Assembly (NCBI GenBank): GCA_030168595.1 | Contig: CP115556.1 | Span: forward strand, 1,550,001-1,614,000 | Source: Methanomassiliicoccales archaeon LGM-DZ1 | GTDB lineage: Archaea > Thermoplasmatota > Thermoplasmata > Methanomassiliicoccales > Methanomethylophilaceae | Direction: 5' to 3' | DNA: 64,000 nucleotides | Part shown: in pieces, positions 1-64,000 of the stretch | How positions within the stretch are numbered: position 1 is the stretch's first letter | Layout of the letters: the number at the start of each line of letters is the position of its first letter | Notes under the pieces: model-generated | Told to the model about the DNA's origin: nothing | The model's database searches: none | The model's input: the letters and a program-made list of their open reading frames with translations, nothing else | Translations under genes and position numbers: made by a program

Positions 1-477
1 CTGCACAGGCGTGCTCCTGCCGGACAGCGTCATGCACAGGTATTCGCCGGTGAGAGATAGGTCGCCGGGCTCCGGGCCCATCGAGCCGATCCCGGAACAG
101 TCATCCTTCTCCCCCTTTCCGAAGACCCAGACTGCTCCGAAGCGCCGCATGTCCGAGAAACGCATCTGCGAGCCGTCATCGAAGGAGGCCGTGATGTGCG
201 TGTGCTTCTCTATAGGGAACTCTGCGGGGCAGACGTACAGTTGCCCCGTCATCCCGAAGCGGATGACCGCGGTAATTCCGCTGTCATGGCTTATGATCAG
301 CGCTTTCCCGCGCCTGCCGATCCCCGTCACGGTGCTCCCCTCCAGCATCCGCATGCCCTCCGGCGTCGTGTTCTTCAGTATGCGGGTGCCGTCGGCCTTC
401 ACTGAGACGATCCGGCGCCCGACGGCCAGAGGGGCGACGTTCCTCCTGACCGTTTCTATCTCGGGAAGTTCTGGCAT
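1..477 (-). CDS. mutM: Formamidopyrimidine-DNA glycosylase MutM/Fpg, N-terminal part (cut by window edge)
   Basis: DNA repair glycosylase that removes oxidised purines and nicks the abasic site. The reading frame starts at 477 with MPELPEIETVRRNV, the family hallmark: after Met removal Pro2 is the catalytic nucleophile and Glu3 assists. The frame stays open for 159 codons to the window edge. The rest of the usual 270-280 residues, including the C-terminal zinc finger, lies outside. A TATA-like TTTTTAACC at about 501-510 on the minus strand sits 25-33 bp before the ATG, so the mRNA is probably leaderless. It diverges from the DRG GTPase. Family assignment is firm; whether the C-terminus is intact cannot be seen. 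Confidence 0.92.
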   Translation of the reverse strand, partial: MPELPEIETVRRNVAPLAVGRRIVSVKADGTRILKNTTPEGMRMLEGSTVTGIGRRGKALIISHDSGITAVIRFGMTGQLYVCPAEFPIEKHTHITASFDDGSQMRFSDMRRFGAVWVFGKGEKDDCSGIGSMGPEPGDLSLTGEYLCMTLSGRSTPVQ

Positions 478-561
478 ATTGATGCGTTATATGCTGAGGA
501 CGGTTAAAAACGATAAGCCCTTAATATGCGATACCAATCAGCAGGGCAGGAGGCGTGACGG

Positions 562-1674
562 ATGGCGACGATCGAAGAACAGATTGAAGAGCTCGAGAAG
601 GAGATCTCCAACACCAAGAAGAACAAGGCCACCGAAGCGCACATAGGCAAGCTGAAGGCGAAGATAGCCAAGCTCTCCATGGAGAGGGAGCACAGGCTGG
701 AGCAGTCGAGGGCAGGCGGAGGGACCAGAGGGTTCTACGTCAAGAAGGCCGGCAACGCGACGGTCGCGCTGGTCGGTTTCCCGTCCGTGGGAAAGTCCAC
801 GCTGCTCAACCAGCTGACCGGGGCGCATTCCGAGGTGGGAGCGTATCACTTCACCACCCTCGATGTCGTGCCCGGAGTCATGGAATACAACCACGCGAAG
901 ATCCAGATCCTGGATATGCCGGGGCTGATCAAGGATGCATCCCGCGGGAAGGGAAGGGGAAGGGAGGTCATCGCGGCCGCCCGTTCCGCAGATATCATCC
1001 TGCTCGTCGTGGACATCTTCAACCCGGACCTGAGCGTGCTGATGAAGGAGCTCTACAACTCCGCCATCAGGCTCAACCAGTATCCCCCGGACGTCAACAT
1101 CACGACGTCCCAGTCGGGAGGAATCATAGTAAAGCCGACGCTCAAGCTGACCAAGATCGACGTCGATACCATCAAGGACATGGTGGCGGCCTATGGCCAC
1201 ATCAACGCCACCGTCGTCGTCCGCGAGGATATCGACGTGGAGCAGATGCTGGATGTTCTCGCAGGCAACCGCGTCTACATCAAGGCGGTCATGGCCATCA
1301 ACAAGGTCGACCTGGCCAAGCCCGGCCAGCTGGAGGCGGTCATGGAGATGCACAAGGCGTACAAGAGCGTCGGTGTCTCCGCGGCCACCGGCTACAACAT
1401 CGATGCCCTGAAGCAGGAGATCTACGACCAGATCGACATGATCAGGATCTACCTCAAGCCGCAGGGGCAGGAGGCCGACATGAAGGAGCCCCTCATCGTC
1501 AAGAGGGGGAACACCGTCGGCGATGTCTGCGAGCTGATCCACAGGGACTTCAGGAACGCGTTCCGTTATGCCATGGTCTGGGGCAAGAGCGCTAAGTTCC
1601 CCGGGCAGACCGTCGGAATGGATCATGTCGTGGAGGATGAGGACATCCTCTGCATCATAGTCAAGAGGTCCTGA
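562..1674 (+). CDS. DRG-family (OBG-like) GTPase with C-terminal TGS domain
   Basis: Translation-associated GTPase of the developmentally regulated GTP-binding (DRG/Rbg) family, universal in archaea and thought to act on ribosomes. The 370 residues show a charged N-terminal helix (about 1-60), then the G domain with G1 GFPSVGKST (about 72-80), G3 DMPG and G4 NKVD, and a C-terminal TGS domain (about 295-370). The length is normal for the family. The start is supported by GGAGG about 8 bases upstream and a TATA-like CTTAATATG at about 520-528. It is followed by a GC hairpin with a T-run, so it is probably monocistronic. Confidence 0.95.
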   Translation: MATIEEQIEELEKEISNTKKNKATEAHIGKLKAKIAKLSMEREHRLEQSRAGGGTRGFYVKKAGNATVALVGFPSVGKSTLLNQLTGAHSEVGAYHFTTLDVVPGVMEYNHAKIQILDMPGLIKDASRGKGRGREVIAAARSADIILLVVDIFNPDLSVLMKELYNSAIRLNQYPPDVNITTSQSGGIIVKPTLKLTKIDVDTIKDMVAAYGHINATVVVREDIDVEQMLDVLAGNRVYIKAVMAINKVDLAKPGQLEAVMEMHKAYKSVGVSAATGYNIDALKQEIYDQIDMIRIYLKPQGQEADMKEPLIVKRGNTVGDVCELIHRDFRNAFRYAMVWGKSAKFPGQTVGMDHVVEDEDILCIIVKRS

Positions 1675-1702
1675 GACGGATCTGGGATTTTACGGCCGGA
1701 CA

Positions 1703-1734
1703 GGCGGCGGAAAGGCCGCCGCCGGCCGCTGTTT
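1703..1734 (+). terminator. Putative terminator after the DRG GTPase gene
   Basis: A 6-bp GC stem (GGCGGC 1703-1708 with GCCGCC 1715-1720, loop GGAAAG) is followed by TTTT at 1731-1734. It lies between the convergent ends of the DRG gene and hemD and could serve both directions. Confidence 0.5.
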
Positions 1735-1748
1735 TCAAGAAACCGGTA

Positions 1749-2534
1749 TCAGTCGCTGCCGGCGAAGCGGCCTGCAACAGTATCCAGCATTCCGGCGAAT
1801 GTGGATTTCTCCGGGATCGCGTCGGGCGCGAACCCCTGCCTGCGCATGGATTCCGCCGTCGGCCTGCCGATTGCCACCTTGAAAGTGCCGTTCAGCGCTT
1901 CGGCGGCCCTGTCCTTCCCGCACCAGTTCTCAAGCTCGCTGAGGAAAACCCTGAACGATTCGGGGCTGGTCATGAGGAGGGCGTCGAGCGTGCCGGACGA
2001 TGCTTTGTCCAGGAGCCTCTCGGTGCATCTCTCCACCGGCGCCGGGACCATGCTGTAAACAGGTTCGTCCAGGACCTCTGCCCCGGCGTCCTTCAGGATC
2101 TTGGAGATCCCCTTCCCGCCGTCCGACGAGCGGAGGAGCATGACCTTCTTGCAGGACACCTCGTCGGCCAGTTCGCGGGCGACGCCCTCTCCCGAGTAGA
2201 CCTCCGGGACGAGGTCGGTCTTCCTGCCGGAGAGCCTGAGGAGGGCATCCTCGGTGGTGCTCCCGGTGCAGGCGACGTTGGTCTTGGACAGCAGGGCATT
2301 CAGCCCTTCCGCCCCGTAGCGGCCGGCCATCTGCTCGGCAGCGGTGACCGATGCGAAAACTGCGAAGTACACCTGTCCGGAGCCGAGCTCCTTCTCGACC
2401 TCGGCGAAGACTTCCGGGTCTCCGGGGACGGGATCGAGGGACGGCGCTCCGAAAGGCTCGAACCCCGCATCGCGGACGGCCTTCTCCCCTTCGGGCAGCC
2501 TCGCCCTCGGGCGGGTGAAACCGACCGAGGTCAT
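1749..2534 (-). CDS. hemD: Uroporphyrinogen-III synthase
   Basis: Closes hydroxymethylbilane and inverts ring D to give uroporphyrinogen III, the last common precursor of siroheme, cobalamin and F430. The 261-residue protein has the two-lobed HemD pattern and begins MTSVGFTRPR. HemD proteins are poorly conserved, so the call rests partly on position: it is the last gene of an operon in which every other step of the pathway is present. Its ATG overlaps the cobA stop by four bases (2531-2534), which indicates translational coupling. Confidence 0.88.
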   Translation of the reverse strand: MTSVGFTRPRARLPEGEKAVRDAGFEPFGAPSLDPVPGDPEVFAEVEKELGSGQVYFAVFASVTAAEQMAGRYGAEGLNALLSKTNVACTGSTTEDALLRLSGRKTDLVPEVYSGEGVARELADEVSCKKVMLLRSSDGGKGISKILKDAGAEVLDEPVYSMVPAPVERCTERLLDKASSGTLDALLMTSPESFRVFLSELENWCGKDRAAEALNGTFKVAIGRPTAESMRRQGFAPDAIPEKSTFAGMLDTVAGRFAGSD

Positions 2535-3277
2535 GCGAGGTCACCGAGGACTGCCCTCAGCTCGACAACGGACCCGACGACGATTATCCCCGGAGTTTCC
2601 GCATGCTGGGTCTTTATGGTGTCCTCGAGTTTCCCGACAGTGGTGACGAACACCTTCTGGTCGGGGTGGGACCCTTTGGAGATGACCGCCGCAGGGGTGT
2701 CCGGGGAGGTCCCTCCCTCGATGAGCCCGCGGGAGATGTTCCCCGCATTGTCGAGCCCCATCAGGATGACCAGGGTCCCGTGCCCTTCGGAGAGCGCGGT
2801 CCAGTCGATCCTGTCCTTATCGCGGTCGGCCTTCTCGTGGCCGGTAATGAAGGTGACCAGCGAAGCATGGTCCCTGTGGGTCACCGGTATCCCGGCCAGT
2901 TCGGGGACGGATATGGCGGAGGTGACGCCGGGGATGACATGGACTTCCACGCCCGCCTTTCTGAGTTTCTCCGCCTCTTCCGCGCCCCTTCCGAAGAGGA
3001 AGGGGTCGCCGCCCTTCAGGCGGACGACGGTCTTGCCCTGTTTCGCATATTCCACCAGCAGGTCGTTGGTCTGCCACTGCTTCAGGTGGTGGTCCGCCGC
3101 CCTCTTGCCGGCATCGATAAGCTCGGCATCGCTGCGGCATTCCTTCAAGAGCTGCTCGGTGTCGAGGGCGTCGTACATGACGACGTCGGCCTCGCGGAGC
3201 GCCCGCAGGCCCTTGACGGTGATGAGCCCCGGGTCGCCGGGGCCTGCGCCGATGAGGTAGACCCTGCCGGCCGTCAT
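2531..3277 (-). CDS. cobA: Uroporphyrinogen-III C-methyltransferase (SUMT)
   Basis: SAM-dependent enzyme that methylates uroporphyrinogen III at C2 and C7 to precorrin-2, the branch point to siroheme, cobalamin and F430. The 248-residue protein begins MTAGRVYLIGAGPGDPG and carries the SUMT signatures GAGPGDPGL near the N-terminus and RLKGGDPFLFGRG near residue 90. The frame is open further upstream, but that part is antisense-like shadow inside hemC. The ATG at 3277 overlaps the hemC stop by one base and matches the family start. There is no fused HemD or CysG-type dehydrogenase domain; HemD is the next gene. Confidence 0.95.
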   Translation of the reverse strand: MTAGRVYLIGAGPGDPGLITVKGLRALREADVVMYDALDTEQLLKECRSDAELIDAGKRAADHHLKQWQTNDLLVEYAKQGKTVVRLKGGDPFLFGRGAEEAEKLRKAGVEVHVIPGVTSAISVPELAGIPVTHRDHASLVTFITGHEKADRDKDRIDWTALSEGHGTLVILMGLDNAGNISRGLIEGGTSPDTPAAVISKGSHPDQKVFVTTVGKLEDTIKTQHAETPGIIVVGSVVELRAVLGDLA

Positions 3278-4137
3278 CAGGCATTCCCCTTGAGCCTGGC
3301 GGCTATCTCCGCGATCTTCGCTTCGGATTCGGAGACATCGAACGACGTCATCACCCTGACCGGGACGTCCGGTATGAACGAGACGGCGATGAGGGACACC
3401 GTGCTGCCGTTCAGCTCGGCGTTGATGCCCACGGGCGAGGAGCATCCGGCACCCATCGCGCGGAGGATGCTCCTCTCGATGCCGACCTCGGTGCGGGTCT
3501 TGGCGTCGTCGAGCTTCCTGAGCTTCTCGATGGTCGCAGCATCGTCCGCGCGGCACTCGATGCCGATGGCGCCCTGCCCGGCGGCCGGGACGAGGATGCG
3601 CTTGTCGACGGGGTTCACCTGGTACGATATGCCGAGCCTGTCCAGGCCGGCCTTGGCCATGACGATGGCGTTGTACTCGCCGGCCTCCAGCTTCGAGATC
3701 CTGGTGTTCATGTTCCCGCGGAGGGTCTTGATCCTGATCGTGGGGTTGAACGCCCTGATCATCCTCTCCCTGCGGACGCTGCTGGTCCCGAGGATGGTCC
3801 CGCAGACCATCTTGTCCAGAGGCAGGGGGATAGTGGCATCGCGCACGTCCGCCCTCGGGAGGACGGCGGCCACGGTGAACCTGGGGTCTATCTTCGCGGG
3901 TATGTCCTTTAGGGAGTTGACCGTGCAGTCTATCTCCCCGGCGGCCAGGGCCTCCTCCAGCTCCTTGACGAAGACGCCGATCCCGCCCATGTTGGCCAGG
4001 TGGGTGGTCACGTCCTTGTCGCCGTGGGAGGTTATCCCGACGATCTGGCACACTTCTGCGCAGGCCTTCTCGAAGGCCGCTTTGAACTCTTCTGCCTGGG
4101 CCATGGCCAGGCTGCTGGTCCTGCTCCCTGCTTTCAT
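3277..4137 (-). CDS. hemC: Hydroxymethylbilane synthase (porphobilinogen deaminase)
   Basis: Polymerises four porphobilinogens into hydroxymethylbilane using a covalently bound dipyrromethane cofactor. The 286 residues include the HGDKD element near the N-terminus, the central region with SSVRRERM, and the cofactor-attachment cysteine Cys232 in GAGCSSPVG. It is slightly shorter than bacterial HemC (about 310), as is common in archaea. The start overlaps the hemL stop by four bases (4134-4137). It is the fourth gene of the hemABLC-cobA-hemD operon. Confidence 0.95.
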   Translation of the reverse strand: MKAGSRTSSLAMAQAEEFKAAFEKACAEVCQIVGITSHGDKDVTTHLANMGGIGVFVKELEEALAAGEIDCTVNSLKDIPAKIDPRFTVAAVLPRADVRDATIPLPLDKMVCGTILGTSSVRRERMIRAFNPTIRIKTLRGNMNTRISKLEAGEYNAIVMAKAGLDRLGISYQVNPVDKRILVPAAGQGAIGIECRADDAATIEKLRKLDDAKTRTEVGIERSILRAMGAGCSSPVGINAELNGSTVSLIAVSFIPDVPVRVMTSFDVSESEAKIAEIAARLKGNA

Positions 4138-5411
4138 TCTGATTTCACCTTACCGAGGAAGTCGCCGAAGCACTCGGAGATCTTATTGCACGCTTCTTCG
4201 TCATGCGCGGTGGAGAGGAACGAGACCTCCATGGCGCCCGGCGCCATGTAGATGCCGCGGCGGAGCATGAACTCGAACATCTTCCCGAACATGGCGCGGT
4301 CGATCTTCTGGGCCTCCGCGCCGTTCCTGACCTCGTCGACCCCGAAGAACACTGAGAACATGGACGCCACGGAGTTGATGCATCCGCGGACGCCGCTGTC
4401 CTCGAGCCTGTCCCTCATCGAGGCGACCAGGCCCTGGGTCGTCTTCTCCAGGCTGTCGTACCTCCCGCGCTCGGACATGAGCGTGATGGTCTCCAGGCCT
4501 GCGGCCGCGGATATGGGGTTGCCGGAGAACGTCCCGGCGACGTAGACCGGTCCCTGCGGAGCGACCATGGACATGATGTCCTCCCTGCCCATGAACGCTC
4601 CTGCCGGATAGCCTCCGCCGATGATCTTCCCCATGGTGGTCATGTCGGGAGTGACCCCGTACCTGCCCTGGGCGCTCTTCGGGCCCAGCCTGAACCCGGT
4701 GATGACCTCATCGAAGATGAGGACGGCGCCGTGCTCCTTGGTGATCCTGCGCATGTCCTGGAGGTACCCTTTCTCGGGGGTGACGACGCCGACGTTGCCC
4801 ATGACGGGCTCCATGATGATCCCGGCGATGTCCTCGTTCTTATCGAGGAGCGATTCGAACTGCCCGGCGTCGTTGTACTCGACGAGGTAGGTGTTCTTCA
4901 CGTCCTCCGGGGGCACTCCCAAAGAGCTCGGCATGTTCTCCGCCGATCCCGAGCCGGCCGCCACGAGGACGGTGTTGTGCGCCCCGTGGAACCCGCCGTT
5001 CAGCTTGACGATGCCGTTCTTCCCGGTGAACCCGCGGGCGGTGCGTATGGCATGCATCGTCGCCTCGGTCCCCGAGTTCTGCAGCCTGCACATGGCCGCG
5101 CTGGGGACGGCCGAGGTGATCCTCTCGAGGAGCTGGGTCTCCGGGTGCGAGGGGCATCCGAACACGGAGCCCTTCTTGGTCTGGTCGCGCACCGCCTTGG
5201 CCACGCGGGGGTCGGAGTGCCCCAGGATGAGGGGGCCGTACGCCATGCAGAGGTCGATGTACGTGTTGCCGTCGATGTCGGTGATGCGGCATCCCCGGCC
5301 GCTCTCCATGACGATGGGATAGGGCTTGAACGCCCTGACGGGGGACGAGACGCCCCCGGGGGTTATCCTCTTCAGCAGGGCGTACTCGGTCTCGGAGTTG
5401 GACGTCCTCAT
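4134..5411 (-). CDS. hemL: Glutamate-1-semialdehyde 2,1-aminomutase
   Basis: PLP enzyme of the C5 pathway that converts glutamate-1-semialdehyde to 5-aminolevulinate. The 425-residue length is normal. PLP-binding Lys262 lies in TMGKIIGGGYPAG, and the glycine-rich RITPGGVSSPVRAF segment near the N-terminus is typical. The stop overlaps the hemC start by four bases and the start overlaps the hemB stop by four bases, so the gene is firmly inside the operon. Confidence 0.96.
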   Translation of the reverse strand: MRTSNSETEYALLKRITPGGVSSPVRAFKPYPIVMESGRGCRITDIDGNTYIDLCMAYGPLILGHSDPRVAKAVRDQTKKGSVFGCPSHPETQLLERITSAVPSAAMCRLQNSGTEATMHAIRTARGFTGKNGIVKLNGGFHGAHNTVLVAAGSGSAENMPSSLGVPPEDVKNTYLVEYNDAGQFESLLDKNEDIAGIIMEPVMGNVGVVTPEKGYLQDMRRITKEHGAVLIFDEVITGFRLGPKSAQGRYGVTPDMTTMGKIIGGGYPAGAFMGREDIMSMVAPQGPVYVAGTFSGNPISAAAGLETITLMSERGRYDSLEKTTQGLVASMRDRLEDSGVRGCINSVASMFSVFFGVDEVRNGAEAQKIDRAMFGKMFEFMLRRGIYMAPGAMEVSFLSTAHDEEACNKISECFGDFLGKVKSE

Positions 5412-6412
5412 TGGATCCCCTTGAGCATCCTGGCGGCGTCTTTGGCGTAGTAGGTGATGATCATGTCGGCGCCGGCGCGCTTGATGCCGATGAGGGATTC
5501 CATCATGATCCTCTCCTCATCGATCCATCCGTTGGCGGCGGCCGCCTTGATCATGGCGAACTCTCCCGATACCTGGTAAGCGCAGATGGGGACGGGGAAC
5601 GTATCGGCCGCTTCGCGGACGACGTCAAGGTAGGGGCCGGCGGGCTTCACCATGATGATGTCCGCGCCCTCGTCGAGGTCCTCGGAGATCTCCCTCAGCG
5701 CCTCGCGCCTGTTGGCAGGGTCCATCTGGTATGTGGCGCGGTCCTTCCTGGCGTGGCAGGCGCAGGACGGCGCGGAGTTGGCGATGTCCCTGAACGGGCC
5801 GTAGTAGGCGCTCTGGTACTTCGCGGAGTAGGCCATTATGGGGGTGTTCTGGAACCCGGCGCAGTCGAGCGCGTTCCTGATGGCGTCGATCTGCCCGTCC
5901 ATCATCCCGGAGGGGGCGATGATGTCCGCTCCCGCCTTCGCCTGGGACACTGCGATCTTCCCGTAGAGCTCGACGGTGGGGTCGTTGTCGACGTCCCCGT
6001 CCTCGCGGAGGACGCCGCAGTGGCCGTGGTCGGTGTACTCGCACATGCAGAGGTCGGCGATGATGACCAGCCCCTCGCCCTCTTTCTGGGCGGCCCTGAG
6101 GCCGCGGATGGCGGTCTGCACCACTCCGGTGTCGGAGTAGGCGTCCGAGCCGACGGAGTCCTTCTTCGCGGGGACCCCGAACACCAGGACCGAGGTGACG
6201 CCGCTGCCGAGGATGTCGTCGAGTATCTCCCTGTACCCGGAGAGCGGGTAGGTGGGAACGCCCGGCATCGATGCGGTGTATTTGATCTCGTTTATGTTCG
6301 CATCGAAGAATATAGGCAGAATGAGGTTCGAGGGGTCGAGCCTGGTCTCCCTCACGAGCGATCTGATCTCCGGTGTCTGTCTGAGCCTTCTTCCTCTGTT
6401 GATAGGGAACAT
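5408..6412 (-). CDS. hemB: Porphobilinogen synthase (5-aminolevulinate dehydratase)
   Basis: Condenses two 5-aminolevulinates into porphobilinogen. The 334-residue protein shows the zinc-type cysteine cluster ADLCMCEYTDHGHCG, the Schiff-base region IMVKPAGPYLD, and the first active-site lysine in AYSAKYQSAYYGP. It therefore looks like a Zn-dependent HemB rather than the Mg-only kind. Only six bases separate its ATG from the hemA stop. The start is supported by the usual FPxxRxRRLR opening (FPINRGRRLR). Confidence 0.96.
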   Translation of the reverse strand: MFPINRGRRLRQTPEIRSLVRETRLDPSNLILPIFFDANINEIKYTASMPGVPTYPLSGYREILDDILGSGVTSVLVFGVPAKKDSVGSDAYSDTGVVQTAIRGLRAAQKEGEGLVIIADLCMCEYTDHGHCGVLREDGDVDNDPTVELYGKIAVSQAKAGADIIAPSGMMDGQIDAIRNALDCAGFQNTPIMAYSAKYQSAYYGPFRDIANSAPSCACHARKDRATYQMDPANRREALREISEDLDEGADIIMVKPAGPYLDVVREAADTFPVPICAYQVSGEFAMIKAAAANGWIDEERIMMESLIGIKRAGADMIITYYAKDAARMLKGIQ

Positions 6413-6418
6413 TGTGAT

Positions 6419-7669
6419 TCACTCCTTGCCGGACGGTGAGAAGAGCTTCGAGGCGGCGTCCACAACGTCGTCCTCCCCGTTCAGTGCCGCCTTCCTGAGG
6501 TTCTTGATGATGTCCGCACTTAACTGTTTTATTATCGCGCGCGTGAGAGCGTCCACGGTCTCGTCTGGATCGGCCCCGTTGGACAGCGCATGCTTGGCCT
6601 TCTCGGCCTCGGTCTGCCTGATGCGCTCGGACATCATGCCGATGCCGCGGATGACCGCATCGGCCGCCTCGGTCTTCCGGTCCTCGGCGATCTTCGCCAT
6701 CTCCTGCTGGATGATCTTCTCGGCCGCGGAGATCTCCTTCTTCCTGCGCGCGACGTTCTCCGCCGCGATGGCGTCGAGGGATGCCATGGTGGAGAGCGTG
6801 ACGTTGGGAACGCTGCCGGCGTCCTTCGCGACGTTCGTCGGGACGGAGACGTCGATCAGGAGCAGGGGGCGGTCCGGCCTCGAGGCCATGGCATTCTCCA
6901 CCATCTCCCTGCTGACGACGTCATGGTGGGCAGAGGTGGCCACGAGCACGAGGTCGCTGCCGGCTATCATCTCGGTCAGGCGGTCCATGCCGACCGCGGT
7001 CCCTCCCAGTTCCTTCGCGAGCTCGCGGGCCCTCTCGAAGGTCCTGTTGGAGACGAAGACCGTGCGGGGGCCTTTGCCGGCCAGGTTCTTGGCGATGAGC
7101 CCGGCCATGTCGCCCGCTCCGATGATCGCGATGTTCTTCCCCTCGAGGGAGCCGATCTTCTTCTCAGCGAGCTCTATGGAAGCGTACCCGACCGACACAG
7201 CCCCCTTGTTCAGCTCCGTCTCGGTCCTGACCTTCTTGCCGACGACGATGGCGTTGTTGAACAGAGAATAGAGCACGCGCCCGACATGGCCTTCCTTCTG
7301 GGCCTTGGCGAATGAGTCCTTCACCTGGTGCTGGATCTGGTCCTCTCCGACTATGAGCGAGTCGATCCCGCAGACCACGGTGAAGAGGTGCTTTATGCAC
7401 TCGTCGTCCTGCAGGATGTACCAGAAGTCCCTATGCTCATAGGGGATGGCCTTCCTGACCGTCTCCTCCATGCGCAGGCGGACGGCGTGGTTGTCGTCTG
7501 CCGCGGCGTATGCCTCCAGGCGGTTGCACGTGCGTATGACCACATATTCCGATACATCGGGATCGTTCTCGAGGTCCTTCGTGACCGCTTCCTCAAGCCC
7601 GGGTATGATCTCGGTAAGGCACTCCATCCCCCCGGCGGAAGAATGCGTGATATGAAGGCTGACCAGCAT
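6419..7669 (-). CDS. hemA: Glutamyl-tRNA reductase
   Basis: First committed enzyme of the C5 pathway: reduces glutamyl-tRNA(Glu) to glutamate-1-semialdehyde with NADPH. In 416 residues it shows the catalytic Cys48 in IRTCNRLEAY, the GEDQIQHQVK substrate region, the Rossmann motif IIGAGDMAG and a C-terminal helical dimerisation domain. It leads the operon hemA-B-L-C-cobA-hemD. On the minus strand an AT-rich TATA-like element lies at about 7733-7742, about 65 bp upstream, implying a leader of roughly 40 nt. No precorrin-2 dehydrogenase gene is attached, although one often accompanies hemA in archaea. Confidence 0.96.
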   Translation of the reverse strand: MLVSLHITHSSAGGMECLTEIIPGLEEAVTKDLENDPDVSEYVVIRTCNRLEAYAAADDNHAVRLRMEETVRKAIPYEHRDFWYILQDDECIKHLFTVVCGIDSLIVGEDQIQHQVKDSFAKAQKEGHVGRVLYSLFNNAIVVGKKVRTETELNKGAVSVGYASIELAEKKIGSLEGKNIAIIGAGDMAGLIAKNLAGKGPRTVFVSNRTFERARELAKELGGTAVGMDRLTEMIAGSDLVLVATSAHHDVVSREMVENAMASRPDRPLLLIDVSVPTNVAKDAGSVPNVTLSTMASLDAIAAENVARRKKEISAAEKIIQQEMAKIAEDRKTEAADAVIRGIGMMSERIRQTEAEKAKHALSNGADPDETVDALTRAIIKQLSADIIKNLRKAALNGEDDVVDAASKLFSPSGKE

Positions 7670-7981
7670 TGATGTACCTCCGCAGCAGGGTCGCGTCCCG
7701 TGTTACGGACAATGTGTGTTCGTATTCGGCTTGGATATATATGGTAATCGGCAGGATGCACGGGATTACAATCCACCTTATGATGTGCCAGATAAGAAAA
7801 GCTATAAAGTGTGCGCATCGCGCATACTGTTGCGGGAACAGTCGGCGGAACCCCCTGTCCGGCCGAATCTGGGCGGCTGCTAAGGCATCGGAAACGTGCA
7901 GAACAGAATTGTATTATTGTAATTTAGTCATCCTTAAATAAACACTTTCACTTGATGTCCGCATGGAAAGGAAGTGGTCTC
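7670..7981. promoter_or_regulatory. Divergent intergenic region between hemA and an ABC exporter
   Basis: A 312-bp gene-free stretch carrying promoters in both directions. For hemA there is a TATA-like core at about 7733-7742 (TTGGATATATATGG on the plus strand). For the exporter there is TTAAATA at about 7934-7940. An inverted repeat GGATT-AC-AATCC lies at 7763-7774. The hemA core resembles the left half of the palindromes found elsewhere in this window but lacks a matching right half. The short frames here have no recognisable product. Confidence 0.5.
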
Positions 7982-8935
7982 ATGACCGAAACGGAAGCGC
8001 CGATATCCATTCAGGATCTGCGCAAATCATACAGGAACGGCTTCACAGCCGTCGACGGGCTCAGCCTGGACGTCAGGAAGGGGAGCTTCACCGGGCTCCT
8101 GGGCCCGAACGGGGCCGGGAAGAGCACCACGCTCAAGATCGCCTCCGGGCTGGTGCCCCCGACGTCCGGCCGCGTGCTGCTGAACGGTTTCGATGTGGCC
8201 TCTGAGCACAGGAAAGCGCTCAAAGACGTCGGGACCGTGATCGAGACCCCGGAATACTATGCCTACCTGACGCCCAGGGAGACGTTCTCCTACATCGGCG
8301 GGGTCATCGGCATGCGCAGGGAATCGGTCGCAGCCCAGACCGATGCCCTGCTGGAAGAGGTCAAGATGTCCGAGTGGGAGGACAAGAGAATAGGGACCTT
8401 CTCCAAGGGGATGAGGCAGCGCATCTCCATCGCGCTGGCACTTTTGAACGATCCGAATGTGATCATCCTCGACGAGCCCACTTCCGGGCTCGATCCCCGC
8501 GGCATGGCGGAGATGAGGGAGATCCTGAAGAACATCAGGAACGGCAAGCCCGGGCTCACGGTGCTGATGTCATCGCACATGATGCACGAGGTCACCGATC
8601 TATGCGACCGCATAGCCATGGTGAACCGTGGGAGGCTCCTGGTGCACGACGACAAAGAGAAGGTCATCGGAGGCTCCGGCGACGAGCACCGCCTGAGCAT
8701 CAGGCTGGCCGGCGGGGCCTCCCCGGAGGCCCTGGAGGCTGTGCGCTCCGAAGTGTGCATAGAATCGGCCGAGGTCAGCGGGACCGCCATCGAGGCGGTC
8801 ATGCGCGGGAACGATGACTCCGCAGCGGATCTCATCGCAGCCCTGGTGGCCCGCGGGCTGCGCCCCTGCTCCGTGTCCGAGGATGAGAATGCTCTCGAGA
8901 ACAGGTACCTCGAGATGATCCAGGAGTCGGGATGA
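7982..8935 (+). CDS. ABC-2 type transporter ATP-binding protein
   Basis: ATPase subunit of an exporter-type ABC system. Walker A GPNGAGKST, signature FSKGMRQR and Walker B IILDEPTSGLDP are all present in the first 200 residues. The C-terminal 100 residues resemble the variable accessory domain of such ATPases. I chose the ATG at 7982 because a GGAAAGGAAG ribosome site lies just upstream; an in-frame TTG at 7952 is possible but poorly placed. The stop overlaps the permease start by four bases. The substrate cannot be inferred. Confidence 0.9.
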   Translation: MTETEAPISIQDLRKSYRNGFTAVDGLSLDVRKGSFTGLLGPNGAGKSTTLKIASGLVPPTSGRVLLNGFDVASEHRKALKDVGTVIETPEYYAYLTPRETFSYIGGVIGMRRESVAAQTDALLEEVKMSEWEDKRIGTFSKGMRQRISIALALLNDPNVIILDEPTSGLDPRGMAEMREILKNIRNGKPGLTVLMSSHMMHEVTDLCDRIAMVNRGRLLVHDDKEKVIGGSGDEHRLSIRLAGGASPEALEAVRSEVCIESAEVSGTAIEAVMRGNDDSAADLIAALVARGLRPCSVSEDENALENRYLEMIQESG

Positions 8936-9753
8936 TGGCGGCTGAATTCAAGTCCCTGTCCGGGCATGTATCGGGGTCCGACATCTGGGACAGTCTGAGG
9001 CAGGCGGCCGTGGTGTCCGCCAACGAGATGCGGAAGTTCCTCCGCGGGAAGAAGCTGCTGCTGTTCGCCGCGATGGTCGCGGCGGTCGTGGCCCTGATGA
9101 CCTATGCCATCGCCGCGTTCTCCGACAATACGAGCGCCTCGTTCGTGAGCACGGCCTTCGCCACCTTCGCCTATCTGGTGGTCATAATTGCCGCCGCCCT
9201 CTTCGCCGCGCCGGCCGTCGCCGGCGAGTACGAGGACCGCACAGCGCTGATACTGTTCACCAGGCCCATCGGCAAGATGTCGATATTCCTGGGAAAGACC
9301 GCGGCCGCACTCCTGGTCACCATGGTGTTCACCGCCGTCTACTACTGCGTCTCCGCGGTGCTCTCGGCGGCCATCTGCGGAGGGGTCACCGGGAACCACT
9401 GGGCCTCCATGGGACTGGCCCTGGCATACTGCGCCGCGTCCGTGGGCATAGCCATGCTGTTCAGTGTCGTCCTCAGGAGGTCGAGCACCGCGGTGGTGAT
9501 GACCATCATCTTCCTGACCCTGATCGCCGGTGTCCTGACCAACGTCTTCGAGATCGGAGGGATAGAAGATCCGTGGTACCTTCTGGAGTACTGCTCCGAC
9601 GATATCGTCTTCGCGATCGACGGCACCTTCGACATGATGGGGACCCAATACGTCCGCGACGTGGATCTGATGCGTTCGGCCGCCGTGATGGTCATATGGG
9701 GGCTGGCGGCCTGGGCGCTGGGGTACCTGGCGTTCAGGAAGAAGGAGTACTGA
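8932..9753 (+). CDS. ABC-2 type transporter permease
   Basis: Membrane partner of the preceding ATPase. The 273-residue protein has a cytoplasmic N-terminal region of about 40 residues and about six hydrophobic spans. It also has the VAGEYEDRTALILFTRP segment seen in ABC-2 permeases of the NosY/CcmB-like type (GEYE followed by a conserved loop). It overlaps the ATPase gene by four bases (ATGA), so the two are translationally coupled. A hairpin follows the stop. Substrate unknown. Confidence 0.88.
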   Translation: MMAAEFKSLSGHVSGSDIWDSLRQAAVVSANEMRKFLRGKKLLLFAAMVAAVVALMTYAIAAFSDNTSASFVSTAFATFAYLVVIIAAALFAAPAVAGEYEDRTALILFTRPIGKMSIFLGKTAAALLVTMVFTAVYYCVSAVLSAAICGGVTGNHWASMGLALAYCAASVGIAMLFSVVLRRSSTAVVMTIIFLTLIAGVLTNVFEIGGIEDPWYLLEYCSDDIVFAIDGTFDMMGTQYVRDVDLMRSAAVMVIWGLAAWALGYLAFRKKEY

Positions 9754-9759
9754 AGGGAA

Positions 9760-9792
9760 GGGGCCCGGTGCCCCGCCCTTCTCTCTTCCTGC
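9760..9792 (+). terminator. Putative terminator after the exporter pair
   Basis: A 5-bp stem, GGGGC (9760-9764) with GCCCC (9770-9774), is followed by a pyrimidine-rich tract. It lies immediately before the hisS TATA box. Confidence 0.4.
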
Positions 9793-9828
9793 GCAATTAT
9801 TTAATCGGTGTGGGGCGTGCGACGCCCT

Positions 9829-11079
9829 ATGATACAGTGTCCCCGCGGCACGAGGGATTTCCTGCCGGACGAGCTTGAGAAGAGAAGGCACTACGAATCG
9901 GTACTGCGCGGAGTGGCGCGGAGGTTCGGGTACCGCGAGATCGAGACCCCCATCTTCGAGGAGGCCGAGCTCTTCATACTCAGGTCCGGCCCCAATGTGA
10001 TGAAGGAACTGTACGCGTTCAAGGACAAGGGAGACCGCGAGATCGCCCTCAGGCCCGAGATGACCGCTCCGGTCATCCGCGCCTTCGTCAACGGCATGGG
10101 CTCCTATCCCAAGCCGATAAAGCTGTTCTACTTCGGCCAGTGCTTCAGGTACGAGCGCCCCCAGGCCGGGAGGTACCGCGAGTTCTTCCAGTTCGGATCG
10201 GAGATCATCGGCGCGGCCACTGTCGAGACCGATGCCGAGTCCATCGCCATGGCGGCATCCATGATCAAAGCGCTGGGTCTCAAGGATTACAAGCTCCGCA
10301 TCGGGCACATCGGGGTCCTGAGGCAGAGGATCGCGGACATCGGCGTGCCGGCCGAGAAGACCGCCGAGGTGCTCCAGAAGCTCGACAAGAAGAACTATGA
10401 TGAGTGCAGGCCGCTCCTGCAGTCCATGGGTGTGAAGGATGAGGACATCTCGGGCCTGTTCGAGCTGACCGAGACCGTCGGCGGGACCGAGGTCCTCTCC
10501 AAGGTCCCCGGAGAGGCCGGGGACTACCTCCGCTCCCTGACATCCATCCTGGAGAAGATGGGCGTGAAGGACGTGGAGATCGACCTCGGCGTCGTCCGCG
10601 GGCTCGACTACTACACGGGGATGGTCTTCGAGGCCGAGGCCCCCTCGCTGGGCGCCGAGAAGCAGATCTGCGGCGGCGGCTCGTATTCCCTATCGGAGCT
10701 TTTCGGCGGGGAGAAGGTGTTCTCCACCGGGTTCGCCATCGGCTTCGACAGGATCCTGCTGGCAATGGAGAGGGAGGGCATCGCCTACGAGCCGGAGGGG
10801 ATCGATGCTTACGTCATCCCCGTCTCCGACGATGTCCGCGCGGACGCCGCCGGCATCGTCACCGCCATCAGGGAGGCCGGCGCCTCCGCCGACGTGGACA
10901 TCATGGGCAGGAAGATGGCGAAGGCCCTGAAGTACGCGGACTCGGTGAGAGCCAGATGTGCCGTCATCGTGGGCAGGAAAGAGCTCGACAGGGGCTGTGT
11001 CGTCCTCAGGGATATGAAGACCGGAGAGCAGTCCGAGGTCCCCCTGGCCGAACTGGCCGGGAAGTTCGCTCAGGAGTGA
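9829..11079 (+). CDS. hisS: Histidyl-tRNA synthetase
   Basis: Charges tRNA-His. The 416-residue class II synthetase has motif 1 in the first 70 residues, motif 2 FRYERPQAGRYREFFQFG, the HisRS signature GLDYYTGMVFE and motif 3 with GFAIGFDRIL, then an anticodon-binding domain from about residue 325. The ATG at 9829 gives the standard opening MIQCPRGTRDFLP. A TATA-like AATTATTTAAT at 9795-9805 sits 24-34 bp upstream, so the message is probably leaderless. A strong hairpin follows the stop. Confidence 0.96.
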   Translation: MIQCPRGTRDFLPDELEKRRHYESVLRGVARRFGYREIETPIFEEAELFILRSGPNVMKELYAFKDKGDREIALRPEMTAPVIRAFVNGMGSYPKPIKLFYFGQCFRYERPQAGRYREFFQFGSEIIGAATVETDAESIAMAASMIKALGLKDYKLRIGHIGVLRQRIADIGVPAEKTAEVLQKLDKKNYDECRPLLQSMGVKDEDISGLFELTETVGGTEVLSKVPGEAGDYLRSLTSILEKMGVKDVEIDLGVVRGLDYYTGMVFEAEAPSLGAEKQICGGGSYSLSELFGGEKVFSTGFAIGFDRILLAMEREGIAYEPEGIDAYVIPVSDDVRADAAGIVTAIREAGASADVDIMGRKMAKALKYADSVRARCAVIVGRKELDRGCVVLRDMKTGEQSEVPLAELAGKFAQE

Positions 11080-11092
11080 GCGGCGGTCCTGA

Positions 11093-11119
11093 CGGAGGGG
11101 GAAACGCCCCTCCGATTTT
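11093..11119 (+). terminator. Terminator after hisS
   Basis: Perfect 8-bp stem CGGAGGGG (11093-11100) with CCCCTCCG (11107-11114), loop GAAACG, followed by ATTTT. Confidence 0.65.
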
Positions 11120-11225
11120 AGGCTCAATTTAATTTAACTTCGAAAAATGTTATCAAACTTACAAAATCATAACCATATTTTGCAACGATTCTAACATTTT
11201 TATAACTTAAAATCAATAACGTTTT

Positions 11226-12584
11226 ATGAGACGCTTGATCGAGAAGAGCTTGAAGGAGTGGAAGGACTCCCACAGGCGCAAGCCTCTGATGATATTGGGC
11301 GTCCGCCAATGCGGGAAGACCTACTCGATGAAGGAGCTCGGCCGCAGAGAATTCCCAGATTATGCATATTTCAACTTCGAATCGGACGAAGGAGGCAGAT
11401 TGAAGGGCATCTTCGAGAAAGGGCTCGATACCAGCAGGATAATCGACGATCTTTCATACGTACGCGGGAAGAGGATCACGCCGGACACGCTGATAATCTT
11501 CGATGAGATTCAATATTGCATGAGGGCGATCGCCTCGCTCAAATACTTCTGCGAGGAGGCTCCGGAGTACTACATTGTCTGCGCAGGTTCTCTGCTTGGG
11601 GTCAAACTTCACGAATCCACGGAGGGAAGGTCAGGCGATTATTCGTTCCCTGTCGGGAAGGTTCGGTTCATGAACATGTACCCTATGAACTTCGCCGAGT
11701 TCCTACGCGAGACCAGAGGGGACCTGTACGGAGATCTCGCAGAGAACATATCCGCGGGAGAGACTGTGCCAGACGCTGCGATGTCTGTTCTCGAGGAGGC
11801 TGTCCGCGAGTATTGGCTTGTGGGAGGCATGCCGGAGTCGGTCGCGGTCTGGAAGGAAACCAGGGATATCGAGGCGGTGAGGGAGGTGCAGAAAGACATC
11901 GACATGTCGTACCTCATGGACTTCTCCAACCATGCCCCGGAGGATTTCCCCAAGCTCAGCGCCATATGGAATTCCATAGCCAGGCAGAACGCCAAGGGGA
12001 ACGAGCGTTTCTTCTTCAACGAGGCCGTCGAAGGCTCGAGGGCGGGACAGCTCAAGGATGCGCTGCAATGGCTCATCGATGCGGGGCTCGTCTACCGCTG
12101 CACAAGGGTATCGAGCCCGGATGTTCCGCTCACCGACAGGGAGGACAGGAACATCTTCAAGCTGTACATGGCCGACGTGGGTCTGATGACCTTCAAGTCC
12201 GGAGTGCCGGCGAAGGCGGTCGGGAAAGAGGAGGAAGCCTACGGCCTTTTCAGAGGAGCCCTGGCGGAGAACTTCGTCCTCACGGAGATGATATCATCGT
12301 ACGGGACCGAGAAACCGTATGATTACTGGAAGAACGACAGGGGCATCTCGGAAGTGGACTTCCTGCTGGATATGGGCGGGGAGACGATCCCCATAGAAGT
12401 GAAATCCGGGCGTGTCCCGCGCCTGCGCAGCATGGAGCAGTACATATCCCTCTACAATCCGCGCGTCGCTGTGCTGGCGTCGTTCAGGAACCTCGGCGGC
12501 GAAGGGAAGCTCCGCTCCGTCCCCCTTTATCTGATGTGGAGGGTAAAGGATTTCATCAGGAATCCGGAGCGATCCCGGCCCTGA
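11226..12584 (+). CDS. AAA_14/DUF4143-type archaeal ATPase
   Basis: Member of the family with an N-terminal AAA ATPase and a C-terminal DUF4143 nuclease-fold domain, common in multiple copies in archaea and gut bacteria. No cellular role is established. Walker A is LGVRQCGKTYS (near residue 25) and Walker B LIIFDEIQ (near 90). The C-terminal part carries a VDFLLD...PIEVKSG pattern (about residues 375-395) typical of PD-(D/E)xK folds. The promoter is very AT-rich, with TTTTATAACT at 11197-11206, 20-29 bp before the ATG, suggesting a leaderless mRNA. The upstream 100 bp is markedly lower in GC than its surroundings. Confidence 0.88.
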   Translation: MRRLIEKSLKEWKDSHRRKPLMILGVRQCGKTYSMKELGRREFPDYAYFNFESDEGGRLKGIFEKGLDTSRIIDDLSYVRGKRITPDTLIIFDEIQYCMRAIASLKYFCEEAPEYYIVCAGSLLGVKLHESTEGRSGDYSFPVGKVRFMNMYPMNFAEFLRETRGDLYGDLAENISAGETVPDAAMSVLEEAVREYWLVGGMPESVAVWKETRDIEAVREVQKDIDMSYLMDFSNHAPEDFPKLSAIWNSIARQNAKGNERFFFNEAVEGSRAGQLKDALQWLIDAGLVYRCTRVSSPDVPLTDREDRNIFKLYMADVGLMTFKSGVPAKAVGKEEEAYGLFRGALAENFVLTEMISSYGTEKPYDYWKNDRGISEVDFLLDMGGETIPIEVKSGRVPRLRSMEQYISLYNPRVAVLASFRNLGGEGKLRSVPLYLMWRVKDFIRNPERSRP

Positions 12585-12605
12585 TGATCAAATCCAGGTT
12601 CATTT

Positions 12606-13118
12606 TCAGACAGCAATCGGCGCCAGGACAACAGAGGCGGTGCCATCCCCGAGCGCCTCGGCAAGGCCCGACAGATCATCGATCCTGCCTATCTGGGTAT
12701 AGCTGTGCATCCCGGTATTGGCATGGTCCGCGTAGAAGATCATAAGGCAATTTCCGCGATACAGCGAGATGTCCCCGGCATGGATCGTTCCGGGCCGGAT
12801 GTCGCTGACAGGGAGGTCCGTTTCCAGGCAGCAGTACTTCCCGCTGCTGTTCAACTCCTCCATGCTCAGTTCCATCGGCTGCTCCCGCAGCATGGACAGG
12901 AGAGATCCTGCGGCCTCGTTATCATAGAGGGTCGCCGTGAACTCAGTCCCGTTCACCGTCACCGAGATGCGTTCATCGCCGAGCTCCGCACCACCATCCC
13001 CTCCATTATCTCCGCCGGCGTACGATATGAAGACGCCCACCAGGATCACCGCGGCGAACATCAGGGCCGCTGCTGCCGACAGGTCGCGCTTCTCCATGCA
13101 GCGCCATGCCCTTTCCAT
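12606..13118 (-). CDS. Membrane-anchored cyclophilin-like domain protein
   Basis: The 170-residue protein has one N-terminal hydrophobic segment (about 13-33), a Gly/Asp-rich spacer, then a domain from about residue 48 that begins ISVTVNGTEFTATLYDN. It contains YRGNCLMIFYADH, the pattern of the small bacterial and archaeal cyclophilin-like beta-barrel family. Catalytic function is not established for this family. It would be exposed outside the membrane. Start choice is open between 13118 and the ATG at 13097 (MEKRDLSAA). It lies between two ATPase genes, and its 3' end is convergent with the first. Confidence 0.65.
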   Translation of the reverse strand: MERAWRCMEKRDLSAAAALMFAAVILVGVFISYAGGDNGGDGGAELGDERISVTVNGTEFTATLYDNEAAGSLLSMLREQPMELSMEELNSSGKYCCLETDLPVSDIRPGTIHAGDISLYRGNCLMIFYADHANTGMHSYTQIGRIDDLSGLAEALGDGTASVVLAPIAV

Positions 13119-13136
13119 CGGAAATCGATTGCGGAG

Positions 13137-14363
13137 TTATTGGACGAACAGGTCGTCCTTGGAGAGGAACTCCTCGAGCCCGCAGCATCTTACCCCTTTG
13201 TCCGTGAATCCGCTGTACGGACCGGGCTCCAGCAGAACCAGGTATTTGGGGAACGAATCGTCAACGGAATCCAGGGAGGAGAACTCGCGCGCCATGGTTT
13301 TCTCGGACTGGATCGTCTGGCAGACCTGGATGTATATCCGGCGGTCATCCTTCACGGCGACGAAATCTATCTCCTTTCCGCCGGGATCCCCTACGTAAAC
13401 ATCGAATCCTCTGCTGAGGAGATCAGTGAAGATTATGTTCTCCATGTGGCCGGGGGTATCGTTAACGCGGTATCCGATGAGGGCGTGCTTGATGCCGATG
13501 TCCGTGGCATAATACTTGTACTTGGACCCGATGATGCGGTGCCCTCTCAGATCGTATACGCTGGCACGTATCAGGATGTTGGCGTTCTCGAGGTATTCGA
13601 GATAGGTGTATACAGTGGACACCGAAACCGAGCTGCCGGCCGATTTCATGGACTTGTAGATGTTGTTTGCCGAAACATAGCTCCCGATGGTGGAAAGCAC
13701 GAAACGCAGCACTTCGGTCAGGGCCGATCTTCCCCTCAGGGAATATCTTTCCTCTATATCGTTGGCGATCGAGGTGCTCACGATGTCCCTGATGATGCCC
13801 ATCGATTCATCGATGCCCTCCGGCATGCGCCAGAGGGACGGCATCCCGCCGACCCTCATGAAACGTTCGAGAACATCGCCGGTTCCGCCGAATTCCCTGC
13901 GGAAATCCAGGCATTCCCTGAATGAGAGAGGGTACATGCGGATCGAATTGAACCTCCCTCCCATATGGGTCGAATAATCGGATGAAAGCAGGCTCGAGTT
14001 CGATCCGGTCACGTAGATGTCGCATGCTCCGCGGGCTATCAGGTCTCTGAGTGCCAGGTCCCAGCCTTCGATGTTCTGTATTTCATCTACGATGAGGACG
14101 TTCCTGCCTTTTCCGTCGATCCTCGAATTCACTTCCCCGAGGAATTTCTTCCAATCCCGCAGGTCGTAGTTTTCAGCCAGTTCGGTGTTTATGTAGATGA
14201 CGTTGCAGTCTTTCAGCCCGGATGCGTACAGCTTGAGCGCAGATGATTTCCCGCATCTGCGGATGCCCACCAATACTTTGGCAAACCCGTTCCATGCGTG
14301 CGCCGCCAGCCTGTCCATGTACAGGGGGCGCTGAATCAGTTTCATTTCCGGTTCCACAGTCAT
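13137..14363 (-). CDS. AAA_14/DUF4143-type archaeal ATPase
   Basis: Second member of the AAA plus DUF4143 group, distantly related to the gene at 11226. The 408 residues carry Walker A VGIRRCGKSSALK, Walker B VLIVDEIQNIEGWD, a winged-helix-like middle region and a C-terminal GGKEIDFVAVKDDRRIYIQV motif of the PD-(D/E)xK type. It ends in TAA, unlike most neighbours. The promoter region upstream holds a 22-bp direct repeat with a 41-bp period, each copy carrying a TATA-like TATTAAAAA on the minus strand. Role unknown. Confidence 0.88.
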   Translation of the reverse strand: MTVEPEMKLIQRPLYMDRLAAHAWNGFAKVLVGIRRCGKSSALKLYASGLKDCNVIYINTELAENYDLRDWKKFLGEVNSRIDGKGRNVLIVDEIQNIEGWDLALRDLIARGACDIYVTGSNSSLLSSDYSTHMGGRFNSIRMYPLSFRECLDFRREFGGTGDVLERFMRVGGMPSLWRMPEGIDESMGIIRDIVSTSIANDIEERYSLRGRSALTEVLRFVLSTIGSYVSANNIYKSMKSAGSSVSVSTVYTYLEYLENANILIRASVYDLRGHRIIGSKYKYYATDIGIKHALIGYRVNDTPGHMENIIFTDLLSRGFDVYVGDPGGKEIDFVAVKDDRRIYIQVCQTIQSEKTMAREFSSLDSVDDSFPKYLVLLEPGPYSGFTDKGVRCCGLEEFLSKDDLFVQ

Positions 14364-14393
14364 GTATAGTCGAACACATCCTTAAGGCTTTTC

Positions 14394-14456
14394 GAATTTT
14401 TAATACAAGTATAAACAATGCGAAAATATCGCTGGAATTTTTAATACGAAGATAAA
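14394..14456 (-). repeat. AT-rich direct repeat in an ATPase promoter
   Basis: Two near-identical 22-bp copies at 14394-14415 and 14435-14456, each starting GAATTTTTAATAC and ending ATAAA, exactly 41 bp apart (about four helical turns). On the minus strand each contains TATTAAAAATTC, a TATA-like core; the first lies 31-40 bp before the ATPase start at 14363. They could be tandem promoters or a two-site operator. Confidence 0.55.
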
Positions 14457-14460
14457 AACC

Positions 14461-14740
14461 TAAGTGGGTTCGATACACGATTTTGAGATTCTCTCCCTCG
14501 CAATCCCAATCGGCCGGGAGCCCAAACGGTCTGCTGTGCCGGCTGGATCCATCGCGGCCTCAGCAGAGCCAGGCATGGAAATCCGGAGGTTTTTCCCTCG
14601 GAGAAGAGGGATCCGGCCCTTTTTCTTGTTAAAGTCATTCTGATCGGGTCGGTGCCTGAGGCATGTTCGCGGAGGAGGCCGTATCCCAGCCTGTGCGGTT
14701 CGGCGGATGGGACACGGGAATCATCTGAGCGGCAGCCCCG
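14461..14740. other. Gene-free region with small hairpins upstream of thrS
   Basis: No convincing reading frame or known RNA seen. It holds a 7-bp stem TCTGCTG (14530-14536) with CAGCAGA (14561-14567). It also holds a 5-bp stem CCCTC (14595-14599) with GAGGG (14606-14610), followed by five T residues at 14620-14624. A T-loop-like GGGTTCGATACAC occurs near 14465 but has no matching tRNA body. Confidence 0.4.
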
Positions 14741-14810
14741 AAGGTAATATATGGGCCCTTCCGATAGCCGAGACCAACGCCTGTTGTATGGGCGGGAAGG
14801 GAATACCCAA
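14741..14810 (+). promoter_or_regulatory. thrS promoter and hairpin leader
   Basis: TATA-like GGTAATATATGGG at about 14743-14755 precedes a leader of about 35-45 nt. Within it CCCTTCC (14756-14762) can pair with GGAAGGG (14795-14801). This encloses an inner hairpin CAAC-GCCT-GTTG at 14775-14786, and the outer stem ends 9 bases before the thrS ATG. Pairing of the 3' arm would cover the ribosome-binding GGAAGGG, so this could be a translational control element. Confidence 0.45.
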
Positions 14811-16568
14811 ATGAAAGCGTTATACAGCGACGGCACCGTGAGGGAGGCCGAGGACGGCCTCTCCGTGCTGAGGCACACCACCTCGCATATCCTCGCGCAG
14901 GCCGTCAAAAGGCTCTGGCCCGAGACCAAACTGGCCATCGGTCCCTCGATCAGCGACGGATTCTATTACGACATGGACCGCGAAGGCGGCTTCACTGCAG
15001 ACGACCTGACCAAGATCGAGGCCGAGATGAAGAAGATCGTGAAGGAGAACCTCAAGCTCGAGACCTTCACCCTTCCGCGGGCCGAAGCGATCAAGTTCAT
15101 GGAGGAAAGGCACGAGGACTACAAGGTCCAGCTTATCAAGGACCTCCCCGAGGACGCCGTCATCAGCTTCTACAAGCAGGGCGAGTTCACCGACCTCTGC
15201 GCCGGGCCGCACGTGCTCTACACGAAGCAGTGCAAGGCGTTCAAGCTCACCTCCGTCGCAGGCGCGTACTGGCGCGGCGACGAGCACAACAAGATGCTCA
15301 CCCGCATCTATGGCACCGCCTTCGAGAACAAGGAGGACCTCGACAAGTACCTCGCCATGATGGAGGAGGCCAAGAAGAGGGACCACCGCAAGCTCGGCAA
15401 GGAGCTCGGCATCTTCATGATGTCCGACGAGGGGCCCGGGTTCCCGTTCTTCCTGCCTAACGGTGTCACGCTCAAGAACACCCTCATGTCCTACTGGAGG
15501 GAGATCCATATCCCCGCCGGCTACAAGGAGATCTCCACCCCGCAGATCCTCAACCGCCACCTGTGGGAGCAGTCCGGCCACTGGGACCACTACAAGGAGA
15601 ACATGTACACCACCAGGATCGACGACGAGGATTACGCCATCAAGCCGATGAACTGCCCCGGCAGCACCATCGTCTTCGCCAGCGAGTCCCGCTCGTACCG
15701 CGACCTCCCGCTCCGCCTGGCGGAGTTCGGTGTGGTGCACAGGCATGAGAAGTCCGGAGAGCTCCATGGGCTGTTCCGCGTCAGGTGCTTCACTCAGGAC
15801 GATACCCATATCTACGTCACCCCCGAGCAGATCGAGGACGAGATCTCCGCCATCGTGAAGATCATCGACAAGGTGTACAAGCAGTTCGGCTTCAAGTACC
15901 ACGTCGAGCTGTCCACCCGCCCCGAGAACTCGATGGGCTCCGACGAGGACTGGGAGAACGCGACCAACGGCCTCAGGCATGCCCTGGACGACATGCACCT
16001 GCCCTACGTTGTCAACGAGGGCGACGGCGCGTTCTACGGCCCCAAGATCGACTTCCACCTGGAGGACTCCATCGGGAGGACCTGGCAGTGCGGAACCATC
16101 CAGCTGGACTTCCAGCTGCCTCAGAGGTTCAATCTGGAGTACGTCGGCGCCGACGGGCAGAAGCACTGCCCCATCATGATCCACCGCGTCGTCTTCGGAA
16201 GCGTCGAGAGGTTCATGGGGATCCTCATCGAGCATTACGCCGGGAAGTTCCCCGTCTGGCTGGCGCCTGTGCAGGTCAAGGTCCTCTCGGTCTCCGAGAA
16301 GAGCAGAGACTATGCCGCGAAGGTCGCTTCGCAGCTGCAGGCCGCCGGCATCCGCATCGAGAACGACGCCCGCGACGAGAAGATCGGCTACAAGATCCGC
16401 GAGGCCCAGCTCCAGAAGGTCCCCTACATGGTGATCATCGGCGAGAAGGAGGCCGAGGAAGGCACCTCCGTCGCCGTCAGGAGCCGCGACAAGGGCGACC
16501 TCGGGTCGTTCAGGACCGAGGACTTCATCGCCCTCGTGAAGAAGCAGACCTCTGAGAGGAAGGACTGA
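14811..16568 (+). CDS. thrS: Threonyl-tRNA synthetase, bacterial type lacking the TGS domain
   Basis: Charges tRNA-Thr. The order is that of bacterial ThrRS: editing domain with His22/His26 (RHTTSHILAQ) and the Cys130/His134 pair (DLCAGPHV), then the class II catalytic core with zinc ligands Cys282 (MNCPGS), His333 (DDTHIYV) and His458 (MIHRVV), and an anticodon domain near the C-terminus. At 585 residues it is about 55-60 shorter than E. coli ThrRS because the N-terminal TGS domain is absent. Archaea usually have a different ThrRS with a DTD-like editing domain, so acquisition from a bacterium is likely. GGGAAGGG lies upstream of the ATG. Confidence 0.94.
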   Translation: MKALYSDGTVREAEDGLSVLRHTTSHILAQAVKRLWPETKLAIGPSISDGFYYDMDREGGFTADDLTKIEAEMKKIVKENLKLETFTLPRAEAIKFMEERHEDYKVQLIKDLPEDAVISFYKQGEFTDLCAGPHVLYTKQCKAFKLTSVAGAYWRGDEHNKMLTRIYGTAFENKEDLDKYLAMMEEAKKRDHRKLGKELGIFMMSDEGPGFPFFLPNGVTLKNTLMSYWREIHIPAGYKEISTPQILNRHLWEQSGHWDHYKENMYTTRIDDEDYAIKPMNCPGSTIVFASESRSYRDLPLRLAEFGVVHRHEKSGELHGLFRVRCFTQDDTHIYVTPEQIEDEISAIVKIIDKVYKQFGFKYHVELSTRPENSMGSDEDWENATNGLRHALDDMHLPYVVNEGDGAFYGPKIDFHLEDSIGRTWQCGTIQLDFQLPQRFNLEYVGADGQKHCPIMIHRVVFGSVERFMGILIEHYAGKFPVWLAPVQVKVLSVSEKSRDYAAKVASQLQAAGIRIENDARDEKIGYKIREAQLQKVPYMVIIGEKEAEEGTSVAVRSRDKGDLGSFRTEDFIALVKKQTSERKD

Positions 16569-16576
16569 AACCTTTT

Positions 16577-16606
16577 CCCGGTCCCTCCGGGGGCCGGATC
16601 ATTTTT
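16577..16606 (+). terminator. Terminator after thrS
   Basis: GC hairpin (about CCCGGTCCC with GGGGGCCGG, some wobble) right after TGAAACCTTTT, followed by TTTTT at 16602-16606. It shares the GAAACC-pyrimidine-hairpin layout seen after three minus-strand genes in this window. Confidence 0.55.
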
Positions 16607-16630
16607 CCAGGCCGCAATCGCGGTCTGTTT

Positions 16631-16951
16631 TCAAAGATAACAAAATATGCGCCCGAAAGGCCGGACGCTTCGGCCTAAGATGTTTCTTCGGTCGAGGAAG
16701 GACACGGCGGTGCCGTAGGCCAGCACCTGGTTGCGGCGATGCTTCTCTCCCCCGGTCTCGGTGACGGATAAGCTCACCGCCACCACTGCGTCGGCATACA
16801 TCTGCCGGGCGCAGTCCTCGAGATCGGAAAGTGCCTCGTCGTAGCACTCAGAGAGGGATTTCTTGCGTTCCTCTCCTCCGCCGGTTCCTTTCGCTATGCC
16901 GATGATCATGAAGTTCTTCCCGGGAACCTCTTTGGTTGTTGTTACGATCAT
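16631..16951 (-). CDS. YbjQ/UPF0145 family protein
   Basis: Small pentamer-forming family sometimes called heavy-metal-binding; function unproven. The family opening is MIVTTTKEVPGKN, which places the start at the ATG at 16951 rather than the GTG at 16957. The ADAVVAVSLSV segment and the AYGTAVSF ending are conserved. The C-terminus carries about 20 extra residues compared with its neighbour. It is paralogous to the gene just downstream in coordinates (17055). Confidence 0.85.
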   Translation of the reverse strand: MIVTTTKEVPGKNFMIIGIAKGTGGGEERKKSLSECYDEALSDLEDCARQMYADAVVAVSLSVTETGGEKHRRNQVLAYGTAVSFLDRRNILGRSVRPFGRIFCYL

Positions 16952-17054
16952 CAGCACAGTGATGGCTGAACTGCTGGAAATAGTAATCGGATAGTATGTC
17001 TGGATTATTTTGACAAGCTCTATCAGAGGGAGAAATGATGTTCTAGAGGACGGC

Positions 17055-17366
17055 TCAGACGAACCTGACCGCTGTCCCGTAGGCCAGGATCTCGGCCGCT
17101 CCCGCCATGATCATGGATGTGGTGATGCGCATGGCGATGACGGCATCGGCGCCTTTGGCCTCGGCATCCTCCTTCATCCTCTCGATCGCTGTCTCGCGTG
17201 CCTTGGTGAGCATCTCGTTGTATGCGACTAGCTCCTTCCCGACGATGGACCTCAGTCCCTGAGTGAAGTCGCGCCCAATGTTCCTGGTCTGTATGGTGTT
17301 GCCCATGGCCAGGCCGACGATCTCATAGTTCCTGCCGGGAATCTCGTTCGCGGTTGTGAAAATCAT
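17055..17366 (-). CDS. YbjQ/UPF0145 family protein
   Basis: 103-residue YbjQ-type protein with the full family pattern: MIFTTANEIPGRNYEIVG at the start, a helix with MKEDAEAKGADAVIAMRI, and AYGTAVRFV at the end. It is a paralogue of the protein encoded at 16631-16951, in the same orientation with about 100 bp between them. A TATA-like stretch near 17385-17393 on the minus strand suggests a leaderless transcript. Function unknown. Confidence 0.9.
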   Translation of the reverse strand: MIFTTANEIPGRNYEIVGLAMGNTIQTRNIGRDFTQGLRSIVGKELVAYNEMLTKARETAIERMKEDAEAKGADAVIAMRITTSMIMAGAAEILAYGTAVRFV

Positions 17367-17419
17367 ATGAATAATCGATTGTGTATCATGATATTATACC
17401 TATCGTGTGAGATAATAAC

Positions 17420-17455
17420 CGGGCGGCGCCCCCTGCGGAAGAGGCCATCCGCCCG
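17420..17455 (-). terminator. Hairpin after the zinc methyltransferase gene
   Basis: Perfect 7-bp stem CGGGCGG (17420-17426) with CCGCCCG (17449-17455) just downstream of the minus-strand stop at 17462. The sequence from the stop reads TGAAACC before the hairpin. Confidence 0.45.
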
Positions 17456-17461
17456 TCGGTT

Positions 17462-18577
17462 TCACCGATCCTCGGGGATATCTATCGGATATCTGCCGTA
17501 CTTCTTGGCCGTATCGAAGAACGCATCGACATTGGCCAGCGGGACATCGAGCGGCCAGTCGCAGCCGGTCCAGTAGATGTACCCTCCGCCCGGGGCGGCA
17601 TCCCTTATCGCCTTCTTCCCCTCGCGCTCGATCTTCTCCGGCGTGCCCTGAAGCAGGGTGCCTGCGGGATTGATGTTCCCGGCGATGCACTGCCTCTTCC
17701 CGATCCTCCTCTTGACCTCGGCCAGGTCGTCCGCGTAGTCCAGGCTGATGTAGCTCGCGCCGATCTCGCAGAGGTTGTCGAGGCGGTCCATGGTGAGGCC
17801 GCAGATGTGGTAGTGGTGGGCGTACCTGTCCTTGTACCTCCTGATGGCCTCCGACTGCCTCTTGGCGTAAGGGAGCCCGAACTCCCTGAAGGTCTCCGGC
17901 GAGATCATGTCTCCGGAGCATGTGGGGTCGGGCGTGTAGATGTGGTCCGCGCCCGCATCGATCTGCGCCTTGTCGAACTCTATCGCGGCGTCGCAGCAGA
18001 AGCTTATCAGCTCCTTCACCTCGTCCGGCTCCTCGAACATGAAGGCCATCATGTCCTCCACGCCGAGGACCACGCCGGCCAGCGTCAGGGGCCCGCGGGT
18101 GAAGCCGGTTATGAACACGTCGTCCTTCCGTTCGTCGTGGAGCTTCTTATCGAGCTTGCGGATCGCCTCCAGCTGCTGCGGCATCTTCCCGTCCTTCTCA
18201 GGGTCCGGGAAGTGCAGGTCGCGCCATTTCTTGGGGTCATCGATGCAGGGGTCCACGACAGGCACCCCCCAGTAGGTCTCATGCTCCTTGCAGCCCAGCG
18301 GTTCCGCCATGATGTGGGCGCTCATCCTCGAGTGAACGAAGTCATGGCCGAAGCGGTCGAGCGCGCGTATCTGCGACTCGACGAACACGTCGGTGTTTCT
18401 GACCCACTGCGGGTAGCTCACATCCTTCTCCTTCTTCCCCATGCGGGACAGGTTATCGCCCGCCAGGTTGATCGACCAGTTCATGGTGTCGAACATCGGC
18501 ACCCTGTCGGGCTCCTTCAGGTCGATCGCACATCTGATCCTCTCTCCGTGCGACATCGCGTCGCGTCTGTCCTCCAT
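17462..18577 (-). CDS. UroD-fold zinc methyltransferase, corrinoid:CoM type (MtaA/MtbA/MtsA-like)
   Basis: Relative of the methanogen enzymes that move methyl groups from a methyl-corrinoid protein to coenzyme M. The 371-residue TIM barrel keeps the zinc ligands: His257 and Cys259 in HYHICG, and Cys339 in YWTGCDWP. I chose the ATG at 18577 because AAGGAGG lies seven bases upstream; an in-frame ATG at 18607 would extend the protein by ten residues. Either start lies inside the end of the corrinoid-protein gene, so the two are co-translated. The pairing with a corrinoid protein and no methylamine or methanol methyltransferase resembles the methylthiol system (MtsB/MtsA), but the substrate is not decided by sequence. 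Confidence 0.85.
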   Translation of the reverse strand: MEDRRDAMSHGERIRCAIDLKEPDRVPMFDTMNWSINLAGDNLSRMGKKEKDVSYPQWVRNTDVFVESQIRALDRFGHDFVHSRMSAHIMAEPLGCKEHETYWGVPVVDPCIDDPKKWRDLHFPDPEKDGKMPQQLEAIRKLDKKLHDERKDDVFITGFTRGPLTLAGVVLGVEDMMAFMFEEPDEVKELISFCCDAAIEFDKAQIDAGADHIYTPDPTCSGDMISPETFREFGLPYAKRQSEAIRRYKDRYAHHYHICGLTMDRLDNLCEIGASYISLDYADDLAEVKRRIGKRQCIAGNINPAGTLLQGTPEKIEREGKKAIRDAAPGGGYIYWTGCDWPLDVPLANVDAFFDTAKKYGRYPIDIPEDR

Positions 18578-19332
18578 CGCTGCGCCTCCTTCACTATATC
18601 GTTCCATTCGGAGCGTATCCTCTTCCAGTCCCAGCCTTCCAGCAGCCTGTCCGCGATGGGAGGCGTCTGAGGGGCCTTCTCGGAATATATCCCGAGGTCG
18701 TATGAGTTGGCGAACTCCCTGGTGACCGCGCTTCCGCAGCCCATCAGGGGGACGTCGATGCCCTTCTCCTTCATCATGGCCGCCTCTTTGGGAAGGGCGT
18801 CCATGGTCGTGGTCATGAGGGCGGTGCCGCTCATGAAGAGCGGCCTGATCTCCGCCGCTTTGGCCACCGCTTCGGTTGCCGGAACGTCCTTGCCGAGGTC
18901 GACGACCTTATAGCCTGCGGCCCTCATCATGACCGCGGCGATGTTCTTCCCTATGTCGTGGGGGTCGCCCTCGACCGCATGCATGATGACCGTCCCGCGG
19001 GCCTCCCTTCCGCCGGGCATCCTCGCTTCGGCGACCGCTATGCCTTTGGTCATGGTCCTGGAGGCCATGATGACCTCCGGAAGGTAGTAGATCCTCTGGG
19101 CATAGAGCTTGGCCACTATCTGCATGCCCGCCACCAGCCCGAGGTTGATGGCGTCTGCCGGAGCCTTGGTCTCCAGCGCTTTCTCCGATGCTCCCTCGAT
19201 CTCTTTGATCTTGAAGAACACCACTTTCTCTGCCAGTTCCCGGTAGACGGGGTCCTCCGGGAGCATCCTGTCCGCGACCTCCCTCGGGGTCTCGGCCGTC
19301 CTCTGCTCGAATTTATCGATGCTGTCTGCCAT
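18517..19332 (-). CDS. Corrinoid protein for methyl transfer (MtmC/MttC/MtsB-like)
   Basis: Cobalamin-binding carrier of methyl groups in methylotrophic methanogenesis. The 271-residue protein has a helical cap domain (about 20-105) and a B12-binding Rossmann domain. The cobalt ligand is His125 in GDPHDIGKN (the DxHxxG motif). The ATG at 19332 gives MADSIDKFEQRTAETPREV; the frame is open further upstream but without homology. It is longer than typical family members (about 215-230) because of a C-terminal tail of about 25 residues. That tail overlaps the next gene by 61 bases. A TATA-like TTTAAGG lies about 36-42 bp upstream. Confidence 0.88.
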   Translation of the reverse strand: MADSIDKFEQRTAETPREVADRMLPEDPVYRELAEKVVFFKIKEIEGASEKALETKAPADAINLGLVAGMQIVAKLYAQRIYYLPEVIMASRTMTKGIAVAEARMPGGREARGTVIMHAVEGDPHDIGKNIAAVMMRAAGYKVVDLGKDVPATEAVAKAAEIRPLFMSGTALMTTTMDALPKEAAMMKEKGIDVPLMGCGSAVTREFANSYDLGIYSEKAPQTPPIADRLLEGWDWKRIRSEWNDIVKEAQRWRTDATRCRTERGSDVRST

Positions 19333-19517
19333 TTCCCGCACCTTGGTTTCACTACCTCGGCGCGGAACCTTAAAGCGGACCGCGAACAGCCGGAGAACAG
19401 GCTCGGAGACAGCCGAAATAGGGTCCGGACGGCTGTCTGGGAGCGGTGCTGCAGTGCCCGAATCACAGCGTTCGCAGGACCGGCTAAATAAGCACACAGC
19501 GATAAACAGGGATTGAT

Positions 19518-19540
19518 CCGGCGGCCGGGCCTTCCGCCGG
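19518..19540 (-). terminator. Hairpin after the degenerate ATPase gene
   Basis: Perfect 7-bp stem CCGGCGG (19518-19524) with CCGCCGG (19534-19540), ten bases beyond the minus-strand stop. No T-run follows. Confidence 0.4.
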
Positions 19541-19550
19541 TCATGTTTTC

Positions 19551-20864
19551 TCAGACGAGCAGTTCTTTGGGCCCGATGAGGATGACCCCTTCCTTCTTGG
19601 CCCTTTTCACCAGTTCGCTGTCGAATCCGGAAATCGAGAACAGCGTCATCTTCTTGTTCTTCAGGCCGCGCATGCGCTCGGACCGTTCTATGAGCATGTC
19701 GAGAGCGCCGGAGTCGACCTTCCCGTTCCTGAACTTGCAGTCGCAGACGTAGTTGGTCTCTCCGTCGGTCCCGACAAGGGTGATGTTCGCGGTATCCTCC
19801 CCGACAATCCACCATCCGCCGGTCTTGGTGCAGCCCATCTTGTGCTTGAGGTATTTGGCGCAGAATGTGCGGAACCTGAGCTCGAGGAACATGCCCGTCT
19901 CGGCGGAAATGTTCCTGAAGTCCGGGTTGTCCGCGTATATGAGGTTGGGATTGTTCCTTATGACACCGTGGTAGAAGGCGAGCAGGCTGCTGGTTACCAT
20001 GTAAACAGGCTTCTTCGGGGCGCTTCCCATGGGGACAATCCTGGAAACGAGATGCTCCGCTTCCATCTTCTTGATGTATATGTCGCAGAGCTGCCTCGAG
20101 ATGCCCTCGTCCTCTGCGATGTCGATCGGCCTTCCCTCGCCGTGAGCTATGTCGGAGAGTATGGCGGAGCAGTAATCATAGGGGACGGACGACCTCCTGA
20201 CGAGGTTCTCCGCCTCCATGCACAGCCTGGGGTACGGGCCCAGGAAGCATTTCTCGACAGACGCCTCATAGGTGCCTTTGTTCATCAGCGCGCTGTAGAC
20301 GGGCACGCCCCCCACAGTCAGATAGGTCATGCACGAGTCGAGAGGCTCCATCTTGGGATGGAGGGAAGCGGCGTCCTCGCGGCCGAGAGGCCAGATGGTG
20401 ATGACCCTGATGTCTTTCACAGCGAGTTTCGCGGTGCGCTCGGCCGCATGGGCCGGCCATCCGCAGAGGATGAGCATGTCGCCTTTCTCGGCCGCCTTCT
20501 CTGCGAATTTGGCCAGCTCCGGGGCGAACCATTCGGCCTTGGGGTTGCCGATACCGTCGATGGCGATCACGCGGGCGCCGTCAAGATATGTGGACAACTG
20601 ATCGAACGCCTGCGCGAGCGTCGCCGCCTCGGGAACGCTCTCTCCGGTGCAGGCGCGGATGGCCTCAGTGATGCAGGAGACGGTCTCCGAGGGGCTCCCC
20701 TCCGGGAGCTGCACCCTTATGCATTCCTTCCCGGTGCAGAAGCGGCGCACCAGGCTCGAAGTCCCGGTGCGCGATTCTCCGGTGACAAGGCACACCCTGC
20801 GGTCGGACCTGTAGATGTCCCCGAGCTCACCCAGCTCCTTTTCTCTTCCGACGAATGCTGACAT
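19551..20864 (-). CDS. Archaeal ATPase (ATPase_2/DUF234 type) with degenerate Walker motifs
   Basis: The 437-residue protein follows the layout of archaeal ATPases: MSAFVGREKELGEL, a P-loop region, a winged helix near residues 230-300 and a C-terminal DUF234 nuclease-like domain with NYVCDCKFRNGKVD. The P-loop is GESRTGTSS: the lysine position (residue 35) is threonine. The Walker B acidic pair is Asp103-Gly104 (AIDGIG) instead of Asp-Glu. It probably cannot hydrolyse ATP in the usual way. The frame is otherwise intact and full length, so it is not an obvious pseudogene. A related, intact gene lies at 62873. Confidence 0.82.
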   Translation of the reverse strand: MSAFVGREKELGELGDIYRSDRRVCLVTGESRTGTSSLVRRFCTGKECIRVQLPEGSPSETVSCITEAIRACTGESVPEAATLAQAFDQLSTYLDGARVIAIDGIGNPKAEWFAPELAKFAEKAAEKGDMLILCGWPAHAAERTAKLAVKDIRVITIWPLGREDAASLHPKMEPLDSCMTYLTVGGVPVYSALMNKGTYEASVEKCFLGPYPRLCMEAENLVRRSSVPYDYCSAILSDIAHGEGRPIDIAEDEGISRQLCDIYIKKMEAEHLVSRIVPMGSAPKKPVYMVTSSLLAFYHGVIRNNPNLIYADNPDFRNISAETGMFLELRFRTFCAKYLKHKMGCTKTGGWWIVGEDTANITLVGTDGETNYVCDCKFRNGKVDSGALDMLIERSERMRGLKNKKMTLFSISGFDSELVKRAKKEGVILIGPKELLV

Positions 20865-21015
20865 GAGTGAACAGAGGGCAATTGCAGTAGATAAAACAGA
20901 CTAGAATTATTTGACAAGAATGCTCTGTATAGATATCGAAATGAATATGTCAACCATATTGGGATATATTCTTCTCCATACTCAATATTGTTTGATGCAT
21001 CCCGTCCGCTGACGG

Positions 21016-21429
21016 ATGCTGTTCTGCCTTGAGACTCTTCTGCAGTATGAGCAGGGAGAGTTCAAGATCCCAGAGGATGCCGAGCCCGGGGTGATCTACG
21101 ACGGATGCAACTGCGGGGCCTGGCACTTCACTATCCTTCCCACAGGAGATGTCTATGCCTGCAGGAGGGTCGCGGATTCAAAGGTCGGCAATGTCTTCAA
21201 TGACGGGATTTCGAAGCTCTGGTACGGCGAGATGGAGAAGTACAGGGATTACACGAAGTTCAGGAAGTGCTCCAAATGCGAGCTCCTTCCGTGGTGCCGC
21301 GGCTGTCCTGCAGTCGCCAAAGGGACCTACGGTTCCTTCTACGACGCCGATCCCCCGTGCTGGAAGAAGAGGAACGACATCACCGGCGAAGCCCTTCCCG
21401 GATCCGGTTCCGAGGATATCGTTTCGTGA
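21016..21429 (+). pseudogene. SPASM domain remnant of a radical SAM peptide-maturase-like protein
   Basis: 137 residues that match only the C-terminal auxiliary-cluster (SPASM) part of radical SAM maturases. They include DGCNCG, ILPTGDVYACRR, VGNVF and the full CSKCELLPWCRGC spacing (CX2CX5CX2C) with a final CW. The catalytic radical SAM domain with CX3CX2C is missing. In the same frame a TGA lies two codons before the ATG, and the 150 bp upstream are AT-rich without coding signal. The simplest reading is a 5'-truncated gene, though a stand-alone SPASM protein cannot be excluded. Confidence 0.7.
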
Positions 21430-21526
21430 GTCCTGCCGGCCGCTGAAATCTTTCGTTTCCCGATCGCTGGGTAATTCCGGATACAGACATACGATACATG
21501 GTCGGCAGCGAAGAGAGAAGATCTTC

Positions 21527-23470
21527 TCATCTGTCCACGGCAGCCCTGACACCTTCCGCCAGCCTGTCGGCGTCAAGGTCCTCCAGGCGGAAATAGCGTG
21601 CTTCCAGGGCCGCGGCGAGCTTCTCGGCGTTGTCGAAGTGCGGGAAGCCGGCGCCGGCGTCCACTACGATCCACCTCACGCCGGGGATTCTCAGGTTCTC
21701 GGCGGTCTTAAGCGCTTCGGCGTTCGCGTCCGCTCCCTGAGCCACCGGGACGTTCGCGCGCCCGTCCGTCACGAGGACGATGAAGCATCTCTCACCTATG
21801 TGGGTCCTGGCGTACGAGGTCATGTACTCCCCGGCGCGGACGAGCGCTTCCCCGAGCGGGGTCTTCCCACCGGTCGGGAGGTCCTCGAGCTTCCTGTAGC
21901 TGTACTCCACCGATCTCGTCGGCGGGAGCACCATCTCGGCTGAGCTCCTGCGGAAGGCCATCAGGCCGATCCTGTCCCTCCTGACGTAGCTGTCGCGCAG
22001 CATGGAGAGCACTGCCCCCTTGACGGCGGCCATCCTCTTCCTGACCCCGAGGGAGCCGCTGGCATCGACCAGGAACAGGAGGGTGGCCCCGCTCCTTCTC
22101 TCGCGCACCTTCTCGCGGATGTCGCGGTCCTCGATGGCTATCGACAGCCCGTCTTTGTGCCTCTCACTCTGGTAGGGCGCGGCTGCGCGGATGGTGGCAT
22201 CGAACGCGATATCGGACGGATGCCCGGATGGGATCTTGGCACGTGCGTACCTTCCGGTTCCGTCGGCGGAGACGGCCACGGCGCGGCGCCCCTTGCGGGC
22301 CTTCGTACGCGAAGGTACGCGTTCGCGCGAATCAAGATAATCTATGACACGGAACTGCCTGCCGATCTCGAAGAGCATCTCGCCGATGTCAGGCATGCCG
22401 TTCTGAGGAGGTTCGTTCTTGTCCCTGTCCTCCCCATCGTCCTGCCGGGTGTCCTGATCCTGCCGGTTCGGGGGCTGTTCCCCGCTGCCCTGCGGAGGTT
22501 CCCCGCTGTTCTTCTGACCGTTCTGATCTTCGCTCTCGTTCTGTTCGTCATTATTCTTCCCGTCGTCCTGCCGGGTATCTTCATTTTGCTGATCCCGGGG
22601 AGGTTCGGGGGGAGGCCGGTCGTAGCTGCGCCTGTGGGGGAGGCAGAGGACGGCCGCCTCCTCGACGTCCTTCTTCATGACCGAGTCGCGCCCGTTGAGG
22701 GCGGCGATGGCCTCGGCGCATTCCACCATGGCTATGTCCCCGCGGGAACCTTCGGCCCCGACCTTCTGGCACAGTTCGCATACGACGGAGATGAGCTCAT
22801 CCGATACCGTCACCATCGGCAGGATGAGGGCGGCCCTCGAGACCTTCTCCCTCTCTTCCTCCTGGGACTTCTCGAAGCGCTGTGCCAGGCCCTCGGGGTC
22901 CGACGCAAGCTCTGCGTTCCTGGAGACGATGAGCCTCCTTTCCTCCCCGGTGCAGTCCGCCGAGTAGGCGCAGAGGTCGAAGCGGTCGAGCGCATGGTCC
23001 GACAGGTCGCTGTCGTCCGGGTTCATGGTGGCTATCAGGGTCGTGGCGCAGGGATAGGATCCGGAAACGGGCCCTCTCTCGACGCGCACCGTCCCGGTGA
23101 GGACGGCGTCCATGATGCCGGCCAGCATGCCCCTGTCCATCAGGTTGATGTCATCGATGTACAGGATGTTCCCGTCGGCGCGGGAGAGGAGGCCCTTTTC
23201 CATGGCCGGCACTCCCGTCCTGACCGTCTCCTCGACGTCCAGCCCTCCGAACAGCTGCTCTTCGGTGACGTTCAGGGGGCAGTTGACGATCTTCTTTCCC
23301 GTGAGCCCGGCGGCCGCCCTGGCCAGAACGGTCTTGGCGGTCCCCTCGCCGCCCCTGAGCAGGACGGTGCGGATGCTCGGGCTGACGATCGCGCATTCCA
23401 GCGCGCGCTTGGCGTCGTCCATCCCGACGACGGCGGTGAACGGGAGGCCGTTCACAGGTCCTGAAGGCAT
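21527..23470 (-). CDS. ChlD/BchD-like AAA and von Willebrand A chelatase subunit
   Basis: Partner subunit for a CobN/ChlH-type metal chelatase. The 647 residues comprise an AAA module with Walker A RGGEGTAKTVL and sensor NPDDSDLSDH (about 1-270). An acidic, Gln/Asn/Pro-rich linker (about 300-390) follows, then a VWA domain with the MIDAS sequence FLVDASGSLG (about 450-647). The start at 23470 (MPSGPVNGLPFTAVVG) matches the family and overlaps chlI by 19 bases, so the two are coupled. The open frame upstream of this ATG is shadow. Together with chlI and the two cobN genes it would complete an ATP-dependent cobalt (or other metal) chelatase. Confidence 0.9.
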   Translation of the reverse strand: MPSGPVNGLPFTAVVGMDDAKRALECAIVSPSIRTVLLRGGEGTAKTVLARAAAGLTGKKIVNCPLNVTEEQLFGGLDVEETVRTGVPAMEKGLLSRADGNILYIDDINLMDRGMLAGIMDAVLTGTVRVERGPVSGSYPCATTLIATMNPDDSDLSDHALDRFDLCAYSADCTGEERRLIVSRNAELASDPEGLAQRFEKSQEEEREKVSRAALILPMVTVSDELISVVCELCQKVGAEGSRGDIAMVECAEAIAALNGRDSVMKKDVEEAAVLCLPHRRSYDRPPPEPPRDQQNEDTRQDDGKNNDEQNESEDQNGQKNSGEPPQGSGEQPPNRQDQDTRQDDGEDRDKNEPPQNGMPDIGEMLFEIGRQFRVIDYLDSRERVPSRTKARKGRRAVAVSADGTGRYARAKIPSGHPSDIAFDATIRAAAPYQSERHKDGLSIAIEDRDIREKVRERRSGATLLFLVDASGSLGVRKRMAAVKGAVLSMLRDSYVRRDRIGLMAFRRSSAEMVLPPTRSVEYSYRKLEDLPTGGKTPLGEALVRAGEYMTSYARTHIGERCFIVLVTDGRANVPVAQGADANAEALKTAENLRIPGVRWIVVDAGAGFPHFDNAEKLAAALEARYFRLEDLDADRLAEGVRAAVDR

Positions 23471-24483
23471 TTCTCGAGCTCCGCAGTGTCGAGACCTGCT
23501 TCTTCGAAGGGGCGCCTCTTGAGGCGGTGCGCCAGCACCAGCTCGGCTGTGGCGCGGATGTCGTCCTTGGACACGGACTTCCTGCCTTCGAGGGCCGCAT
23601 TGGCCTTGGCGGCCTTCAGGAGGGTGATGTCGGCGCGGTGCCCGTCGACTCCGAAATGGATCATCACAGAGACGACCATGTCGACGATGCTGTCCCCTGC
23701 TTCGACTTCGGGGAGGATCTCTCTCGCGCGGGTGAGCCTGGCACATGTATCGTCAAGTTCCTGTCTGCACGATTCGATGTACTTCTCGGGGTCCGAGTCG
23801 TATTTCACCCTGCGTTTGACGACCTCGGCGCGGTTCTTCACGTCCCTCTCGCCTTTGATGTCCACCGAAAGGCCGAACCTGTCCAGGAGCTGGGGCCTGA
23901 GGTCGCCTTCCTCGGGGTTCATAGTTCCGACGAGAACGAACCTCGCCGGGTGGGAGAAGGACACGCCTTCCCTCTCCACGTAGTTCACGCCCATGGCCGC
24001 GGAGTCCAGAAGCAGGTCCACCAGATGATCGTCCAGCAGGTTGACCTCGTCCACGTACAGGATGTTGCCGTTGGCGGAGGCCAGTACCCCGGGCTCGAAC
24101 CGCCGCTCCCCGGTCTTGAGGACATGCTCGAGGTCGAGCGTCCCGGCGACCCTGTCCTCGGTGGCGGACAGGGGCAGGTCGATGACCCTCATGCGGCTCT
24201 GCACGGGCTTCAGCTCCTCCCCGCGCTCCAGCCTCTCGCGGCAGTAGGGGCAGTAGCGTTCCGGCCGGCCGTACTCGCAGCGGAAAGGGCAGCCTTCCAC
24301 GACGGTGCGGTAAGGGAGGACGGCGTCAAGCGACCTGACCGTGGTGGACTTCGCTGTTCCTTTCTCGCCTTTGATGAGGACGCCGCCGATGCCCGGATCG
24401 ACCACATTGAGCAGCAGCGCCCTTTTCATGCTCTCCTGGCCGACGATCCTAGTGAATGGGAATACTGAAGGTTCCTGGGACAT
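23452..24483 (-). CDS. ChlI/BchI-like AAA ATPase chelatase subunit
   Basis: Motor subunit of Mg-chelatase-like and cobaltochelatase-like enzymes. The 343 residues include FPFTRIVGQESMKRAL at the start, Walker A KGEKGTAKSTTVR, a cysteine-rich insert CPFRCEYGRPERYCPYC, Walker B ILYVDEVNLLDDHLVD and TMNPEEGDLRPQLLDRF. All are hallmarks of ChlI/BchI. It leads a two-gene operon with chlD. A 15-bp palindrome at 24503-24517 overlaps the probable TATA element just upstream, so the operon is likely metal- or corrinoid-regulated. Confidence 0.94.
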   Translation of the reverse strand: MSQEPSVFPFTRIVGQESMKRALLLNVVDPGIGGVLIKGEKGTAKSTTVRSLDAVLPYRTVVEGCPFRCEYGRPERYCPYCRERLERGEELKPVQSRMRVIDLPLSATEDRVAGTLDLEHVLKTGERRFEPGVLASANGNILYVDEVNLLDDHLVDLLLDSAAMGVNYVEREGVSFSHPARFVLVGTMNPEEGDLRPQLLDRFGLSVDIKGERDVKNRAEVVKRRVKYDSDPEKYIESCRQELDDTCARLTRAREILPEVEAGDSIVDMVVSVMIHFGVDGHRADITLLKAAKANAALEGRKSVSKDDIRATAELVLAHRLKRRPFEEAGLDTAELEKCLQDL

Positions 24484-24502
24484 TTCAACGACCTATATCG
24501 AT

Positions 24503-24517
24503 TGGATTAATAATCCA
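24503..24517. promoter_or_regulatory. Palindromic operator, chlI-chlD promoter
   Basis: TGGATTAATAATCCA: perfect half-sites TGGAT and ATCCA separated by five bases. It lies 20-34 bp upstream of the chlI start and overlaps the TATTAAT core on that strand. The same site could also serve the divergent small membrane protein gene at 24561. One of seven related sites in the window. Confidence 0.65.
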
Positions 24518-24560
24518 GTATAGGCATCCTTCTTATGAGTTTTTGCAATGGAGGCTCATC

Positions 24561-24878
24561 ATGGCGGACGGAAAAGTGATCGATAAGAGCAAAGAACCGG
24601 AGAAGGCGGAGCCCATGGACTCCCGCCAGAAGAAGCTGCTGGCCATCGGGTTCGGGGTCTACCTGCTGATGGTGCTGGCCATCGTCGCGGTGTACATGGC
24701 GACGGACGATGAGGATACCAGGATGATGGGCATGTACTCGGTATCGACCGCGCTGGTGTTCTTCACCCTGATCTTCGCGGTCTTCGTCTACCGCGGGTCC
24801 GCTTCGGACGAGTACCGCTGCAGGTACGGCGACAAGCTCTCCGACGAAGAGAAAGAGGACTGGAACAAACGGCCGTGA
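24561..24878 (+). CDS. Small two-helix membrane protein of unknown function
   Basis: 105 residues with a charged N-terminus, two hydrophobic spans (about residues 29-49 and 62-84) and a charged C-terminal tail ending DEEKEDWNKRP. The ATG at 24561 has GGAGG eight bases upstream. It diverges from chlI across the palindromic operator and is convergent with cobN1, so it may belong to the same regulon. I do not recognise the family. Confidence 0.7.
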   Translation: MADGKVIDKSKEPEKAEPMDSRQKKLLAIGFGVYLLMVLAIVAVYMATDDEDTRMMGMYSVSTALVFFTLIFAVFVYRGSASDEYRCRYGDKLSDEEKEDWNKRP

Positions 24879-24944
24879 AGCGTGCCCGGCCGCCGGCCTC
24901 TCTTCCGGAGGGATTATCGGCGGTGTGTCTCTCTCGAAGCGCAC

Positions 24945-27900
24945 TCATCTGTCGGTCAGTTCCTCGATCCTCTCCTCGGATTCGAGGTAGAGGTCCTTGA
25001 TCTTCTGGCGGTATTCATCGGAAGCGTTCCACAGGCCTCTGTCGATGGCCTCCTGCAGCCTGTTCAGGATGTTCATCTCGGCGTACGGATTGACCTCTTC
25101 CATCCATTTCCTGGTGTCCTCGTCCAGGAACTTGTCGGTAAGGCCCTCGTACATCCAGTCCTCGGCGGCGTCCGAGGTGGCCCCCCAGGCCATGGTGTAC
25201 TCGGTAATGTTCGCCATCTCGGCCGCTCCCCTGTACCCGTGCTCCTTCAGCCCGTTTATGAACTTCGGGTTGAGCACCTTCGAGCGGAAGACGAACCTAA
25301 GCTCATCCTTGGTGCTGCGGACCTTGGTCCTCTTAGGGTCGGAGCCGTCGCCCATGAAGGTCACAGCGTCCTTCCGCCCGTAGGCGCGGACGAAGGCGTT
25401 CATCCCTCCCAGGTATTCGTAGACGTCGTCGCAGTCCAGGAGATCTATCTCCCTGTCAGGCATGTTCTTCACTGTTACGCCGACCTTGGAGAACCTCTTC
25501 ACGAACTCGTCCCTCATCTTCTGCCCGTAATTGCCTTTCTCGTAGCCGTTGGAGCACCAATCGATGTAGACGTCGGCAAGGTCCTTGACATCCTTCCATG
25601 CGCCGGTCTCGATGGATTTGTTCACTCCCGTGCCGTAGCCTCCCGGCGGAGCGCCGAAGATCCTCACCGAGTTCCTGCGCCGGGCCTCGTCCGGCGTCAG
25701 GCCGGCGGCGATGCCGTCCACGATGTCCTTCCTCAGGTTGGCGGCGAGGGCGTTGTCCTCATCATCCTCGTCGAGGGCGGCCACGATCTTCACCGCATCG
25801 TCGATCATGTCGATGAGATTGGGGAAGGTGTCGCGGAAGAGCCCGGTGATGTTCACAGCAACGTCGATCCTGGGCCTTCCGAGCTCGGACAGGGGCACCG
25901 GCTCCAGGCCGACGACCTGCCCGCCGGCGGATGACCAGACGGGCTTCACGCCCATGAGCCAGAGGATGTACGCCATGTCGTCCCCGCCGGTCTTCATGGT
26001 GTCCGTCGCCCAGATGATGAAGCCGACCTCCCGGGGATACTCCCCCTTCTCGGCGACGTACTTGTCGATCATCTCGTCGGCCATCCGCTTCCCAATCTCC
26101 CAGGATGCCTTCGTCGGGACGGTGTCCGGGTCCAGGGAGTAATAGTTCCTCCCGGTCGGGAGGATGTCGGCATTGCCGCGGGTCGGGGCACCCGAAGGGC
26201 CGGGCAGGATGTACTTCCCGTCCATGCCGTCCAGGAGGCACTGCATCTCGTCCCCCATGCGGCGGACGTTGGGGACCACCGAGGAGCACATGAAATGCAC
26301 CGAGCCCTTCAGATCATCCGATACCTTCCCGTGCAGCTCCCTGAGATGTGCCAGGCACTGATCCTCATCGAACGAGACCGAATCGCAGAAGGATATGAAG
26401 CCCTGCACTTCGGCGTCGATCCTGTCGACGGCAGCGGAGTTCAATTCTCCCGAGGGGAGGCTTCCGGAAGGATCGGAGATGCACCTCTGGATATCCGTAC
26501 CCTCGTCCTCCGCGAAGGCGTCGCGGAGGCTCCTGACGTCCCCGTTGTCGAGCCTCATCAGCGAATAGACGGTCTCCAGGAAATGCCCGTTCTCGGGGAC
26601 CTTTCCGAGCACGTGCAGGTCGGCCCTCACCAGGGCGTCCTTCACCTCCGAGATGTAATCGTGGAGCTTCACGATGTACGGCTCGAAGCCCTCCGGTCCC
26701 GGATCCGAATCGGCAAGGCCCAGGTCGTTCAGCATCTTGGCGTCCCTGGCGGCCTCGTAGATGTTCTTCACCATCTCCCGGCGGCGCTCGGCGTCGTTCG
26801 TGCCCTTGTTCCGGAAGTACTCCTGCAGCGGGACCTCCACCTTGGCTATGTCGTCGTATCTGCCGGCGCGCGCCATCGACGGCGGCATGTGCCCGTCGAG
26901 CACCGACTCGGCGCGGCGCTTGCACTGGATCCCCTCGCCCGGGTCATCGATGATGTAGATGTAGAGGTTCGGCACATTCCCGAGCACGACATCGGGGTCG
27001 CATTTGGCCGAGAGCCCGACGTTCTTCCCGGGGAGCCATTCCAGGGTCCCGTGGGTCCCGACGTGGATGATGATGTCCGCTTTGAACACGTCCCTGATCC
27101 AGCGGTAATATGCCAGATACTGGTGCTGGGCGAACAGCAGCGGGTCGTGGATGCTCTGCTCGAACTTGTCGGCCATGCCGCGGAGGGGCTGGTAGCCGAT
27201 GAAGACGTTGCCTTTGACGAGCCCGGGGATGATGATCTTCCTGCCGTCGGTGCAGATCTCCCCGGGAGGCTCCCCCCAGTCCTTCTCCATCATGGCGCGG
27301 TCCCATTCCGGGACCTGCGAGTACTCCCGGAGGTAGTCGTCCCTGTCCACGAGGTCCGCGGCCTTCTTCCTGACCGTCTCCAAGGACATGGAATCGAGGT
27401 CGTTGGTGACGTTGTCCAGTATCTCCCCGATGAGCTCCTTCCCGTTCTCCGGGACGTTCTCCACGCTGTACCCTTCCTCTTTCATCCTCCGGAGGAGGCC
27501 GGCGATGCTCTCCACGGAGTCGAGGCCGGCGGCGTTCCCGATGACCCCTGAGTTCGCGCGCGACTGCCAGAGGAGGATGGCCACCCTCTTGTCCTTCTCC
27601 GGGATGTGCCTGAGGCGCGCCCAGCGGTATGCCAGGTCCACGGCGGCCTCGATGCGGTCGGGGATGGCGATATTCCGTTTCATCCCGCTCTTCTTCGGCG
27701 TGTAGGCTATCGGCACGGCGATGATGTCGCCGTCGATCTCCGGGAAGGCGACGTTGTTGGTGATCTCGTGCTTGCCGAGGCCGACCTTCTCTGTCTCGTA
27801 ATCGGCGTAGTCCCCGGTTATCGTCATGGTGTGGATCATCGGGACGCCCAGCAGCGAGGCGTAGTAGTTGTCGGCGTCGGCGATCCTGACGCCCTCCCCC

Positions 27901-28697
27901 TCCCTGGAGTTGTACATTACGGAGAACGAGGTATGGACCAGGACGGCGTCCGGTATCGGGCTGCCGTCGTCCCTGAGGAAGTACTTCCTGAACGTCGCCT
28001 TCGTTCCCTCCTCGCCCTCGGTCTTGTAGGATACCGCCGAGAAGAAGACGGGGAGCGCGTTCATGCCCCTGCGCTCGATCTCGTCGGTCAGGGCATCCAC
28101 CGCGGCGAGGTTGTCATAGATCCAGAGGGTGCTGGCGAACAGTATCCCTACGGTCATCTTCGAGGGATCGAGGGTCCTGAGGTAATCCTCCTTCGAGATG
28201 TTCCTGTCCATCCCCTTATGATAGATGCCGTCCTTCCTCTGGGTCTTCGGTTCCGGGGGCACGGCATCGGTCTTCCCGAGCCCGTGCGCCGCGTACAGCA
28301 CCATCCCCCAGTCGTTCTCCGGCCCGCGGGAGGCCGCGTACCTGCAGATCTCCCGGTATTCATCGTCCCTCCCTCTGAAGAGGTCGCGGTTCATCAGCGT
28401 GACCTCGGCGTTGCCGCTGAACAGCAGCACCCACCCGGGGCATTTCTCCAGCGCCTTCCTGTAGCGGTCGAAGCGCTTGAAGCGGCAGGTGTCCGACATG
28501 CACCGGAAGTAGACGAAGTCCGCCTGCTCCGTGCGGTCCTCCAGCTCCTTGTATACGAGGACGTCGTCGTCCGCTTCCTCCGCGTTGATCGCATAGACAT
28601 CGGGCTCGATCCCCAGTTCCCTGAGCTTCTCCGCCGGGGCTGCGAGCACCTTCGCGTCAGCCGTCTGCAGAGACAGGACGACGATTCTCATCTTCAT
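24945..28697 (-). CDS. cobN: CobN/ChlH-like metal chelatase large subunit (paralogue 1)
   Basis: Large tetrapyrrole-binding subunit that inserts metal (cobalt in CobN) into the ring, driven by the ChlI/ChlD-type subunits. The 1250-residue protein matches CobN throughout: KVAIL-type middle domain, HVGTHGTLEWLPGK near residue 560, DDPGEGIQCKRR, PTGRNYYSLDP and WATDTMKTGGDD. Starts at 28697 (MKMRIVV) and 28691 are both possible; the frame runs on upstream but without homology. The palindrome at 28701-28715 almost touches the start codon. It shares this whole architecture with the gene at 30017. Which metal and ring it uses is not shown by sequence. Confidence 0.92.
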   Translation of the reverse strand: MKMRIVVLSLQTADAKVLAAPAEKLRELGIEPDVYAINAEEADDDVLVYKELEDRTEQADFVYFRCMSDTCRFKRFDRYRKALEKCPGWVLLFSGNAEVTLMNRDLFRGRDDEYREICRYAASRGPENDWGMVLYAAHGLGKTDAVPPEPKTQRKDGIYHKGMDRNISKEDYLRTLDPSKMTVGILFASTLWIYDNLAAVDALTDEIERRGMNALPVFFSAVSYKTEGEEGTKATFRKYFLRDDGSPIPDAVLVHTSFSVMYNSREGEGVRIADADNYYASLLGVPMIHTMTITGDYADYETEKVGLGKHEITNNVAFPEIDGDIIAVPIAYTPKKSGMKRNIAIPDRIEAAVDLAYRWARLRHIPEKDKRVAILLWQSRANSGVIGNAAGLDSVESIAGLLRRMKEEGYSVENVPENGKELIGEILDNVTNDLDSMSLETVRKKAADLVDRDDYLREYSQVPEWDRAMMEKDWGEPPGEICTDGRKIIIPGLVKGNVFIGYQPLRGMADKFEQSIHDPLLFAQHQYLAYYRWIRDVFKADIIIHVGTHGTLEWLPGKNVGLSAKCDPDVVLGNVPNLYIYIIDDPGEGIQCKRRAESVLDGHMPPSMARAGRYDDIAKVEVPLQEYFRNKGTNDAERRREMVKNIYEAARDAKMLNDLGLADSDPGPEGFEPYIVKLHDYISEVKDALVRADLHVLGKVPENGHFLETVYSLMRLDNGDVRSLRDAFAEDEGTDIQRCISDPSGSLPSGELNSAAVDRIDAEVQGFISFCDSVSFDEDQCLAHLRELHGKVSDDLKGSVHFMCSSVVPNVRRMGDEMQCLLDGMDGKYILPGPSGAPTRGNADILPTGRNYYSLDPDTVPTKASWEIGKRMADEMIDKYVAEKGEYPREVGFIIWATDTMKTGGDDMAYILWLMGVKPVWSSAGGQVVGLEPVPLSELGRPRIDVAVNITGLFRDTFPNLIDMIDDAVKIVAALDEDDEDNALAANLRKDIVDGIAAGLTPDEARRRNSVRIFGAPPGGYGTGVNKSIETGAWKDVKDLADVYIDWCSNGYEKGNYGQKMRDEFVKRFSKVGVTVKNMPDREIDLLDCDDVYEYLGGMNAFVRAYGRKDAVTFMGDGSDPKRTKVRSTKDELRFVFRSKVLNPKFINGLKEHGYRGAAEMANITEYTMAWGATSDAAEDWMYEGLTDKFLDEDTRKWMEEVNPYAEMNILNRLQEAIDRGLWNASDEYRQKIKDLYLESEERIEELTDR

Positions 28698-28700
28698 AGT

Positions 28701-28715
28701 TGGATGATATGTACA
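28701..28715. promoter_or_regulatory. Palindromic operator (degenerate), cobN1 promoter
   Basis: TGGATGATATGTACA: the left half TGGAT is intact and the right half is degenerate, but flanks AGTTG and CAACT add symmetry. It ends three bases before the cobN1 start. A TATA-like TTTCTAAG lies a little further upstream on the same strand. Confidence 0.45.
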
Positions 28716-29011
28716 ACTCTTAGAAAACGATGTCTGACGGGGAGGTACCGGCCCCGGAGCATCCATGACTGTCCCTTCTGCTCCGGGGCCTCCTATCTCT
28801 CTCCCTTGGACGATGGGCCTGCACAGGCAGGTCCGCTCCCGGAACGGCCGCTCAGGAGGCGATCGGCACGTTCCGGGCCTGAGCAGTTTGCGCTTATGAG
28901 TATAGAATGATGCCGTCCGAAGGATTGATGAACCCTTCAGAGAGCCTGTCCGGTCCCGCCGGTCCCCTGCAGGGATCCAGGGCGGGCAGGCAGGCTCTTG
29001 ATGCTTTTTTT
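28716..29011 (+). ncRNA. Candidate structured RNA or regulatory intergenic element beside cobN1
   Basis: A 296-bp gene-free stretch unusually rich in perfect inverted repeats. They are a 12-bp stem GGCCCCGGAGCA (28750-28761) with TGCTCCGGGGCC (28779-28790), and a 9-bp stem CCCGGAACG (28838-28846) with CGTTCCGGG (28869-28877). A 7-bp stem GCTCAGG (28850-28856) with CCTGAGC (28878-28884) interlocks with the second. A long hairpin has outer arms AGAGCCTG (28941-28948) and CAGGCTCT (28991-28998), followed by seven T residues at 29005-29011. The last part looks like a plus-strand terminator. No plus-strand gene precedes it, so an RNA transcribed divergently from cobN1 is plausible. No known family recognised. 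Confidence 0.4.
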
Positions 29012-29868
29012 CAGTCTGCGGGGCTCCACGAGGTGAAGTTCCTGACCAGCCCCTCATAGGTCGCATTGTAGAACTTCTTCCTCCCTTCCATTTTCCTTAT
29101 CTCTGCCATCTCGGCATCGGTGAGCTCGAAGTCGAAGATGTCGAAGTTGTCCTTCATGTGCTTGGGGTTGGTGGTCTTCGGGAACACGATGTTCCCCTCC
29201 TGGATGTGCCATCTCAGGATGATCTGCACATTGCTCTTGCCGTACTTCTTCCCCAGTTCGGTGAACAGGGGCTCCTCGATGAGCCCTTTATCCCCGTGCC
29301 CGATCGGGTACCAGCTCTCGATCCTGATCCCGTAGGGCGCGATCTTCTTCTTCAGTGCGGTCTGCTGCCAGTAGGGATGGCATTCCACCTGGATGACGGA
29401 CGGTTTAATCTCCGACTCGGAAAGGATCTTATCGAGGCGGGGGCCGTCGAAGTTGGAGATCCCGATGGAGCGGACGAGCCCCTCCTTCTTCGCCTTCTCC
29501 AGGCCGCGCCATGCGCCCATGGTGTCGCCGACCTGCTGATGCAGGAGGACCAGGTCTACATAGTCTGTCCCCAGGCGCCCCAGCATCTTCCGGACGCCTT
29601 CATAGCTCGCTTCCTCGCCGTATTCGGACGGCCAGAGCTTGGAGGTGATCCAGATCTCGTTCCTGGGGACGCCGCTCTCCCTGACGCCCTCGCCGACGCT
29701 CCTCTCGTTCTGGTACGCGTGGGCGGTGTCGATGTGGCGGATGCCCATGCCGAGTGCATCCTTGACCGCGTTCACCGTTTCGGGCCCCTCGGGGACCATG
29801 AAGACGCCCAGTCCGAACTGGGGGATCCTGCTGCCGTCGTTCAGAGTAACATATGACTGCTCTGCCAT
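29011..29868 (-). CDS. Aldo/keto reductase
   Basis: NAD(P)H-dependent oxidoreductase with TIM-barrel fold. The catalytic tetrad is complete: Asp47 and Tyr52 (HIDTAHAYQNE), Lys77 (ITSKLWP) and His110 (LLHQQ). The 285-residue length is normal and the C-terminal FPKTTNPKHMKDN cofactor loop is present. It lies between the two cobN genes but is not part of either operon. Its promoter carries a separate palindrome (29891-29914). The substrate is unknown; a role in corrin chemistry is not indicated by sequence. Confidence 0.93.
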   Translation of the reverse strand: MAEQSYVTLNDGSRIPQFGLGVFMVPEGPETVNAVKDALGMGIRHIDTAHAYQNERSVGEGVRESGVPRNEIWITSKLWPSEYGEEASYEGVRKMLGRLGTDYVDLVLLHQQVGDTMGAWRGLEKAKKEGLVRSIGISNFDGPRLDKILSESEIKPSVIQVECHPYWQQTALKKKIAPYGIRIESWYPIGHGDKGLIEEPLFTELGKKYGKSNVQIILRWHIQEGNIVFPKTTNPKHMKDNFDIFDFELTDAEMAEIRKMEGRKKFYNATYEGLVRNFTSWSPAD

Positions 29869-29890
29869 TCTTCTGCCTTCAAAATAGCAT

Positions 29891-29914
29891 ACACTATGTT
29901 GCTTATAATAGTGT
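29891..29914 (-). promoter_or_regulatory. Palindrome in the aldo/keto reductase promoter
   Basis: Perfect 7-bp half-sites ACACTAT (29891-29897) and ATAGTGT (29908-29914) separated by ten bases. On the minus strand the spacer contains the AT-rich probable TATA box. It lies 23-46 bp before the start codon. The geometry suits a repressor that blocks TBP binding. Confidence 0.5.
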
Positions 29915-29971
29915 GCACAGAGCCGGCGACCTCATGGCCCTCGTTCCGGCCCTCAATCCACATTTGTTGAT

Positions 29972-29986
29972 TGGATTATACATCCA
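29972..29986. promoter_or_regulatory. Palindromic operator, cobN2 promoter
   Basis: TGGATTATACATCCA: perfect TGGAT and ATCCA half-sites with a five-base spacer, directly followed by TAAATAG, the probable TATA box of cobN2. This is one of the two best copies of the shared motif. Confidence 0.65.
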
Positions 29987-30016
29987 TAAATAGTGCCCGG
30001 CGGATTAAGGGGAGGA

Positions 30017-33000
30017 ATGAACAGGATCTGCGTCCTCGGGATCGGCTCGCATACCGGCTTCCTATACCTGAAACCCGTCGCCGAGCTTCGTTCAGAAGGA
30101 TTTGACATAGAAGTTCTGGCAGGCGACTCATCGGAACTGGACAGCGATCCGGAGAAACTGGCTAGGTTCATGTCGGAGGCCCGCGGCTGCTGCGTGATCC
30201 TGGTCGCCGCGCATGGGGATGTGACCTTCTTCCGCCACTGGGACGCGTTCAGATCGCTCGCGCAGGAGGAGCGGATCCCGATAGCCGTAGCAGGGGTCAG
30301 CAAAGAGCTCGACGGACCCTACCGGTCCCTCTTCACCGGTCCTGCCGAAGAGCGTGAGAGGGTGAGGCTGCTGATGGAGGTTGGCGGCGACGCCAACCTG
30401 CGTTCGGTCCTCATCTGGTGCCTGAAGAACTTCGGCGGTAGGCCGGACCTAGAGGTTCCTCCGCCCGAGCTGCCTCCGGCCCAGGGCGTGTACGTCCCCG
30501 GAAGGAAGGAGGCCCTGACCCTGGAGGAGGGCCTGAAGGATGTCGGGAGGTCCGGAAGGCCCGTCATCATGATCCTGTTCGTGGACGCATACTATATCAG
30601 GCACAACACCGGCGCCATAGACTTCCTGCACAGCGAGGTCCGGAAGGCCGGCGGAGAACCTGTCTGCGTCTTCCTGCACACCTATCCCGACCCTGCGACC
30701 GGGTCGCTGGGCATCTCGAGGATCGTGGACACCTATCTGCTCCGCGATGGGAAGCCGATCATCGACGCCGTCATCAACACCATGGGGTTCTCGCTGTCCG
30801 TCATCGCTGTGCCGGGATGCGGGGAGCAGAAGGCTCCCGATGATTTCCTTTCCCGCCTCGGCGTTCCCGTGATCCAGGCGATAAACCTCTACGGCAGCGC
30901 GGATGATTGGAGGAAGAGCCCGTTCGGGCTCTCGGCCGCGGACATCGCGATGAGCGTCGTCTCCCCGGAATACGACGGGGACATCGACGGCGTCCCCTAC
31001 TGCGGGACGGAGAAGTCGGAGGACGGGGAATACAGGCAGGCCGCGATACCGGACCGCTGCGGAGCGCTCGCGGAGATGGCCGTGAGATGGGCAAGGCTGC
31101 GTCATATCCCCGAGAAGGACAAGAAGGTCGCCGTCCTCATCTACATGTACCCTCCGAGGCAGGACCTGGCGGGCGGAGGGTACGGCCTTGACACCATGGA
31201 GAGCGTCTGCCGGATCCTGGCGGAGATGAAGCGCCGCGGATACTCGGTCGACTGGGTCCCGGAGGGGTCCAAGGACCTCGCGGACAGGCTCCTGGCGGGG
31301 ATCACCAACGACGACAATTGGCACTCCGATGAGCAGATGCGCAAGGCCGCGGTGGACCTGGTGTCCCCTGAGCAGTACGCGGAATGGTTCTCGGAGGTCC
31401 CGGAGAAGGTGCGGAAAGCATTCATCGATGCGTGGGGGGACCCTCCGGGGGACATCCACACCCTGGACGGGAACCTGGTCCTGCCCGGCATCATGGACGG
31501 GAACGTGTTCATCGGGTTCCAGCCGGACCGCGGGAAGTGCACCTCGGAGGCCTACCACGACCCGGACACCGCGCCTCCGCACCAGTATCTCGCTTTCTAC
31601 CGCTGGCTCAAGGATGTGTGGAAGGCGGATGCACTCATCCACGTCGGGACCCACGGAACCCTCGAATGGCTTCCCGGGAAATCGGCCGGGCTGTCCTCGG
31701 AGTGCGATCCAGACATCATCCTCTCCCGGATGCCCAACATCAACCCCTACATAATCGATAACCCGGGCGAGGGGATGCAGTCGAAGCGCCGGCAGTACGC
31801 GGTGACGACCACCCACCTGATCCCGGCGATGGCCCGCTCCGGAGGCTACGACGAGATCAACCGCCTCGAGCTGGCGGTGCAGCAGTACCTGCAGGCACGG
31901 GACCAGGGGCAGGCGGACAAGCTCCCGGCCATCTCCGCGGAAGTTCGGAAGATGTGCGCGGAGATGAACATGCTCGGGGACCTGGCACTTTCGCCTGAAT
32001 GCTCCGATGAGACCCTCGACGCGCAGATGGACCGCCTCTACGACTACATCCTCGAGGCCAAGGATGCCATGATCAAGGACGGGCTTCACATCCTCGGCGA
32101 CGTCCCGGACGGGAAGAGGATGGCGGAGACCGTGTACATGCTGGTCCGTTCCAGGAACGGCGATGTTCCCTCCCTGAGGGAATCCGTCGCCCGTGCCCTC
32201 GGGTTCGAACTCAATGATCTTCTGAAGGATGCCTCCGCGGTCCTGCCCGACGGCAGGGTCAGCGGGCAGGCGCTGCAGGAGATCGATGACGGGGTGTTCT
32301 CCCTGATCGAAAGGTCCCAGAGCGCCGGTTTCGATACGGATCAAGCCTTGGAGGAGGCCCGCCGCATGTTCCCCGGAGCCGGCCCTGACCTGGAGGAGGC
32401 GGTGCGCTTCATGTGCGGTTTCGCAGTCCCGGCGGTAAGGAGGATGGGTGACGAGATCGGGAACGTCATGAAGGCCCTTGACGGGGGATTCGTCCCTCCC
32501 GGGCCCTCCGGCTGCCCCAACCGCGGCCGGGCGCAGATCCTCCCAACAGGCAGGAACTTCTACTCCATCGACCCCGACGGGATACCTTGGAAACCGAGCT
32601 GGGACATCGGTTCGGCCATGGCCGAGCAGATGGTGGAGAGATACGTTTCCGACCACGGGGTGTACCCCCGTTCCGTAGGCGTCGTCCTGTGGTCCACCGA
32701 CACCATGAAGACGGGCGGCGACGACGTCTCCTACATCCTGAAGATGATGGGCCTCCGCCCCGTGTGGGCGGACTACGGGGGCCGCGTGAAAGGTCTGGAG
32801 ATCATCCCCTTGTCGGAGCTGAAGAGGCCGCGCGTCGACGTGACGGTGAGGATCAGCGGCCTGTTCAGGGACACCTTCCCCAACCTGTGCGTGATGATCG
32901 ACGACGGGGTACGCAGGATAGCGGAGCTCGACGAGGACGATGAGGACAACTATCTGGCGGCCAACGTCCGCCGGGACACCGTCGAGGCCATCGCGCAGGG

Positions 33001-33760
33001 GATCCCGCCCGACCGCGCCCGCAGGGAAGCGTCGTTCCGCGTGTTCGGGGATGCTCCGGGCGTCTACGGCGGAGGGGTCAGCGAACTGATCCAGACCGGC
33101 AGGTGGGAGAGCACGAAGGACCTGGGCGAGGCCTACCTGGCCAAAGGCGGCTACGTCTACGGCAGGAGGCAGGCCGGCGAGGCCCGCCCCGACCTGTTCA
33201 GGAAGCGCCTGTCGGGGATGGACGCGACGGTGAAGAACCACAACACGCGCGCCGTCGACATGCTGGACATGGACGACGACATGGACTACCTCGGAGGCTT
33301 CAGCGCTGCCGTGGAGGCCGTCCGGGGGCAGAGGCCGGAATCCTACATGGGCGATTCCTCCGATACCCAGAATCTGAAACTTAGGACGTCCCGCGAGGAA
33401 TGCGCCTTCATATTCCGCAGCAAGATCGACAACCCGAAGTGGCTGGACGGCCTGAAGGAGCACGGCTTCGCCGGCGCCAAGGAGCTCTCGAAGCTGTTCG
33501 ATTACACCATGGGATGGTCGGGGACCTCGGGGATAGTCGAGGAGTGGATGTACACCGACCTGGCGGAGCGCTTCGTCCTGGACAAAGGCACGAGGGAATG
33601 GATCAAGGACGTCAACCCTTACGCGATGGCCGCCATGCTGGCACGTCTGTACGAAGCGAAGAAGAGGGGTTTCTGGAACCCCGATGATGCTATGATGTCT
33701 GAGCTGAAGGACGTCTACCTCGAGTTCGAGGAGAGGATCGAGGAGATCACCGACAGCTGA
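30017..33760 (+). CDS. cobN: CobN/ChlH-like metal chelatase large subunit (paralogue 2)
   Basis: Second CobN-type chelatase large subunit, 1247 residues, colinear with the one at 24945-28697: HVGTHGTLEWLPGKSAG, DNPGEGMQSKRRQ, PTGRNFYSIDP and WSTDTMKTGGDDVSY are all kept. The N-terminal 250 residues diverge most, where ring or metal specificity could differ. The ATG at 30017 is preceded by AAGGGGAGGA; a GTG at 29993 is less likely. A probable TATA element immediately follows the palindrome and lies about 25-30 bp before the ATG. The two paralogues are divergently arranged around the aldo/keto reductase. Confidence 0.92.
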   Translation: MNRICVLGIGSHTGFLYLKPVAELRSEGFDIEVLAGDSSELDSDPEKLARFMSEARGCCVILVAAHGDVTFFRHWDAFRSLAQEERIPIAVAGVSKELDGPYRSLFTGPAEERERVRLLMEVGGDANLRSVLIWCLKNFGGRPDLEVPPPELPPAQGVYVPGRKEALTLEEGLKDVGRSGRPVIMILFVDAYYIRHNTGAIDFLHSEVRKAGGEPVCVFLHTYPDPATGSLGISRIVDTYLLRDGKPIIDAVINTMGFSLSVIAVPGCGEQKAPDDFLSRLGVPVIQAINLYGSADDWRKSPFGLSAADIAMSVVSPEYDGDIDGVPYCGTEKSEDGEYRQAAIPDRCGALAEMAVRWARLRHIPEKDKKVAVLIYMYPPRQDLAGGGYGLDTMESVCRILAEMKRRGYSVDWVPEGSKDLADRLLAGITNDDNWHSDEQMRKAAVDLVSPEQYAEWFSEVPEKVRKAFIDAWGDPPGDIHTLDGNLVLPGIMDGNVFIGFQPDRGKCTSEAYHDPDTAPPHQYLAFYRWLKDVWKADALIHVGTHGTLEWLPGKSAGLSSECDPDIILSRMPNINPYIIDNPGEGMQSKRRQYAVTTTHLIPAMARSGGYDEINRLELAVQQYLQARDQGQADKLPAISAEVRKMCAEMNMLGDLALSPECSDETLDAQMDRLYDYILEAKDAMIKDGLHILGDVPDGKRMAETVYMLVRSRNGDVPSLRESVARALGFELNDLLKDASAVLPDGRVSGQALQEIDDGVFSLIERSQSAGFDTDQALEEARRMFPGAGPDLEEAVRFMCGFAVPAVRRMGDEIGNVMKALDGGFVPPGPSGCPNRGRAQILPTGRNFYSIDPDGIPWKPSWDIGSAMAEQMVERYVSDHGVYPRSVGVVLWSTDTMKTGGDDVSYILKMMGLRPVWADYGGRVKGLEIIPLSELKRPRVDVTVRISGLFRDTFPNLCVMIDDGVRRIAELDEDDEDNYLAANVRRDTVEAIAQGIPPDRARREASFRVFGDAPGVYGGGVSELIQTGRWESTKDLGEAYLAKGGYVYGRRQAGEARPDLFRKRLSGMDATVKNHNTRAVDMLDMDDDMDYLGGFSAAVEAVRGQRPESYMGDSSDTQNLKLRTSREECAFIFRSKIDNPKWLDGLKEHGFAGAKELSKLFDYTMGWSGTSGIVEEWMYTDLAERFVLDKGTREWIKDVNPYAMAAMLARLYEAKKRGFWNPDDAMMSELKDVYLEFEERIEEITDS

Positions 33761-33821
33761 CGGCGGATCCCGGGCGCACAGCGGAAAGGCAGAGGCCCGC
33801 CCTTCCGGGCGGGAAGAGGTT

Positions 33822-34556
33822 TCAGACCTTCCTGTTCTTGATCAGGTACAGGTCGATGAGGTAGAACGCCGCCGCGAAGCAGGCGAGCACTCCCAGCGCC
33901 CAGTACGGGAAGGAGTAGATGTCCAGGGCGGCGGACCTGATGCAGACGCTGGCCTCCGTGAGGGGGAGGGCGTAGAGCAGGGCCTGGGCCCAGCCGGGCA
34001 GGGCCGCGACCGAGAAGAAGGTGCCGCAGAGGAAGGTCATCGGGGTGATGACGACGCTGCTGAATGTGGCCATGGACTGATGGGACTTGGCGAGCAGCGC
34101 GGCGGTCTCGCCGAGGAGCGAGAACGTGAAACACGACAGGAGCACCGAGACGACGAGCAGCGGCGTGAGGTTCATGTACGACGGCTCGAGGGCGTATCCG
34201 ATGATGAACATCAGGGAGCAGCTCAGCAGGCTCTTGCACATACCCAGCACCGTTTTGCCGATGATGATCGCCGAGTTGCTCAGCGGGCACATCATCATCT
34301 CGTCGAAGCTGCGGTAGTACAGCCTCTGGACGTTCATTCTCGTCGATGTGGAGGAGAACGAGGACGAGAGCGATGTCAGGGCGATGATGCCGGGGATGAC
34401 GAAGTCGATGTACGGCACCGTCACGCCCTCGACCTCCACGTCCTGGGCGTCCAGCCCGTACCCGAAGGCGATGAGGTAGAGCACCGGCAGCATCAGGCTG
34501 GAGATCAGGATGTTGACGATGTTGTGGCGCATGAACCTGACGTCCGACCAGGCCAC
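33822..34556 (-). CDS. ABC-2 type transporter permease
   Basis: Six-span ABC-2 (DrrB-like) permease, 244 residues, with PVLYLIAFGYGLDAQ in the first span and the conserved PMTFLCGTFFSV segment. It is clearly paralogous to the permease at 40526-41281 (both have RFMRHN/YYLRRN, LYLIAFGYG/LYLVAFGYG and PMTFLCGT motifs). The first usable start is GTG at 34556, with GAGGT seven bases upstream; an in-frame stop lies nine codons before. It pairs with the ATPase immediately upstream. The stop is followed by a GAAACC-type element and hairpin. Confidence 0.88.
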   Translation of the reverse strand: MAWSDVRFMRHNIVNILISSLMLPVLYLIAFGYGLDAQDVEVEGVTVPYIDFVIPGIIALTSLSSSFSSTSTRMNVQRLYYRSFDEMMMCPLSNSAIIIGKTVLGMCKSLLSCSLMFIIGYALEPSYMNLTPLLVVSVLLSCFTFSLLGETAALLAKSHQSMATFSSVVITPMTFLCGTFFSVAALPGWAQALLYALPLTEASVCIRSAALDIYSFPYWALGVLACFAAAFYLIDLYLIKNRKV

Positions 34557-34583
34557 GGCGTAGACCTCGGAGAAGAACGACGT

Positions 34584-35504
34584 TCACATCCCTCCTTTGC
34601 CGGCCTTGGCATCCCCGTCGCCGTGCTTCTTCAGAAGGAATCCGTTATCCCCGATCTTGTTCCCGGTCATCTCCACGAAGGCATCCTCCAGGTTGGTCCT
34701 CCTGACGGTGACGGTGAACTCGGTGCCGAGGGTCTTGGAGAAGGCGTCCGCTTCCTCCCTGCTCCCGAAGTAGCGGTACTGGGTCTTCTTGTCGGGGCCG
34801 AAGTATTCCACAGTGGCGGTACCGATCCTGCGGGCCAGCTCCTCCGGGGTACCCTCCGCGATGATCCTCCCCCTGTCTATGAAGCCCACCCTGGTGCACA
34901 GGGACTCGGCCTCCTCTATGTAATGGGTGGTCAGGAATATGGTCATCCCGTCCTCGTTCAGCCTCCTCAGGAGGTCCCAGAGGCCTCTCCTGGCCTGGAT
35001 GTCGAGCCCGACGGTGGGCTCGTCCAGGAACAGCAGCTTGGGACTGTGGACCAGGGCGCAGATGATGGCCACCCTCTTCTTCCACCCGCCGGACAGGTCG
35101 TCGACCTTGTAGTCGTAGTACTCCCTCAGCCCTATGTACTCGGCGAGCTCCTTGATGCGGCGCTCGCGGTCCGCCTTGGGCATCTGCTGGTACAGCGCGT
35201 GGGACATCATGTTCTCCCAGACGGTCAGGTCCTTGTCCAGCGAGATGTGCTGCTGGATCACGCCGATGGCCGCCTTGGCCTCCCGCGGCTCCTTCACGAT
35301 GTCGTGCCCGTCTATCTTCACAGTCCCCGAATCGAACCCTGTCAGGGTGCTCAGCACGCGCACGGTGGTGGTCTTCCCCGCTCCGTTGGGCCCGAGGAAG
35401 GCGTACATCTCCCCGCGCCTGACGCGCATGCTGATGCCGTCTATGGCGGTCTTGCCGCCGTATTTCTTCACGAGGCCGTCGACCTCGATTATGCAGTCAT
35501 CCAA
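34584..35504 (-). CDS. ABC-2 type transporter ATP-binding protein (DrrA-like)
   Basis: Exporter ATPase, 306 residues, with Walker A GPNGAGKTTTV, the VQQHISLDKDLTVWENM Q-loop region, signature LSGGWKKR and Walker B LLFLDEPTVGLD. A C-terminal accessory domain of about 80 residues follows. It is a paralogue of the ATPase at 39639. The only start in frame is TTG at 35504 because a TGA lies two codons upstream. The operator at 35535-35549 lies 31-45 bp before the start, which puts the exporter in the same putative regulon as cobN and chlI-chlD. Confidence 0.9.
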   Translation of the reverse strand: MDDCIIEVDGLVKKYGGKTAIDGISMRVRRGEMYAFLGPNGAGKTTTVRVLSTLTGFDSGTVKIDGHDIVKEPREAKAAIGVIQQHISLDKDLTVWENMMSHALYQQMPKADRERRIKELAEYIGLREYYDYKVDDLSGGWKKRVAIICALVHSPKLLFLDEPTVGLDIQARRGLWDLLRRLNEDGMTIFLTTHYIEEAESLCTRVGFIDRGRIIAEGTPEELARRIGTATVEYFGPDKKTQYRYFGSREEADAFSKTLGTEFTVTVRRTNLEDAFVEMTGNKIGDNGFLLKKHGDGDAKAGKGGM

Positions 35505-35534
35505 AAGTCACACTTCCGATATCGCGATTCTGAT

Positions 35535-35549
35535 TGGATTATACATCCT
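35535..35549. promoter_or_regulatory. Palindromic operator, exporter promoter
   Basis: TGGATTATACATCCT: identical to the cobN2 site except for the last base. On the minus strand a TATA-like GATATATAGG lies at about 35551-35560, just upstream of the palindrome, so a bound regulator would sit near the transcription start. Confidence 0.6.
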
Positions 35550-35751
35550 ACCTATATATCGGATTCAGTCGCCAAGCCGCGGTGCTGCCGTCATCAGAGA
35601 TGCGGGCCTGATACGGATCGATGCCTTTTCTTTCAGATCATGCAACGATAATGAGTTGCAGAGTTCGCTATCATATAGAGAAAAAAAGCATCGCCTATGC
35701 ATCATGCAGGTTCGTCAATCATTAATACGGAATCTGCGTTGACGGTGTTAA

Positions 35752-36681
35752 TTGGATATATGTTCCATTGGAGGGGTTCCCGCGGAGATCAAAATCGACG
35801 GACTGACATTCTCGTATTCCAGCACCCCGGTGCTGAAGGACATCACTCTCGATCTGACCGGGCCGAAGTTCGTATCGATTCTGGGCCCGAACGGCGTCGG
35901 GAAATCCACCCTGATCCACTGCATCAACAAGATCCTGTCCCCGACCGGCGGGACGGTGATGCTCGACGGCAAGGATGTCAAGGACATCACGATAAAGGAG
36001 ATGGCCAAGCAGGTGGGCTATGTCCCCTATTCCGCCAACGACACGTTCCCCCTCACGGTCGTCGACACCGTCCTCATGGGAAGGCACCCCCACAGCAAAT
36101 GGGGGTCCCTGGACAAGGACCTGGACATAGTGTACGACACTCTCAAGATGCTCGGCATCTCCCATCTCGCCATGAGGAACTTCAACGAGCTCTCCGCCGG
36201 CCAGCATCAGAAGGTCATGCTGGCGCGCGGGCTGGTCCAGGAGCCCAAGGTGCTCCTGCTGGACGAGCCGACGTCGAACCTGGACATCAGGCACCAGCTC
36301 GACGTTACGAAGATGCTGAAGAGGCTGTCCGATGAGAAGGGGATCCTGGTCATCATGATCAGCCACGACATCAGCATTGCGGCGAAGTTCTCCGACGAGA
36401 TCATCATGCTCAGGGACGGGGCGATCTACGCCGCCGGCACTCCCAATGAGGTTATCACCGAGCCCAACCTCGAGGCGGTGTACGGAGTGAAGTCCCGCAT
36501 CGTCGATGACGACGGGCGCCCGCATGTGATCCTGAAGGACGCGCTGCCGATGGACGACCTCATCGAGAGCGGCGATACCCCGTATCCGGCCATGAACCGC
36601 GCCATAAGGTCCAAGAAGGGCACGGGGGATGCGGGTGCGGCAGGCAGCCAGGTGGCCGCTGACGGTTCGGACAGCGACTGA
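35752..36681 (+). CDS. FepC/BtuD-type ABC importer ATPase, orphan, heading the cbi cluster
   Basis: ATPase subunit of an iron-siderophore/cobalamin type importer, 309 residues, with Walker A GPNGVGKSTLI, DTVLMGRHPHSKW (typical of FepC/BtuD), signature LSAGQHQK and Walker B LLLDEPTSNLDI. No permease or binding protein is next to it. There is no ATG or GTG in a suitable place: the frame opens with TTG at 35752 right after a TAA, inside the operator palindrome. Translation may use this TTG or a non-standard start near the GGAGGGG at 35770. It precedes cbiL by 50 bp. The shared operator suggests it powers the permeases at 48.9-56.7 kb. Confidence 0.85.
   Translation: MDICSIGGVPAEIKIDGLTFSYSSTPVLKDITLDLTGPKFVSILGPNGVGKSTLIHCINKILSPTGGTVMLDGKDVKDITIKEMAKQVGYVPYSANDTFPLTVVDTVLMGRHPHSKWGSLDKDLDIVYDTLKMLGISHLAMRNFNELSAGQHQKVMLARGLVQEPKVLLLDEPTSNLDIRHQLDVTKMLKRLSDEKGILVIMISHDISIAAKFSDEIIMLRDGAIYAAGTPNEVITEPNLEAVYGVKSRIVDDDGRPHVILKDALPMDDLIESGDTPYPAMNRAIRSKKGTGDAGAAGSQVAADGSDSD
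35753..35767. promoter_or_regulatory. Palindromic operator, orphan ATPase and cbi cluster
   Basis: TGGATATATGTTCCA: half-sites TGGAT and TTCCA with a five-base spacer. A TATA-like CATTAATACGG lies about 25-30 bp upstream (35720-35730), so the site covers the likely transcription start, a repressor position. Confidence 0.55.
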
Positions 36682-36731
36682 TACCGGCCGAGGCATCGAA
36701 ACCCTTTACCGACGATATAGGAGAATGAGTA

Positions 36732-37433
36732 ATGAGAGGCAAGCTCTACGGAGTGGGCGTGGGGCCGGGAGACCCGGACCTCATGACCCTCAGGGCGAAG
36801 GATGTTCTGGAAAAGTGCAGCGTTATCGCCTATCCAGTCAGGAAGCTCGGCGAGGAAGGCGTCGCGCTGAACATCATCAAGCAGCGCGTGGACATCAGCG
36901 GCAAGGAGATCGCCGAACTGCTCTTCAGCATGGATCCTGACGACGAGGTCAGGAAGAAGTGCAGGGCAGAGGCCATGGCCAAGATGTGCCAGATGCTCGA
37001 CGAAGGCAGGGACATCGCGATGGTCACCCTCGGCGACGTGGCGGTCTACAGCACTTACATGTACATTGACAGGGAGATCCGGGAGCGCGGTTACGAGACC
37101 GAGGTCATCCCCGGCATACCGTCGTTCTGCCACGGGGCCGCCCTCGCGCGCCTGCCCCTCATGATCGGAGAGGAGAGCCTCGCCGTCGTCTCGATGGCCA
37201 AGCACAACCTCGCCAAGGCGGAGAAGGCGCTGGATTCCTCGGACAATATCGTCCTCATGAAGGCGTTCTCGTCCATCTCAGACATCGCGGCGATGATGCG
37301 CTCCCGCAGCATCCCCCTGGACCGGGCGACGGTCATGAGCAATATCGGCATGGCCGACGAGTATATCGGACCCCTCGATCCCGAACGTTCTTACGGTTAT
37401 TTCACGACCGTTCTCATCAAGAAAGGCGAGTAA
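36732..37433 (+). CDS. cbiL: Cobalt-precorrin-2 C20-methyltransferase
   Basis: SAM-dependent corrin-ring methyltransferase that methylates C20 of (cobalt-)precorrin-2. The 233-residue protein has the tetrapyrrole methylase fold with KLYGVGVGPGDPDLMTLRA at the start, TLGDVAVYSTYMYI and VIPGIPSFCHGAA, all CbiL-type. The ATG has AGGAG eight bases upstream. It ends in TAA one base before cbiF. First ring-methylation gene in the cluster cbiL-F-H-C. Confidence 0.92.
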   Translation: MRGKLYGVGVGPGDPDLMTLRAKDVLEKCSVIAYPVRKLGEEGVALNIIKQRVDISGKEIAELLFSMDPDDEVRKKCRAEAMAKMCQMLDEGRDIAMVTLGDVAVYSTYMYIDREIRERGYETEVIPGIPSFCHGAALARLPLMIGEESLAVVSMAKHNLAKAEKALDSSDNIVLMKAFSSISDIAAMMRSRSIPLDRATVMSNIGMADEYIGPLDPERSYGYFTTVLIKKGE

Positions 37434-37434
37434 A

Positions 37435-38196
37435 ATGGAGAAAGTGCATTTCATCGGAGCCGGTCCCGGAGACCCTGAGCTCATCACGATAAAAGGAAAG
37501 AAACTGATCGACCAGGCGGACGTCATCATCTACGCCGGCTCCCTCGTCAACCCCGCGGTCCTCGCCGGGAGGAAGAAGGATGCCGAGGTCCACGACAGCG
37601 CCTACATGAACCTCGACGAGGTCATGGACGTGATGATCCCGGCGGCCAAGGCCGGGAAGAAGGTCGTCAGGGTCCACACCGGGGACCCCTCGATCTACGG
37701 GGCCATCCGCGAGCAGATGGTCAGGCTCGACGCCGAAGGGATAGAGTACGACGTCATCCCCGGAGTCTCCTCGTTCTGCGCCTCGGCCGCGGCCGTGAAG
37801 AAGGAGTTCACCCTCCCGTCGGTGTCCCAGACGGTCATAATCACGAGGATGGAGGGCAGGACCCCCATGCCGGACGGCGAGAAGCTGAAGGACCTCGCCA
37901 GGCACCACGCCTCCATGTGCATCTTCCTCTCTGTGGGCTTCATGGACGAGCTAACCAAGACGCTGCTCGAGGCAGGATACGCCCCAGACTGCCCCATGGC
38001 GGTCGTCTACAAGGCCAGCTGGCCGGAGCAGAAGATCCTCTACGGCACCGTGTCGGACATGGCCGAGAAGGTGAAGGAGAACAAGATCGAGAAGACCGCC
38101 ATGACCATGGTCGGCGGGTTCCTCGGGGACAAGTTCGAGCTCTCCAAGCTCTACGACAGCCATTTCACCACCGGCTACCGCAAGGGGACCGACTGA
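37435..38196 (+). CDS. cbiF: Cobalt-precorrin-4 C11-methyltransferase
   Basis: Methylates C11 of cobalt-precorrin-4. The 253 residues show VHFIGAGPGDPELITIKG, the CbiF/CobM-typical VIYAGSLVNP variant (IIYAGSLVNPAVL), VHTGDPSIYGAIREQM and VIPGVSSFCASAA. It starts one base after the cbiL stop and ends one base before the cbiH start, so it is in the middle of a compact operon. Confidence 0.94.
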   Translation: MEKVHFIGAGPGDPELITIKGKKLIDQADVIIYAGSLVNPAVLAGRKKDAEVHDSAYMNLDEVMDVMIPAAKAGKKVVRVHTGDPSIYGAIREQMVRLDAEGIEYDVIPGVSSFCASAAAVKKEFTLPSVSQTVIITRMEGRTPMPDGEKLKDLARHHASMCIFLSVGFMDELTKTLLEAGYAPDCPMAVVYKASWPEQKILYGTVSDMAEKVKENKIEKTAMTMVGGFLGDKFELSKLYDSHFTTGYRKGTD

Positions 38197-38197
38197 G

Positions 38198-38941
38198 ATG
38201 GCCGGGAAGCTCACCGTCGTCGGCTTCGGCCCGGGCGGCAAAGAGGACATGACCCTGCGCGCCGTCCATGCCATCGAGGACGCGGACATCGTCACCGGGT
38301 ACATCACGTACGTCGATCTCCTGAAGGAGTTCTTCCCCGATAAGACGTACAAGGCCACCGGCATGATGAAGGAGGTCGACCGCTGCCGGTCCGCCATCGA
38401 GGACGCCGCGTCCGGGAAGAAGGTGGCCATCGTCAGCTCCGGCGACTCCGGCATCTACGGCATGACCGGGCTGGTCTACGAGCTCGCCGAGGAGATGAAG
38501 GCCGGGATCGAGATCGAATCCGTCCCCGGCGTGACCGCCGCCTCATCGAGCGCTTCCGTCCTGGGCGCGCCCCTGATGCACGACACCGCCCTCATCAGCC
38601 TGTCCGATCTCATGACCCCCATAGAGAAGATCATGGACAGGGTAGATGCGGCCGGAAAGGCGGATTTCGTCATCGCGCTGTACAATCCCAAGAGCCGCAG
38701 CAGGACCGAGTACCTGGGACAGGCGGCCGACATCCTGCTGAAATACCGTTCCCCCGAGACTCCCGTGGGCATCGTGAGGGACGCCGGCAGGAAGGACCAG
38801 TCCAAGACCCTGACGGTGCTCGGGAAGCTGAAGGACGCCGATGTGGACATGTTCTGCACCGTCGTCATCGGGAACTCCCAGACGTACGTCAGGGACGGGC
38901 TGATGATCACTCCCCGCGGATACCGCGGGAAGAGGTTCTGA
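38198..38941 (+). CDS. cbiH: Cobalt-precorrin-3B C17-methyltransferase
   Basis: Methylates C17 with ring contraction in the anaerobic route. The 247-residue protein has the CbiH/CobJ pattern: VVGFGPGGKEDMTLRA, GYITYVDLL, SSGDSGIYGMTGLVYE, VPGVTAASSSASVLGAPL and ALYNPKSRSR. The cbiG domain sometimes fused to it is absent. Direct continuation of the operon. Confidence 0.94.
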   Translation: MAGKLTVVGFGPGGKEDMTLRAVHAIEDADIVTGYITYVDLLKEFFPDKTYKATGMMKEVDRCRSAIEDAASGKKVAIVSSGDSGIYGMTGLVYELAEEMKAGIEIESVPGVTAASSSASVLGAPLMHDTALISLSDLMTPIEKIMDRVDAAGKADFVIALYNPKSRSRTEYLGQAADILLKYRSPETPVGIVRDAGRKDQSKTLTVLGKLKDADVDMFCTVVIGNSQTYVRDGLMITPRGYRGKRF

Positions 38942-38974
38942 GAAACCGTTTCAATGATATAAGGAGAGAGAAGA

Positions 38975-39601
38975 ATGACATTCGAGATAATGACGCCCCG
39001 CGAGATCGAGGCCAAGAGCATGGAGACCATAACCAAGGAGCTCAACGGGCGCACCTGGCCCGAGCCCGAGTTCTCCATCGTCAAGAGGTGCATACACACA
39101 TCCGCCGACTTCGACTACGCCGACAACCTCTGCTTCAGCAAGGATGCGGCGAAGATCGGCGTCGAGGCGCTGAAGAACGGAGCGGACATCGTCACCGACA
39201 CCAAGATGGCGTACTCCGGCATCAACAAGAACCGCCTCTCCGCCTTCGGCGGGACCGTCCACTGCTTCATATCCGACCCGGATGTCATCGAGGAGGCGAA
39301 GGCCAGGGGATGCACCCGCTCCACCGTCTGCATGGAGAAGGGGGCCAAGCTCGGCAAGCCCACCATCTTCGTCATCGGGAACGCGCCGACCGCCCTCATC
39401 GAGCTGCACAGGCTCATCAACGAGGAAGGCCTGAAGCCGGCCCTCATCGTCGGCGTCCCCGTCGGCTTCGTGAACGTCGTCGAGGCCAAGGAGCTGATCA
39501 TGACCGACGATGTCCCCTACATCGTCGCCAAGGGCAGGAAGGGCGGCTCCAACATCGGGGCGGCCATCATCAACGCCATGATGTACACCATGGGGCGCTG
39601 A
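38975..39601 (+). CDS. cbiC: Cobalt-precorrin-8 methylmutase
   Basis: Moves the methyl group from C11 to C12 to give cobyrinate. The 208 residues begin with IEAKSMETI and contain the catalytic histidine region RCIHTSADFDY, TDTKMAYSGINK and VGVPVGFVNVVEAK, all diagnostic. AAGGAGAG precedes the ATG. The remaining anaerobic steps (cbiD, E, T, G, J, A) are not in the window. The gap of 33 bp before it and 37 bp after it keeps it in the transcription unit. Confidence 0.95.
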   Translation: MTFEIMTPREIEAKSMETITKELNGRTWPEPEFSIVKRCIHTSADFDYADNLCFSKDAAKIGVEALKNGADIVTDTKMAYSGINKNRLSAFGGTVHCFISDPDVIEEAKARGCTRSTVCMEKGAKLGKPTIFVIGNAPTALIELHRLINEEGLKPALIVGVPVGFVNVVEAKELIMTDDVPYIVAKGRKGGSNIGAAIINAMMYTMGR

Positions 39602-39638
39602 ACGGCGTTCTGCCTCTGCACTCCCGGACGGCGAGCAA

Positions 39639-40529
39639 GTGCCAGACAGCGGATGCAATGCCATAGACGCCCGCGGGATAACCGTCAGGTTCGGGGACTT
39701 CACCGCAGTGGATCACATCGATATATCAGTCCGCCGCGGGGAGATCTTCGGATTCCTGGGCCCGAACGGCGCTGGGAAGACGACCACCGTCAAGGTCCTC
39801 ACGACCATGATGAGGCCCGCCGAGGGGGAGCTGTCGATCGAGGGGATCAGCACGGCGGAGGACCCGAGGGCGATCCGCTCGGAGATCGGCGTCGTCCAGC
39901 AGCATATCGCGCTGGACAAGGACCTCACGGTCCGCGAGAACATCGTCTCCAGGGCAGTGCTCCACAAGATGCCCCGGAAGGACATCGGCCCCCGCCTGGA
40001 GGAGCTCTCGGACATGATCGGCATGACTCCGTACCTCGACAAGAAGATCTCCGACCTATCGGGCGGATGGAAGAGGAAGGCCGCCATCATCGGCGCGCTC
40101 ATGCATTCCCCGAAGATCCTGTTCCTCGACGAGCCCACGGCCGGGCTCGACACGCAGTCCCGGCACATGCTCTGGGACATGATCCAGATGCTCAACCGCG
40201 CCGGGGTGACGGTGTTCGTGACCACCCATTACATGGACGAGGCCGAGTCCCTGTGCGATCGCGTGAGCATCATCAGGAAAGGGCGCATCATGGAGACCGG
40301 GACCCCGAAGGAGCTCTGCGACCGCCTCGGCAGGTTCACCGTCGAGTACGACGGGGACAGTGGCAGGAGGGAGTACAGGTTCTTCTCCTCCAGAGAGGAG
40401 GCCAAGGATTTCTTCGGGGAGCAGGAGAGCAGGAACCCAGTCATCAGGGGAACGCATCTTGAGGATGTGTTCCTCGAGGACACCGGGAGGGACAACATGA
40501 AAGTCATAGAGAAGGCGCTGCGCATATGA
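39639..40529 (+). CDS. ABC-2 type transporter ATP-binding protein (DrrA-like)
   Basis: Exporter ATPase, 296 residues, with Walker A GPNGAGKTTTV, VVQQHIALDKDLTVREN, signature LSGGWKRK, Walker B ILFLDEPTAGLD and a C-terminal accessory domain. Paralogue of 34584-35504. The start is GTG at 39639, 37 bp after cbiC. Its stop overlaps the permease start by four bases. Its position directly after cbiC suggests co-transcription with corrin genes, but the cargo is unknown. Confidence 0.9.
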   Translation: MPDSGCNAIDARGITVRFGDFTAVDHIDISVRRGEIFGFLGPNGAGKTTTVKVLTTMMRPAEGELSIEGISTAEDPRAIRSEIGVVQQHIALDKDLTVRENIVSRAVLHKMPRKDIGPRLEELSDMIGMTPYLDKKISDLSGGWKRKAAIIGALMHSPKILFLDEPTAGLDTQSRHMLWDMIQMLNRAGVTVFVTTHYMDEAESLCDRVSIIRKGRIMETGTPKELCDRLGRFTVEYDGDSGRREYRFFSSREEAKDFFGEQESRNPVIRGTHLEDVFLEDTGRDNMKVIEKALRI

Positions 40530-41281
40530 CCCTGATCGGCGACATATTCCGCGTTGCGCTTCCGGACATGTACTATCTCAGGCGGAACATCCTCGTCCTG
40601 CTGGCCACCTCCATAGTCACTCCGCTGCTGTACCTGGTGGCGTTCGGGTACGGACTGGGGAACGGCATAACAATGGACGCGGACGGGAAGACCTTCGAGT
40701 ACATCGCCTACATGGTGCCCGGTGTCGTGGCCCTTACCACTGTGACCTCGTCGTTCACGACGGTGTCGAACAAGCTGATGATCCAGAAGCGGTTCTACGA
40801 GAGCTTCGACGAGATGCTCCTCTGCCCCATAACCAAGACATCGCTGGTGCTCGGGAAATCCGTCCTGGGTATCGTGAAGTCCGCGCTCTGCGGGAGCATC
40901 ATGCTGGTCCTCGGGTCCTGCCTGAGCGGGGACATGCACATCACCGCCGGCCTGATAGGCTGCATGCTCCTCTCCTGCATGACGTTCTCGCTCCTCGGCG
41001 TCGCCGCCGGGATGATCATCCCGGACCTGCCGTCGATGAACCTGTTCAACAGCTTCGTCATCCTGCCGATGACCTTCCTGTGCGGCACGATGTTCAGCAT
41101 CGATTCCCTCCCGGACACCGCCGCGGACATAATCTGGTGCCTCCCGCTGACCCACACCTCCGAGTGCCTCAGGGCCTGCGCGCTCGGCCTCGATTTCCCC
41201 TGGATATCGCTGGCAGTCCTGATCGCCTACGCCGTCGCGTTCTACCTCCTCGGGATGTTCGCCCTCAGGAAATCCGAGTGA
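40526..41281 (+). CDS. ABC-2 type transporter permease
   Basis: Permease partner of the preceding ATPase, 251 residues with about six spans. It shares LYLVAFGYGLGNG, the SFDEMLLCPI loop and PMTFLCGTMFSID with the permease at 33822-34556, so the two exporters arose by duplication. The ATGA overlap with the ATPase gene indicates coupling. Confidence 0.88.
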   Translation: MTLIGDIFRVALPDMYYLRRNILVLLATSIVTPLLYLVAFGYGLGNGITMDADGKTFEYIAYMVPGVVALTTVTSSFTTVSNKLMIQKRFYESFDEMLLCPITKTSLVLGKSVLGIVKSALCGSIMLVLGSCLSGDMHITAGLIGCMLLSCMTFSLLGVAAGMIIPDLPSMNLFNSFVILPMTFLCGTMFSIDSLPDTAADIIWCLPLTHTSECLRACALGLDFPWISLAVLIAYAVAFYLLGMFALRKSE

Positions 41282-41369
41282 GGTCTCCGCTGCCTTCCGG
41301 GAACGGCATGCCGATATACGGACGCGGCCATACCCATAGCGGGGATCCGCGGATCGCCGGTGAACGGGC

Positions 41370-42545
41370 ATGAACAGAATGAGAGCAGACGACGATGTGA
41401 TGTCCGATGCCGTCAGGCTGCAGAAGGTGAACGAGGTCCTGGATAGGCTGAAGGCCCTGTCCGCGGACCACGTGCTGCTCATCGAGGGCCTGAAGGACAG
41501 GCGCGCCCTCAACGCCGTGGGCATTCACGGGGACATGTTCCAGATACAGTCGTCGGGAGGCCCGGCCGCCGCCGCGCAGTACGTGCAGGAGCACGGGGGG
41601 AAGGCAGTAATCCTGACGGACTGGGACAGGCGCGGCGGTTCGCTGGCGTCCGATCTCAGGGACCTCCTGGGGCCGGATGCGGATACCGACGTCCGCGCGG
41701 ACCTGGCGGCCCTCTCCCGCCACTACATAAAGGACGTGGAATCGCTGGATTCCTTCATAGAGCGCCTATCGGCCTCGGAAGAGCGACGGGGCTCAATCGG
41801 CCTTCTTCTTCCGCCTCATCTTCAGGTCGGGGACCGGGAGCCCGAGCTCGGAGAGCCTGACCGCGGCGTCCGCGTTGCCTTTGGAGGCGGCCTCGGTGTA
41901 CAGCCTGACCGCGGTCTCGCGGTCCGTCTCCTCGATCATGCGGGCATACCTGGCCTGAGCTTTCGTGTATCCCGCTTTGGCCGAGGCCTCCAGATACGCT
42001 GTGCCCTTCTTCTTGTCCTTGGCCTCGGTGTCCAGGAAGATCTCCGCCAGGCGGTACAGGGCCCGGGGGCTGCCGGATTTCTCCAGCCAGACGGCGGCGA
42101 GCTTCAGGTTCCTGTCCGTGCCCTTGCCGAGCATGTAGAACTCCCCGAGGTTGGTCATCCCGCGCCTGTTCCCGGCCTGGGCGGACCTCACGTACCAGGC
42201 GAAGGCCGCGGTCCGGTCCTGGATGACGCCGTTCCCGTAGTCGTACATCACCCCGATGTTGCACATGGCCCGGGCGTTCCCCATCTCCCCGGCGGAGATG
42301 TACAGCCTGGCGGCCTCGGGCTTGTCCTTGGAGGTGTTCAGCCCGATGGCGTGGCAGTAGGCGAGGTTGCGGGTGCCGGAGGCATCGCCCAGGCGGGACG
42401 CCTCCCCGAAGAGCTCGATCGACCTCGTCCTCTGCTCGGCGCTGCCGTCGGCGAATATGTCCCCCAGGAGGACCATCGACGCAGGGTCCCCGGCGGAGAT
42501 GTTGGCCTCGAGGAGGGCCACGATCTCCGGGTCCCCCGGGGATGA
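41370..42545 (+). CDS. Small TOPRIM-domain protein whose frame runs on through an antisense gene
   Basis: Residues about 1-135 form a TOPRIM-like nuclease/primase fold: HVLLIEGLKDRRALNAVG holds the conserved Glu and VILTDWDRRGGSLASDL the DxD motif, as in RNase M5-like and other small archaeal TOPRIM proteins, which are usually about 120-140 residues. Here no stop codon follows. The frame stays open for a further 250 or so codons across the convergent Sel1 gene and ends at 42545. The extra part looks like translated antisense of that GC-rich gene. Either the natural stop has been lost by mutation or frameshift, or the real protein carries an odd tail. The TOPRIM call is firmer than the end coordinate. 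Confidence 0.6.
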   Translation: MNRMRADDDVMSDAVRLQKVNEVLDRLKALSADHVLLIEGLKDRRALNAVGIHGDMFQIQSSGGPAAAAQYVQEHGGKAVILTDWDRRGGSLASDLRDLLGPDADTDVRADLAALSRHYIKDVESLDSFIERLSASEERRGSIGLLLPPHLQVGDREPELGEPDRGVRVAFGGGLGVQPDRGLAVRLLDHAGIPGLSFRVSRFGRGLQIRCALLLVLGLGVQEDLRQAVQGPGAAGFLQPDGGELQVPVRALAEHVELPEVGHPAPVPGLGGPHVPGEGRGPVLDDAVPVVVHHPDVAHGPGVPHLPGGDVQPGGLGLVLGGVQPDGVAVGEVAGAGGIAQAGRLPEELDRPRPLLGAAVGEYVPQEDHRRRVPGGDVGLEEGHDLRVPRG

Positions 42546-42626
42546 TGAGGAGAGCTCGAGAGCTTTGGAGAAACGGCCGCGGATGAGGGGGTCGCCCGAT
42601 CCGGACTGCAGGGGAATGTCCAACAT
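41793..42626 (-). CDS. Sel1-like repeat protein
   Basis: 277 residues of helical Sel1-like (TPR-related) repeats, recognisable by recurring units such as AMCNIGVMYDYGNGV, GMTNLGEFYMLGKGT and ARYARMIEETDRETAV. Such proteins are interaction scaffolds. The ATG at 42626 follows GGGGGGA. Strikingly it lies in the same frame as the upstream RNase HI gene, separated from it by one TAG and three codons, so an amber readthrough would make one fusion protein. The 3' part is convergent with, and overlapped by, the long TOPRIM frame. Confidence 0.85.
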   Translation of the reverse strand: MLDIPLQSGSGDPLIRGRFSKALELSSSSPGDPEIVALLEANISAGDPASMVLLGDIFADGSAEQRTRSIELFGEASRLGDASGTRNLAYCHAIGLNTSKDKPEAARLYISAGEMGNARAMCNIGVMYDYGNGVIQDRTAAFAWYVRSAQAGNRRGMTNLGEFYMLGKGTDRNLKLAAVWLEKSGSPRALYRLAEIFLDTEAKDKKKGTAYLEASAKAGYTKAQARYARMIEETDRETAVRLYTEAASKGNADAAVRLSELGLPVPDLKMRRKKKAD

Positions 42627-42635
42627 GGATCCCCC

Positions 42636-43079
42636 CTACTGCTTTCGGTAAAATAACCGGAACCGTCGTTGGATTCGATGCCTGTCCATCTCGGCGTTCA
42701 GGAGGGCGTCCGCGCGGGGAATCATGCGCTCGGAGCGGCGGACGTTGGTGAACGTGTGGTGCGGGATGAGCGAGACCAGGTTCTGGGCGTCGTCGTGGAG
42801 GGCCTTCATATCGGGGGATTTGACGGCGTACTGCCCGGTCATCTGGCGGATGACCAGCTGGGAATCCATCACGAACTCGACATCATCGAACCCGAGCTCC
42901 AGGCATTTGGAGATCCCGGCGATGAGCCCGCGGTATTCTGCATAGTTGTTGGTGTGCACGCCCAGGAACTCAGCGTGCTCGTGCACGACCTTCCCGTCGA
43001 CGGTTATGACGATGGCATAGGCGGATTTCCCCGGGTTGCCGCGGGACCCGCCGTCAGAATAGGAGCATACCTTCGGCAT
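42636..43079 (-). CDS. rnhA: Ribonuclease HI family protein ending in the only TAG seen
   Basis: Type 1 RNase H that cleaves RNA in RNA-DNA hybrids. In 147 residues the catalytic acids are Asp9 (YSDGGSRGNPG), Glu48 (NNYAEYRG), Asp72 (FVMDSQLV) and Asp124 (RADALLNAE). The ATG at 43079 (MPKVCSYSDGG) is internal to the end of panD, giving a 76-base overlap. The frame ends with TAG at 42636-42638, the only amber stop I found among the genes of this window. It is followed in frame by Gly-Gly-Ser and then the Sel1 gene start. If the organism decodes TAG as pyrrolysine, part of the product could be an RNase H-Sel1 fusion. Confidence 0.9.
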   Translation of the reverse strand: MPKVCSYSDGGSRGNPGKSAYAIVITVDGKVVHEHAEFLGVHTNNYAEYRGLIAGISKCLELGFDDVEFVMDSQLVIRQMTGQYAVKSPDMKALHDDAQNLVSLIPHHTFTNVRRSERMIPRADALLNAEMDRHRIQRRFRLFYRKQ

Positions 43080-43426
43080 CGGTAGGTCAGCTCTTTGGCG
43101 ATCCTGTTGTGCGAGTCGACGAGGATGACTTTGGCGGAGATCGGGCTGTCGGTGAGCTCGTATCCCATGATGATGACCTTGTCGCCGACGGAGGCCAGCC
43201 TGGCGGCCGCGCCGTTGAGGGCGATGATGCCGGAACCCCTCTCCCCCGGGAGGATGTAGGTCTCGAAGCGGGCGCCTGTCTCGACGACGGCGACGGTGAC
43301 CCTCTCCCCTACCAGCATGCCGCTGCGGTCGATGAGGTCGGCGTCGATGGTGATGCTCCCCTCGTAATCGAGCCTGGCCTCCGTGACGGTGGCCCTGTGG
43401 ATCTTGCTCCTGAGCATCCAACGCAT
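43004..43426 (-). CDS. panD: Aspartate 1-decarboxylase, bacterial pyruvoyl type
   Basis: Makes beta-alanine for coenzyme A from aspartate. The 140 residues match bacterial PanD: KIHRATVTEARLDYEGSITID with the self-cleavage site Gly23-Ser24 that forms the pyruvoyl group, then GERVTVAVVETGARFETY, ALNGAAARL and VIIMGYE. Most archaea use the unrelated PLP-dependent MfnA, so this gene is probably acquired. The C-terminal 20 residues or so extend beyond the usual length and overlap the RNase HI start. A TATA-like CTTTAAAG at 43449-43456 lies 23-30 bp before the ATG. Confidence 0.93.
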   Translation of the reverse strand: MRWMLRSKIHRATVTEARLDYEGSITIDADLIDRSGMLVGERVTVAVVETGARFETYILPGERGSGIIALNGAAARLASVGDKVIIMGYELTDSPISAKVILVDSHNRIAKELTYRCRRYAPILTAGPAATRGNPPMPSS

Positions 43427-43502
43427 GGATATCCCATCCCCGTTCCTTCTTTAAAGTTTCCTGTTCATGTCCGAATCGGTACATCAGTAACACGAACGGA
43501 AT

Positions 43503-43640
43503 ATTATTTATACACAATATACAGATAACATCTGCAGGAAGAAACGTATTACTAAAGGCCGTGAGGCGTTCGGGCCCCTGTGCTCGCCTCCTTTCAGGGG
43601 CCCGTTCCCGGTTTCCGCGCGTCTGTGTTCCATTGCCGTT
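43503..43640 (+). ncRNA. Candidate small RNA or leader with a strong hairpin
   Basis: In the 307-bp space between panD and a binding-protein gene a TATA-like TATTTATAC (about 43503-43511) faces right. About 60 bp on, a perfect 10-bp stem CGGGCCCCTG (43571-43580) with CAGGGGCCCG (43595-43604) encloses a 14-nt loop. No reading frame of note covers it, and the downstream gene has its own TATA box (TTATAATG, 43691-43698). No T-run follows the hairpin. The remainder of the space is AT-rich. Confidence 0.35.
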
Positions 43641-43733
43641 CTATTATTATCAGTTTAATTAAGAATGCACATTTTATGCATAATTAATTTTTATAATGTA
43701 ACATTTATATCGGATTCCGTATGTAATCCCGTG

Positions 43734-44879
43734 ATGAAAAGCAGATTCCTGGTATTGGTGCTGGCGGCCGTTCTCGCTGTCCCGGCATTTTCCGTTATGG
43801 CGGCGGACGGTTCTTCCGCGGATACCTCGGACGGAACAGAGAGCTCCGGGTTCGAGATAACGTACACCCTCAAAGGCACCGAATACACAGTATCGTATGA
43901 CGGGCCGGACGACAAGGCCGTCATATTCGGCTATGCCGTCGGCAAGACCGTGGACCAGGCAGGGATGTACTCCAAGATCTACGCCGCCGGCCCCTATGCC
44001 AACAACGCCCTCGCAGAGGACGGGAACGAGAAGGTCCAGCGGCTTCCGTCCCTGTACAATTCCGGGAACATCGACCAGATATACACGACCCTGGTGCAGG
44101 CGGCGGAGAAAGGGTACCTGGACAAGGAGAACACGACGGTCATCCTGACCACGTACATCGATAATTCGCTGAACCTCAGGAACAAGCTTACCGAGGCAGG
44201 CTTCACGCACATCCTGTTCTACGGCAGCATCGAGAGCTACGACCAGGTGGTCTCGTGCGTCTCCGACATCGAGAAGGCGCTCGGATCGTCCGAGGGGCTT
44301 GCGGACAGCATGACCCAGACGGAAGAAGAAGTGACAGCTGCCCTGAGCGGCGCCGAGAAGAAGGACTTCATTTACCTCTGGTACAGCAGCAGCAACGGCT
44401 GGGGCGCCAAGCAGTCCGGACTCGCCGTCACCCTGGGCGAGACCGCCGCCGGGAACAATGCGGGGTACACTTCCGACTCGACCTCAGGCACCTACTACAA
44501 CGAGAACTTCATCATCCAGTGCCTTTCGTCGTATCCGGACTGCGTGATCGTCCTCGACAGCGGCTATGTCCGCAATTACGAAGGGTCGGCGGAGAAGTTC
44601 GTGGAGGAGTTCATGGGCGGATCGATCGGAAGCCATACCATCTTCGTCTGCGAGCAGGAGTGGAACAACTACGACCCGCAGTTCGCCGACGGCCTGAAGG
44701 CGTTCGCGACCGCGCTCCATCCGGACATCTACTCTGAGAGCGATGTGAAGGTCTACAGCAGCTCGGATTTCGAAGACGGCAGCAGCGGCAGCGGGATCGG
44801 CGCTGCAGTCTACGCCGGCGCCGCTGCCGCCGCCATAGTCCTGGTGGGGGCCGTCCTCTGGCTCCGCTCCAGGCACTGA
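43734..44879 (+). CDS. Substrate-binding protein of a FecCD-type ABC importer, C-terminally anchored
   Basis: Extracytoplasmic binding protein for an iron-siderophore/cobalamin type importer. The 381-residue protein has an N-terminal signal peptide (about 1-23, hydrophobic, ending near VMA-ADG), a two-lobe class III binding domain and a C-terminal hydrophobic helix GIGAAVYAGAAAAAIVLV with a basic tail. It is therefore membrane-held at its C-terminus rather than by a lipid. The ATG at 43734 is 36-43 bp after a TATA-like TTATAATG. It leads a three-gene operon with permease and ATPase. The shared palindrome is absent here. Ligand unknown. Confidence 0.8.
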   Translation: MKSRFLVLVLAAVLAVPAFSVMAADGSSADTSDGTESSGFEITYTLKGTEYTVSYDGPDDKAVIFGYAVGKTVDQAGMYSKIYAAGPYANNALAEDGNEKVQRLPSLYNSGNIDQIYTTLVQAAEKGYLDKENTTVILTTYIDNSLNLRNKLTEAGFTHILFYGSIESYDQVVSCVSDIEKALGSSEGLADSMTQTEEEVTAALSGAEKKDFIYLWYSSSNGWGAKQSGLAVTLGETAAGNNAGYTSDSTSGTYYNENFIIQCLSSYPDCVIVLDSGYVRNYEGSAEKFVEEFMGGSIGSHTIFVCEQEWNNYDPQFADGLKAFATALHPDIYSESDVKVYSSSDFEDGSSGSGIGAAVYAGAAAAAIVLVGAVLWLRSRH

Positions 44880-44888
44880 GGCATCCCC

Positions 44889-45908
44889 TTGGCCGAGGAA
44901 TGGGGAAGGCGCACCAAGGCGCTGGCATGCGCCGCCGTCCTGGCGGCCCTGCTGGTGCTGGCGGTGTTCCTGGACCTGTCGTATGCTCCGGACCCGATAC
45001 CCTTCAGGAGGGTATGGGACGTCATCTGCGGGAACGGGACCTGGGCCGACAGCTTAATCGTCCCGATGAACGCCGAACGCGTATGCATCGGAGCGGTGGT
45101 GGGCTCCGGCCTCGCGGTCGCAGGCGCGGCAATGCAGGCCATGTTCCGCAACCCGATGGCCTCGCCGTACATACTGGGTCTTTCCTCCGGGGCCTCCCTG
45201 GGGGCCGCTTTGGGCATACTCTTCGCGGTACCGTTCATCCCTGCGGTCGTCAGCACCCCCGTCCTCGCCTTCGTTTTCTGCCTCCTGACCATGTTCCTGG
45301 TCTACGGGGTGTCGAGGATCGGAGGGGTCACCCATACGGAGACGCTGATCCTGACCGGGATCGCCGTCTCCTCCCTGATGTCAGCCGTCGTCTCGTTCCT
45401 CACGTTCATATCGGGCGACAAGATGGAGGACATCGTGTTCTGGACCATGGGCAGCCTGTCCCGCGCGGACTTTGGCGAGACCGCGGCGGTCGCTATCCCC
45501 GCGGCCGCCGGGATGATCATCATCTACTCCTACGCCAAGGACCTCAATGCCATGATGATCGGCGACTCCCACGCCATGGACCTGGGGATAGATGTGGCGA
45601 GGACCAGGCTGGTCGTGCTGGTCGCCTCCACGCTCGTCACCGCTTCCGCGGTCGCCTTCGCCGGCTCCATCGGTTTCGTCGGGCTCATAATCCCGCACAT
45701 TTTCCGCATCCTCCTGGGCCCGGACAACAGGATCCTCATCCCCATAAGCGCCCTCGGAGGCGCAGCGTTCCTGATCTTCTGCGATTGGCTGGCCCACGTC
45801 GTCGCCGAGCAGTACGGGGTGCTGCCCATAGGCATACTCACCGCGCTGGTGGGCGCCCCGTACTTCATCTATCTGCTGAGGGTCAGGAGGAACGAGGTGG
45901 GATGGTGA
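44889..45908 (+). CDS. FecCD-family ABC permease
   Basis: Permease of the BtuC/FecCD family, 339 residues with about ten spans. The family signature AGAAMQAMFRNPMASPYILG and GFVGLIIPHIFRILLG are present. Translation starts at TTG 44889, nine bases after the binding-protein stop. Its end overlaps the ATPase gene by seven bases. This single permease would act as a homodimer. Confidence 0.92.
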   Translation: MAEEWGRRTKALACAAVLAALLVLAVFLDLSYAPDPIPFRRVWDVICGNGTWADSLIVPMNAERVCIGAVVGSGLAVAGAAMQAMFRNPMASPYILGLSSGASLGAALGILFAVPFIPAVVSTPVLAFVFCLLTMFLVYGVSRIGGVTHTETLILTGIAVSSLMSAVVSFLTFISGDKMEDIVFWTMGSLSRADFGETAAVAIPAAAGMIIIYSYAKDLNAMMIGDSHAMDLGIDVARTRLVVLVASTLVTASAVAFAGSIGFVGLIIPHIFRILLGPDNRILIPISALGGAAFLIFCDWLAHVVAEQYGVLPIGILTALVGAPYFIYLLRVRRNEVGW

Positions 45909-46696
45909 GGGACCTGCGCGCCGAGGGGCTGCATTTCAGGTACCGCGAGAAGCCAGTCCTGGACGGTGCCGACCTGGACATCCGCGAAGGGGAGGTCTTC
46001 GGGATCCTGGGGCCGAACGGTTGCGGGAAGACCACCCTGCTGAAGAACCTGAACAGGAACCTCTCCCCCGAGTCCGGGAGGGTGCTGATCGGGGACGACG
46101 ACATCGCCGGCATGGCCAAGAAGGACATAGCCAGGGAGATCGCCGCCGTGCCGCAGGGGAACGAGATCAGGTTCTCATTCACTGTCAGGGACATCGTGGC
46201 CATGGGTAGGATGCCGTTCCAGAGGCAGTTCGAGGGGGAGAGCCGGTCGGACGGGGAGATCATCGACCGGGCGATGCGCGATGTCGGTATCTGGGACATG
46301 CGGGACAGGCACATCAACGAGATGAGCGGGGGCGAGCGCCAGACGGTGATCATCGCCCGTGCCCTGGCCCAGACCCCGAGGTACCTCCTGATGGACGAGC
46401 CCACGAACCACCTGGACATCAACATGCAGTTCGAGGTCCTCGATCTCGTCCACAGGCTGTCGAGGGAGAAGGGCATGACGGTGGTGATCGTGTCCCACGA
46501 CCTGCCGATGGCCGCCCGCTACTGCGACAGGGCGGCGCTCATCGCAGATCATAAGGTCATGTGCTGCGGAACCCCTGAGGAAGTTCTGACGCCGGAGAAC
46601 ATGAGGCTGGTGTTCGGTGTCGACGCGGAGCTCACGAAGGATTCCAAGACCGGGATGAACAGCGTTATCCTGCACGGATCGGTCCGCAGAAGCTGA
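45902..46696 (+). CDS. FecE/BtuD-type ABC ATPase
   Basis: 264-residue importer ATPase with Walker A GPNGCGKTTLL, VAMGRMPFQRQF (the FepC/BtuD-typical MGRxP element), signature MSGGERQ and Walker B LLMDEPTNHLDI. Start ATG at 45902 overlaps the permease stop. It completes an independent importer with the two preceding genes. It is closely similar in layout to the orphan ATPase at 35752. Confidence 0.93.
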   Translation: MVRDLRAEGLHFRYREKPVLDGADLDIREGEVFGILGPNGCGKTTLLKNLNRNLSPESGRVLIGDDDIAGMAKKDIAREIAAVPQGNEIRFSFTVRDIVAMGRMPFQRQFEGESRSDGEIIDRAMRDVGIWDMRDRHINEMSGGERQTVIIARALAQTPRYLLMDEPTNHLDINMQFEVLDLVHRLSREKGMTVVIVSHDLPMAARYCDRAALIADHKVMCCGTPEEVLTPENMRLVFGVDAELTKDSKTGMNSVILHGSVRRS

Positions 46697-46799
46697 TGCC
46701 TGGCACATTAAGGGTCTAATCGGTTCCGGATGCTCAAGGCGAAATCAGAAAAGAGCGCTCAGACAGATGAGTATAGTGGAAAAGACCGCCCCATTCAAA

Positions 46800-48132
46800 A
46801 AGCGACCTGCTGATTCATAGTTGCAACAAAAAACCGCAGGCCGAGAGGAATATCGCCGACCTGAGATAAAGATTGGCGCCTCGGCAGGCCTCCGGGGAAG
46901 GTTGCGGCAGGGAGGCAAGGAAAGCTTGAGGATAGCGATCGGGATGGACCTGCACAAGAAGACCGCGGTATGCTGCGCGGTCCATGCGGGCCCGGGGAAG
47001 CCGAGCGAAGAAGAGGAGGAGTTCCTGAGGCGCTTCAACAGGGACCACGGCACGCAGCCGTCGGAGCCCGAGGACATAGCGCGGATCGCGGAGGCGCTCC
47101 GCGGGCATGAGGCGCATGTCCTCATCGAGAACTCCACGAAGACGCACGAGACCTACTGGGTCCTGACCAACCTCGGGATCGACACGGTCGTGGCGCAGGC
47201 CCAGGACCTCTACCGGATCACCAAGTCCGTGAAGAAGACCGACGCCAACGATGCGGCCGAGCTCGCGGGGTACATGCGGCGGAGGCTGAACGGCGAGCGC
47301 GAGTTCGCCGTCTGCAAGATGCCGTCCCCGGTCTGGATGGAACGGCGCGAGATATGCCGCGCGGTCCTCGCGGAGAAGAGGCACCTGGCGGACCTCAAGC
47401 GCCGGGCCAGGATGCACATGCTCCTCCACGGGATCAGGCTGAGCAAGGATTACTCCGACATCTTCTCGAAGAAGGCGATGAAGGAGATGTGGGACTCGAG
47501 GGACACCTGCCTGAGGCTCCTCGTGTCGGAGGCGAGGTCGATAAAGGCCCGCACCGACGAGGAGGCCAGGCTGATCCGGGCGACGTTCGGGCACATCACC
47601 GACTTCGATCTGGTGATGAGCATCCCGGGGTTCGGCGCGGTCTCGGCCGCGTACGCGGTCTCTATGATCATCGACGTGAAGCGCTTCGGGTCGTCGGCCC
47701 AGCTGGCGGCGTACTTCGGCCTGGTGCCGAAGGTGCGCGAATCGGCGGAGACCTCGCACCGGTGCGCGACCACGCACCGCGGCGACAGAGAGATGCGCAG
47801 GCTGCTGTGCCAGTCGGCGATCGTCCACGTCCGCACCGCCGAGGACTCGGTGGTCTCGGCCCTCTACAACAGGCTGAGGGCGAGGGGGGTCTCCCACCGG
47901 GAGGCCCAGGTGGCGGCCGCGCGCAAGCTGGTGACCGTGGTCTGGTCGGTGCTGAGGAACCGCAGGCCCTTCAGCACCGACAGGGAGCTCCTGGAACGCT
48001 CCGCCGAGATGGCGGAGGAAGCGGAGGGGGATCCGGCGGCGGACTGAACCCCTGATATGCGGGCGCCGAGCGCGGGCATCCCGGGGCCTTAATCGCCGAG
48101 CACCATTTGGCCGCCGCATCAGCGGCAGGCCG
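46800..48132 (+). mobile_element. IS110-family insertion element (ends not defined)
   Basis: An IS110-type transposase gene is flanked by non-coding ends of about 100-230 bp. IS110 elements usually lack inverted terminal repeats, and I see none, so the limits given are approximate. In this family a non-coding end encodes the bridge RNA that guides target and donor choice. Candidate places are the 46697-46925 leader and the hairpin-rich stretch after 48047. The right flank continues into a tandem 223-bp repeat and tRNA-Asp. Confidence 0.6.
46926..48047 (+). CDS. IS110-family DEDD transposase
   Basis: Transposase with an N-terminal RuvC-like DEDD domain and a C-terminal Transposase_20 domain. 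Acidic residues are visible in RIAIGMDLHKKTAVCC, VLIENSTKTHETYW and KKTDANDAAELAGY. The C-terminal part has SIPGFGAVSAAYAVSM and AAYFGLVPKVRESAE with the conserved serine-containing segment. I place the start at TTG 46926; an ATG at 46944 or an upstream frame from 46821 are alternatives. The 373-residue length is normal and the frame is intact, so the element may be active. Confidence 0.9.
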   Translation: MRIAIGMDLHKKTAVCCAVHAGPGKPSEEEEEFLRRFNRDHGTQPSEPEDIARIAEALRGHEAHVLIENSTKTHETYWVLTNLGIDTVVAQAQDLYRITKSVKKTDANDAAELAGYMRRRLNGEREFAVCKMPSPVWMERREICRAVLAEKRHLADLKRRARMHMLLHGIRLSKDYSDIFSKKAMKEMWDSRDTCLRLLVSEARSIKARTDEEARLIRATFGHITDFDLVMSIPGFGAVSAAYAVSMIIDVKRFGSSAQLAAYFGLVPKVRESAETSHRCATTHRGDREMRRLLCQSAIVHVRTAEDSVVSALYNRLRARGVSHREAQVAAARKLVTVVWSVLRNRRPFSTDRELLERSAEMAEEAEGDPAAD

Positions 48133-48355
48133 AAGCAAAAGATGGCGCAAAGCCGAGGGACAGCCGGATACGCGGTGAGGTCCTCCGTCCCGGAGGGGCG
48201 GATGGGCGTGAATAAGATGGCGGCCCGGCGGAGATCCCGCCCGCACGAGAGCTGAGGCACAGCACCTGCAGAAGGCGGTCGCACAGCGGAAGCTACGCAA
48301 AGTTTAACCAAAACGGGGCTGATAATGTGGTTGGCGGGCGCTGCCTGAATGGAAT
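48133..48355. repeat. 223-bp tandem repeat, copy 1
   Basis: First of two head-to-tail copies, starting AAGCAAAAGATGGCGC and ending GCCTGAATGGAAT. It differs from copy 2 by a single base (CCC versus TCC near 48236). It contains a hairpin CCTCCG-TCC-CGGAGG and several smaller ones. No protein is recognisable in either strand. It lies 85 bp after the IS110 transposase gene. Confidence 0.85.
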
Positions 48356-48578
48356 AAGCAAAAGATGGCGCAAAGCCGAGGGACAGCCGGATACGCGGTG
48401 AGGTCCTCCGTCCCGGAGGGGCGGATGGGCGTGAATAAGATGGCGGCCCGGCGGAGATTCCGCCCGCACGAGAGCTGAGGCACAGCACCTGCAGAAGGCG
48501 GTCGCACAGCGGAAGCTACGCAAAGTTTAACCAAAACGGGGCTGATAATGTGGTTGGCGGGCGCTGCCTGAATGGAAT
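48356..48578. repeat. 223-bp tandem repeat, copy 2, abutting tRNA-Asp
   Basis: Second copy, identical to copy 1 except for one base. It ends three bases from the 3' CCA of the tRNA-Asp gene. The near identity means a recent duplication or strong gene conversion. Confidence 0.85.
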
Positions 48579-48581
48579 AAT

Positions 48582-48657
48582 TGGCGTCCCGGATGGAATT
48601 CGAATCCATGTCGGGGCCTCGACAGGGCCCCATGATAGGCCACTACACTACCGGGAC
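48582..48657 (-). tRNA. tRNA-Asp (anticodon GTC) with encoded CCA
   Basis: Complete cloverleaf on the minus strand: acceptor GTCCCGG with CCGGGAC, anticodon stem GGGCC with GGCCC around loop CTGTCGA (anticodon GTC), T arm ATGGA-TTCGAAT-TCCAT, discriminator G and an encoded CCA at 48584-48582. D arm TAGTGTAGTGG matches archaeal tRNA-Asp. A TATA box TTAAATAG at about 48684-48691 sits 27-34 bp upstream. No intron. Confidence 0.95.
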
Positions 48658-48810
48658 GGCTGAAATGACCTATTGATATGTGCTATTTAATGGTTGCTGA
48701 ATCGAAGGGGCCGGGCCTGGAATACAGAGGCCAGTACCGGTTCTTGCCTATGCTTCGAAACACGGAATTCCGAAGGAAAACGGGACTTGCAGCATACAGT
48801 ATATCACAAA

Positions 48811-48825
48811 TGGATGATACAGCCA
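48811..48825. promoter_or_regulatory. Palindromic operator, first permease pair
   Basis: TGGATGATACAGCCA: left half intact, right half AGCCA differs from ATCCA by one base. It is followed two bases later by ATAATAATCGG, the probable TATA element for the permease at 48866. The spacing to the TATA box matches that at cobN2 and the 51-kb site. Confidence 0.5.
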
Positions 48826-48865
48826 ACTATAATAATCGGAACATCTATGGGCCCGTGTTCTGAGC

Positions 48866-49981
48866 ATGAAAGGCAATGGACCTGCGGACGGAGCAGTCGG
48901 AGAACCCGGCGGCTGTGAGATGATGGAGGCATATGCCAGATATACCGGCCGCAAGGTCATATTCATCGCTGTCTGCATTGTCGCGATCTTCTGCCTGTTC
49001 TTCGTTTCTCTCATGTACGGTACGCTCGACCTCTCCGTGAGGGATGTGTTCAATCTCTTCTGGGATCACCTTTCGGGCAGGACATACGACCGTATACAGG
49101 AGAATGATGAATGGTTCTCGGACAGGATCCTCTGGGAGTACCGTGTCCCGCGCGCCCTGTTCTGCATAATCGCCGGTTCCTCTCTCGCGGTGGCGGGCGC
49201 CGTCATGCAGAGTGTGATGAAGAACCCGCTCGCCGATGCGTACACTACCGGAGTATCTTCAGGAGCGATGTTCGGTGTGGCGGTCGCTATGGTCCTGGGC
49301 CTTTCCGTCGGGGGCGGGTCCACCGGAGGCGGCGTGGTCATCAACGCCATGGTGTTCTCGATGATCCCGGTGATCGTCATGGTAGCGATGGCCCCTTTCT
49401 TCAAGGAGTCCCCCGCATCCCTGATTCTGGCGGGAGTGGCCACTTCCTACCTGTTCAATGCTATGACGACCCTCATCCTGGTGACCTCGGATTCCGCCGA
49501 TCTCCAGACCGTCTACCGCTGGCAGGTCGGCTACCTTGCGGATATCCGCATGGATTCTATCCTGCCGACGTTCCTGACGGCGGCGATCGGATCAGCGATT
49601 CTCATCCCCCTGTCCAGGAAGCTCAATCTGATGGCCATGAGCGATAACGAGGCCAAGGCCCTCGGGGTGAACGTCAACCTGCTGAGGATCGTCTGCCTGG
49701 CCGTCATGTCATGCATGGTCGCGACAGTTGTCAGCTACGCTGGGATAATCGGATTCGTGGGCCTGGTGGTGCCTCATATCGTGCGCATGGTCATCGGTTC
49801 GGACAACAGGTTCGCCCTTCCTGCATCGGCGGTCTTCGGGGCGCTGTTCTTCCTGTCCTGCGACATCATCTGCAGGGCGAACTATTGGGGCGGCGAGACG
49901 CCTACCGGCGTCATCACCTCTCTTGTCGGCGCTCCGATCTTCATGTTCCTGATCGTGAGATCGAAGAAGGGGATGTGGTGA
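48866..49981 (+). CDS. FecCD-family ABC permease A
   Basis: BtuC/FecCD-type permease, 371 residues, with AGAVMQSVMKNPLADAYTTG and GFVGLVVPHIVRMVIG. The N-terminal extracytoplasmic segment (WDHLSGRTYD followed by WFSDRILW) pairs it with the permease at 54492 rather than with its neighbour, so it is the A type of a heterodimer. The ATG at 48866 lies about 28-38 bp after the TATA element; an internal ATG at 48923 is an alternative. No ATPase gene is adjacent. It is followed by permease B after 18 bp. Confidence 0.9.
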   Translation: MKGNGPADGAVGEPGGCEMMEAYARYTGRKVIFIAVCIVAIFCLFFVSLMYGTLDLSVRDVFNLFWDHLSGRTYDRIQENDEWFSDRILWEYRVPRALFCIIAGSSLAVAGAVMQSVMKNPLADAYTTGVSSGAMFGVAVAMVLGLSVGGGSTGGGVVINAMVFSMIPVIVMVAMAPFFKESPASLILAGVATSYLFNAMTTLILVTSDSADLQTVYRWQVGYLADIRMDSILPTFLTAAIGSAILIPLSRKLNLMAMSDNEAKALGVNVNLLRIVCLAVMSCMVATVVSYAGIIGFVGLVVPHIVRMVIGSDNRFALPASAVFGALFFLSCDIICRANYWGGETPTGVITSLVGAPIFMFLIVRSKKGMW

Positions 49982-49999
49982 GATGGCGGGAGCGGCGAT

Positions 50000-51100
50000 A
50001 TGAATTTGGAGATAACGATGCCGGATCCGAAAAGGATCTATAAAGCATCGAAAAGGCGGAGCCTGCTCCTGACTCTGGCGGTTGCCGCCGCCTGCATCAT
50101 CGTGGCAGTCTATTCTCTCGGGATAAACGCCTATGACATGACCTTCTCCGATGCCTGGAGCGTGTTCATAGACCATCTGAAGAACGGAAGGCCGGAGAGA
50201 GTCGTCGGAGATCATGACAGTTACGTCACCTGGCTGACGGACTATGTGGTGGTCTACAGCAACGCTTCCCGCATCGCCGCGGCCGCGGCCGTCGGGGTGA
50301 TCCTCTCGGTCGGCGGATCCGTGATGCAGACGGTGACGCACAATCCTCTCACCGAGCCCTATACCATCGGGATATCGTCGGCCGCCCTGCTGGGTTACAG
50401 CATCGCCATGGTCTACGATGTCTGCATCCTGCCTTTCGCGTCGGGGGATGCAGCGGAGATAATCAACGCTTTCGTGTTCTCGCTGATGCCGGCATCGGTG
50501 ATCCTCTTCATATCGGTCTTCAGGAAGATGACGCCGATGATGATGGTGCTGATCGGCATCGGGATGATGTACTTGTTCTCGGCGTTCAGCACCTTTGTGC
50601 GCTTCAATGCGTCCGAGGAGGACCTTAAGACCATCTACGATTGGACCGTCGGGAGTGTCGGGAGTGTCGATTGGGACCAGACGGCGATCCTCTTGATCGC
50701 CGCAGCGTTGCTGGCACTTCTGTTTATACTCGTATCTAGGTCGGTGAATGTTCTTGCCACGGGGGATGATGAGGCACATGGACTCGGCCTTAATGCCGTC
50801 CTGTTCAGGGTGTTCTGTTTCGTGGCAATCTCGGTGGCAGTGGCCATCGCAGTATGCTATACCGGGACCATCGGTTTCGTTGGTCTGGTCGCGCCTCATA
50901 TTGCCAGGCTGTTCACGGGAAACGACAACCGTCTTCTCATACCCGCGTCGGCGGCCGTGGGGGCCCTCATGATTATCGCCGGGGATACGCTGGTGAGATG
51001 GCTTCCTGGTGGCCTCCCGGTCGGAGTGATCACGGCCATCATAGGGAGCCCGCTCTTCCTGTACTTCCTATACAGGCAGCGTAAGAACTCGCTCTTCTGA
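50000..51100 (+). CDS. FecCD-family ABC permease B
   Basis: BtuC/FecCD-type permease, 366 residues, with GGSVMQTVTHNPLTEPYTIG and GFVGLVAPHIARLFTG. Its first external segment (YDMTFSDAWSVFIDHL) matches the permease at 55595 (YDISLVHSWEVFIGHL), so it is the B type. GGGAG lies seven bases before the ATG at 50000. With permease A it probably forms a heterodimeric channel serving the double-headed binding protein encoded next. Confidence 0.9.
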   Translation: MNLEITMPDPKRIYKASKRRSLLLTLAVAAACIIVAVYSLGINAYDMTFSDAWSVFIDHLKNGRPERVVGDHDSYVTWLTDYVVVYSNASRIAAAAAVGVILSVGGSVMQTVTHNPLTEPYTIGISSAALLGYSIAMVYDVCILPFASGDAAEIINAFVFSLMPASVILFISVFRKMTPMMMVLIGIGMMYLFSAFSTFVRFNASEEDLKTIYDWTVGSVGSVDWDQTAILLIAAALLALLFILVSRSVNVLATGDDEAHGLGLNAVLFRVFCFVAISVAVAIAVCYTGTIGFVGLVAPHIARLFTGNDNRLLIPASAAVGALMIIAGDTLVRWLPGGLPVGVITAIIGSPLFLYFLYRQRKNSLF

Positions 51101-51120
51101 GCATCTGGCATTGTGCATAT

Positions 51121-51135
51121 TGGATGATTATTCCA
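51121..51135. promoter_or_regulatory. Palindromic operator, double-headed binding protein
   Basis: TGGATGATTATTCCA with flanks extending the symmetry to ATTGGA and TCCAAT. It is followed at once by ATATATTTATAAGG, a strong TATA box. It lies between permease B and the binding-protein gene, giving the latter its own promoter. Confidence 0.6.
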
Positions 51136-51213
51136 ATATATTTATAAGGGATTCATGGTTACTTGGACGTAAGCTCCAACAGTCTCATTGGATTCTGGAA
51201 CAGCGTGATATCT

Positions 51214-54200
51214 ATGGAAAAGAAGTTACTGTACGCCATCATCATCGGAGTCATCGCCGTCGTAGCGGTGTCCGCGGCGGCCGTTGTCATATCATCAGAC
51301 GATGATCATGATGACAACAACGGGGGCGACAGCACCCTCGCAGTATCCGTCTCCGACCTGAATGATGCCAAACTCAAGATTTTCGGTAATGCCGACGGAG
51401 ACGGCGACATCGATCAAGATGATGTCGACGCCATACAGAAGCTCATTGATGATTCGGGATACCTGGCCATGGCCGATGCCGACGGAGACGGCGACATCGA
51501 TGAGGACGACCTGAACATCATCAAAGCGGTCGTTGACTGGAAAGACGGGGATGCTCAGGTCTCCCTCCTCAATGTCAACTATCATGACACCGACGGCAAC
51601 GGGACAATGGACACAGAGCTTGTATCCACCAAGTTCCCGGTGACCTCAGCCATAATGACCGCTTCTAGCAACGATGCCCTGCTCGTCTACATGCTGGATA
51701 AGACAGACATCATTCATGGAGCTTCGTACAGTTACAGTGCCAAGAGTGCTTATGCCTCCATGGACATCACTCTCTTCGGAGACAACCTGCTGGACACCTC
51801 CAAGGTTGCCAAGATCGGAAGTTCGTCGACTTCAATCCCTATCGAGGACGGAACAACATCCAGCGGAACGGCGTACACTGGGTCTTCTAAGATCATCAAG
51901 GATTACGGCGTTACTGCAGTTATCACTGACTGGAACCGCACTTATATCACTAATGAAAGCGAATATGAGAAAACAGGTGTCGATGTCATCAGGGTCGCTG
52001 CGGCATCTCTCGATAAAGACGTTTACACCAACTCAATCCTCACACTCGGTTTCTTCACTCAATCGCTCAGCAAGGCCGCCGAAGTTGTATCTGCTTACGA
52101 TGCGGCGTTCGAGAGCATTGATTCCAAGGTTTCCGGGATCTCTGATTCTGACAAGGTTTCTGCCGTTGCCTCCTCGATGAGCGGCTATATATCCAGCGGC
52201 GGTTCCGATTATACCGACGTCATCGTCAGGGCCGGAGCGAAATTCGCACTTGAAGGATATGATTTCGGCAGTTCTGCAAGCGTCAAGCCCAGCCCTGACC
52301 ATCTAGACATCTATCAGAACTACAGTTTCGATTACATCGTCCATCTCAGGACCGTTGCCGGATATGCTACATCGACGGATGACGGTCTGAGTTACGCCCA
52401 ATCTGTCTACAAGACATATTCTGACTCATTCAACCTCTGGGAGAACTACGGCATATCAGGAAGCCAGATTCTGGTGTCCGGATGCGTACCTGTGCCTGTA
52501 AGAGTAGCCCTGACGGCATACGCCCTATACGGCTCCTCCGATTATTCGGACATCTTCACCCTGACTTGGGCGAACGAGATCAGCCAGAGCTTCATCAACC
52601 TGTTCTCGGGAGACGCCGCCAATCTCACTGCCGGAGAACTGACTCTCGTCATCAACTCCAGCGATGACACGTATTCGACCATCACTTACAATATGAACGG
52701 ATACACCAACAGTCCCCTCAACCCGACCAAGTACAGAGAGGGAGCCAAGGTAACTCTTTCCGATCCAATTCTCAGCGACGACAAGCATTTCGACGGCTGG
52801 TACACGGACTCTGAGTTCACCACCAAGTTCGGAGGAATCACAGCAGATACCACTGGCGATATTGTCATCTATGCCAAGGTTGTCGATGGGTTCACCGTGA
52901 CATTCGATGCTCAGAACGGCGCATCAGACGCAGTCACGAAGGTTTCCTACGCCGATGGCTCTACTGTCAACGTTCCTCTGTATAAGCACGGAAGCAGCAG
53001 TTACGTCGATGTTCCTGAGTACAGCGGGCACACATTCCTGGGCTGGTACACCGACAGCGGGGAGAAGTACTCATTCACGACAGCCGAGACGGAGAGCTTC
53101 ACGCTGACCGCCAAGTGGCAGGTCACCGAGGCTGCCAACATCTATCTGAAGGTCCTCGGGAACGCCAACAAGGACCTGACCATCGACGTTGATGACGTTG
53201 CCATTATCAATGACATCATCGCTGGAACGAAGACCTATGACGATTATCCATATGCGGATGCCAATAACGACGGCAAAGTGGACAGCACTGACCTCGATCT
53301 GGTCAACGCCATGATCGCCAAGACCGACGGCACCACTGTCTACGTGGACAATCTCGACAGGACCGGGGCCAGGACCATGACCCAGATCACATACCCGCTT
53401 GACAACATCGTCTTTTACGGGACCAACATAATCTATCCTGCAATGTACGTCGGAGCAGCCGACCACACTGCTGGGTACTTCGGGAAACTGTCCTATGCGA
53501 ATTCGGAATCGGCGCTTCCCTCATCGGGAGCGAAACAGCTCGGCACAGCGGCAAGGTCGATCACCCCTGCAGATTGGAAGCAGTTTACCACACTTGCGAG
53601 CGAGAAGACCATCGGTGCGTTCGTCGTGGACTTCAGCGGCATTTCGGCGATCACCAACACGTTCCAGAGCGATCTTGACAAGGGAGGCATACCCATGCTC
53701 AGCTGGGGATCGGCAGATGTAAGTGCCGATGCATACTCTGCTCTCACTTTGGCCTTCCTCTTCGGAGGAGATAATGCGGAGATCGGCGAGAAATATGCGC
53801 AGAAGACTATCGATGTCATCGATGCGATCGCGCAGAAGGTCTCGACCATGTCCGACAGCGAGAAGCAGTCGTATATCTCGCTGAACATGTACATCTACAT
53901 CTGTGAGAATGATTCGACGTTCAACACCAGTGCTACTACTGCCGGAGGTGTTCCTTACTACACCATCAACAAGAACTTCGCCAGCAAATATGCCGGAAAG
54001 AACTCAACGAAGATGGACAGTACCGAGGCATTGTCCAACTATACGGATGTGGACAAGCTGATAAACAACCGTTCGATTGATTTCGGCACAGATGTCAATG
54101 ATACTATCGTCAGCACCTGGACACACTCGAATAATGGTGTCAGCTCAGAAAAGTACTTCTCCAAGTACCTCGAGAAACTGTACTATGTGAACAACCTCCT

Positions 54201-54441
54201 GCCTGCAGGAGCCAAAGTTGCATACATGGCTTACGCTCTTTACGGAGACACTCTTAGCGGAGATTCCGACAGCAGCACCGTGTTCTCCAAGGAGTGGGCG
54301 GACTCAACCCTGCAGTACTTCATCGATATGCATCTGGCGCCGTTCCAGTACGATTCTGACGGCACCACTGCTTATCAGACAGTGGACAGCATCGTGACTG
54401 TTTTTGGCTACAGCGACTATCAGGCAGCCAAGTCTGCTTGA
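51214..54441 (+). CDS. Double-headed binding protein: (dockerin-like + class III SBP) x2 with InlB-type repeats
   Basis: 1075-residue surface protein with an N-terminal hydrophobic anchor (about 5-26) and an Asp-rich stretch. A dockerin-like EF-hand pair (about 51-105, GNADGDGDIDQDD and DADGDGDIDEDD) precedes a binding-protein domain (about 115-475). Two Listeria-Bacteroides (InlB B) repeats (about 485-635, FDGWYTDSEF and FLGWYTDSGE) are followed by a second dockerin-like pair (about 644-706, GNANKDLTIDVDD and DANNDGKVDSTD) and a second binding domain (about 727-1062). The two binding domains are homologous (RVALTAYALYG and KVAYMAYALYG near their ends). The ATG at 51214 is preferred; TTG at 51163 is open in frame. 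It is flanked on both sides by an A-B permease pair. Ligand unknown; corrinoid or chelated metal is an inference from regulation. Confidence 0.82.
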   Translation: MEKKLLYAIIIGVIAVVAVSAAAVVISSDDDHDDNNGGDSTLAVSVSDLNDAKLKIFGNADGDGDIDQDDVDAIQKLIDDSGYLAMADADGDGDIDEDDLNIIKAVVDWKDGDAQVSLLNVNYHDTDGNGTMDTELVSTKFPVTSAIMTASSNDALLVYMLDKTDIIHGASYSYSAKSAYASMDITLFGDNLLDTSKVAKIGSSSTSIPIEDGTTSSGTAYTGSSKIIKDYGVTAVITDWNRTYITNESEYEKTGVDVIRVAAASLDKDVYTNSILTLGFFTQSLSKAAEVVSAYDAAFESIDSKVSGISDSDKVSAVASSMSGYISSGGSDYTDVIVRAGAKFALEGYDFGSSASVKPSPDHLDIYQNYSFDYIVHLRTVAGYATSTDDGLSYAQSVYKTYSDSFNLWENYGISGSQILVSGCVPVPVRVALTAYALYGSSDYSDIFTLTWANEISQSFINLFSGDAANLTAGELTLVINSSDDTYSTITYNMNGYTNSPLNPTKYREGAKVTLSDPILSDDKHFDGWYTDSEFTTKFGGITADTTGDIVIYAKVVDGFTVTFDAQNGASDAVTKVSYADGSTVNVPLYKHGSSSYVDVPEYSGHTFLGWYTDSGEKYSFTTAETESFTLTAKWQVTEAANIYLKVLGNANKDLTIDVDDVAIINDIIAGTKTYDDYPYADANNDGKVDSTDLDLVNAMIAKTDGTTVYVDNLDRTGARTMTQITYPLDNIVFYGTNIIYPAMYVGAADHTAGYFGKLSYANSESALPSSGAKQLGTAARSITPADWKQFTTLASEKTIGAFVVDFSGISAITNTFQSDLDKGGIPMLSWGSADVSADAYSALTLAFLFGGDNAEIGEKYAQKTIDVIDAIAQKVSTMSDSEKQSYISLNMYIYICENDSTFNTSATTAGGVPYYTINKNFASKYAGKNSTKMDSTEALSNYTDVDKLINNRSIDFGTDVNDTIVSTWTHSNNGVSSEKYFSKYLEKLYYVNNLLPAGAKVAYMAYALYGDTLSGDSDSSTVFSKEWADSTLQYFIDMHLAPFQYDSDGTTAYQTVDSIVTVFGYSDYQAAKSA

Positions 54442-54450
54442 TCTGAAACA

Positions 54451-54470
54451 GGGAGGGGTTCACCCCTCCC
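54451..54470 (+). terminator. Intercistronic hairpin after the binding protein
   Basis: Perfect 8-bp stem GGGAGGGG (54451-54458) with CCCCTCCC (54463-54470), loop TTCA, ten bases after the stop and 22 bases before the next permease. It probably attenuates transcription so that binding protein exceeds permease. Confidence 0.55.
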
Positions 54471-54491
54471 ATCTTAACTTCTGAGATTTCC

Positions 54492-55598
54492 ATGGGCATT
54501 TCTGCAATCGAATCAAGCGAGGACATAAAGATCGTATACCGCCACCAGATCGCTAGACGCATCCTCCTTCTGGCGTTCTGCATAGCCGCGATGATCCTTT
54601 TCATCGGGATGTTCTCGCTGGCAGAATATGATTCGATCTCGATCTCCGAGACATACAAGATCATCTGGAACCACCTCATGGGCACCACCTATGACGTCCA
54701 CAGCGAGGACATCACCGAAAGGAGATACTTCTGGGCGGATCGTTTCATCTGGAACACGATCATGCCGCACATCTGCGCAGCCATCCTGGCTGGCGGGGGG
54801 CTGGCTGTATGCGGGGCCCTTATGCAGGCCATCATGAACAATCCGCTTGCCGATCCCTACAGCACAGGCATATCATCTGGGGCTGCCTTCGGTGCTGTGG
54901 CGGCCATCATATCGGGGATATCCATCTCCACCGTGGAAGGAGAGATGGGCATCGTGACCAATGCATTCGTCGGGGCCATGATTCCGGCGGTCATCGTGAT
55001 CATCTTGTCTCAGAGGATCAATATGACCCCGGCGACGCTCATCCTCCTGGGAACTGCTGTTTCCTATTTCTTCAACTCCCTGACCACTTATGTTATGGTC
55101 ACCGCAGATGCCGATACCCTGAAATCGGCCTACCTGTGGCAGGTCGGTTCGCTCGACAGCATCGATTGGAACGGAACGTACGTCATGGCGGCAGTGACCA
55201 TCGTGGGAAGCATCATCGTCCTGCTGCTGTCCAACATACTCAACGTGATGTCGCTGGGCGACAACAGCGCCAAGAGCCTGGGGATAGATGTCCATAAATT
55301 CCGCATCATCTGCCTGACCCTGATGGCGGTGATGACAGCGGCCATCGTCTCCTTCACCGGCATCCTCGGGTTCATCGGGCTGGTATCTCCTCATATCGTG
55401 AGATTGGTCATCGGATCGGACAACAAGTTCGTGATACCGGTCTCTATCGTTGTGGGGTCATTCCTGCTCCTGCTCTCCGATTATCTTGCGTTCCAACTTT
55501 CCGACATCCCCGTAGGCGTGATACTCAGCATCATCGGGAGCCCGGTGTTCTTCCTCCTGATCGTGTTCCAGGGGCGCAGGACGGGGGCGATCTATTGA
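54492..55598 (+). CDS. FecCD-family ABC permease A'
   Basis: BtuC/FecCD-type permease, 368 residues, with CGALMQAIMNNPLADPYSTG and GFIGLVSPHIVRLVIG. The first external segment (WNHLMGTTYD, FWADRFIW) makes it the counterpart of the permease at 48866. The stop overlaps the start of permease B' by four bases (TTGA), so they are coupled. Confidence 0.9.
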   Translation: MGISAIESSEDIKIVYRHQIARRILLLAFCIAAMILFIGMFSLAEYDSISISETYKIIWNHLMGTTYDVHSEDITERRYFWADRFIWNTIMPHICAAILAGGGLAVCGALMQAIMNNPLADPYSTGISSGAAFGAVAAIISGISISTVEGEMGIVTNAFVGAMIPAVIVIILSQRINMTPATLILLGTAVSYFFNSLTTYVMVTADADTLKSAYLWQVGSLDSIDWNGTYVMAAVTIVGSIIVLLLSNILNVMSLGDNSAKSLGIDVHKFRIICLTLMAVMTAAIVSFTGILGFIGLVSPHIVRLVIGSDNKFVIPVSIVVGSFLLLLSDYLAFQLSDIPVGVILSIIGSPVFFLLIVFQGRRTGAIY

Positions 55599-56653
55599 GC
55601 CTGAGGGAGGAATATGGCAGGAGCTGCCACCGTAAAGTGCTCTTCACGGCAGGTCTGGTACTGCTGGCAATTCTATCGTTCTTCCTGACCCTGGGATTCG
55701 GTGTCTATGATATCTCCCTCGTGCACTCATGGGAGGTCTTCATTGGGCACCTGACGGACAACATCGCCGATCCGGACGGCGACTATTACATCTGGGGAGA
55801 GTACATAGGAAGGGTTTCACGCGCCATCGGGGCGATCTTCGTGGGCGCCGCGCTTTCGGTCGCGGGCGCGGTCATGCAGACCGATTTCAAGAACCCGCTC
55901 GCCGAGCCGTACACCATGGGGATCGCATCTGGCGCCTTCCTCGGCGCAGTGCTGTTCCTCGTTGACGGTTTCTCCGTATTGCCGTTCGTCGATGACAATC
56001 TGGCACTAGTGGCAAATTCTTTCGTCATGTCGCTCGTTCCGACGGCCATCATCGTCATCGTGGGGTTCTTCAGAAAGATGACGCCGACAATGATGATACT
56101 CACCGGGATCGCCGTAATGTTCCTGTTCAGCTCCATTTGCCAGTTAATCCTGGTGACCGCGCCTTCCGAGAACCTTTCTGATGCCTATTCATGGCGTGTC
56201 GGCTCGTTATCCAGGATCACGTGGGACAATCTGCCGTACATCGCGTCCGTATCATCGGTGCTGATGGTCCTCACCTACCTGTTCTCAGGAAAGCTCAACG
56301 TCCTCTATGCCGGGGACCGCAGCGCCCAGACCTTGGGGGAGAATGCAGGGAACGTCAGGATCGTCACTCTAATCCTCGTTTCGCTCCTGACCGCTTCGGT
56401 CGTCTGCTTCGTCGGGACGATCGGGTTCATAGGTCTCGTGGGGCCACACGTGGCCAGGATCTTCGTCGGTTCCAACAACCGCTATCTCCTGCCCGCCTCT
56501 GCCTCCTTCGGGGCCGCCTTCATCATACTGGCAGATACCCTGGCGAAGATTTCCGGTCCGAACGGGCTTCCTGTAGGGGTGATCAGCTCGATGGTCGGTG
56601 GACCTCTCTTCATCTGGATCCTCATCCGCCAGCGCAAAAGCGCATGGGCCTGA
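55595..56653 (+). CDS. FecCD-family ABC permease B'
   Basis: BtuC/FecCD-type permease, 352 residues, with AGAVMQTDFKNPLAEPYTMG and GFIGLVGPHVARIFVG. Counterpart of the permease at 50000. It starts at TTG 55595, overlapping the A' stop. No ATPase follows; the next gene is unrelated and has its own promoter. Confidence 0.9.
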   Translation: MSLREEYGRSCHRKVLFTAGLVLLAILSFFLTLGFGVYDISLVHSWEVFIGHLTDNIADPDGDYYIWGEYIGRVSRAIGAIFVGAALSVAGAVMQTDFKNPLAEPYTMGIASGAFLGAVLFLVDGFSVLPFVDDNLALVANSFVMSLVPTAIIVIVGFFRKMTPTMMILTGIAVMFLFSSICQLILVTAPSENLSDAYSWRVGSLSRITWDNLPYIASVSSVLMVLTYLFSGKLNVLYAGDRSAQTLGENAGNVRIVTLILVSLLTASVVCFVGTIGFIGLVGPHVARIFVGSNNRYLLPASASFGAAFIILADTLAKISGPNGLPVGVISSMVGGPLFIWILIRQRKSAWA

Positions 56654-56698
56654 TCTCCGCGAAAAACGATATAGCCCCAAGGCAATGACCAATCTGTC

Positions 56699-57706
56699 AT
56701 GGCAGCGACAGTCGGCGATTACATGGTTCGCGACGTCCAGTACGTCGCGCCGAACATGACCGTTGAGGAAGTGAAGGACAGGCTCATCAACTCGAACTTC
56801 CACGGTTTCCCCGTGGTCGAGAACGGCTATCTCCTGGGATATGTCACCGCCAAGGAGCTGCTCCGCTACATGGACACTCCCAAGGCGAAGCTCCGCTCCG
56901 TCATGTCCCGCGGGACCCTCTGCGTCATACCCTCGATGAGCATCGACGATGCCACCCGCGTTCTCTTCCGCTACGGGCTGCGGAACCTCCCTGTCGTGGA
57001 CGAGGAGAAACGCCTGGTCGGCATCATCTCGAACATCGACATCGTGAGGTCCCAGATCGAGAAATCCCGCCCCGGGAAGGTCATGAACGTTAAGAACTTC
57101 ATGGAGCAGCAGAACGGCATCACCATGAGGATCCACAATGAGGAGATCCCCATCGACCAGATGATCCCCACCCAGAAAGAGGTGTACATGGATGAGCTCG
57201 TCGGCCGCCAGTACGAGATCAAGAGAGGCCTGAACGAGCCCCTTATCGTCATCAAGAGGCACAACGGCTATCTGGTTGTGGACGGGCACCACCGCGTGAT
57301 GGCCGCTAAGCGCCTGGGCATGAAGACCTTCAAATGCATCGTCCTCGAGCCCAACAACCTCGACATCCCGCTGGGACTGGAGACCACTGCCGAGAGGTGG
57401 GGCCTTCACACGCTGGACGACGTGAAGATCATCGAGGGCTCCAAGCACCCGTTCATGGAGGTCACCACCATGCTCCTGCCCAAGGAGCAGGCGGAGAACA
57501 TCAACCAGATCCTCATGGAGAGGATGGAGGAGGACCCGGGGCCCGGCGTCCCCTCACCCCTCTCGCCGAGGGTCATGAAGAGGCCTGCAGCGAAGAAGGA
57601 ACCGAAGACCCAGGATCCTGCGGAAGATGCGGCGGAACCTCCCAAGAAGAAGGCCAGGCCGTCCTCCAGGAAAACGCCTGCGAAGGCTAAGGCCAAGAAG
57701 GCCTGA
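56699..57706 (+). CDS. CBS-pair protein with ParB/Srx-like domain
   Basis: 335 residues: two CBS motifs (about 1-125), which bind adenine nucleotides, then a ParB/sulfiredoxin-like domain (about 140-240) with VDGHHRVMAAKRLGMK, and a Lys/Pro/Ala-rich basic tail (about 285-335). Euryarchaea have this fusion. A relative acts as a free-serine kinase (SerK), so small-molecule phosphorylation is as likely as DNA binding. The basic tail is unusual and could bind nucleic acid. A TATA-like ACGATATAG at 56666-56674 lies 25-33 bp before the ATG (leaderless). Confidence 0.85.
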   Translation: MAATVGDYMVRDVQYVAPNMTVEEVKDRLINSNFHGFPVVENGYLLGYVTAKELLRYMDTPKAKLRSVMSRGTLCVIPSMSIDDATRVLFRYGLRNLPVVDEEKRLVGIISNIDIVRSQIEKSRPGKVMNVKNFMEQQNGITMRIHNEEIPIDQMIPTQKEVYMDELVGRQYEIKRGLNEPLIVIKRHNGYLVVDGHHRVMAAKRLGMKTFKCIVLEPNNLDIPLGLETTAERWGLHTLDDVKIIEGSKHPFMEVTTMLLPKEQAENINQILMERMEEDPGPGVPSPLSPRVMKRPAAKKEPKTQDPAEDAAEPPKKKARPSSRKTPAKAKAKKA

Positions 57707-57718
57707 ACGGTTTTCCCT

Positions 57719-58582
57719 TCAGATCCTGATCAGCTCGTACTTCCTGGAGCCGATGCCTAGGGCCTCTGCGGCCTCCACTGTATGGATGCCGTGCTGGCGC
57801 TCGATCCTCTCCACCAAATGGTCTCTTCCCGGGTCCTTCGACGTGTAAACGAGGTCCAGGCAGGCCTGGTCGATGGCAACAGGGTCCGGCGAGGCCAGGG
57901 TGCCGATGTCCTTCATGCAGGGATCCTCCGCTTCTGCGACGCAGTCGCAGTCGACGGAGAGGTTCTTCATCACGCTGACGAAGGCCAGGTTCCCATTGAA
58001 GCGGCGGACCACGGCCGACGCCGCGTCTGCCATGGACTCCAGGAAGAGGTCCTGCTCAGTGGAGAAGTAGTCTCCGTCGGGGCTTCCCGCGCCGTGGATG
58101 TAGGCCTTCCCGTGGGATGAGGCGCAGCCGATGGACAGCTGCTTGAGCGCTCCGCCGAACCCTCCCATGGGGTGCCCCTTGAAATGTGCCAGCACCAGCA
58201 GGGAGTCGTAGTTCTTCAGGTTCTTCCCGACATAGTCCTTCTTGATGACATTCCCGTCGGGGATCTCCAGGACATCGTCCGGGCCCTCGGCGTCCATGAG
58301 GTCGAAGTCGAACGTGTCCCAGCCGTGCTCATGGATTAGCTTCCGGTGCTTCTCGGTGCTGTCCCTCTCGCCCGGGTAGGCGGTGTTGCACTCGACCACG
58401 GTGCCGCCGGCGGCCTTCACCGTCGGCCGCCAGAAATCCGGGGCCAGGTAGTTCTGGTTTCCCTCCTCCCCCGAGTGGACCTTGATCGCGATCTTCCCGG
58501 GAAGCTCTTTGCCGAGCGCCCTGAACGCCTTCAAGGCGTCCTCGGGTGCCGTGCCTTCGGTGAAATAGACCTTGGATGCCAT
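57719..58582 (-). CDS. DUF362 family protein
   Basis: 287-residue DUF362 protein, a family found in methanogens and clostridia and often linked to iron-sulfur proteins, of unknown function. It has KIAIKVHSGEEGNQNYL at the start, AHFKGHPMGGFGGALKQLS in the middle, and a DCDCVAEAEDPCMKDIG cysteine cluster followed by ASPDPVAIDQACLDLV. There is no attached ferredoxin domain. The ATG at 58582 (MASKVYFTEG) fits the family better than the GTG at 58591. Its end is convergent with the CBS-ParB gene. Confidence 0.88.
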   Translation of the reverse strand: MASKVYFTEGTAPEDALKAFRALGKELPGKIAIKVHSGEEGNQNYLAPDFWRPTVKAAGGTVVECNTAYPGERDSTEKHRKLIHEHGWDTFDFDLMDAEGPDDVLEIPDGNVIKKDYVGKNLKNYDSLLVLAHFKGHPMGGFGGALKQLSIGCASSHGKAYIHGAGSPDGDYFSTEQDLFLESMADAASAVVRRFNGNLAFVSVMKNLSVDCDCVAEAEDPCMKDIGTLASPDPVAIDQACLDLVYTSKDPGRDHLVERIERQHGIHTVEAAEALGIGSRKYELIRI

Positions 58583-58639
58583 AACCGTCACAGTGTAAAA
58601 AATGGCATCGGCGGTATTTTTCCGTTCTGCTCATGCATC

Positions 58640-58657
58640 CCGGCCTGTGGGCCGGGG
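58640..58657 (-). terminator. Hairpin after the AGCS symporter gene
   Basis: 7-bp stem CCCGGCC with GGCCGGG, loop TGTG, nine bases beyond the minus-strand stop. Read from the stop the strand is TGAAACCATTTCCCCGG, the recurring 3' layout. Confidence 0.45.
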
Positions 58658-58665
58658 AAATGGTT

Positions 58666-60087
58666 TCAGTCTTCCTTCTTCCAGGCGGTTATCCCGCTCT
58701 GGTCGGAAAGGCACGAGGGGTCGAAGACGGGCTCCTCCACGCCCTCCTTCTTCTGCCTCCGGTAATCCCGGAAGGCCTCTGCGCCGCGGCGGTACAGCTT
58801 CAGGATCAGGTAGGCGTTGAAGAACGCGCAGACCGCCATCATCACGTCGAGCGCGATGAACGCGTAATCCGAGGAGATCCAGCTGAAGACGAAGACGACG
58901 ATGATCACCAGCAGCTTGAGCCCCAGCTTGGCCGCCTTATGGTCCCCGAACATGAGCAGGTTGCCCTCGGCCACCACTATGTCGGACATGAGGCAGGTGA
59001 ACGCGAAGACGAACATGAACACGGTCAGCAGCGCCGGCGCGAGACCGCTTCCGATGGTGTCCTTGAAGACCTCCTGGAGGCAATCGATGGAGTCTCCGTC
59101 CCCGCCGATGAACGCTCCCACGTCCGCATAGGACAGGAAGACAAGGGCGGTCAGGGTGCTGACCAGGGTGTCGACCAGGACGCCGAACGCCTGGGTGTAG
59201 CCCTGCTGGGCAGGGTGCTTGACATCGGCGATGGAGGACAGGTTGGTGATGGTGCCGATACCTGCTTCGTTGGACCACACTCCCCTCCTGAGGCCCCACA
59301 TGATCGCTGTTCCGATCCCTCCGCCGATGACTGACGGCGGGGAGAGGGCGTCGCCGAAGATGCTGCCGAACGCGTCGAGTATGCCGTCGCCGCTGAGGGC
59401 GATGGACACGATGCACATGACGAACCAGCCGAGCGCCATGGCCGGGACGATCCATACCGACATGTCGGCCACGCGGTACACGCCGAGGAACACGATCACC
59501 GCGGCCAGGGAGGTGATGAAGATCGCAGTGAACCACTGTCCGTCGATGTCGTGCTCGTCGAAGAGGCCGTTGAGCGCCTCGGCCATGGACACGGCCTCGC
59601 CGGAGACGTACCCTACGAGGTACATCAGGATCATGATGAACGCCAGGGCCAGGCCGAGCTTCTTCATGCCGAGCCCGTGGAACATGGTGTAGGCCGGGCC
59701 TCCGCGGAATCCTCCGTCCTCTTTCGGCGTCTTGTAGATCTGGCCGATGGTGGTCTCCAGGAAGCTCGTGGCCATGCCGATGGCGGCGAACACCCACATC
59801 CAGAAGATCGCTCCGGCCCCGCCGGCGATGATGGCCGTCACCGGCCCGGCAATATTGCCGACGCCGATGCGCGAGCCCATGCTCATGCAGAAGACATGGA
59901 ACGAGGAGATCTTCCCCGGGCGGGGTGTTTTGTTCAGGTCGAAGGTTGTGCGCACCATCTCCCCGAGCCCGCGGAACTGGACCCCTCTGAGGAGGACAGT
60001 GGCGAGGACCCCGATGGCGGCTATTACAGCAAAGGCGATGTACCAGATGTAATCGTCGATCGAATAAAGCGAATCCACTAACGACAT
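58666..60087 (-). CDS. Sodium:alanine/glycine symporter (AGCS family)
   Basis: Cation-coupled amino-acid importer, 473 residues with about ten to eleven spans. Family motifs are SMGSRIGVGNIAGPVTAI, GAIFWMWVFAAIGMATSFLE, GGPAYTM and RGVWSNEAGIGTITNLS. The C-terminal cytoplasmic tail is charged. A TATA-like GATTAATACG at about 60113-60121 on the minus strand lies 26-34 bp before the ATG. Likely monocistronic. Confidence 0.93.
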   Translation of the reverse strand: MSLVDSLYSIDDYIWYIAFAVIAAIGVLATVLLRGVQFRGLGEMVRTTFDLNKTPRPGKISSFHVFCMSMGSRIGVGNIAGPVTAIIAGGAGAIFWMWVFAAIGMATSFLETTIGQIYKTPKEDGGFRGGPAYTMFHGLGMKKLGLALAFIMILMYLVGYVSGEAVSMAEALNGLFDEHDIDGQWFTAIFITSLAAVIVFLGVYRVADMSVWIVPAMALGWFVMCIVSIALSGDGILDAFGSIFGDALSPPSVIGGGIGTAIMWGLRRGVWSNEAGIGTITNLSSIADVKHPAQQGYTQAFGVLVDTLVSTLTALVFLSYADVGAFIGGDGDSIDCLQEVFKDTIGSGLAPALLTVFMFVFAFTCLMSDIVVAEGNLLMFGDHKAAKLGLKLLVIIVVFVFSWISSDYAFIALDVMMAVCAFFNAYLILKLYRRGAEAFRDYRRQKKEGVEEPVFDPSCLSDQSGITAWKKED

Positions 60088-60261
60088 GGGATGCCTGGTG
60101 CGGATAGCATGACGTATTAATCACCCTTGTCATTAAAATGTTAGAATAATGCGGAATCCGAAGACACAATTGCGGAAACGCGATAAAATCTATACGATAA
60201 TCGCAGATGAGCCAGGACGTCCGCGGATGCCGCAGAGCGACCGGTCAGGAACAGAAGGAGA

Positions 60262-60279
60262 CCGGCCCTAAGGGCCGGG
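60262..60279 (-). terminator. Hairpin after ppsA
   Basis: 7-bp stem CCGGCCC with GGGCCGG, loop TAA, about 20 bases beyond the ppsA stop. It is preceded on the minus strand by CTGAAACCTTTTCCCCGG, the same element seen after three other genes. Confidence 0.45.
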
Positions 60280-60299
60280 GAAAAGGTTTCAGGGCCTGC

Positions 60300-62645
60300 T
60301 CACTGGGTCCTTTCCCTTACGGCCCTGAGGAGCATCCTCTGCTCTGCGGAAGCGATGATCCTCTTCGTCCTGACGAAGGTGTCGGGGTTCAGGGAGATGC
60401 AGTCGATCCCCTGCTCCACGAGGAACTCGCAGAACTCGGGGTAGACGGAGGGGGCCTGCCCGCAGATGCTGACGTGGTTGCCGTTGGCGTGGGCGACCTT
60501 GATGAGGTGGCTGATGGCGGCCTTCACGCCGGGGTTCCTCTCGTCGAAGTAGCCCATCTTCCCGAGGATGTCGGAGTCCCTGTCGCAGCCCATGGTGAGC
60601 TGGGTGAGGTCGTTCGAGCCGATGGAGAACCAGTCGCAGTACTTGCAGAACTCCTCGGCCATGAAGATGTTCACAGGCACCTCGGCCATGAAGTAGAGCT
60701 TGAAATCGGGGCCGCGGTAGAGGCCGACGGACTCCATCATGGCGGTGATCTGCTTGACCTCGCCGATGGTCCTGACGAAGGGCAGCATGACGTTGACGTT
60801 CTTCATGCCCATGTCGTCCCTGACCTTCTTGATGGCCTTCAGCTCGCACATGAACGCCTCGCGGTAGTTCTCGGAGACGTACCTGGAGCATCCCCTCCAT
60901 CCGATCATGGGGTTGTCCTCGTTGGGCTCGAACTCGGCGCCGCCCCTCATGTCGCGGTACTCGTTGGTCTTGAAGTCGCTGGTCCTCAGCGTGACCGGCC
61001 TGGGGTAGAACGCCCTGGCCACTTTGGAGATTCCGTCCGCGAGCTTGTCGATGAGCTCCTGGGCCCTTCCCTCCTTGATGACAGCGAGCGGGTGCTCTCC
61101 GATGTAGTTAGTGAAGAGGAACTCGGACCTGAGCAGGCCGACGCCGTCGCAGGGCAGCTGCGCGACCTCCTCGGCCTTCGAGGGCATGGACATGTTGACC
61201 ATGACCTTGGTCCCGGTGATCGGGACGGGCTCGGAGAACGCTGCGGGCGCGGCGGCGGACGGAGCGGACGCCTCCGGCGCGGCCTTCTTCTTGATCTCTC
61301 CGCGGTAGACGGTCCCGGTGGAGCCGTCGACGGTCACGACCTCGCCGTTCTTCAGGGTCTCGGTGGCCTCGCCGGTTCCGACGACGCAGGGGGTCCCGAG
61401 CTCGCGGGAGATGATGGCCGCGTGGCAGGTCATCCCGCCCTCGTCGGTGACGATGGCGACGGACCTGCTCATGGCGGGGACCATGTCGGGCATGGTCATC
61501 TTGGTCACAAGGACGTCGCCGTCCTTGATGACGTCCAGGGACATGCCAATGCTGTAGATGCAGACCTTCCCGGTGGCCATGCCGGGGCTGGCTCCGAGAC
61601 CGGTGAGGACGACGTCGCCGCCGGCGATCTCTGCCTCGGTGGATTTCTCCTCGCTCCCGCTCCCGATGGCGGTGATGGGCCTTGCCTGGACCAGGTAGAC
61701 CTTGTCGTCCTCGATGCACCACTCCATGTCCATGGGCCTGTTGTAGTGGATCTCGACCTGCCTTCCGATCTCGGCGACCTCGAGGATCTTGGCATCGGTG
61801 ATCTTCTGGACCTTCTGGAGGTCCTGGGGGATGTCCTCCTTGACCGCGCCGCCCTGGGGGCCGCGGATGTACTTCCAGGTCTGCTTGGAGATCCTCTTCT
61901 TCGTGATGGCCATCTTGGACTTGTCGATCTGGAAGGTGTCGGGGGTGACCTCGCCGCCGACAACCGCCTCTCCGAGCCCGTAGATGCCCTCGACGATGAT
62001 GTTCTTCGCTCCGTTGTGGGGGTCCACGGTGAACATGATCCCCGAGTATTCGGAGTTGACCATCTTCTGGACGACGACGGCCAGCTTGACGTCCTCGTGC
62101 GAGTATCCCTGCTTCTCCCTGTAGGAGATGGCGCGGGCGTTGAAGAGGGAGGCCCAGCATTTCCTGATCTTGTCGAAGAGGTCCTTCTCGTCCTTGACGT
62201 TCAGGTAGGTGTCCTGCTGCCCGGCGAAGGACGCATCGGGGAGGTCCTCGGCGGTCGCGGAGGACCTGACCGCAACGAACCCTTTCTTCCCGTCCAGGAG
62301 CAGCTTGTAGTTCTCCTTGATCTGCTTCTTGAGGTCGGCGGGGATCTCGTGCTGGGCGAAGAGGTCCTGGATCTTCTTGGATGCCGCTACAAGGGTGTCG
62401 TCGGAGTCGGGATCGACCTCCTTGATGGCCTCCATGATCTTCGGCATGATTTTGCTGGATTTTATGAAATAATCATAAGCAACAGTGGTCAGTACGAAGG
62501 CGTGGGGCACCGGGAACCCGGAGGAGGTGAGCTCTCCGAGGTTAGCTCCTTTCCCTCCGACGACGGGGACGTCGCCGACGCGGAGCTCGTTCGAATCAAT
62601 GATCATCCTTTTCTCGATATTAGAGTCGACCATGGAAATCGCCAT
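60300..62645 (-). CDS. ppsA: Phosphoenolpyruvate synthase
   Basis: Converts pyruvate, ATP and water to PEP, AMP and phosphate for gluconeogenesis. The 781-residue protein has the ATP-binding domain (GKGANLGELTSSGFPVP, AVRSSATAEDLPDASFAGQ), the swivelling phosphohistidine domain with His408 in DEGGMTCHAAIISRELGTP, an Ala/Pro-rich linker (about 465-485), and the PEP/pyruvate barrel ending with GSNDLTQLTMGCDRDS. Start ATG 62645; an internal ATG at 62633 is possible. A TATA-like TTTATAAG lies about 55-65 bp upstream. Confidence 0.95.
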   Translation of the reverse strand: MAISMVDSNIEKRMIIDSNELRVGDVPVVGGKGANLGELTSSGFPVPHAFVLTTVAYDYFIKSSKIMPKIMEAIKEVDPDSDDTLVAASKKIQDLFAQHEIPADLKKQIKENYKLLLDGKKGFVAVRSSATAEDLPDASFAGQQDTYLNVKDEKDLFDKIRKCWASLFNARAISYREKQGYSHEDVKLAVVVQKMVNSEYSGIMFTVDPHNGAKNIIVEGIYGLGEAVVGGEVTPDTFQIDKSKMAITKKRISKQTWKYIRGPQGGAVKEDIPQDLQKVQKITDAKILEVAEIGRQVEIHYNRPMDMEWCIEDDKVYLVQARPITAIGSGSEEKSTEAEIAGGDVVLTGLGASPGMATGKVCIYSIGMSLDVIKDGDVLVTKMTMPDMVPAMSRSVAIVTDEGGMTCHAAIISRELGTPCVVGTGEATETLKNGEVVTVDGSTGTVYRGEIKKKAAPEASAPSAAAPAAFSEPVPITGTKVMVNMSMPSKAEEVAQLPCDGVGLLRSEFLFTNYIGEHPLAVIKEGRAQELIDKLADGISKVARAFYPRPVTLRTSDFKTNEYRDMRGGAEFEPNEDNPMIGWRGCSRYVSENYREAFMCELKAIKKVRDDMGMKNVNVMLPFVRTIGEVKQITAMMESVGLYRGPDFKLYFMAEVPVNIFMAEEFCKYCDWFSIGSNDLTQLTMGCDRDSDILGKMGYFDERNPGVKAAISHLIKVAHANGNHVSICGQAPSVYPEFCEFLVEQGIDCISLNPDTFVRTKRIIASAEQRMLLRAVRERTQ

Positions 62646-62872
62646 TCTGGAACTGGTTTCGCGGCACTCGCCGCACTGAATGAGAAATCCTGTTCAGGCG
62701 CTTATAAAGCTGATGGGGGACGCACGTTCTTAGGTGGTCTCAGAAGGGGGTTCTGCGGCTGTTTTCCATCTTTCCGAAGGGTGTTCGGGGGATTTCCGCG
62801 GTGTTTCCCAAAAAATATAATTATTAATATAATAATACAAATTATATAAATCTCGGTCTCGGAGGCCCGCCA

Positions 62873-64000
62873 TGCCCGAAGCTCTTGTCGGAAGGAGGAA
62901 GGAGATGCTGATCCTGGAGAACCAGTTCCGTTCCGAGGGGTCGTCGCTGGTAGCGGTCACCGGCAGGAGGCACTCCGGGAAGACCGCGCTCCTCACTTAC
63001 TTCGCGTCCAGGCACCCCAACACCCTCTATTTCCCGGCCAGGGAGGAACCGGCATCCAGGAACCTCGCGTACTTCAGGCGCGCTGCCGGAGAGTTTCTCA
63101 ATGATCCTTCGGCGGCCGCCGATGCCGACTGGAACCGCACGTTCAGGGCGCTGGTGGGCGGGAGGAGGTCGCAGAAGGTCGTGGTCATCATCGATGACTT
63201 CGACAGGATAGGCAGGAAGGACCCTTCGTTCCCGCCTCTGGTCCGCTACATCTGGGACACCGTCCTGAGGAATTCGCGCACCATGCTGGTGCTGAGCGGT
63301 TCTTCTTTCGCTGAAATGGAACGTCAGGTGACCGATTACGATGCGCCTCTCTTCGCTGCCATGACCGCCCGCATAGACGTGCGTCCGCTTGCATACGAGG
63401 CATGCCGCGAGCTCCTGGGCGGAGAAAAGGCGGGGAACGCACTGGAATACTACGCGGCCGCCGGCGGGACCCCGCTCTTCCTGAAGCGTCTGGCCCTGCA
63501 TCAATCCGTCTCCGAAGGAATCTCGGAGGAGCTGCTGGTGCCCGGGGGCTCTCTCTGCAGGGAGCCGATGGAGGCCCTCCGCGCGGAAGTGGCCGATCCA
63601 GGCGTCTACGTATCCGTCATGACCTCGATAGCCACCGGGCACCGCCGCCTCCTGGACATCTCAGAGGACCTGGGCATCCCGCAGACGGGGCTGACCAGTT
63701 ACCTTGCCAACCTGGTCTCGGCGGGGATCGCCGAGAGGGAGGTCCCGGTCCCGGGAGGAGGTAAGAAGGGGAGGTACTGCCTCTCAGACTCCCTGTCGGA
63801 GATATGGTTCGGCTGCGTCAATCCGAATCTGGCACTGCTGGAGACCGGGCGCAGGTCCGCGCTCACGGCGATGATAAGCGCCAAGCTGAGGGACGACATG
63901 GTGCCGAGGGCGTACCGCCGGGCATGCACCGAGAGGCTGTGGGAGATGTCGTCGTCCGGCGTCTGGGACTTCGCGCTCACCGAGGCGGGCGGATGGTGGG
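62873..64000 (+). CDS. Archaeal ATPase (ATPase_2/DUF234 type), cut by window end
   Basis: 376 codons are visible and the frame runs off the window. P-loop TGRRHSGKTALL with Lys37 and Walker B VVVIIDDFDRI are intact, unlike the related gene at 19551. A winged-helix segment (about 240-290) is followed by the start of the DUF234 nuclease-like domain. GGAGG lies six bases before the ATG. The upstream 55 bp are extremely AT-rich with several TATA-like runs (62820-62852). Function unknown. Confidence 0.88.

Follow-up and report, generated by a model that had tools for sequence, protein, structure and literature searches.

Genes and palindromic sites of the window

The window analysed here, 64,000 nucleotides of the genome of Methanomassiliicoccales archaeon LGM-DZ1, contained genes for a ChlI/ChlD-type chelatase, two cobaltochelatase large subunits, an ABC exporter, a lone importer-type ATPase followed by cbiL, cbiF, cbiH and cbiC, a pair of FecCD-type permeases and a large surface binding protein (Table 1). 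An earlier note had placed seven palindromes of the form 5+5+5, starting with TGGAT, within about 55 bp of the starts of these genes, and all seven sequences were found in place. The core was real, but the full palindrome was 17 bp rather than 15 bp long (TTGGAT-KWWWM-ATCCAA, with an A/T-rich centre, as defined by a matrix trained outside this genome). The sites were near gene starts as claimed, but at distances of 4–79 bp that varied with the choice of start; site 1, for example, between chlI (–) and a 105-aa ORF (+), had two possible distances to the start of chlI, 20 and 74 bp. An eighth site had been missed, in tandem with site 7 at a start-to-start spacing of 43 bp.

Table 1. Operator-type sites and genes of the window (positions in bp) and further site-associated loci of the host genome (positions in kb)
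Feature	Position	Strand	Context or annotation	Matrix score (rank)
Operator site 1	24502..24518	.	between chlI and 105-aa ORF	23.2 (4)
Operator site 2	28700..28716	.	4 bp upstream of cobN1 (–)	19.6 (6)
Operator site 3	29971..29987	.	31 bp upstream of cobN2 (+)	25.0 (2)
Operator site 4	35534..35550	.	31 bp upstream of ABC-2 exporter ATPase (–)	23.7 (3)
Operator site 5	35752..35768	.	upstream of lone importer ATPase and cbiL-F-H-C (+)	16.4 (7)
Operator site 6	48810..48826	.	upstream of FecCD permease pair (+)	22.6 (5)
Operator site 7	51120..51136	.	upstream of large binding protein (+)	28.9 (1)
Operator site 8 (new)	51163..51179	.	TTGGACGTAAGCTCCAA	15.1 (8)
chlD-type chelatase subunit	21527..23455	–	NCBIfam BchD-ChlD/putative cobaltochelatase, under cut-off	
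chlI-type chelatase ATPase subunit	23452..24483	–	NCBIfam BchI-ChlI and putative cobaltochelatase, both under curated cut-off	
cobN1, cobaltochelatase large subunit	24945..28697	–	TIGR02257, over cut-off	
cobN2, cobaltochelatase large subunit	30017..33760	+	TIGR02257, over cut-off	
ABC-2 exporter permease	33822..34556	–	Pfam ABC2_membrane	
ABC exporter ATPase	34584..35504	–	Pfam ABC_tran	
Lone importer-type ABC ATPase	35830..36681	+	Pfam ABC_tran	
cbiL, cbiF, cbiH, cbiC (four genes in succession)	36732..39601	+	NCBIfam	
FecCD-type permease 1	48866..49981	+	Pfam FecCD	
FecCD-type permease 2	50018..51100	+	Pfam FecCD	
Surface binding protein, 1075 aa	51214..54441	+	Pfam Peripla_BP_2 and List_Bact repeats	
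Host cobQ	33 kb		behind a site	
Host importer operons	251, 1425, 1494, 1498, 1506, 1511 kb		with sites	
Host MtaC-like gene	290 kb		divergent from CobW-like genes and a RamA relative	
Host operon with cobT	620 kb		preceded by two sites	
Host third cobN	1419 kb			
Host NifH/nitrogenase-like pair	1502 kb			
Host cbiM	1627 kb		divergent from second chlI-like gene	

Statistical support for the sites in the window

Loose matches (up to two mismatches) within the window were not enriched (26 seen against 34 expected from shuffles). As these in-window counts were uninformative, an outside test was needed, and a matrix of 23 columns was used instead. Its training set comprised 109 intergenic sites, taken from 18 genomes that did not include the present one. 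The seven noted sites took ranks 1–7 among all window positions, with scores of 16.4–28.9; the new site at 51164 came eighth, and the next-best position scored only 5.5. At a score of at least 14 there were eight matches in the window, all intergenic, compared with 0.07 per 64 kb in first-order Markov simulations. The site at 28701, described before as degenerate, is so in its right half but was still strong by this measure, whereas a one-mismatch match at 48594, inside a tRNA-Asp gene, scored just 1.7. The importer at 43.7 kb lacks a site, as had been claimed; the best score there was 1.2. These results confirmed that the palindromes of the window are genuine, non-random sites.

Occurrence in the host genome, the order and the phylum

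In the host genome (one contig of 1.77 Mb), the exact 15-mer occurred 12 times and its reversed pattern three times; with up to one mismatch, 62 and 8 matches were found, the reversed pattern being a possibly weak control because its words are rare in many genomes. Genomes of the sister class are a better control. The 15-bp core was present in all 61 Methanomassiliicoccales genomes searched and the exact 17-mer in 50 of them, at up to 18 copies per genome; no exact 17-mer was present in any of 26 genomes from the rest of the class ("sister-class"), and in the remaining genomes of the phylum about one-third of an exact match was tallied per genome.

Matches were not equally common inside genes and between them. 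In four genomes for which every exact site was examined, 34 of the 35 exact 17-mers, and about 60 of the 71 exact 15-mers, were intergenic by our own tally, with genes called by codon score; the non-coding share of the window is about 10%. Near-exact sites in the examined loci of relatives were intergenic in 118 of 126 cases, a count that, like the comparison of orthologous promoters, is partly ascertained because most of these loci were picked for holding a site. That selection affects neither the ranking in the window nor the counts from the four genomes listed in full.

The sites recurred at orthologous promoters in other genera and in one other family. Sites scoring 34.2 and 26.5 preceded the chlI orthologs of genomes G022 and G058 (two other genera, one of them in another family). 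The cobN1 ortholog of G022 had a site 6 bp upstream (27.6), and the cobN2 ortholog of G058 one with a score of 33.9. Sites were likewise found at the exporter orthologs of G022 and G058 (27.8 and 16.7) and, 15–23 bp upstream, at the lone-ATPase orthologs of G007, G022 and G058 (27.2, 29.6 and 20.0).

Genes behind the sites

The genome-wide list of host sites, which covers exact and near-exact sites and is incomplete beyond those, added the loci given in the lower part of Table 1. In the single importer operon tested for it, the binding protein carried a dockerin domain. In relatives, the targets included a precorrin-2 dehydrogenase-type NAD-binding protein, CbiD, CbiC, a CobB/CobQ-like protein, BtuR, CbiZ and a ribonucleotide reductase. 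Another was CbpB, a radical SAM enzyme that modifies a peptide; the papers searched contained nothing usable on this peptide. CbiM/N and a tetrapyrrole methylase were also among the targets. Several of the equivalog matches among these genes were under the curated cut-offs, and some sites had no evident cobalt gene nearby. In the test that the earlier note had proposed, the sites concentrated at cobalt and corrinoid genes (CobN, ChlI/D, CbiM, CbiD/C/L, CobQ, CobT, BtuR, CbiZ and importers), whose promoters share this putative palindromic operator. In a word search, the main text of a 2014 comparison of Methanomassiliicoccales genomes (PMC4153887) contained none of the terms "cobalamin", "B12", "cobalt" and "regulator".

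Candidate regulators and other explanations

The symmetry of the sites and their service to divergent promoters suggested a dimeric DNA-binding protein. The odds slightly favour a member of the DUF4443 winged-helix family, which has two paralogs in the order. The short one (195 aa, without DUF2111) was present in most of the 61 genomes. That of the host matched DUF4443 over the cut-off, aligned to PH0730 along its length (E 3e-13) and was 97% identical to the protein of 'Candidatus Methanomethylophilus sp. 1R26', a match that places the host within or close to Methanomethylophilus. An AlphaFold model of a near-identical relative (mean pLDDT 75) had PH0730 as its best fold match (E 2e-10) and the DNA-binding domain of CggR, in a DNA-bound structure, as its second; an N-terminal winged helix of PH0730 type is predicted in this relative. 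A GEGS(M/T)R motif in the helix-turn-helix was common to the short and long paralogs. No function for DUF4443 was found, and the papers searched contained no mention of DUF4443 or DUF2111; their one mention of PH0730 (PMC6316755) is a table entry among the winged-helix families of Pyrococcus furiosus.

The long paralog, a winged-helix protein of 320 aa, carries both DUF4443 and DUF2111 and is encoded beside methanogenesis genes in G058 and G037. Of 15 genomes (families f2–f6), 13 had an exact core at the start of this gene, in most cases some 20 bp ahead of it. This is far above chance, so binding of such cores by the DUF4443 family is probable. The core at the long paralog was often flanked as ATGGAT..ATCCAT in G058 and G037, where corrinoid-protein and mcrB-like genes bore this related, distinguishable palindrome, perhaps read by a paralog. 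The core at the long-paralog promoter could also serve the divergent neighbour gene.

The short paralog is the leading candidate for the corrinoid sites, at overall odds somewhat below even. Searches for the long paralog gave nothing in G044 and G047, two genomes of 99% completeness that keep 11 and 10 exact 17-mers, and the short one is favoured by this. The short gene adjoins metK (S-adenosylmethionine synthetase) rather than corrin genes and had no site at its own promoter. Own-promoter sites considered in G038, G049 and G052 were dropped; those of G049 and G052 precede a downstream ORF for a small secreted protein. In G071, outside the order, metK lay next to a relative of the short paralog, yet there was no 17-mer. 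Five genomes, G007 among them, yielded neither the short gene nor a metK match, suggesting that the absence of the short gene reflects assembly gaps; G006, where the short gene is present but broken and metK again had no match, makes this gap test imperfect.

A regulator of another kind (Fur-type, Lrp-type, or the methyltransferase-ArsR fusions beside two importers) is unlikely, although it keeps a share of the probability that is far from negligible. A Fur-family gene was divergent from a site in G050, methyltransferases flanked importer sites of the host, one with an ArsR-type HTH (Pfam), and palindromes of the 5+5+5 form resemble Lrp-type sites. However, among the genes beside exact sites in the sampled genomes, with families judged by eye, no such family recurred in at least three genomes. 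An Lrp/AsnC regulator in particular was rejected, as neither of the two HTH_AsnC genes of the host had a site of at most one mismatch in its vicinity.

Less probable again, and doubtful on present evidence, is that the long DUF4443-DUF2111 paralog itself governs both methanogenesis and corrinoid genes. The same 5+5+5 core at its own promoter and its mcr-linked-looking neighbours speak for this, but the retention of TTGGAT..ATCCAA sites in the two genomes where it was undetected argues against it, as do the bases flanking its own cores, which were usually A and T rather than T and A. Possibly, though we hold this only tentatively, the two paralogs split metabolism across the whole order, the short one controlling corrinoid and cobalt supply through TTGGAT..ATCCAA and the long one acting through GGATGGAT..ATCCATCC on methanogenesis genes and on its own gene, with the bases outside the core alone discriminating between them.

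An RNA hairpin in the leader is very improbable: the half-sites could pair and many sites are close to start codons, but the conservation is symmetric, including the outer T and A, around an A/T-rich centre, divergent promoters are served, some sites lie 100–200 bp upstream, and no Rfam family matched the sites. A search with Rfam gathering thresholds of the window and four regulon loci returned one tRNA as its sole match and no cobalamin riboswitch. Chance matches in A/T-rich promoters, for which the lack of enrichment of loose in-window matches could be quoted, have a negligible probability, being contradicted by the genome-wide, order-wide and sister-class counts and by the outside-trained matrix.

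Proposed regulation

We consider the sites to be operators of one order-wide regulon for cobalt and corrinoid supply, with a probability of roughly 0.85. The single metal- or corrinoid-responsive transcription factor put forward in the earlier note was supported by the intergenic position of the sites, their recurrence at orthologous promoters and their concentration at cobalt and corrinoid genes; that one factor is involved, and that its effector would be a corrinoid, cobalt or a related metabolite, we infer, the latter from gene content. For half of the sites, the nearest start codon was no more than about 67 bp away. The surrounding DNA was A/T-rich, and paired sites with a spacing of 20–160 bp were common in relatives. 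A dimeric protein would bind the 17-bp palindrome, in most cases at up to about 80 bp from the start codon and in A/T-rich promoter DNA, and would most likely repress transcription while corrinoid (or cobalt) is plentiful. Under scarcity the regulator may release the DNA, and corrin synthesis, cobalt insertion, import of cobalt and B12, and salvage would be switched on. Repression under plenty is the simplest reading for supply genes.

The enzymes by which the Methanomassiliicoccales convert methanol and methylamines to methane depend on corrinoids, so the regulation of corrinoid supply matters for the growth of these archaea in guts and wetlands. One member of the order, Methanomassiliicoccus luminyensis, is cultivable as a pure culture (PMC5688252). 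Membership of the regulon hints at roles for many unnamed transporters, for a radical-SAM-adjacent peptide and for the nitrogenase-like pair, and the analysis yields a short list of candidate regulators from a family for which the searches gave no function.

Comparison with known systems

Bacterial regulons under cobalamin riboswitches comprise corrin synthesis, cobalt chelatase and transport, B12 importers and salvage. The gene set found here is much the same, whereas the signal is a DNA palindrome near the promoter, and the window and four regulon loci showed no riboswitch. A CBL-box, reportedly predicted by Rodionov et al. in 2003 as an archaeal B12 operator with an unknown regulator, is similar in being an archaeal DNA signal ahead of B12 genes. 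The candidate regulator, finally, resembles PH0730 of the PH0730-like/DUF4443 proteins (PDB 2p8t) in both sequence and predicted fold.

A putative modified peptide and other genes behind the operator

A 31-aa ORF containing cysteine directly followed the 17-mer operator palindrome (TTGGAT-N5-ATCCAA) in two of the compared genomes, G050 and G058, and read MSVVMCRMEC[KR]VDGNGLSHYIIYDGAGELPF. As listed in the table below, it adjoined a radical SAM gene, and that of G058 matched CbpB above the cut-off, so a modified peptide appears to be included in the regulon.

Features at operator sites (L, fetched locus; G, genome)
Feature	Position	Remarks
31-aa Cys-containing ORF	L158:3066-3161 (G050)	directly after 17-mer; adjoins radical SAM gene
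31-aa Cys-containing ORF	L063:3879-3974 (G058)	directly after 17-mer; adjoins radical SAM gene
NifH-like/nitrogenase-component-1 fusion	L027:2151-5605	exact or near-exact site; followed by second such protein
NifH-like/nitrogenase-component-1 fusion	L090:4098-6185	exact or near-exact site
Methyltransferase adjoining importer operator	L027:5598-6725	C-terminal ArsR-type HTH (Pfam)
Methyltransferase adjoining importer operator	L027:10361-11563	resembles L027:5598-6725 by eye
Regulon binding protein	L027:6892-8235	N-terminal dockerin type I domain
Small secreted-protein ORF	L110:3054 onwards (G049)	downstream of sole exact 17-mer
Small secreted-protein ORF	L111:2551 onwards (G052)	downstream of sole exact 17-mer

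The closest families of the proteins joining NifH-like and nitrogenase-component-1 domains were CfbC and NifH, both below the cut-off. In L027 the fusion was followed by a second protein of the same type, and in L090 a CbiZ gene was divergent. Neighbouring proteins in L026 and L027 resembled, by eye, the dockerin-bearing binding protein. G049 and G052 each had one exact 17-mer; a Pfam search of the small secreted-protein ORF of G052 gave no match.

In the window, an IS110-type transposase gene (46944-48047) separated the complete 43.7-kb importer from the FecCD permease pair.

Variant palindromes at DUF4443 paralogs

The start of the long DUF4443-DUF2111 gene, a paralog of the short candidate regulator, itself carried sites like GGATGGAT-N5-ATCCATCC (loci L059, L071, L097-L099, L102-L108, L144, L145 and L147). 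Similar sites were located in G058 and G037 upstream of mcrB-like and corrinoid-protein genes (named by eye). A variant palindrome, TGGATGTATACTCCA, was found three times in G012 (L130:4086, L131:2040 and L131:3473), and the genes downstream were zinc-ribbon-like genes and operons with extra DUF4443 paralogs.

What the first reader, a model, noticed from the sequence alone, without database searches (positions are those of the whole stretch)
46697..48657. IS110 element beside a fresh 223-bp tandem repeat that abuts tRNA-Asp
An intact IS110 transposase gene is followed, 85 bp later, by two head-to-tail 223-bp copies differing at a single base, the second ending three bases from the tRNA-Asp CCA end. 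The unit is non-coding and hairpin-rich. IS110 elements carry bridge RNAs in a non-coding end, and duplication of an element end or target-linked array could create such repeats. Alternatively the repeat is an independent element using the tRNA 3' flank as landing site.
Basis: partly seen in the sequence, partly recalled or inferred. Interest (0 to 1): 0.6.

Follow-up and report, generated by a model that had tools for sequence, protein, structure and literature searches.

The report
Jumping gene with repeated tail end
The repeat beside the tRNA is an extra copy of the tail of a mobile DNA element that seems to find its landing sites with an RNA, and matching scars in two strains suggest the element's own enzyme made it by joining its end to sites inside itself.

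Summary
It is the right end (RE) of the IS110/IS1111-type element itself. All 7 full copies in this 1.77-Mb archaeal genome carry it. The window copy has it twice.

Comparison with a second strain gives the ends: a two-base core AA at both junctions and no target duplication. Empty sites never contain the repeat. Four of 10 insertion sites (3 of 7 here, 1 of 3 in strain 1R26) carry an extra RE piece, of 223, 44, 32 or 8 bp. Each joins the RE at core AA to a different internal AA of the same RE. Slippage would not repeatedly choose the exact element end. I infer recombination by the element's own RNA-guided transposase, through self-insertion or unequal exchange.

Four of 10 sites lie 12 bp or less from a tRNA 3' end, facing it (P about 1e-13). 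The 3' non-coding region carries words that track each element's own ends and targets, in a covarying hairpin: a predicted bridge/seekRNA.

Family known. The tRNA-flank targeting and end scars look undescribed in the open-access papers searched. The mechanism is not experimentally shown.

The parts
46782..46783 (+). left core dinucleotide AA
   Evidence: comparison with empty sites in the same-species genome G002
46784..48355 (+). IS110/IS1111-type element body (GACCGCC...GGAAT); 7 full copies in the genome
46791..46797 (+). left subterminal inverted repeat CCATTCA, 7 bp inside the core
46926..48047 (+). DEDD transposase / recombinase gene (TTG start inferred)
48048..48355 (+). 3' non-coding region and right end of the element
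   Evidence: shared by all copies
48111..48250 (+). candidate bridge/seekRNA (approximate extent)
   Evidence: alignment and covariation
48136..48141 (+). candidate target word CAA-AA-G in the RNA
   Evidence: own-target matching; word chosen by eye
48210..48216 (+). candidate donor word GAAT-AA-G in the RNA (RE end, core, LE start)
   Evidence: own-end matching
48133..48134 (+). internal AA pseudo-site to which the inner RE is joined
   Evidence: junction read directly
48346..48352 (+). right subterminal inverted repeat TGAATGG, 3 bp inside the core
48356..48357 (+). core AA at the inner right end (true end of the element)
48356..48578 (+). extra (outer) right-end copy, 223 bp, starting at core AA; one base differs from the inner copy
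48579..48580 (+). core AA joining the outer right end to the target's right flank
48582..48657 (-). tRNA-Asp (GTC), its 3' flank being the landing site
28724..28729 (+). empty AA target (CTTAGAA-AA-CGATG) that is occupied by the same IS in G002 (coordinates approximate)

Best explanation
A member of the IS110 family, IS1111-type, resident in a Methanomethylophilus-like archaeon. It inserts, without target duplication, at AA core dinucleotides in A-rich sites (T-runs on the other strand), often just behind the 3' end of tRNA genes with its right end facing the tRNA. A bridge/seekRNA encoded in its 3' non-coding region probably picks the sites. The 223-bp tandem is an extra right end. I propose that the recombinase occasionally treats AA sites inside its own right end as targets and joins RE-AA to AA-internal. 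Two routes give the observed product: (a) a second copy inserts into the right end of a resident copy, and homologous recombination between the two overlapping 5' parts then removes one of them; (b) unequal recombination between sister chromatids. Both leave LT-AA-[element]-AA-[partial right end]-AA-RT. Shown: the ends, the core, absence of the repeat from empty sites, four right-end stubs of different length all starting at AA, tRNA adjacency, and RNA words and hairpin that covary. Inferred: that the transposase made the stubs, the route, and that the RNA is made and guides.
For: Unit = RE of all 7 copies. Ends and AA core from 7 two-sided and 1 one-sided occupied/empty comparisons out of 10 sites. 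Right-end stubs at 4 of 10 sites: 223 bp (window), 44 bp (L010), 8 bp (L015), 32 bp (L029 of G002). In all four, inner and outer copies end exactly at GGAAT-AA and the stub starts at an internal AA. AA makes up 21 of 309 dinucleotides of the 3' region, so four of four by chance is about 2e-5, before counting that all are anchored at the exact element end. No stub in the empty sites. Published IS621 off-target insertions keep the core in 87% of cases, and deletions/inversions between insertion sites occur rarely (PMC11208160, passages). RE within 12 bp of a tRNA 3' end and facing it at 4 of 10 sites, P = 9.5e-14 with 43 tRNA genes. Donor word 65 of 66 letters against 53.8 permuted (P 3e-5); position-free scan P = 0.015; target word 44 of 50 against 29.7. 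Hairpin around the donor word: 13 double-sided changes against 5.4 shuffled, 0 of 500 shuffles, and a lower covariation score in every slid version.
Against: None of the 45 elements scanned from other species (46 loci) has a right-end tandem repeat, so the effect is confined to one element in two strains. The internal sites share little with natural left targets except AA; only the 44-bp one also has CAA before it. A 2-base identity at a join is also what microhomology repair gives. No nested or dimeric intermediate was found. The whole 3' region folds no better than shuffles (z = -0.24), while the 5' leader does (z = -2.22). Guide words were picked by eye before the aligned test. The genome has not been checked against reads.
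Confidence: 0.7

Rival explanations
1. Replication slippage or microhomology-mediated repair produced ordinary tandem duplications that happen to include the element's right end.
For: Joins show only 2 bp of shared sequence, typical for such repair; tandem duplications are common in genomes; a sibling copy in G002 has a 411-bp internal deletion with short homology not at AA.
Against: Four of four stubs end exactly at the element end and start at AA; a free process would put ends in the flank or inside the gene as well.
Confidence: 0.17
2. Imprecise excision: the transposase cut at an internal AA instead of the right end, left the right-end piece at the site, and a new copy later inserted again at the same left target.
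For: Gives the same final structure; the left target sequence stays intact for re-use.
Against: No right-end piece of 17 bp or more without an IS in this genome (9 exact hits, all in IS copies), and no stub-like match, apart from the known copies and two remnants, behind the 30 of 43 tRNA genes examined; published IS1111-type elements make circles without detectable rejoined donor sites (PMC11187229 section 7; PMC5001619 table).
Confidence: 0.1
3. The repeat is an independent element that uses the tRNA 3' flank as its landing site.
For: It abuts the tRNA exactly.
Against: It is the right end of every copy of the IS and is absent elsewhere in the genome.
Confidence: 0.01

Closest known systems
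IS1111 group of the IS110 family (ISEc11, IS4321/IS5075; seekRNA)
   Same: DEDD transposase, longer non-coding region downstream of the gene, subterminal inverted repeats, 7-bp extension on the left, no target duplication, RNA words for the target
   Different: Transposase 372-373 aa against the stated 330-350 aa; lands at A-rich sites next to tRNA 3' ends; right-end stubs not described in the passages read
IS110 group (IS621, bridge RNA)
   Same: Related recombinase by sequence (IS621 8wt6, E = 1.4e-7), dinucleotide core at both junctions, RNA with target and donor words
   Different: Candidate RNA lies 3' of the gene, core AA (AT and GA in relatives) rather than CT
MITE-like derivatives of IS1111 elements in Coxiella (PMC5896051, search listing only)
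   Same: Short pieces of element ends left in the genome
   Different: Here the pieces are directly attached to a full copy, end to end, at the core

Membership tests
IS110 family | DEDD_Tnp_IS110 and Transposase_20 domains | tested here: met
   PF02371 74.1 bits, PF01548 29.2 bits (cut-off 29); NF033542 162.8 bits, cut-off 140
IS110 family | Insertion without target duplication, dinucleotide core at both junctions | tested here: met
   7 two-sided and 1 one-sided occupied/empty comparisons of 10 sites; the window's own pair has flanks only 85% alike
IS110 family | Circular intermediate with rebuilt junction promoter | not testable with these tools
   needs reads or PCR
IS1111 group | Subterminal inverted repeats of 7-17 bp | tested here: met
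   7 bp in the window, 9 bp in L114 with the 7/3 spacing; 16 bp in L084 but with a shifted spacing; my script with that spacing rule found no clear pair in most other relatives
IS1111 group | Longer non-coding region downstream of the gene | tested here: met
   308 bp downstream against about 142 bp upstream (coordinates)
IS1111 group | C-terminal GL-P----S(T)G motif | tested here: inconclusive
   GLVPKVRESA: the final G is A in the window; my pattern found the motif in only 2 of 11 proteins, partly because the pattern was narrow
IS1111 group | Transposase 330-350 aa and place in the IS1111 branch of the tree | not tested
   length is 372-373 aa; no tree was built
bridge/seekRNA | RNA with words matching the element's own donor ends and target, in loops of a conserved fold | tested here: met
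   sequence evidence only, donor word inside the conserved hairpin; the loop around the target word was not resolved
bridge/seekRNA | RNA is transcribed and binds the transposase | not testable with these tools
   no RNA data

The most novel reading that the evidence does not exclude
RNA-guided IS110/IS1111 recombinases recurrently attack core-dinucleotide sites inside their own ends and so write 'end scars'. When the join lies upstream of the guide region, as in the window, the product is an element with two guide-RNA modules in tandem, a route by which a second guide could diverge and give the element a new target.
Probability: 0.3. Interest if true: 0.72.

Novelty: new variant of a known kind. 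Interest (0 to 1): 0.5.

Why it matters
Bridge RNAs are new and of interest for genome engineering; how their recombinases go wrong in nature is little documented. Two strains here hold occupied and empty versions of the same sites plus a graded set of core-anchored self-joins, a natural record of self-targeting. The lineage also shows how RNA-guided insertion sequences can settle behind tRNA genes, and how a guide-RNA module can be duplicated, a step needed for target switching.

Tried and rejected
Independent element at the tRNA: rejected. Element whose true end is the outer unit: rejected, because other copies have one unit or stubs of other lengths. Known RNA family: Rfam gave nothing above its gathering scores in the window; with a lax threshold only the tRNA was credible. 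Whole-region folding as evidence for the RNA: uninformative. Stubs in relatives: none in 46 loci; the 23-bp array in L097 lies beyond the element end and is unrelated. Solo stubs behind tRNA genes: none among the 30 of 43 tRNA flanks examined, apart from the known copies and remnants L016 and L017. Link between stubs and tRNA adjacency: 3 of 4 tRNA-adjacent sites against 1 of 6 others, Fisher P = 0.19, not significant. An order-wide search added no relatives outside the family: 18 of 147 genomes. My first guide-word test contained three left junctions and one RNA word that were not found in the sequences; it was corrected and rerun, and only one search is used for the guide words.

Full report
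What is there. The window is G000:C1:1550001-1614000 of a single-contig 1.77-Mb archaeal genome. A second genome of the same species, G002, is Candidatus Methanomethylophilus sp. 1R26: contig 1 of NZ_LOPS01 and G002 C1 have the same length and the same match. The transposase at 46926-48047 is an IS110-family protein; its nearest solved relatives by sequence are ISCro4 and IS621. The 223-bp units are as described, with one difference (C48236 / T48459), 85 bp after the stop and 3 bases before the CCA of tRNA-Asp.

The repeat is the element's right end. Searching the whole genome with the unit gave 8 places, and with the whole region 7 full copies of about 1.58 kb; every copy ends with one unit, and the window copy has a second one. 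Within the copies only a few bases differ. The inner window unit is identical to that of five other copies, the sixth (L014) differing slightly; the outer one carries a change not seen in the others.

Ends and core. Five insertions of this genome are empty in G002 and three insertions of G002 are empty here. They show LT-AA-GACCGCC...GGAAT-AA-RT, with AA present once in the empty site and at both junctions after insertion, and no target duplication. Both junctions could be compared at seven sites, only the right one at the eighth (tRNA-Glu in G002). For the window site the flanks are only 85% alike. Sites L011 and L012 gave no clean empty partner. Subterminal inverted repeats CCATTCA / TGAATGG lie 7 and 3 bp inside the cores, as in the IS1111 group (the 7-bp left extension is stated in PMC11187229, section 7, read; the 3-bp right one is recalled).

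More than one repeat. Reading all right junctions showed that the window is not alone. L010, next to tRNA-His, has a 44-bp extra right end; L015, next to tRNA-Gly, an 8-bp one; and in G002 the site corresponding to G000:831.5 kb has a 32-bp one (L029). In each case the inner right end is followed by AA and then by internal right-end sequence starting at AA (window sites 48133, 48312, 48324, 48348). The empty sites contain none of these pieces. So 4 of 10 sites carry a stub: 3 of 7 here and 1 of 3 in G002. A left-end counterpart may exist: remnant L016 has a degenerate left-end piece before a left end, again meeting at an A-run (read by eye).

Mechanism. A join that always uses the exact right end and the core dinucleotide points to the recombinase. 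AA makes up 21 of 309 dinucleotides of the 3' region, so four AA starts by chance are about 2e-5, without counting the anchoring at the end. Self-insertion into the right end followed by homologous recombination between the overlapping 5' parts gives the observed order directly, and so does unequal recombination between sisters; the data do not separate the two. Excision that leaves a stub is less likely, since IS1111-type elements make circles without detectable rejoined donor sites (PMC11187229 section 7; PMC5001619 table passage) and no solo stub was found. IS621 off-target insertions keep the core in 87% of cases, with rare deletions and inversions between insertion sites (PMC11208160 passages).

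Where it lands. Rfam's tRNA model finds 43 tRNA genes here. At 4 of 10 sites the right end faces a tRNA 3' end within 12 bp (Asp, His, Gly, Glu), and at two more within 165 bp; chance gives 9.5e-14 and 1.4e-14. Two remnants also sit behind tRNA genes. Among relatives, 6 of 45 loci scanned by ARAGORN have a tRNA 3' end facing the right end (5 of 27, 1 of 18), mostly the closer ones (sequences); L076 adds a tRNA-like sequence with a probable intron, by eye only. The seven other-species copies of one type in the complete genome G048 are not next to tRNA genes, so tRNA adjacency is not a rule of the whole lineage. Natural left targets are A-rich (GGAA, GGAA, TGAA, TGAA, AGAG, GAGA, CGAA, AATA, AGAA, AGAA before AA; read), that is, T-runs on the tRNA strand, perhaps terminators (inference). 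Stubs are not significantly tied to tRNA adjacency (Fisher P = 0.19).

The guide RNA. Eleven related elements from this family of archaea were compared. Their 3' regions hold a word equal to RE end + core + first LE base, following changes of the element itself: AAT-AT-G in L076, whose core is AT; AAG-AA-T in L078; AAT-GA in L105, whose core is GA. Own words match 65 of 66 letters against 53.8 in permutations (P 3e-5). A position-free scan, not biased by my choice of words, gives P = 0.015. A second word upstream matches the left target, 44 of 50 against 29.7 for the 10 elements with such a word. For most of these elements the ends were set from one copy by pattern, not from an empty site. The donor word sits in the loop of a covarying hairpin (11 pairs, 88% of cells paired, 13 double-sided changes against 5.4 shuffled, 0 of 500, alignment, fold); with 11 related sequences the shuffle count is not a probability. 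Against this, the 3' region as a whole folds no better than shuffles and the 5' leader does; the leader also has conserved stretches whose role I did not settle. The window's duplication starts 3 bases before the target word, so both copies contain both words, but the outer one lacks the hairpin just upstream.

Known and new. The element belongs to the IS110 family, most like the IS1111 group. Open questions are the C-terminal motif (final G replaced), the longer protein, and the absence of a tree. The relatives are confined to one family: 18 of 147 genomes of the order at E <= 1e-60. None of the 46 relative loci scanned (45 elements) has an end repeat. Paper searches (open-access library only, judged mostly from the listings) showed nothing on right-end stubs or tRNA 3'-flank targeting by this family; of the listed papers I read sections 6, 7, 9 and 13 and passages of PMC11187229, and passages of PMC11208160, PMC5001619 and PMC3718332.

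Noticed in passing
L016 (G000:C1:1419080-1419182): About 100 bp of the element's left end fused to a tRNA gene that probably has an intron, with a second, degenerate left-end piece of about 16 bp in front; possible left-end counterpart of the right-end stubs.
   Followed up: partly
L024 (G002 C13, tRNA-Glu site): A copy with an internal deletion of about 411 bp that removes the end of the transposase gene and the candidate guide RNA; its join is at short homology and not at AA.
   Followed up: partly
L089 (G009:C15): A related IS110 element has the 13-bp word TGACCGAAACTGA both at its left boundary and just after its right end; unresolved, could be a left-end or target stub.
   Followed up: partly
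L017 / L032 (G000:C1:1715722; G002:C11): A decayed piece of the element behind tRNA-Gly(GCC), present in both strains, so an older insertion.
   Followed up: partly
window 28724-28729: Empty AA site that carries a clean copy of the same IS in G002.
   Followed up: yes
L105, L106 (G048): A related element with core GA whose transposase reading frame contains an in-frame TGA in both copies; a few other relatives also show single stops.
   Followed up: no
L109 (G048): An insertion lying between two copies of an 84-bp flanking repeat.
   Followed up: no

Follow-up and report, generated by a model that had tools for sequence, protein, structure and literature searches.

The stretch of DNA analysed here, referred to as the window, comprises 64,000 nucleotides (bases 1550001-1614000) of the genome of a Methanomethylophilus-like gut methanogen, a member of the Methanomassiliicoccales. 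The genome consists of one closed contig of 1.768 Mb, is 99.7% complete, and contains 17 FecCD matches. At the locus of interest, one binding-protein (SBP) gene is flanked by four intact, full-length FecCD permeases, designated A1 (48866), B1 (50000), A2 (54492), and B2 (55595), with Pfam E-values between 6e-77 and 9e-86 and scores of 259-288 bits against a cut-off of 26.5 (Table 1). The spacing is operon-like: A1 and B1 are separated by 18 bp, the SBP gene and A2 by 50 bp, and A2 and B2 overlap by 4 bp.

Table 1. Features of the transporter locus and of associated genes in the window.
Feature	Position	Strand	Remarks
Second CobN-like protein	24951..28706	-	PF02514 1185 bits; 55% identical to the CobN beside the type I unit in L055
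CobN cobaltochelatase subunit	29993..33760	+	TIGR02257 897 bits, over cut-off; conserved context
Likely ATPase of the transporter	35752..36681	+	12-13 kb upstream; only unpaired FecCD-type ATPase in the genome
CbiL, CbiF, CbiH (36732, 37435, 38198)	36732..38941	+	Corrin-ring methyltransferases beside the ATPase; all three over the NCBIfam cut-off
Permease A1	48866..49981	+	FecCD, type II lineage, A-type; Pfam FecCD 8.7e-86; groups with type II A permeases of G013/G057/G017; correlates with head 1
Permease B1	50000..51100	+	FecCD, type II lineage, B-type; Pfam 6e-77; groups with type II B permeases
Two-headed binding protein, N-terminal membrane anchor	51214..54441	+	ORF open from TTG 51163
Head 1	51370..52605	+	EF-hand/dockerin-like pair (about 51376-51537) and class III SBP domain; type II SBP clade
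Linker	52678..53121	+	Two List-Bact/InlB-type repeats (Flg_new, PF09479), E 2.6e-19, two stretches
Head 2	53146..54333	+	EF-hand/dockerin-like pair (about 53149-53316) and class III SBP domain; type I SBP clade
Permease A2	54492..55598	+	FecCD, type I lineage, A-type; Pfam 7.6e-80; groups with G075/G074/G015/G011 A permeases; correlates with head 2
Permease B2	55595..56653	+	FecCD, type I lineage, B-type; Pfam 2.4e-77; type I B clade

The SBP is encoded by a single open reading frame (51163-54441), corresponding to 1092 amino acids from the first TTG or 1075 amino acids from the likely ATG at 51214. The protein starts with a membrane anchor (MEKKLLYAIIIGVIAVVAVSAAAVVISS), which is followed by an EF-hand pair, an SBP domain, two List-Bact repeats, another EF-hand pair, and another SBP domain. 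Its two halves are 26% identical over about 450 amino acids (E 2e-19). When modelled by AlphaFold2 with family alignments, each head formed a complete domain (pLDDT 89.6 and 92.9, pTM 0.91 and 0.90 for heads 1 and 2, respectively). Both heads matched solved TroA-like/class III SBPs in the PDB (E 2e-11 and 4e-10), the Foldseek matches including 4mo9, 4hn9, and YiuA; at the sequence level, only head 1 exceeded the PF01497 cut-off (30.0 bits versus 27.5). Thus, the original prediction of one double-headed SBP between four FecCD permeases, with heads joined by InlB-type repeats, is borne out: two complete class III domains are present in one reading frame, and two List-Bact/InlB-type repeats lie in the linker.

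Each head opens with a Dockerin_1-like EF-hand pair, in which the Asp ligand positions are invariant in 20 and 23 homologues. The pair before head 2 scored 24.9 bits in the genome search (cut-off 22.9) and 18.3 bits in the protein scan. It had been suggested that these modules dock the protein to a surface partner; a cohesin-bearing surface scaffold was considered as such a partner. The modules are similar to type I dockerins (maximum 30.8 bits in the genome, with four SBPs over the cut-off), and cohesin-like domains occur in 16 of the 102 family genomes. However, a search of the genome itself for a cohesin-like partner returned no PF00963 match even at E<=1, all seven Dockerin_1 matches in the genome fall in FecCD SBPs, the module is also a regular feature of SBPs where the genome has no cohesin match (for example, G075, G015, and G011), and the SBP already carries an N-terminal anchor. 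Attachment to a cohesin scaffold is therefore very unlikely. The simplest reading is that the EF-hand pairs serve as a structural calcium-dependent spacer, though they might conceivably bind a partner other than cohesin.

Relatives of these genes were gathered from 102 genomes of the family, mostly MAGs, and their loci were annotated with profiles built in this analysis. The relatives usually have a unit SBP-permA-permB with a single ATPase on either side, and heterodimeric permease pairs are the rule. In a tree of 116 permeases, A1 grouped with A2 in an A clade, and B1 with B2 in a B clade (SH-aLRT 97 and 99; this and other large trees result from quick searches with SH-aLRT support only). 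The pairing of 48866 with 54492 and of 50000 with 55595, originally proposed from sequence features, is therefore confirmed. With strong support, A1 and B1 belong to one lineage, type II, together with permeases from G013, G057, and G017, while A2 and B2 belong to another, type I, together with permeases from G075, G074, G015, and G011. The same split was seen in trees of SBP heads, where head 1 falls into the type II clade and head 2 into the type I clade, both being strongly supported.

The original prediction had attributed this arrangement to duplication of a permease pair and of the binding domain at the locus. The sequence identities (42% for both A1-A2 and B1-B2, compared to 33-39% for other combinations) would be in line with such an event. 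However, both permease sets have distinct orthologues in other species, with identities of up to 69% for A2/B2 and up to 58% for A1, the heads belong to two strongly supported clades, and relatives contain separate SBP-A-B units. Barring a long-branch artefact, the permease and head trees reject local duplication, which we regard as highly improbable. The type I and type II channel sets are old paralogues that were brought together, and whose divergence predates the genus split of the family.

The relationship between heads and channels was evaluated by comparing log bit-score profiles of heads and permeases across 58 single-head reference units. The profile of head 1 correlated with those of A1 and B1 (0.84 and 0.59) but not with those of A2 and B2 (-0.01 and -0.09), while the profile of head 2 correlated with those of A2 and B2 (0.91 and 0.71) but not with those of A1 and B1 (-0.04 and 0.10); within the window alone, such a match has a chance level of 1-in-2, and the weight rests on other genomes (MAGs). 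Each head shares its ancestry with one of the two permease pairs.

In three closely related genomes (G056, G067, and G069, the g9 genomes), which probably represent one evolutionary event, a II-I double SBP adjoins a type I pair and an ATPase. In these genomes, a strong type II head is found only as the first half of this SBP (583-601 bits, the next best being 116-253), and scoring of all first-look candidates yielded no second one. The type II channel is encoded elsewhere as ATPase-A-B (L166, L167, and L168), away from contig ends, and no SBP, either intact or broken, was revealed within 20 kb of it by a masked six-frame profile search. In G056, this channel lies among housekeeping genes, with genes for GAPDH- and phosphoglycerate kinase-like proteins downstream, as judged by eye. 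At the loci read in G013, G057, G017, G053, G072, G071, G066, and G043, single-gene type II SBPs adjoin their own permeases. In the window, a masked six-frame search upstream of A1 and around the 35752 ATPase revealed no remnant of an SBP.

Another genome, G018, encodes a three-headed SBP of 1419 amino acids followed by three permease-ATPase pairs (L135:2229-12297, equivalent to L175). The heads are unlike one another (23-30% identity). When heads and permeases were assigned by their best single-unit relatives, three of three matched: L140 is the closest relative of both head 3 and permease 1, L139 that of both head 2 and permease 2, and L152 that of head 1, with L152 and L145 tied for permease 3. 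Profile correlations gave the same diagonal, at a weaker level. In G018, the type II pair directly follows CobN (CobN-A-B), with no intervening SBP; the type II head of this genome is found at C57, fused to another SBP. The possibility, raised in the original prediction, that a single protein feeds two heterodimeric channels is backed by the type II channels without an SBP in G056, G067, and G069 and by the three-for-three match in G018, and we consider it well supported by these sequence comparisons.

It is also conceivable, though unlikely, that both heads feed A2B2 only, in a GlnPQ-like manner, providing a wider ligand range or a higher local concentration, while A1B1 would be either a relic or served by a different SBP. 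A double SBP beside a single permease pair is found in G056, G067, G069, and G070, and homo-multi-headed SBPs with one channel exist (L180 and L182). In the window, the SBP gene adjoins A2 in the usual SBP-A-B order, while A1-B1 precedes the SBP gene, a departure from that order that would suit a leftover pair. These arrangements have to be set against the retention, in G056, G067, and G069, of an intact type II channel with its ATPase but without any other type II SBP, the correlation of about 0.0 between the profile of head 1 and the adjacent type I pair, and the intact, full-length state of A1 and B1. We favour the reading in which the protein feeds both channels.

The multi-headed SBPs of the family differ in how similar their heads are. 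In hetero-headed proteins (the window SBP, those at L058, L061, L067, L060, L088, L135, and L158, and the second SBP of L138), the heads are 23-30% identical, while in homo-headed proteins (L077, L180, L182, and the first SBP of L138) they are 74-92% identical. Three near-identical heads (76-92%) are present at L180:9123-13043, L182:6774-10721, and L138:4049-7333, of which L180 and L182 have a single permease-ATPase each; such proteins appear to be products of recent tandem head amplification. Several channels are implied by the hetero-headed class only, and extra heads do not always mean extra channels. It seems that single proteins came to combine heads that formerly belonged to separate importers, and versions with one to three heads occur in relatives. 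We lean toward the view that gut Methanomassiliicoccales possess "hub" SBPs, in which one anchored chain carries unlike heads for two to three ABC channels, both cis neighbours and SBP-less channels in trans, and which would have originated repeatedly and be distinct from the homo-headed, single-channel class.

A common origin of the II-I fusions was evaluated using two head trees obtained by careful searches. A single clade uniting the heads of the window SBP with those from G056, G067, and G069 was rejected for both heads (AU p 7.7e-6 and 2.0e-5), so that one origin of the fusion is rejected. The II-then-I fusion therefore most likely arose at least twice independently, a small probability being left for an old fusion followed by repeated splitting.

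Some other genes of the relatives have unusual architectures. At L017:5929-9141 and L073:1105-4035, FecCD permeases carry 640-740 extra N-terminal residues that are beta-propeller-like (PQQ_2); an SBP adjoins in L017. At L179:5424-11024, a permease pair and an ATPase adjoin a protein of 1866 amino acids with one N-terminal SBP head and about 1470 residues mostly without a Pfam match.

The original prediction noted the lack of an ATPase in the locus. This is true of 48866-56653, where no ATPase was found and the operon has no dedicated one, but a very likely ATPase is encoded upstream. Two FecCD-type ATPases are present elsewhere in the window, at 45905-46696, with its own permease, and at 35752-36681, with none. 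Genome-wide, 11 of 12 FecCD-type ATPases adjoin a permease, the exception being 35752-36681, and the only intact permeases without an adjacent ATPase are A1, B1, A2, and B2. The 35752 ATPase groups with ATPases from type I systems of G015, G017, and G018 (up to 86% identity). At the orthologous position in G075, G074, and G013, between CobN or ABC-2 genes and cbi genes, the ATPase and SBP-A-B are found together. In G015, as in the window, the ATPase lies at a distance (about 11 kb) from SBP-A-B. The operon was therefore split, and the ATPase was left behind. The missing ATPase is thus most likely 35752-36681. The 45905 ATPase was rejected as a partner, as it lies beside a permease of its own (44889) and clusters with relatives of that system.

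The 35752 ATPase may also power A1B1. A precedent for a common ATPase is provided by Staphylococcus aureus FhuC, which powers the Hts, Sir, and Isd importers (PMC10147376). The permeases have a common pattern, NxM/L...D..A..LG, in the coupling-helix region.

The 35752 ATPase is located between CobN/ABC-2 genes and CbiL-CbiF-CbiH, and CobN-like genes are found beside type I/II units in many relatives. Equivalog matches to BtuCDF were below cut-off, with 195 bits versus 334 for BtuC (PRK03784, A2) and 132 versus 281 for BtuD (the 35752 ATPase), and none of the NCBIfam BtuC/FecC/FhuB cut-offs was reached. A ligand call from the structure search was rejected, as both heads match many siderophore and heme SBPs about equally. 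An expansion of BtuC-like proteins in the Methanomassiliicoccales, with five BtuC clades, is read as B12 importers in a published account (PMC10804542). Based on this reading and on the CobN/cbi context, a corrinoid or related tetrapyrrole can be put forward tentatively as the ligand. The two CobN paralogues of the window lie side by side on opposite strands (24951-28706 and 29993-33760); the transporter-linked CobN of relatives more closely resembles the first, while the second passes the cobaltochelatase cut-off.

Overall, the locus is likely to encode a composite FecCD-type ABC importer, in which channels A1B1 (type II) and A2B2 (type I) would each use their own head of one shared, anchored SBP and a common ATPase, with ligands that are possibly of the corrinoid type. 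In this model, A1B1 would be the docking site of head 1 and A2B2 that of head 2, with the EF-hand pairs most likely acting as calcium-stabilised spacers and the InlB repeats as a flexible linker. The ATPase encoded at 35752-36681 would energise both channels, and the transported species may be two corrinoids or related tetrapyrrole/metal-chelate compounds.

Usually, one binding protein serves one importer, or several binding proteins compete for one importer. If true, the arrangement proposed here is the opposite, with one protein supplying several importers, some of them encoded elsewhere. A literature search for multi-headed SBPs serving several channels returned only the GlnPQ/OpuA type. 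Lactococcus lactis GlnPQ also has two different SBDs per chain, with differing specificities and largely independent (PMC8025302). However, in GlnPQ the SBDs are part of the same chain as the transmembrane subunit and compete for a single translocator, whereas the window SBP is a separate reading frame with its own N-terminal anchor and a class III fold, and each of its heads tracks a different channel. The FecCD permeases, class III SBPs, and FecE/BtuD-like ATPase are shared with BtuCDF, FecBCDE, and FhuBCD, and heterodimeric pairs are known from FecCD and FepDG. These systems have one SBP per transporter, unlike the window system, where the SBP has heads for two transporters and dockerin-like EF-hands, and the operon is without an ATPase. 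The importers served by S. aureus FhuC are likewise of the FecCD type and powered by an ATPase encoded elsewhere, but each has its own SBP (PMC10147376). The expanded BtuC repertoire concerns the same order and the same permease family; the accessible part of that account does not mention multi-headed SBPs, SBP-less channels, or permease pairs (PMC10804542). The natural head swaps make the specificity of SBP-permease docking directly testable, and ABC operons that lack an SBP may be working systems rather than broken ones. The arrangement also bears on the competition of rumen methanogens for scarce cofactors, such as corrinoids.

The corresponding site was compared in Candidatus Methanomethylophilus sp. 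1R26 (G012, NZ_LOPS01000001, locus L069), which is of the same species as the window genome. DNA identity of the flanks is 92% (43000-46700), 99% (tRNA-Asp, 48579-48709), and 98% (58681-62700). In contrast, the transporter block (48709-58680), bounded by the conserved tRNA-Asp and CBS/AGCS/ppsA genes, is mostly unalignable or 66-77% identical, and 1R26 contains two separate SBP-A-B units with different sequences. The block appears to have been replaced, or to have diverged very fast, within one species. Separate binding-protein genes in related genomes had been named in advance as a sign of an assembly join, and such genes are indeed present in 1R26. They do not show a join, because the 1R26 genes are not orthologous but represent replacements, and SBP fusions are found independently in further genomes. 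Since the window genome is a single closed contig, the reading frame is continuous and in frame with a repeat linker, and double or triple SBPs arise independently in genomes from other projects, we consider it extremely improbable that two genes were joined into the double SBP by an assembly or sequencing error.

Upstream of the block, 46821-48578 contains an IS110-family transposase, after which come two exact 223-bp tandem repeats that end beside tRNA-Asp (48582-48657). This element is absent in 1R26, and the repeat motif is seen again at L021 (11100). Further upstream, in the operon of the 44889 permease and the 45905 ATPase, the SBP position is occupied by a protein (43737-44879) without a significant Pfam match; it is 87% identical to its counterpart in 1R26 and 40% identical to that in G015, and is possibly a member of an unrecognised binding-protein family. 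Elsewhere (G000:C1:1358137-1358334), a FecCD fragment with an internal TAG, found in a genome of a pyrrolysine-using order, is probably a decayed permease.
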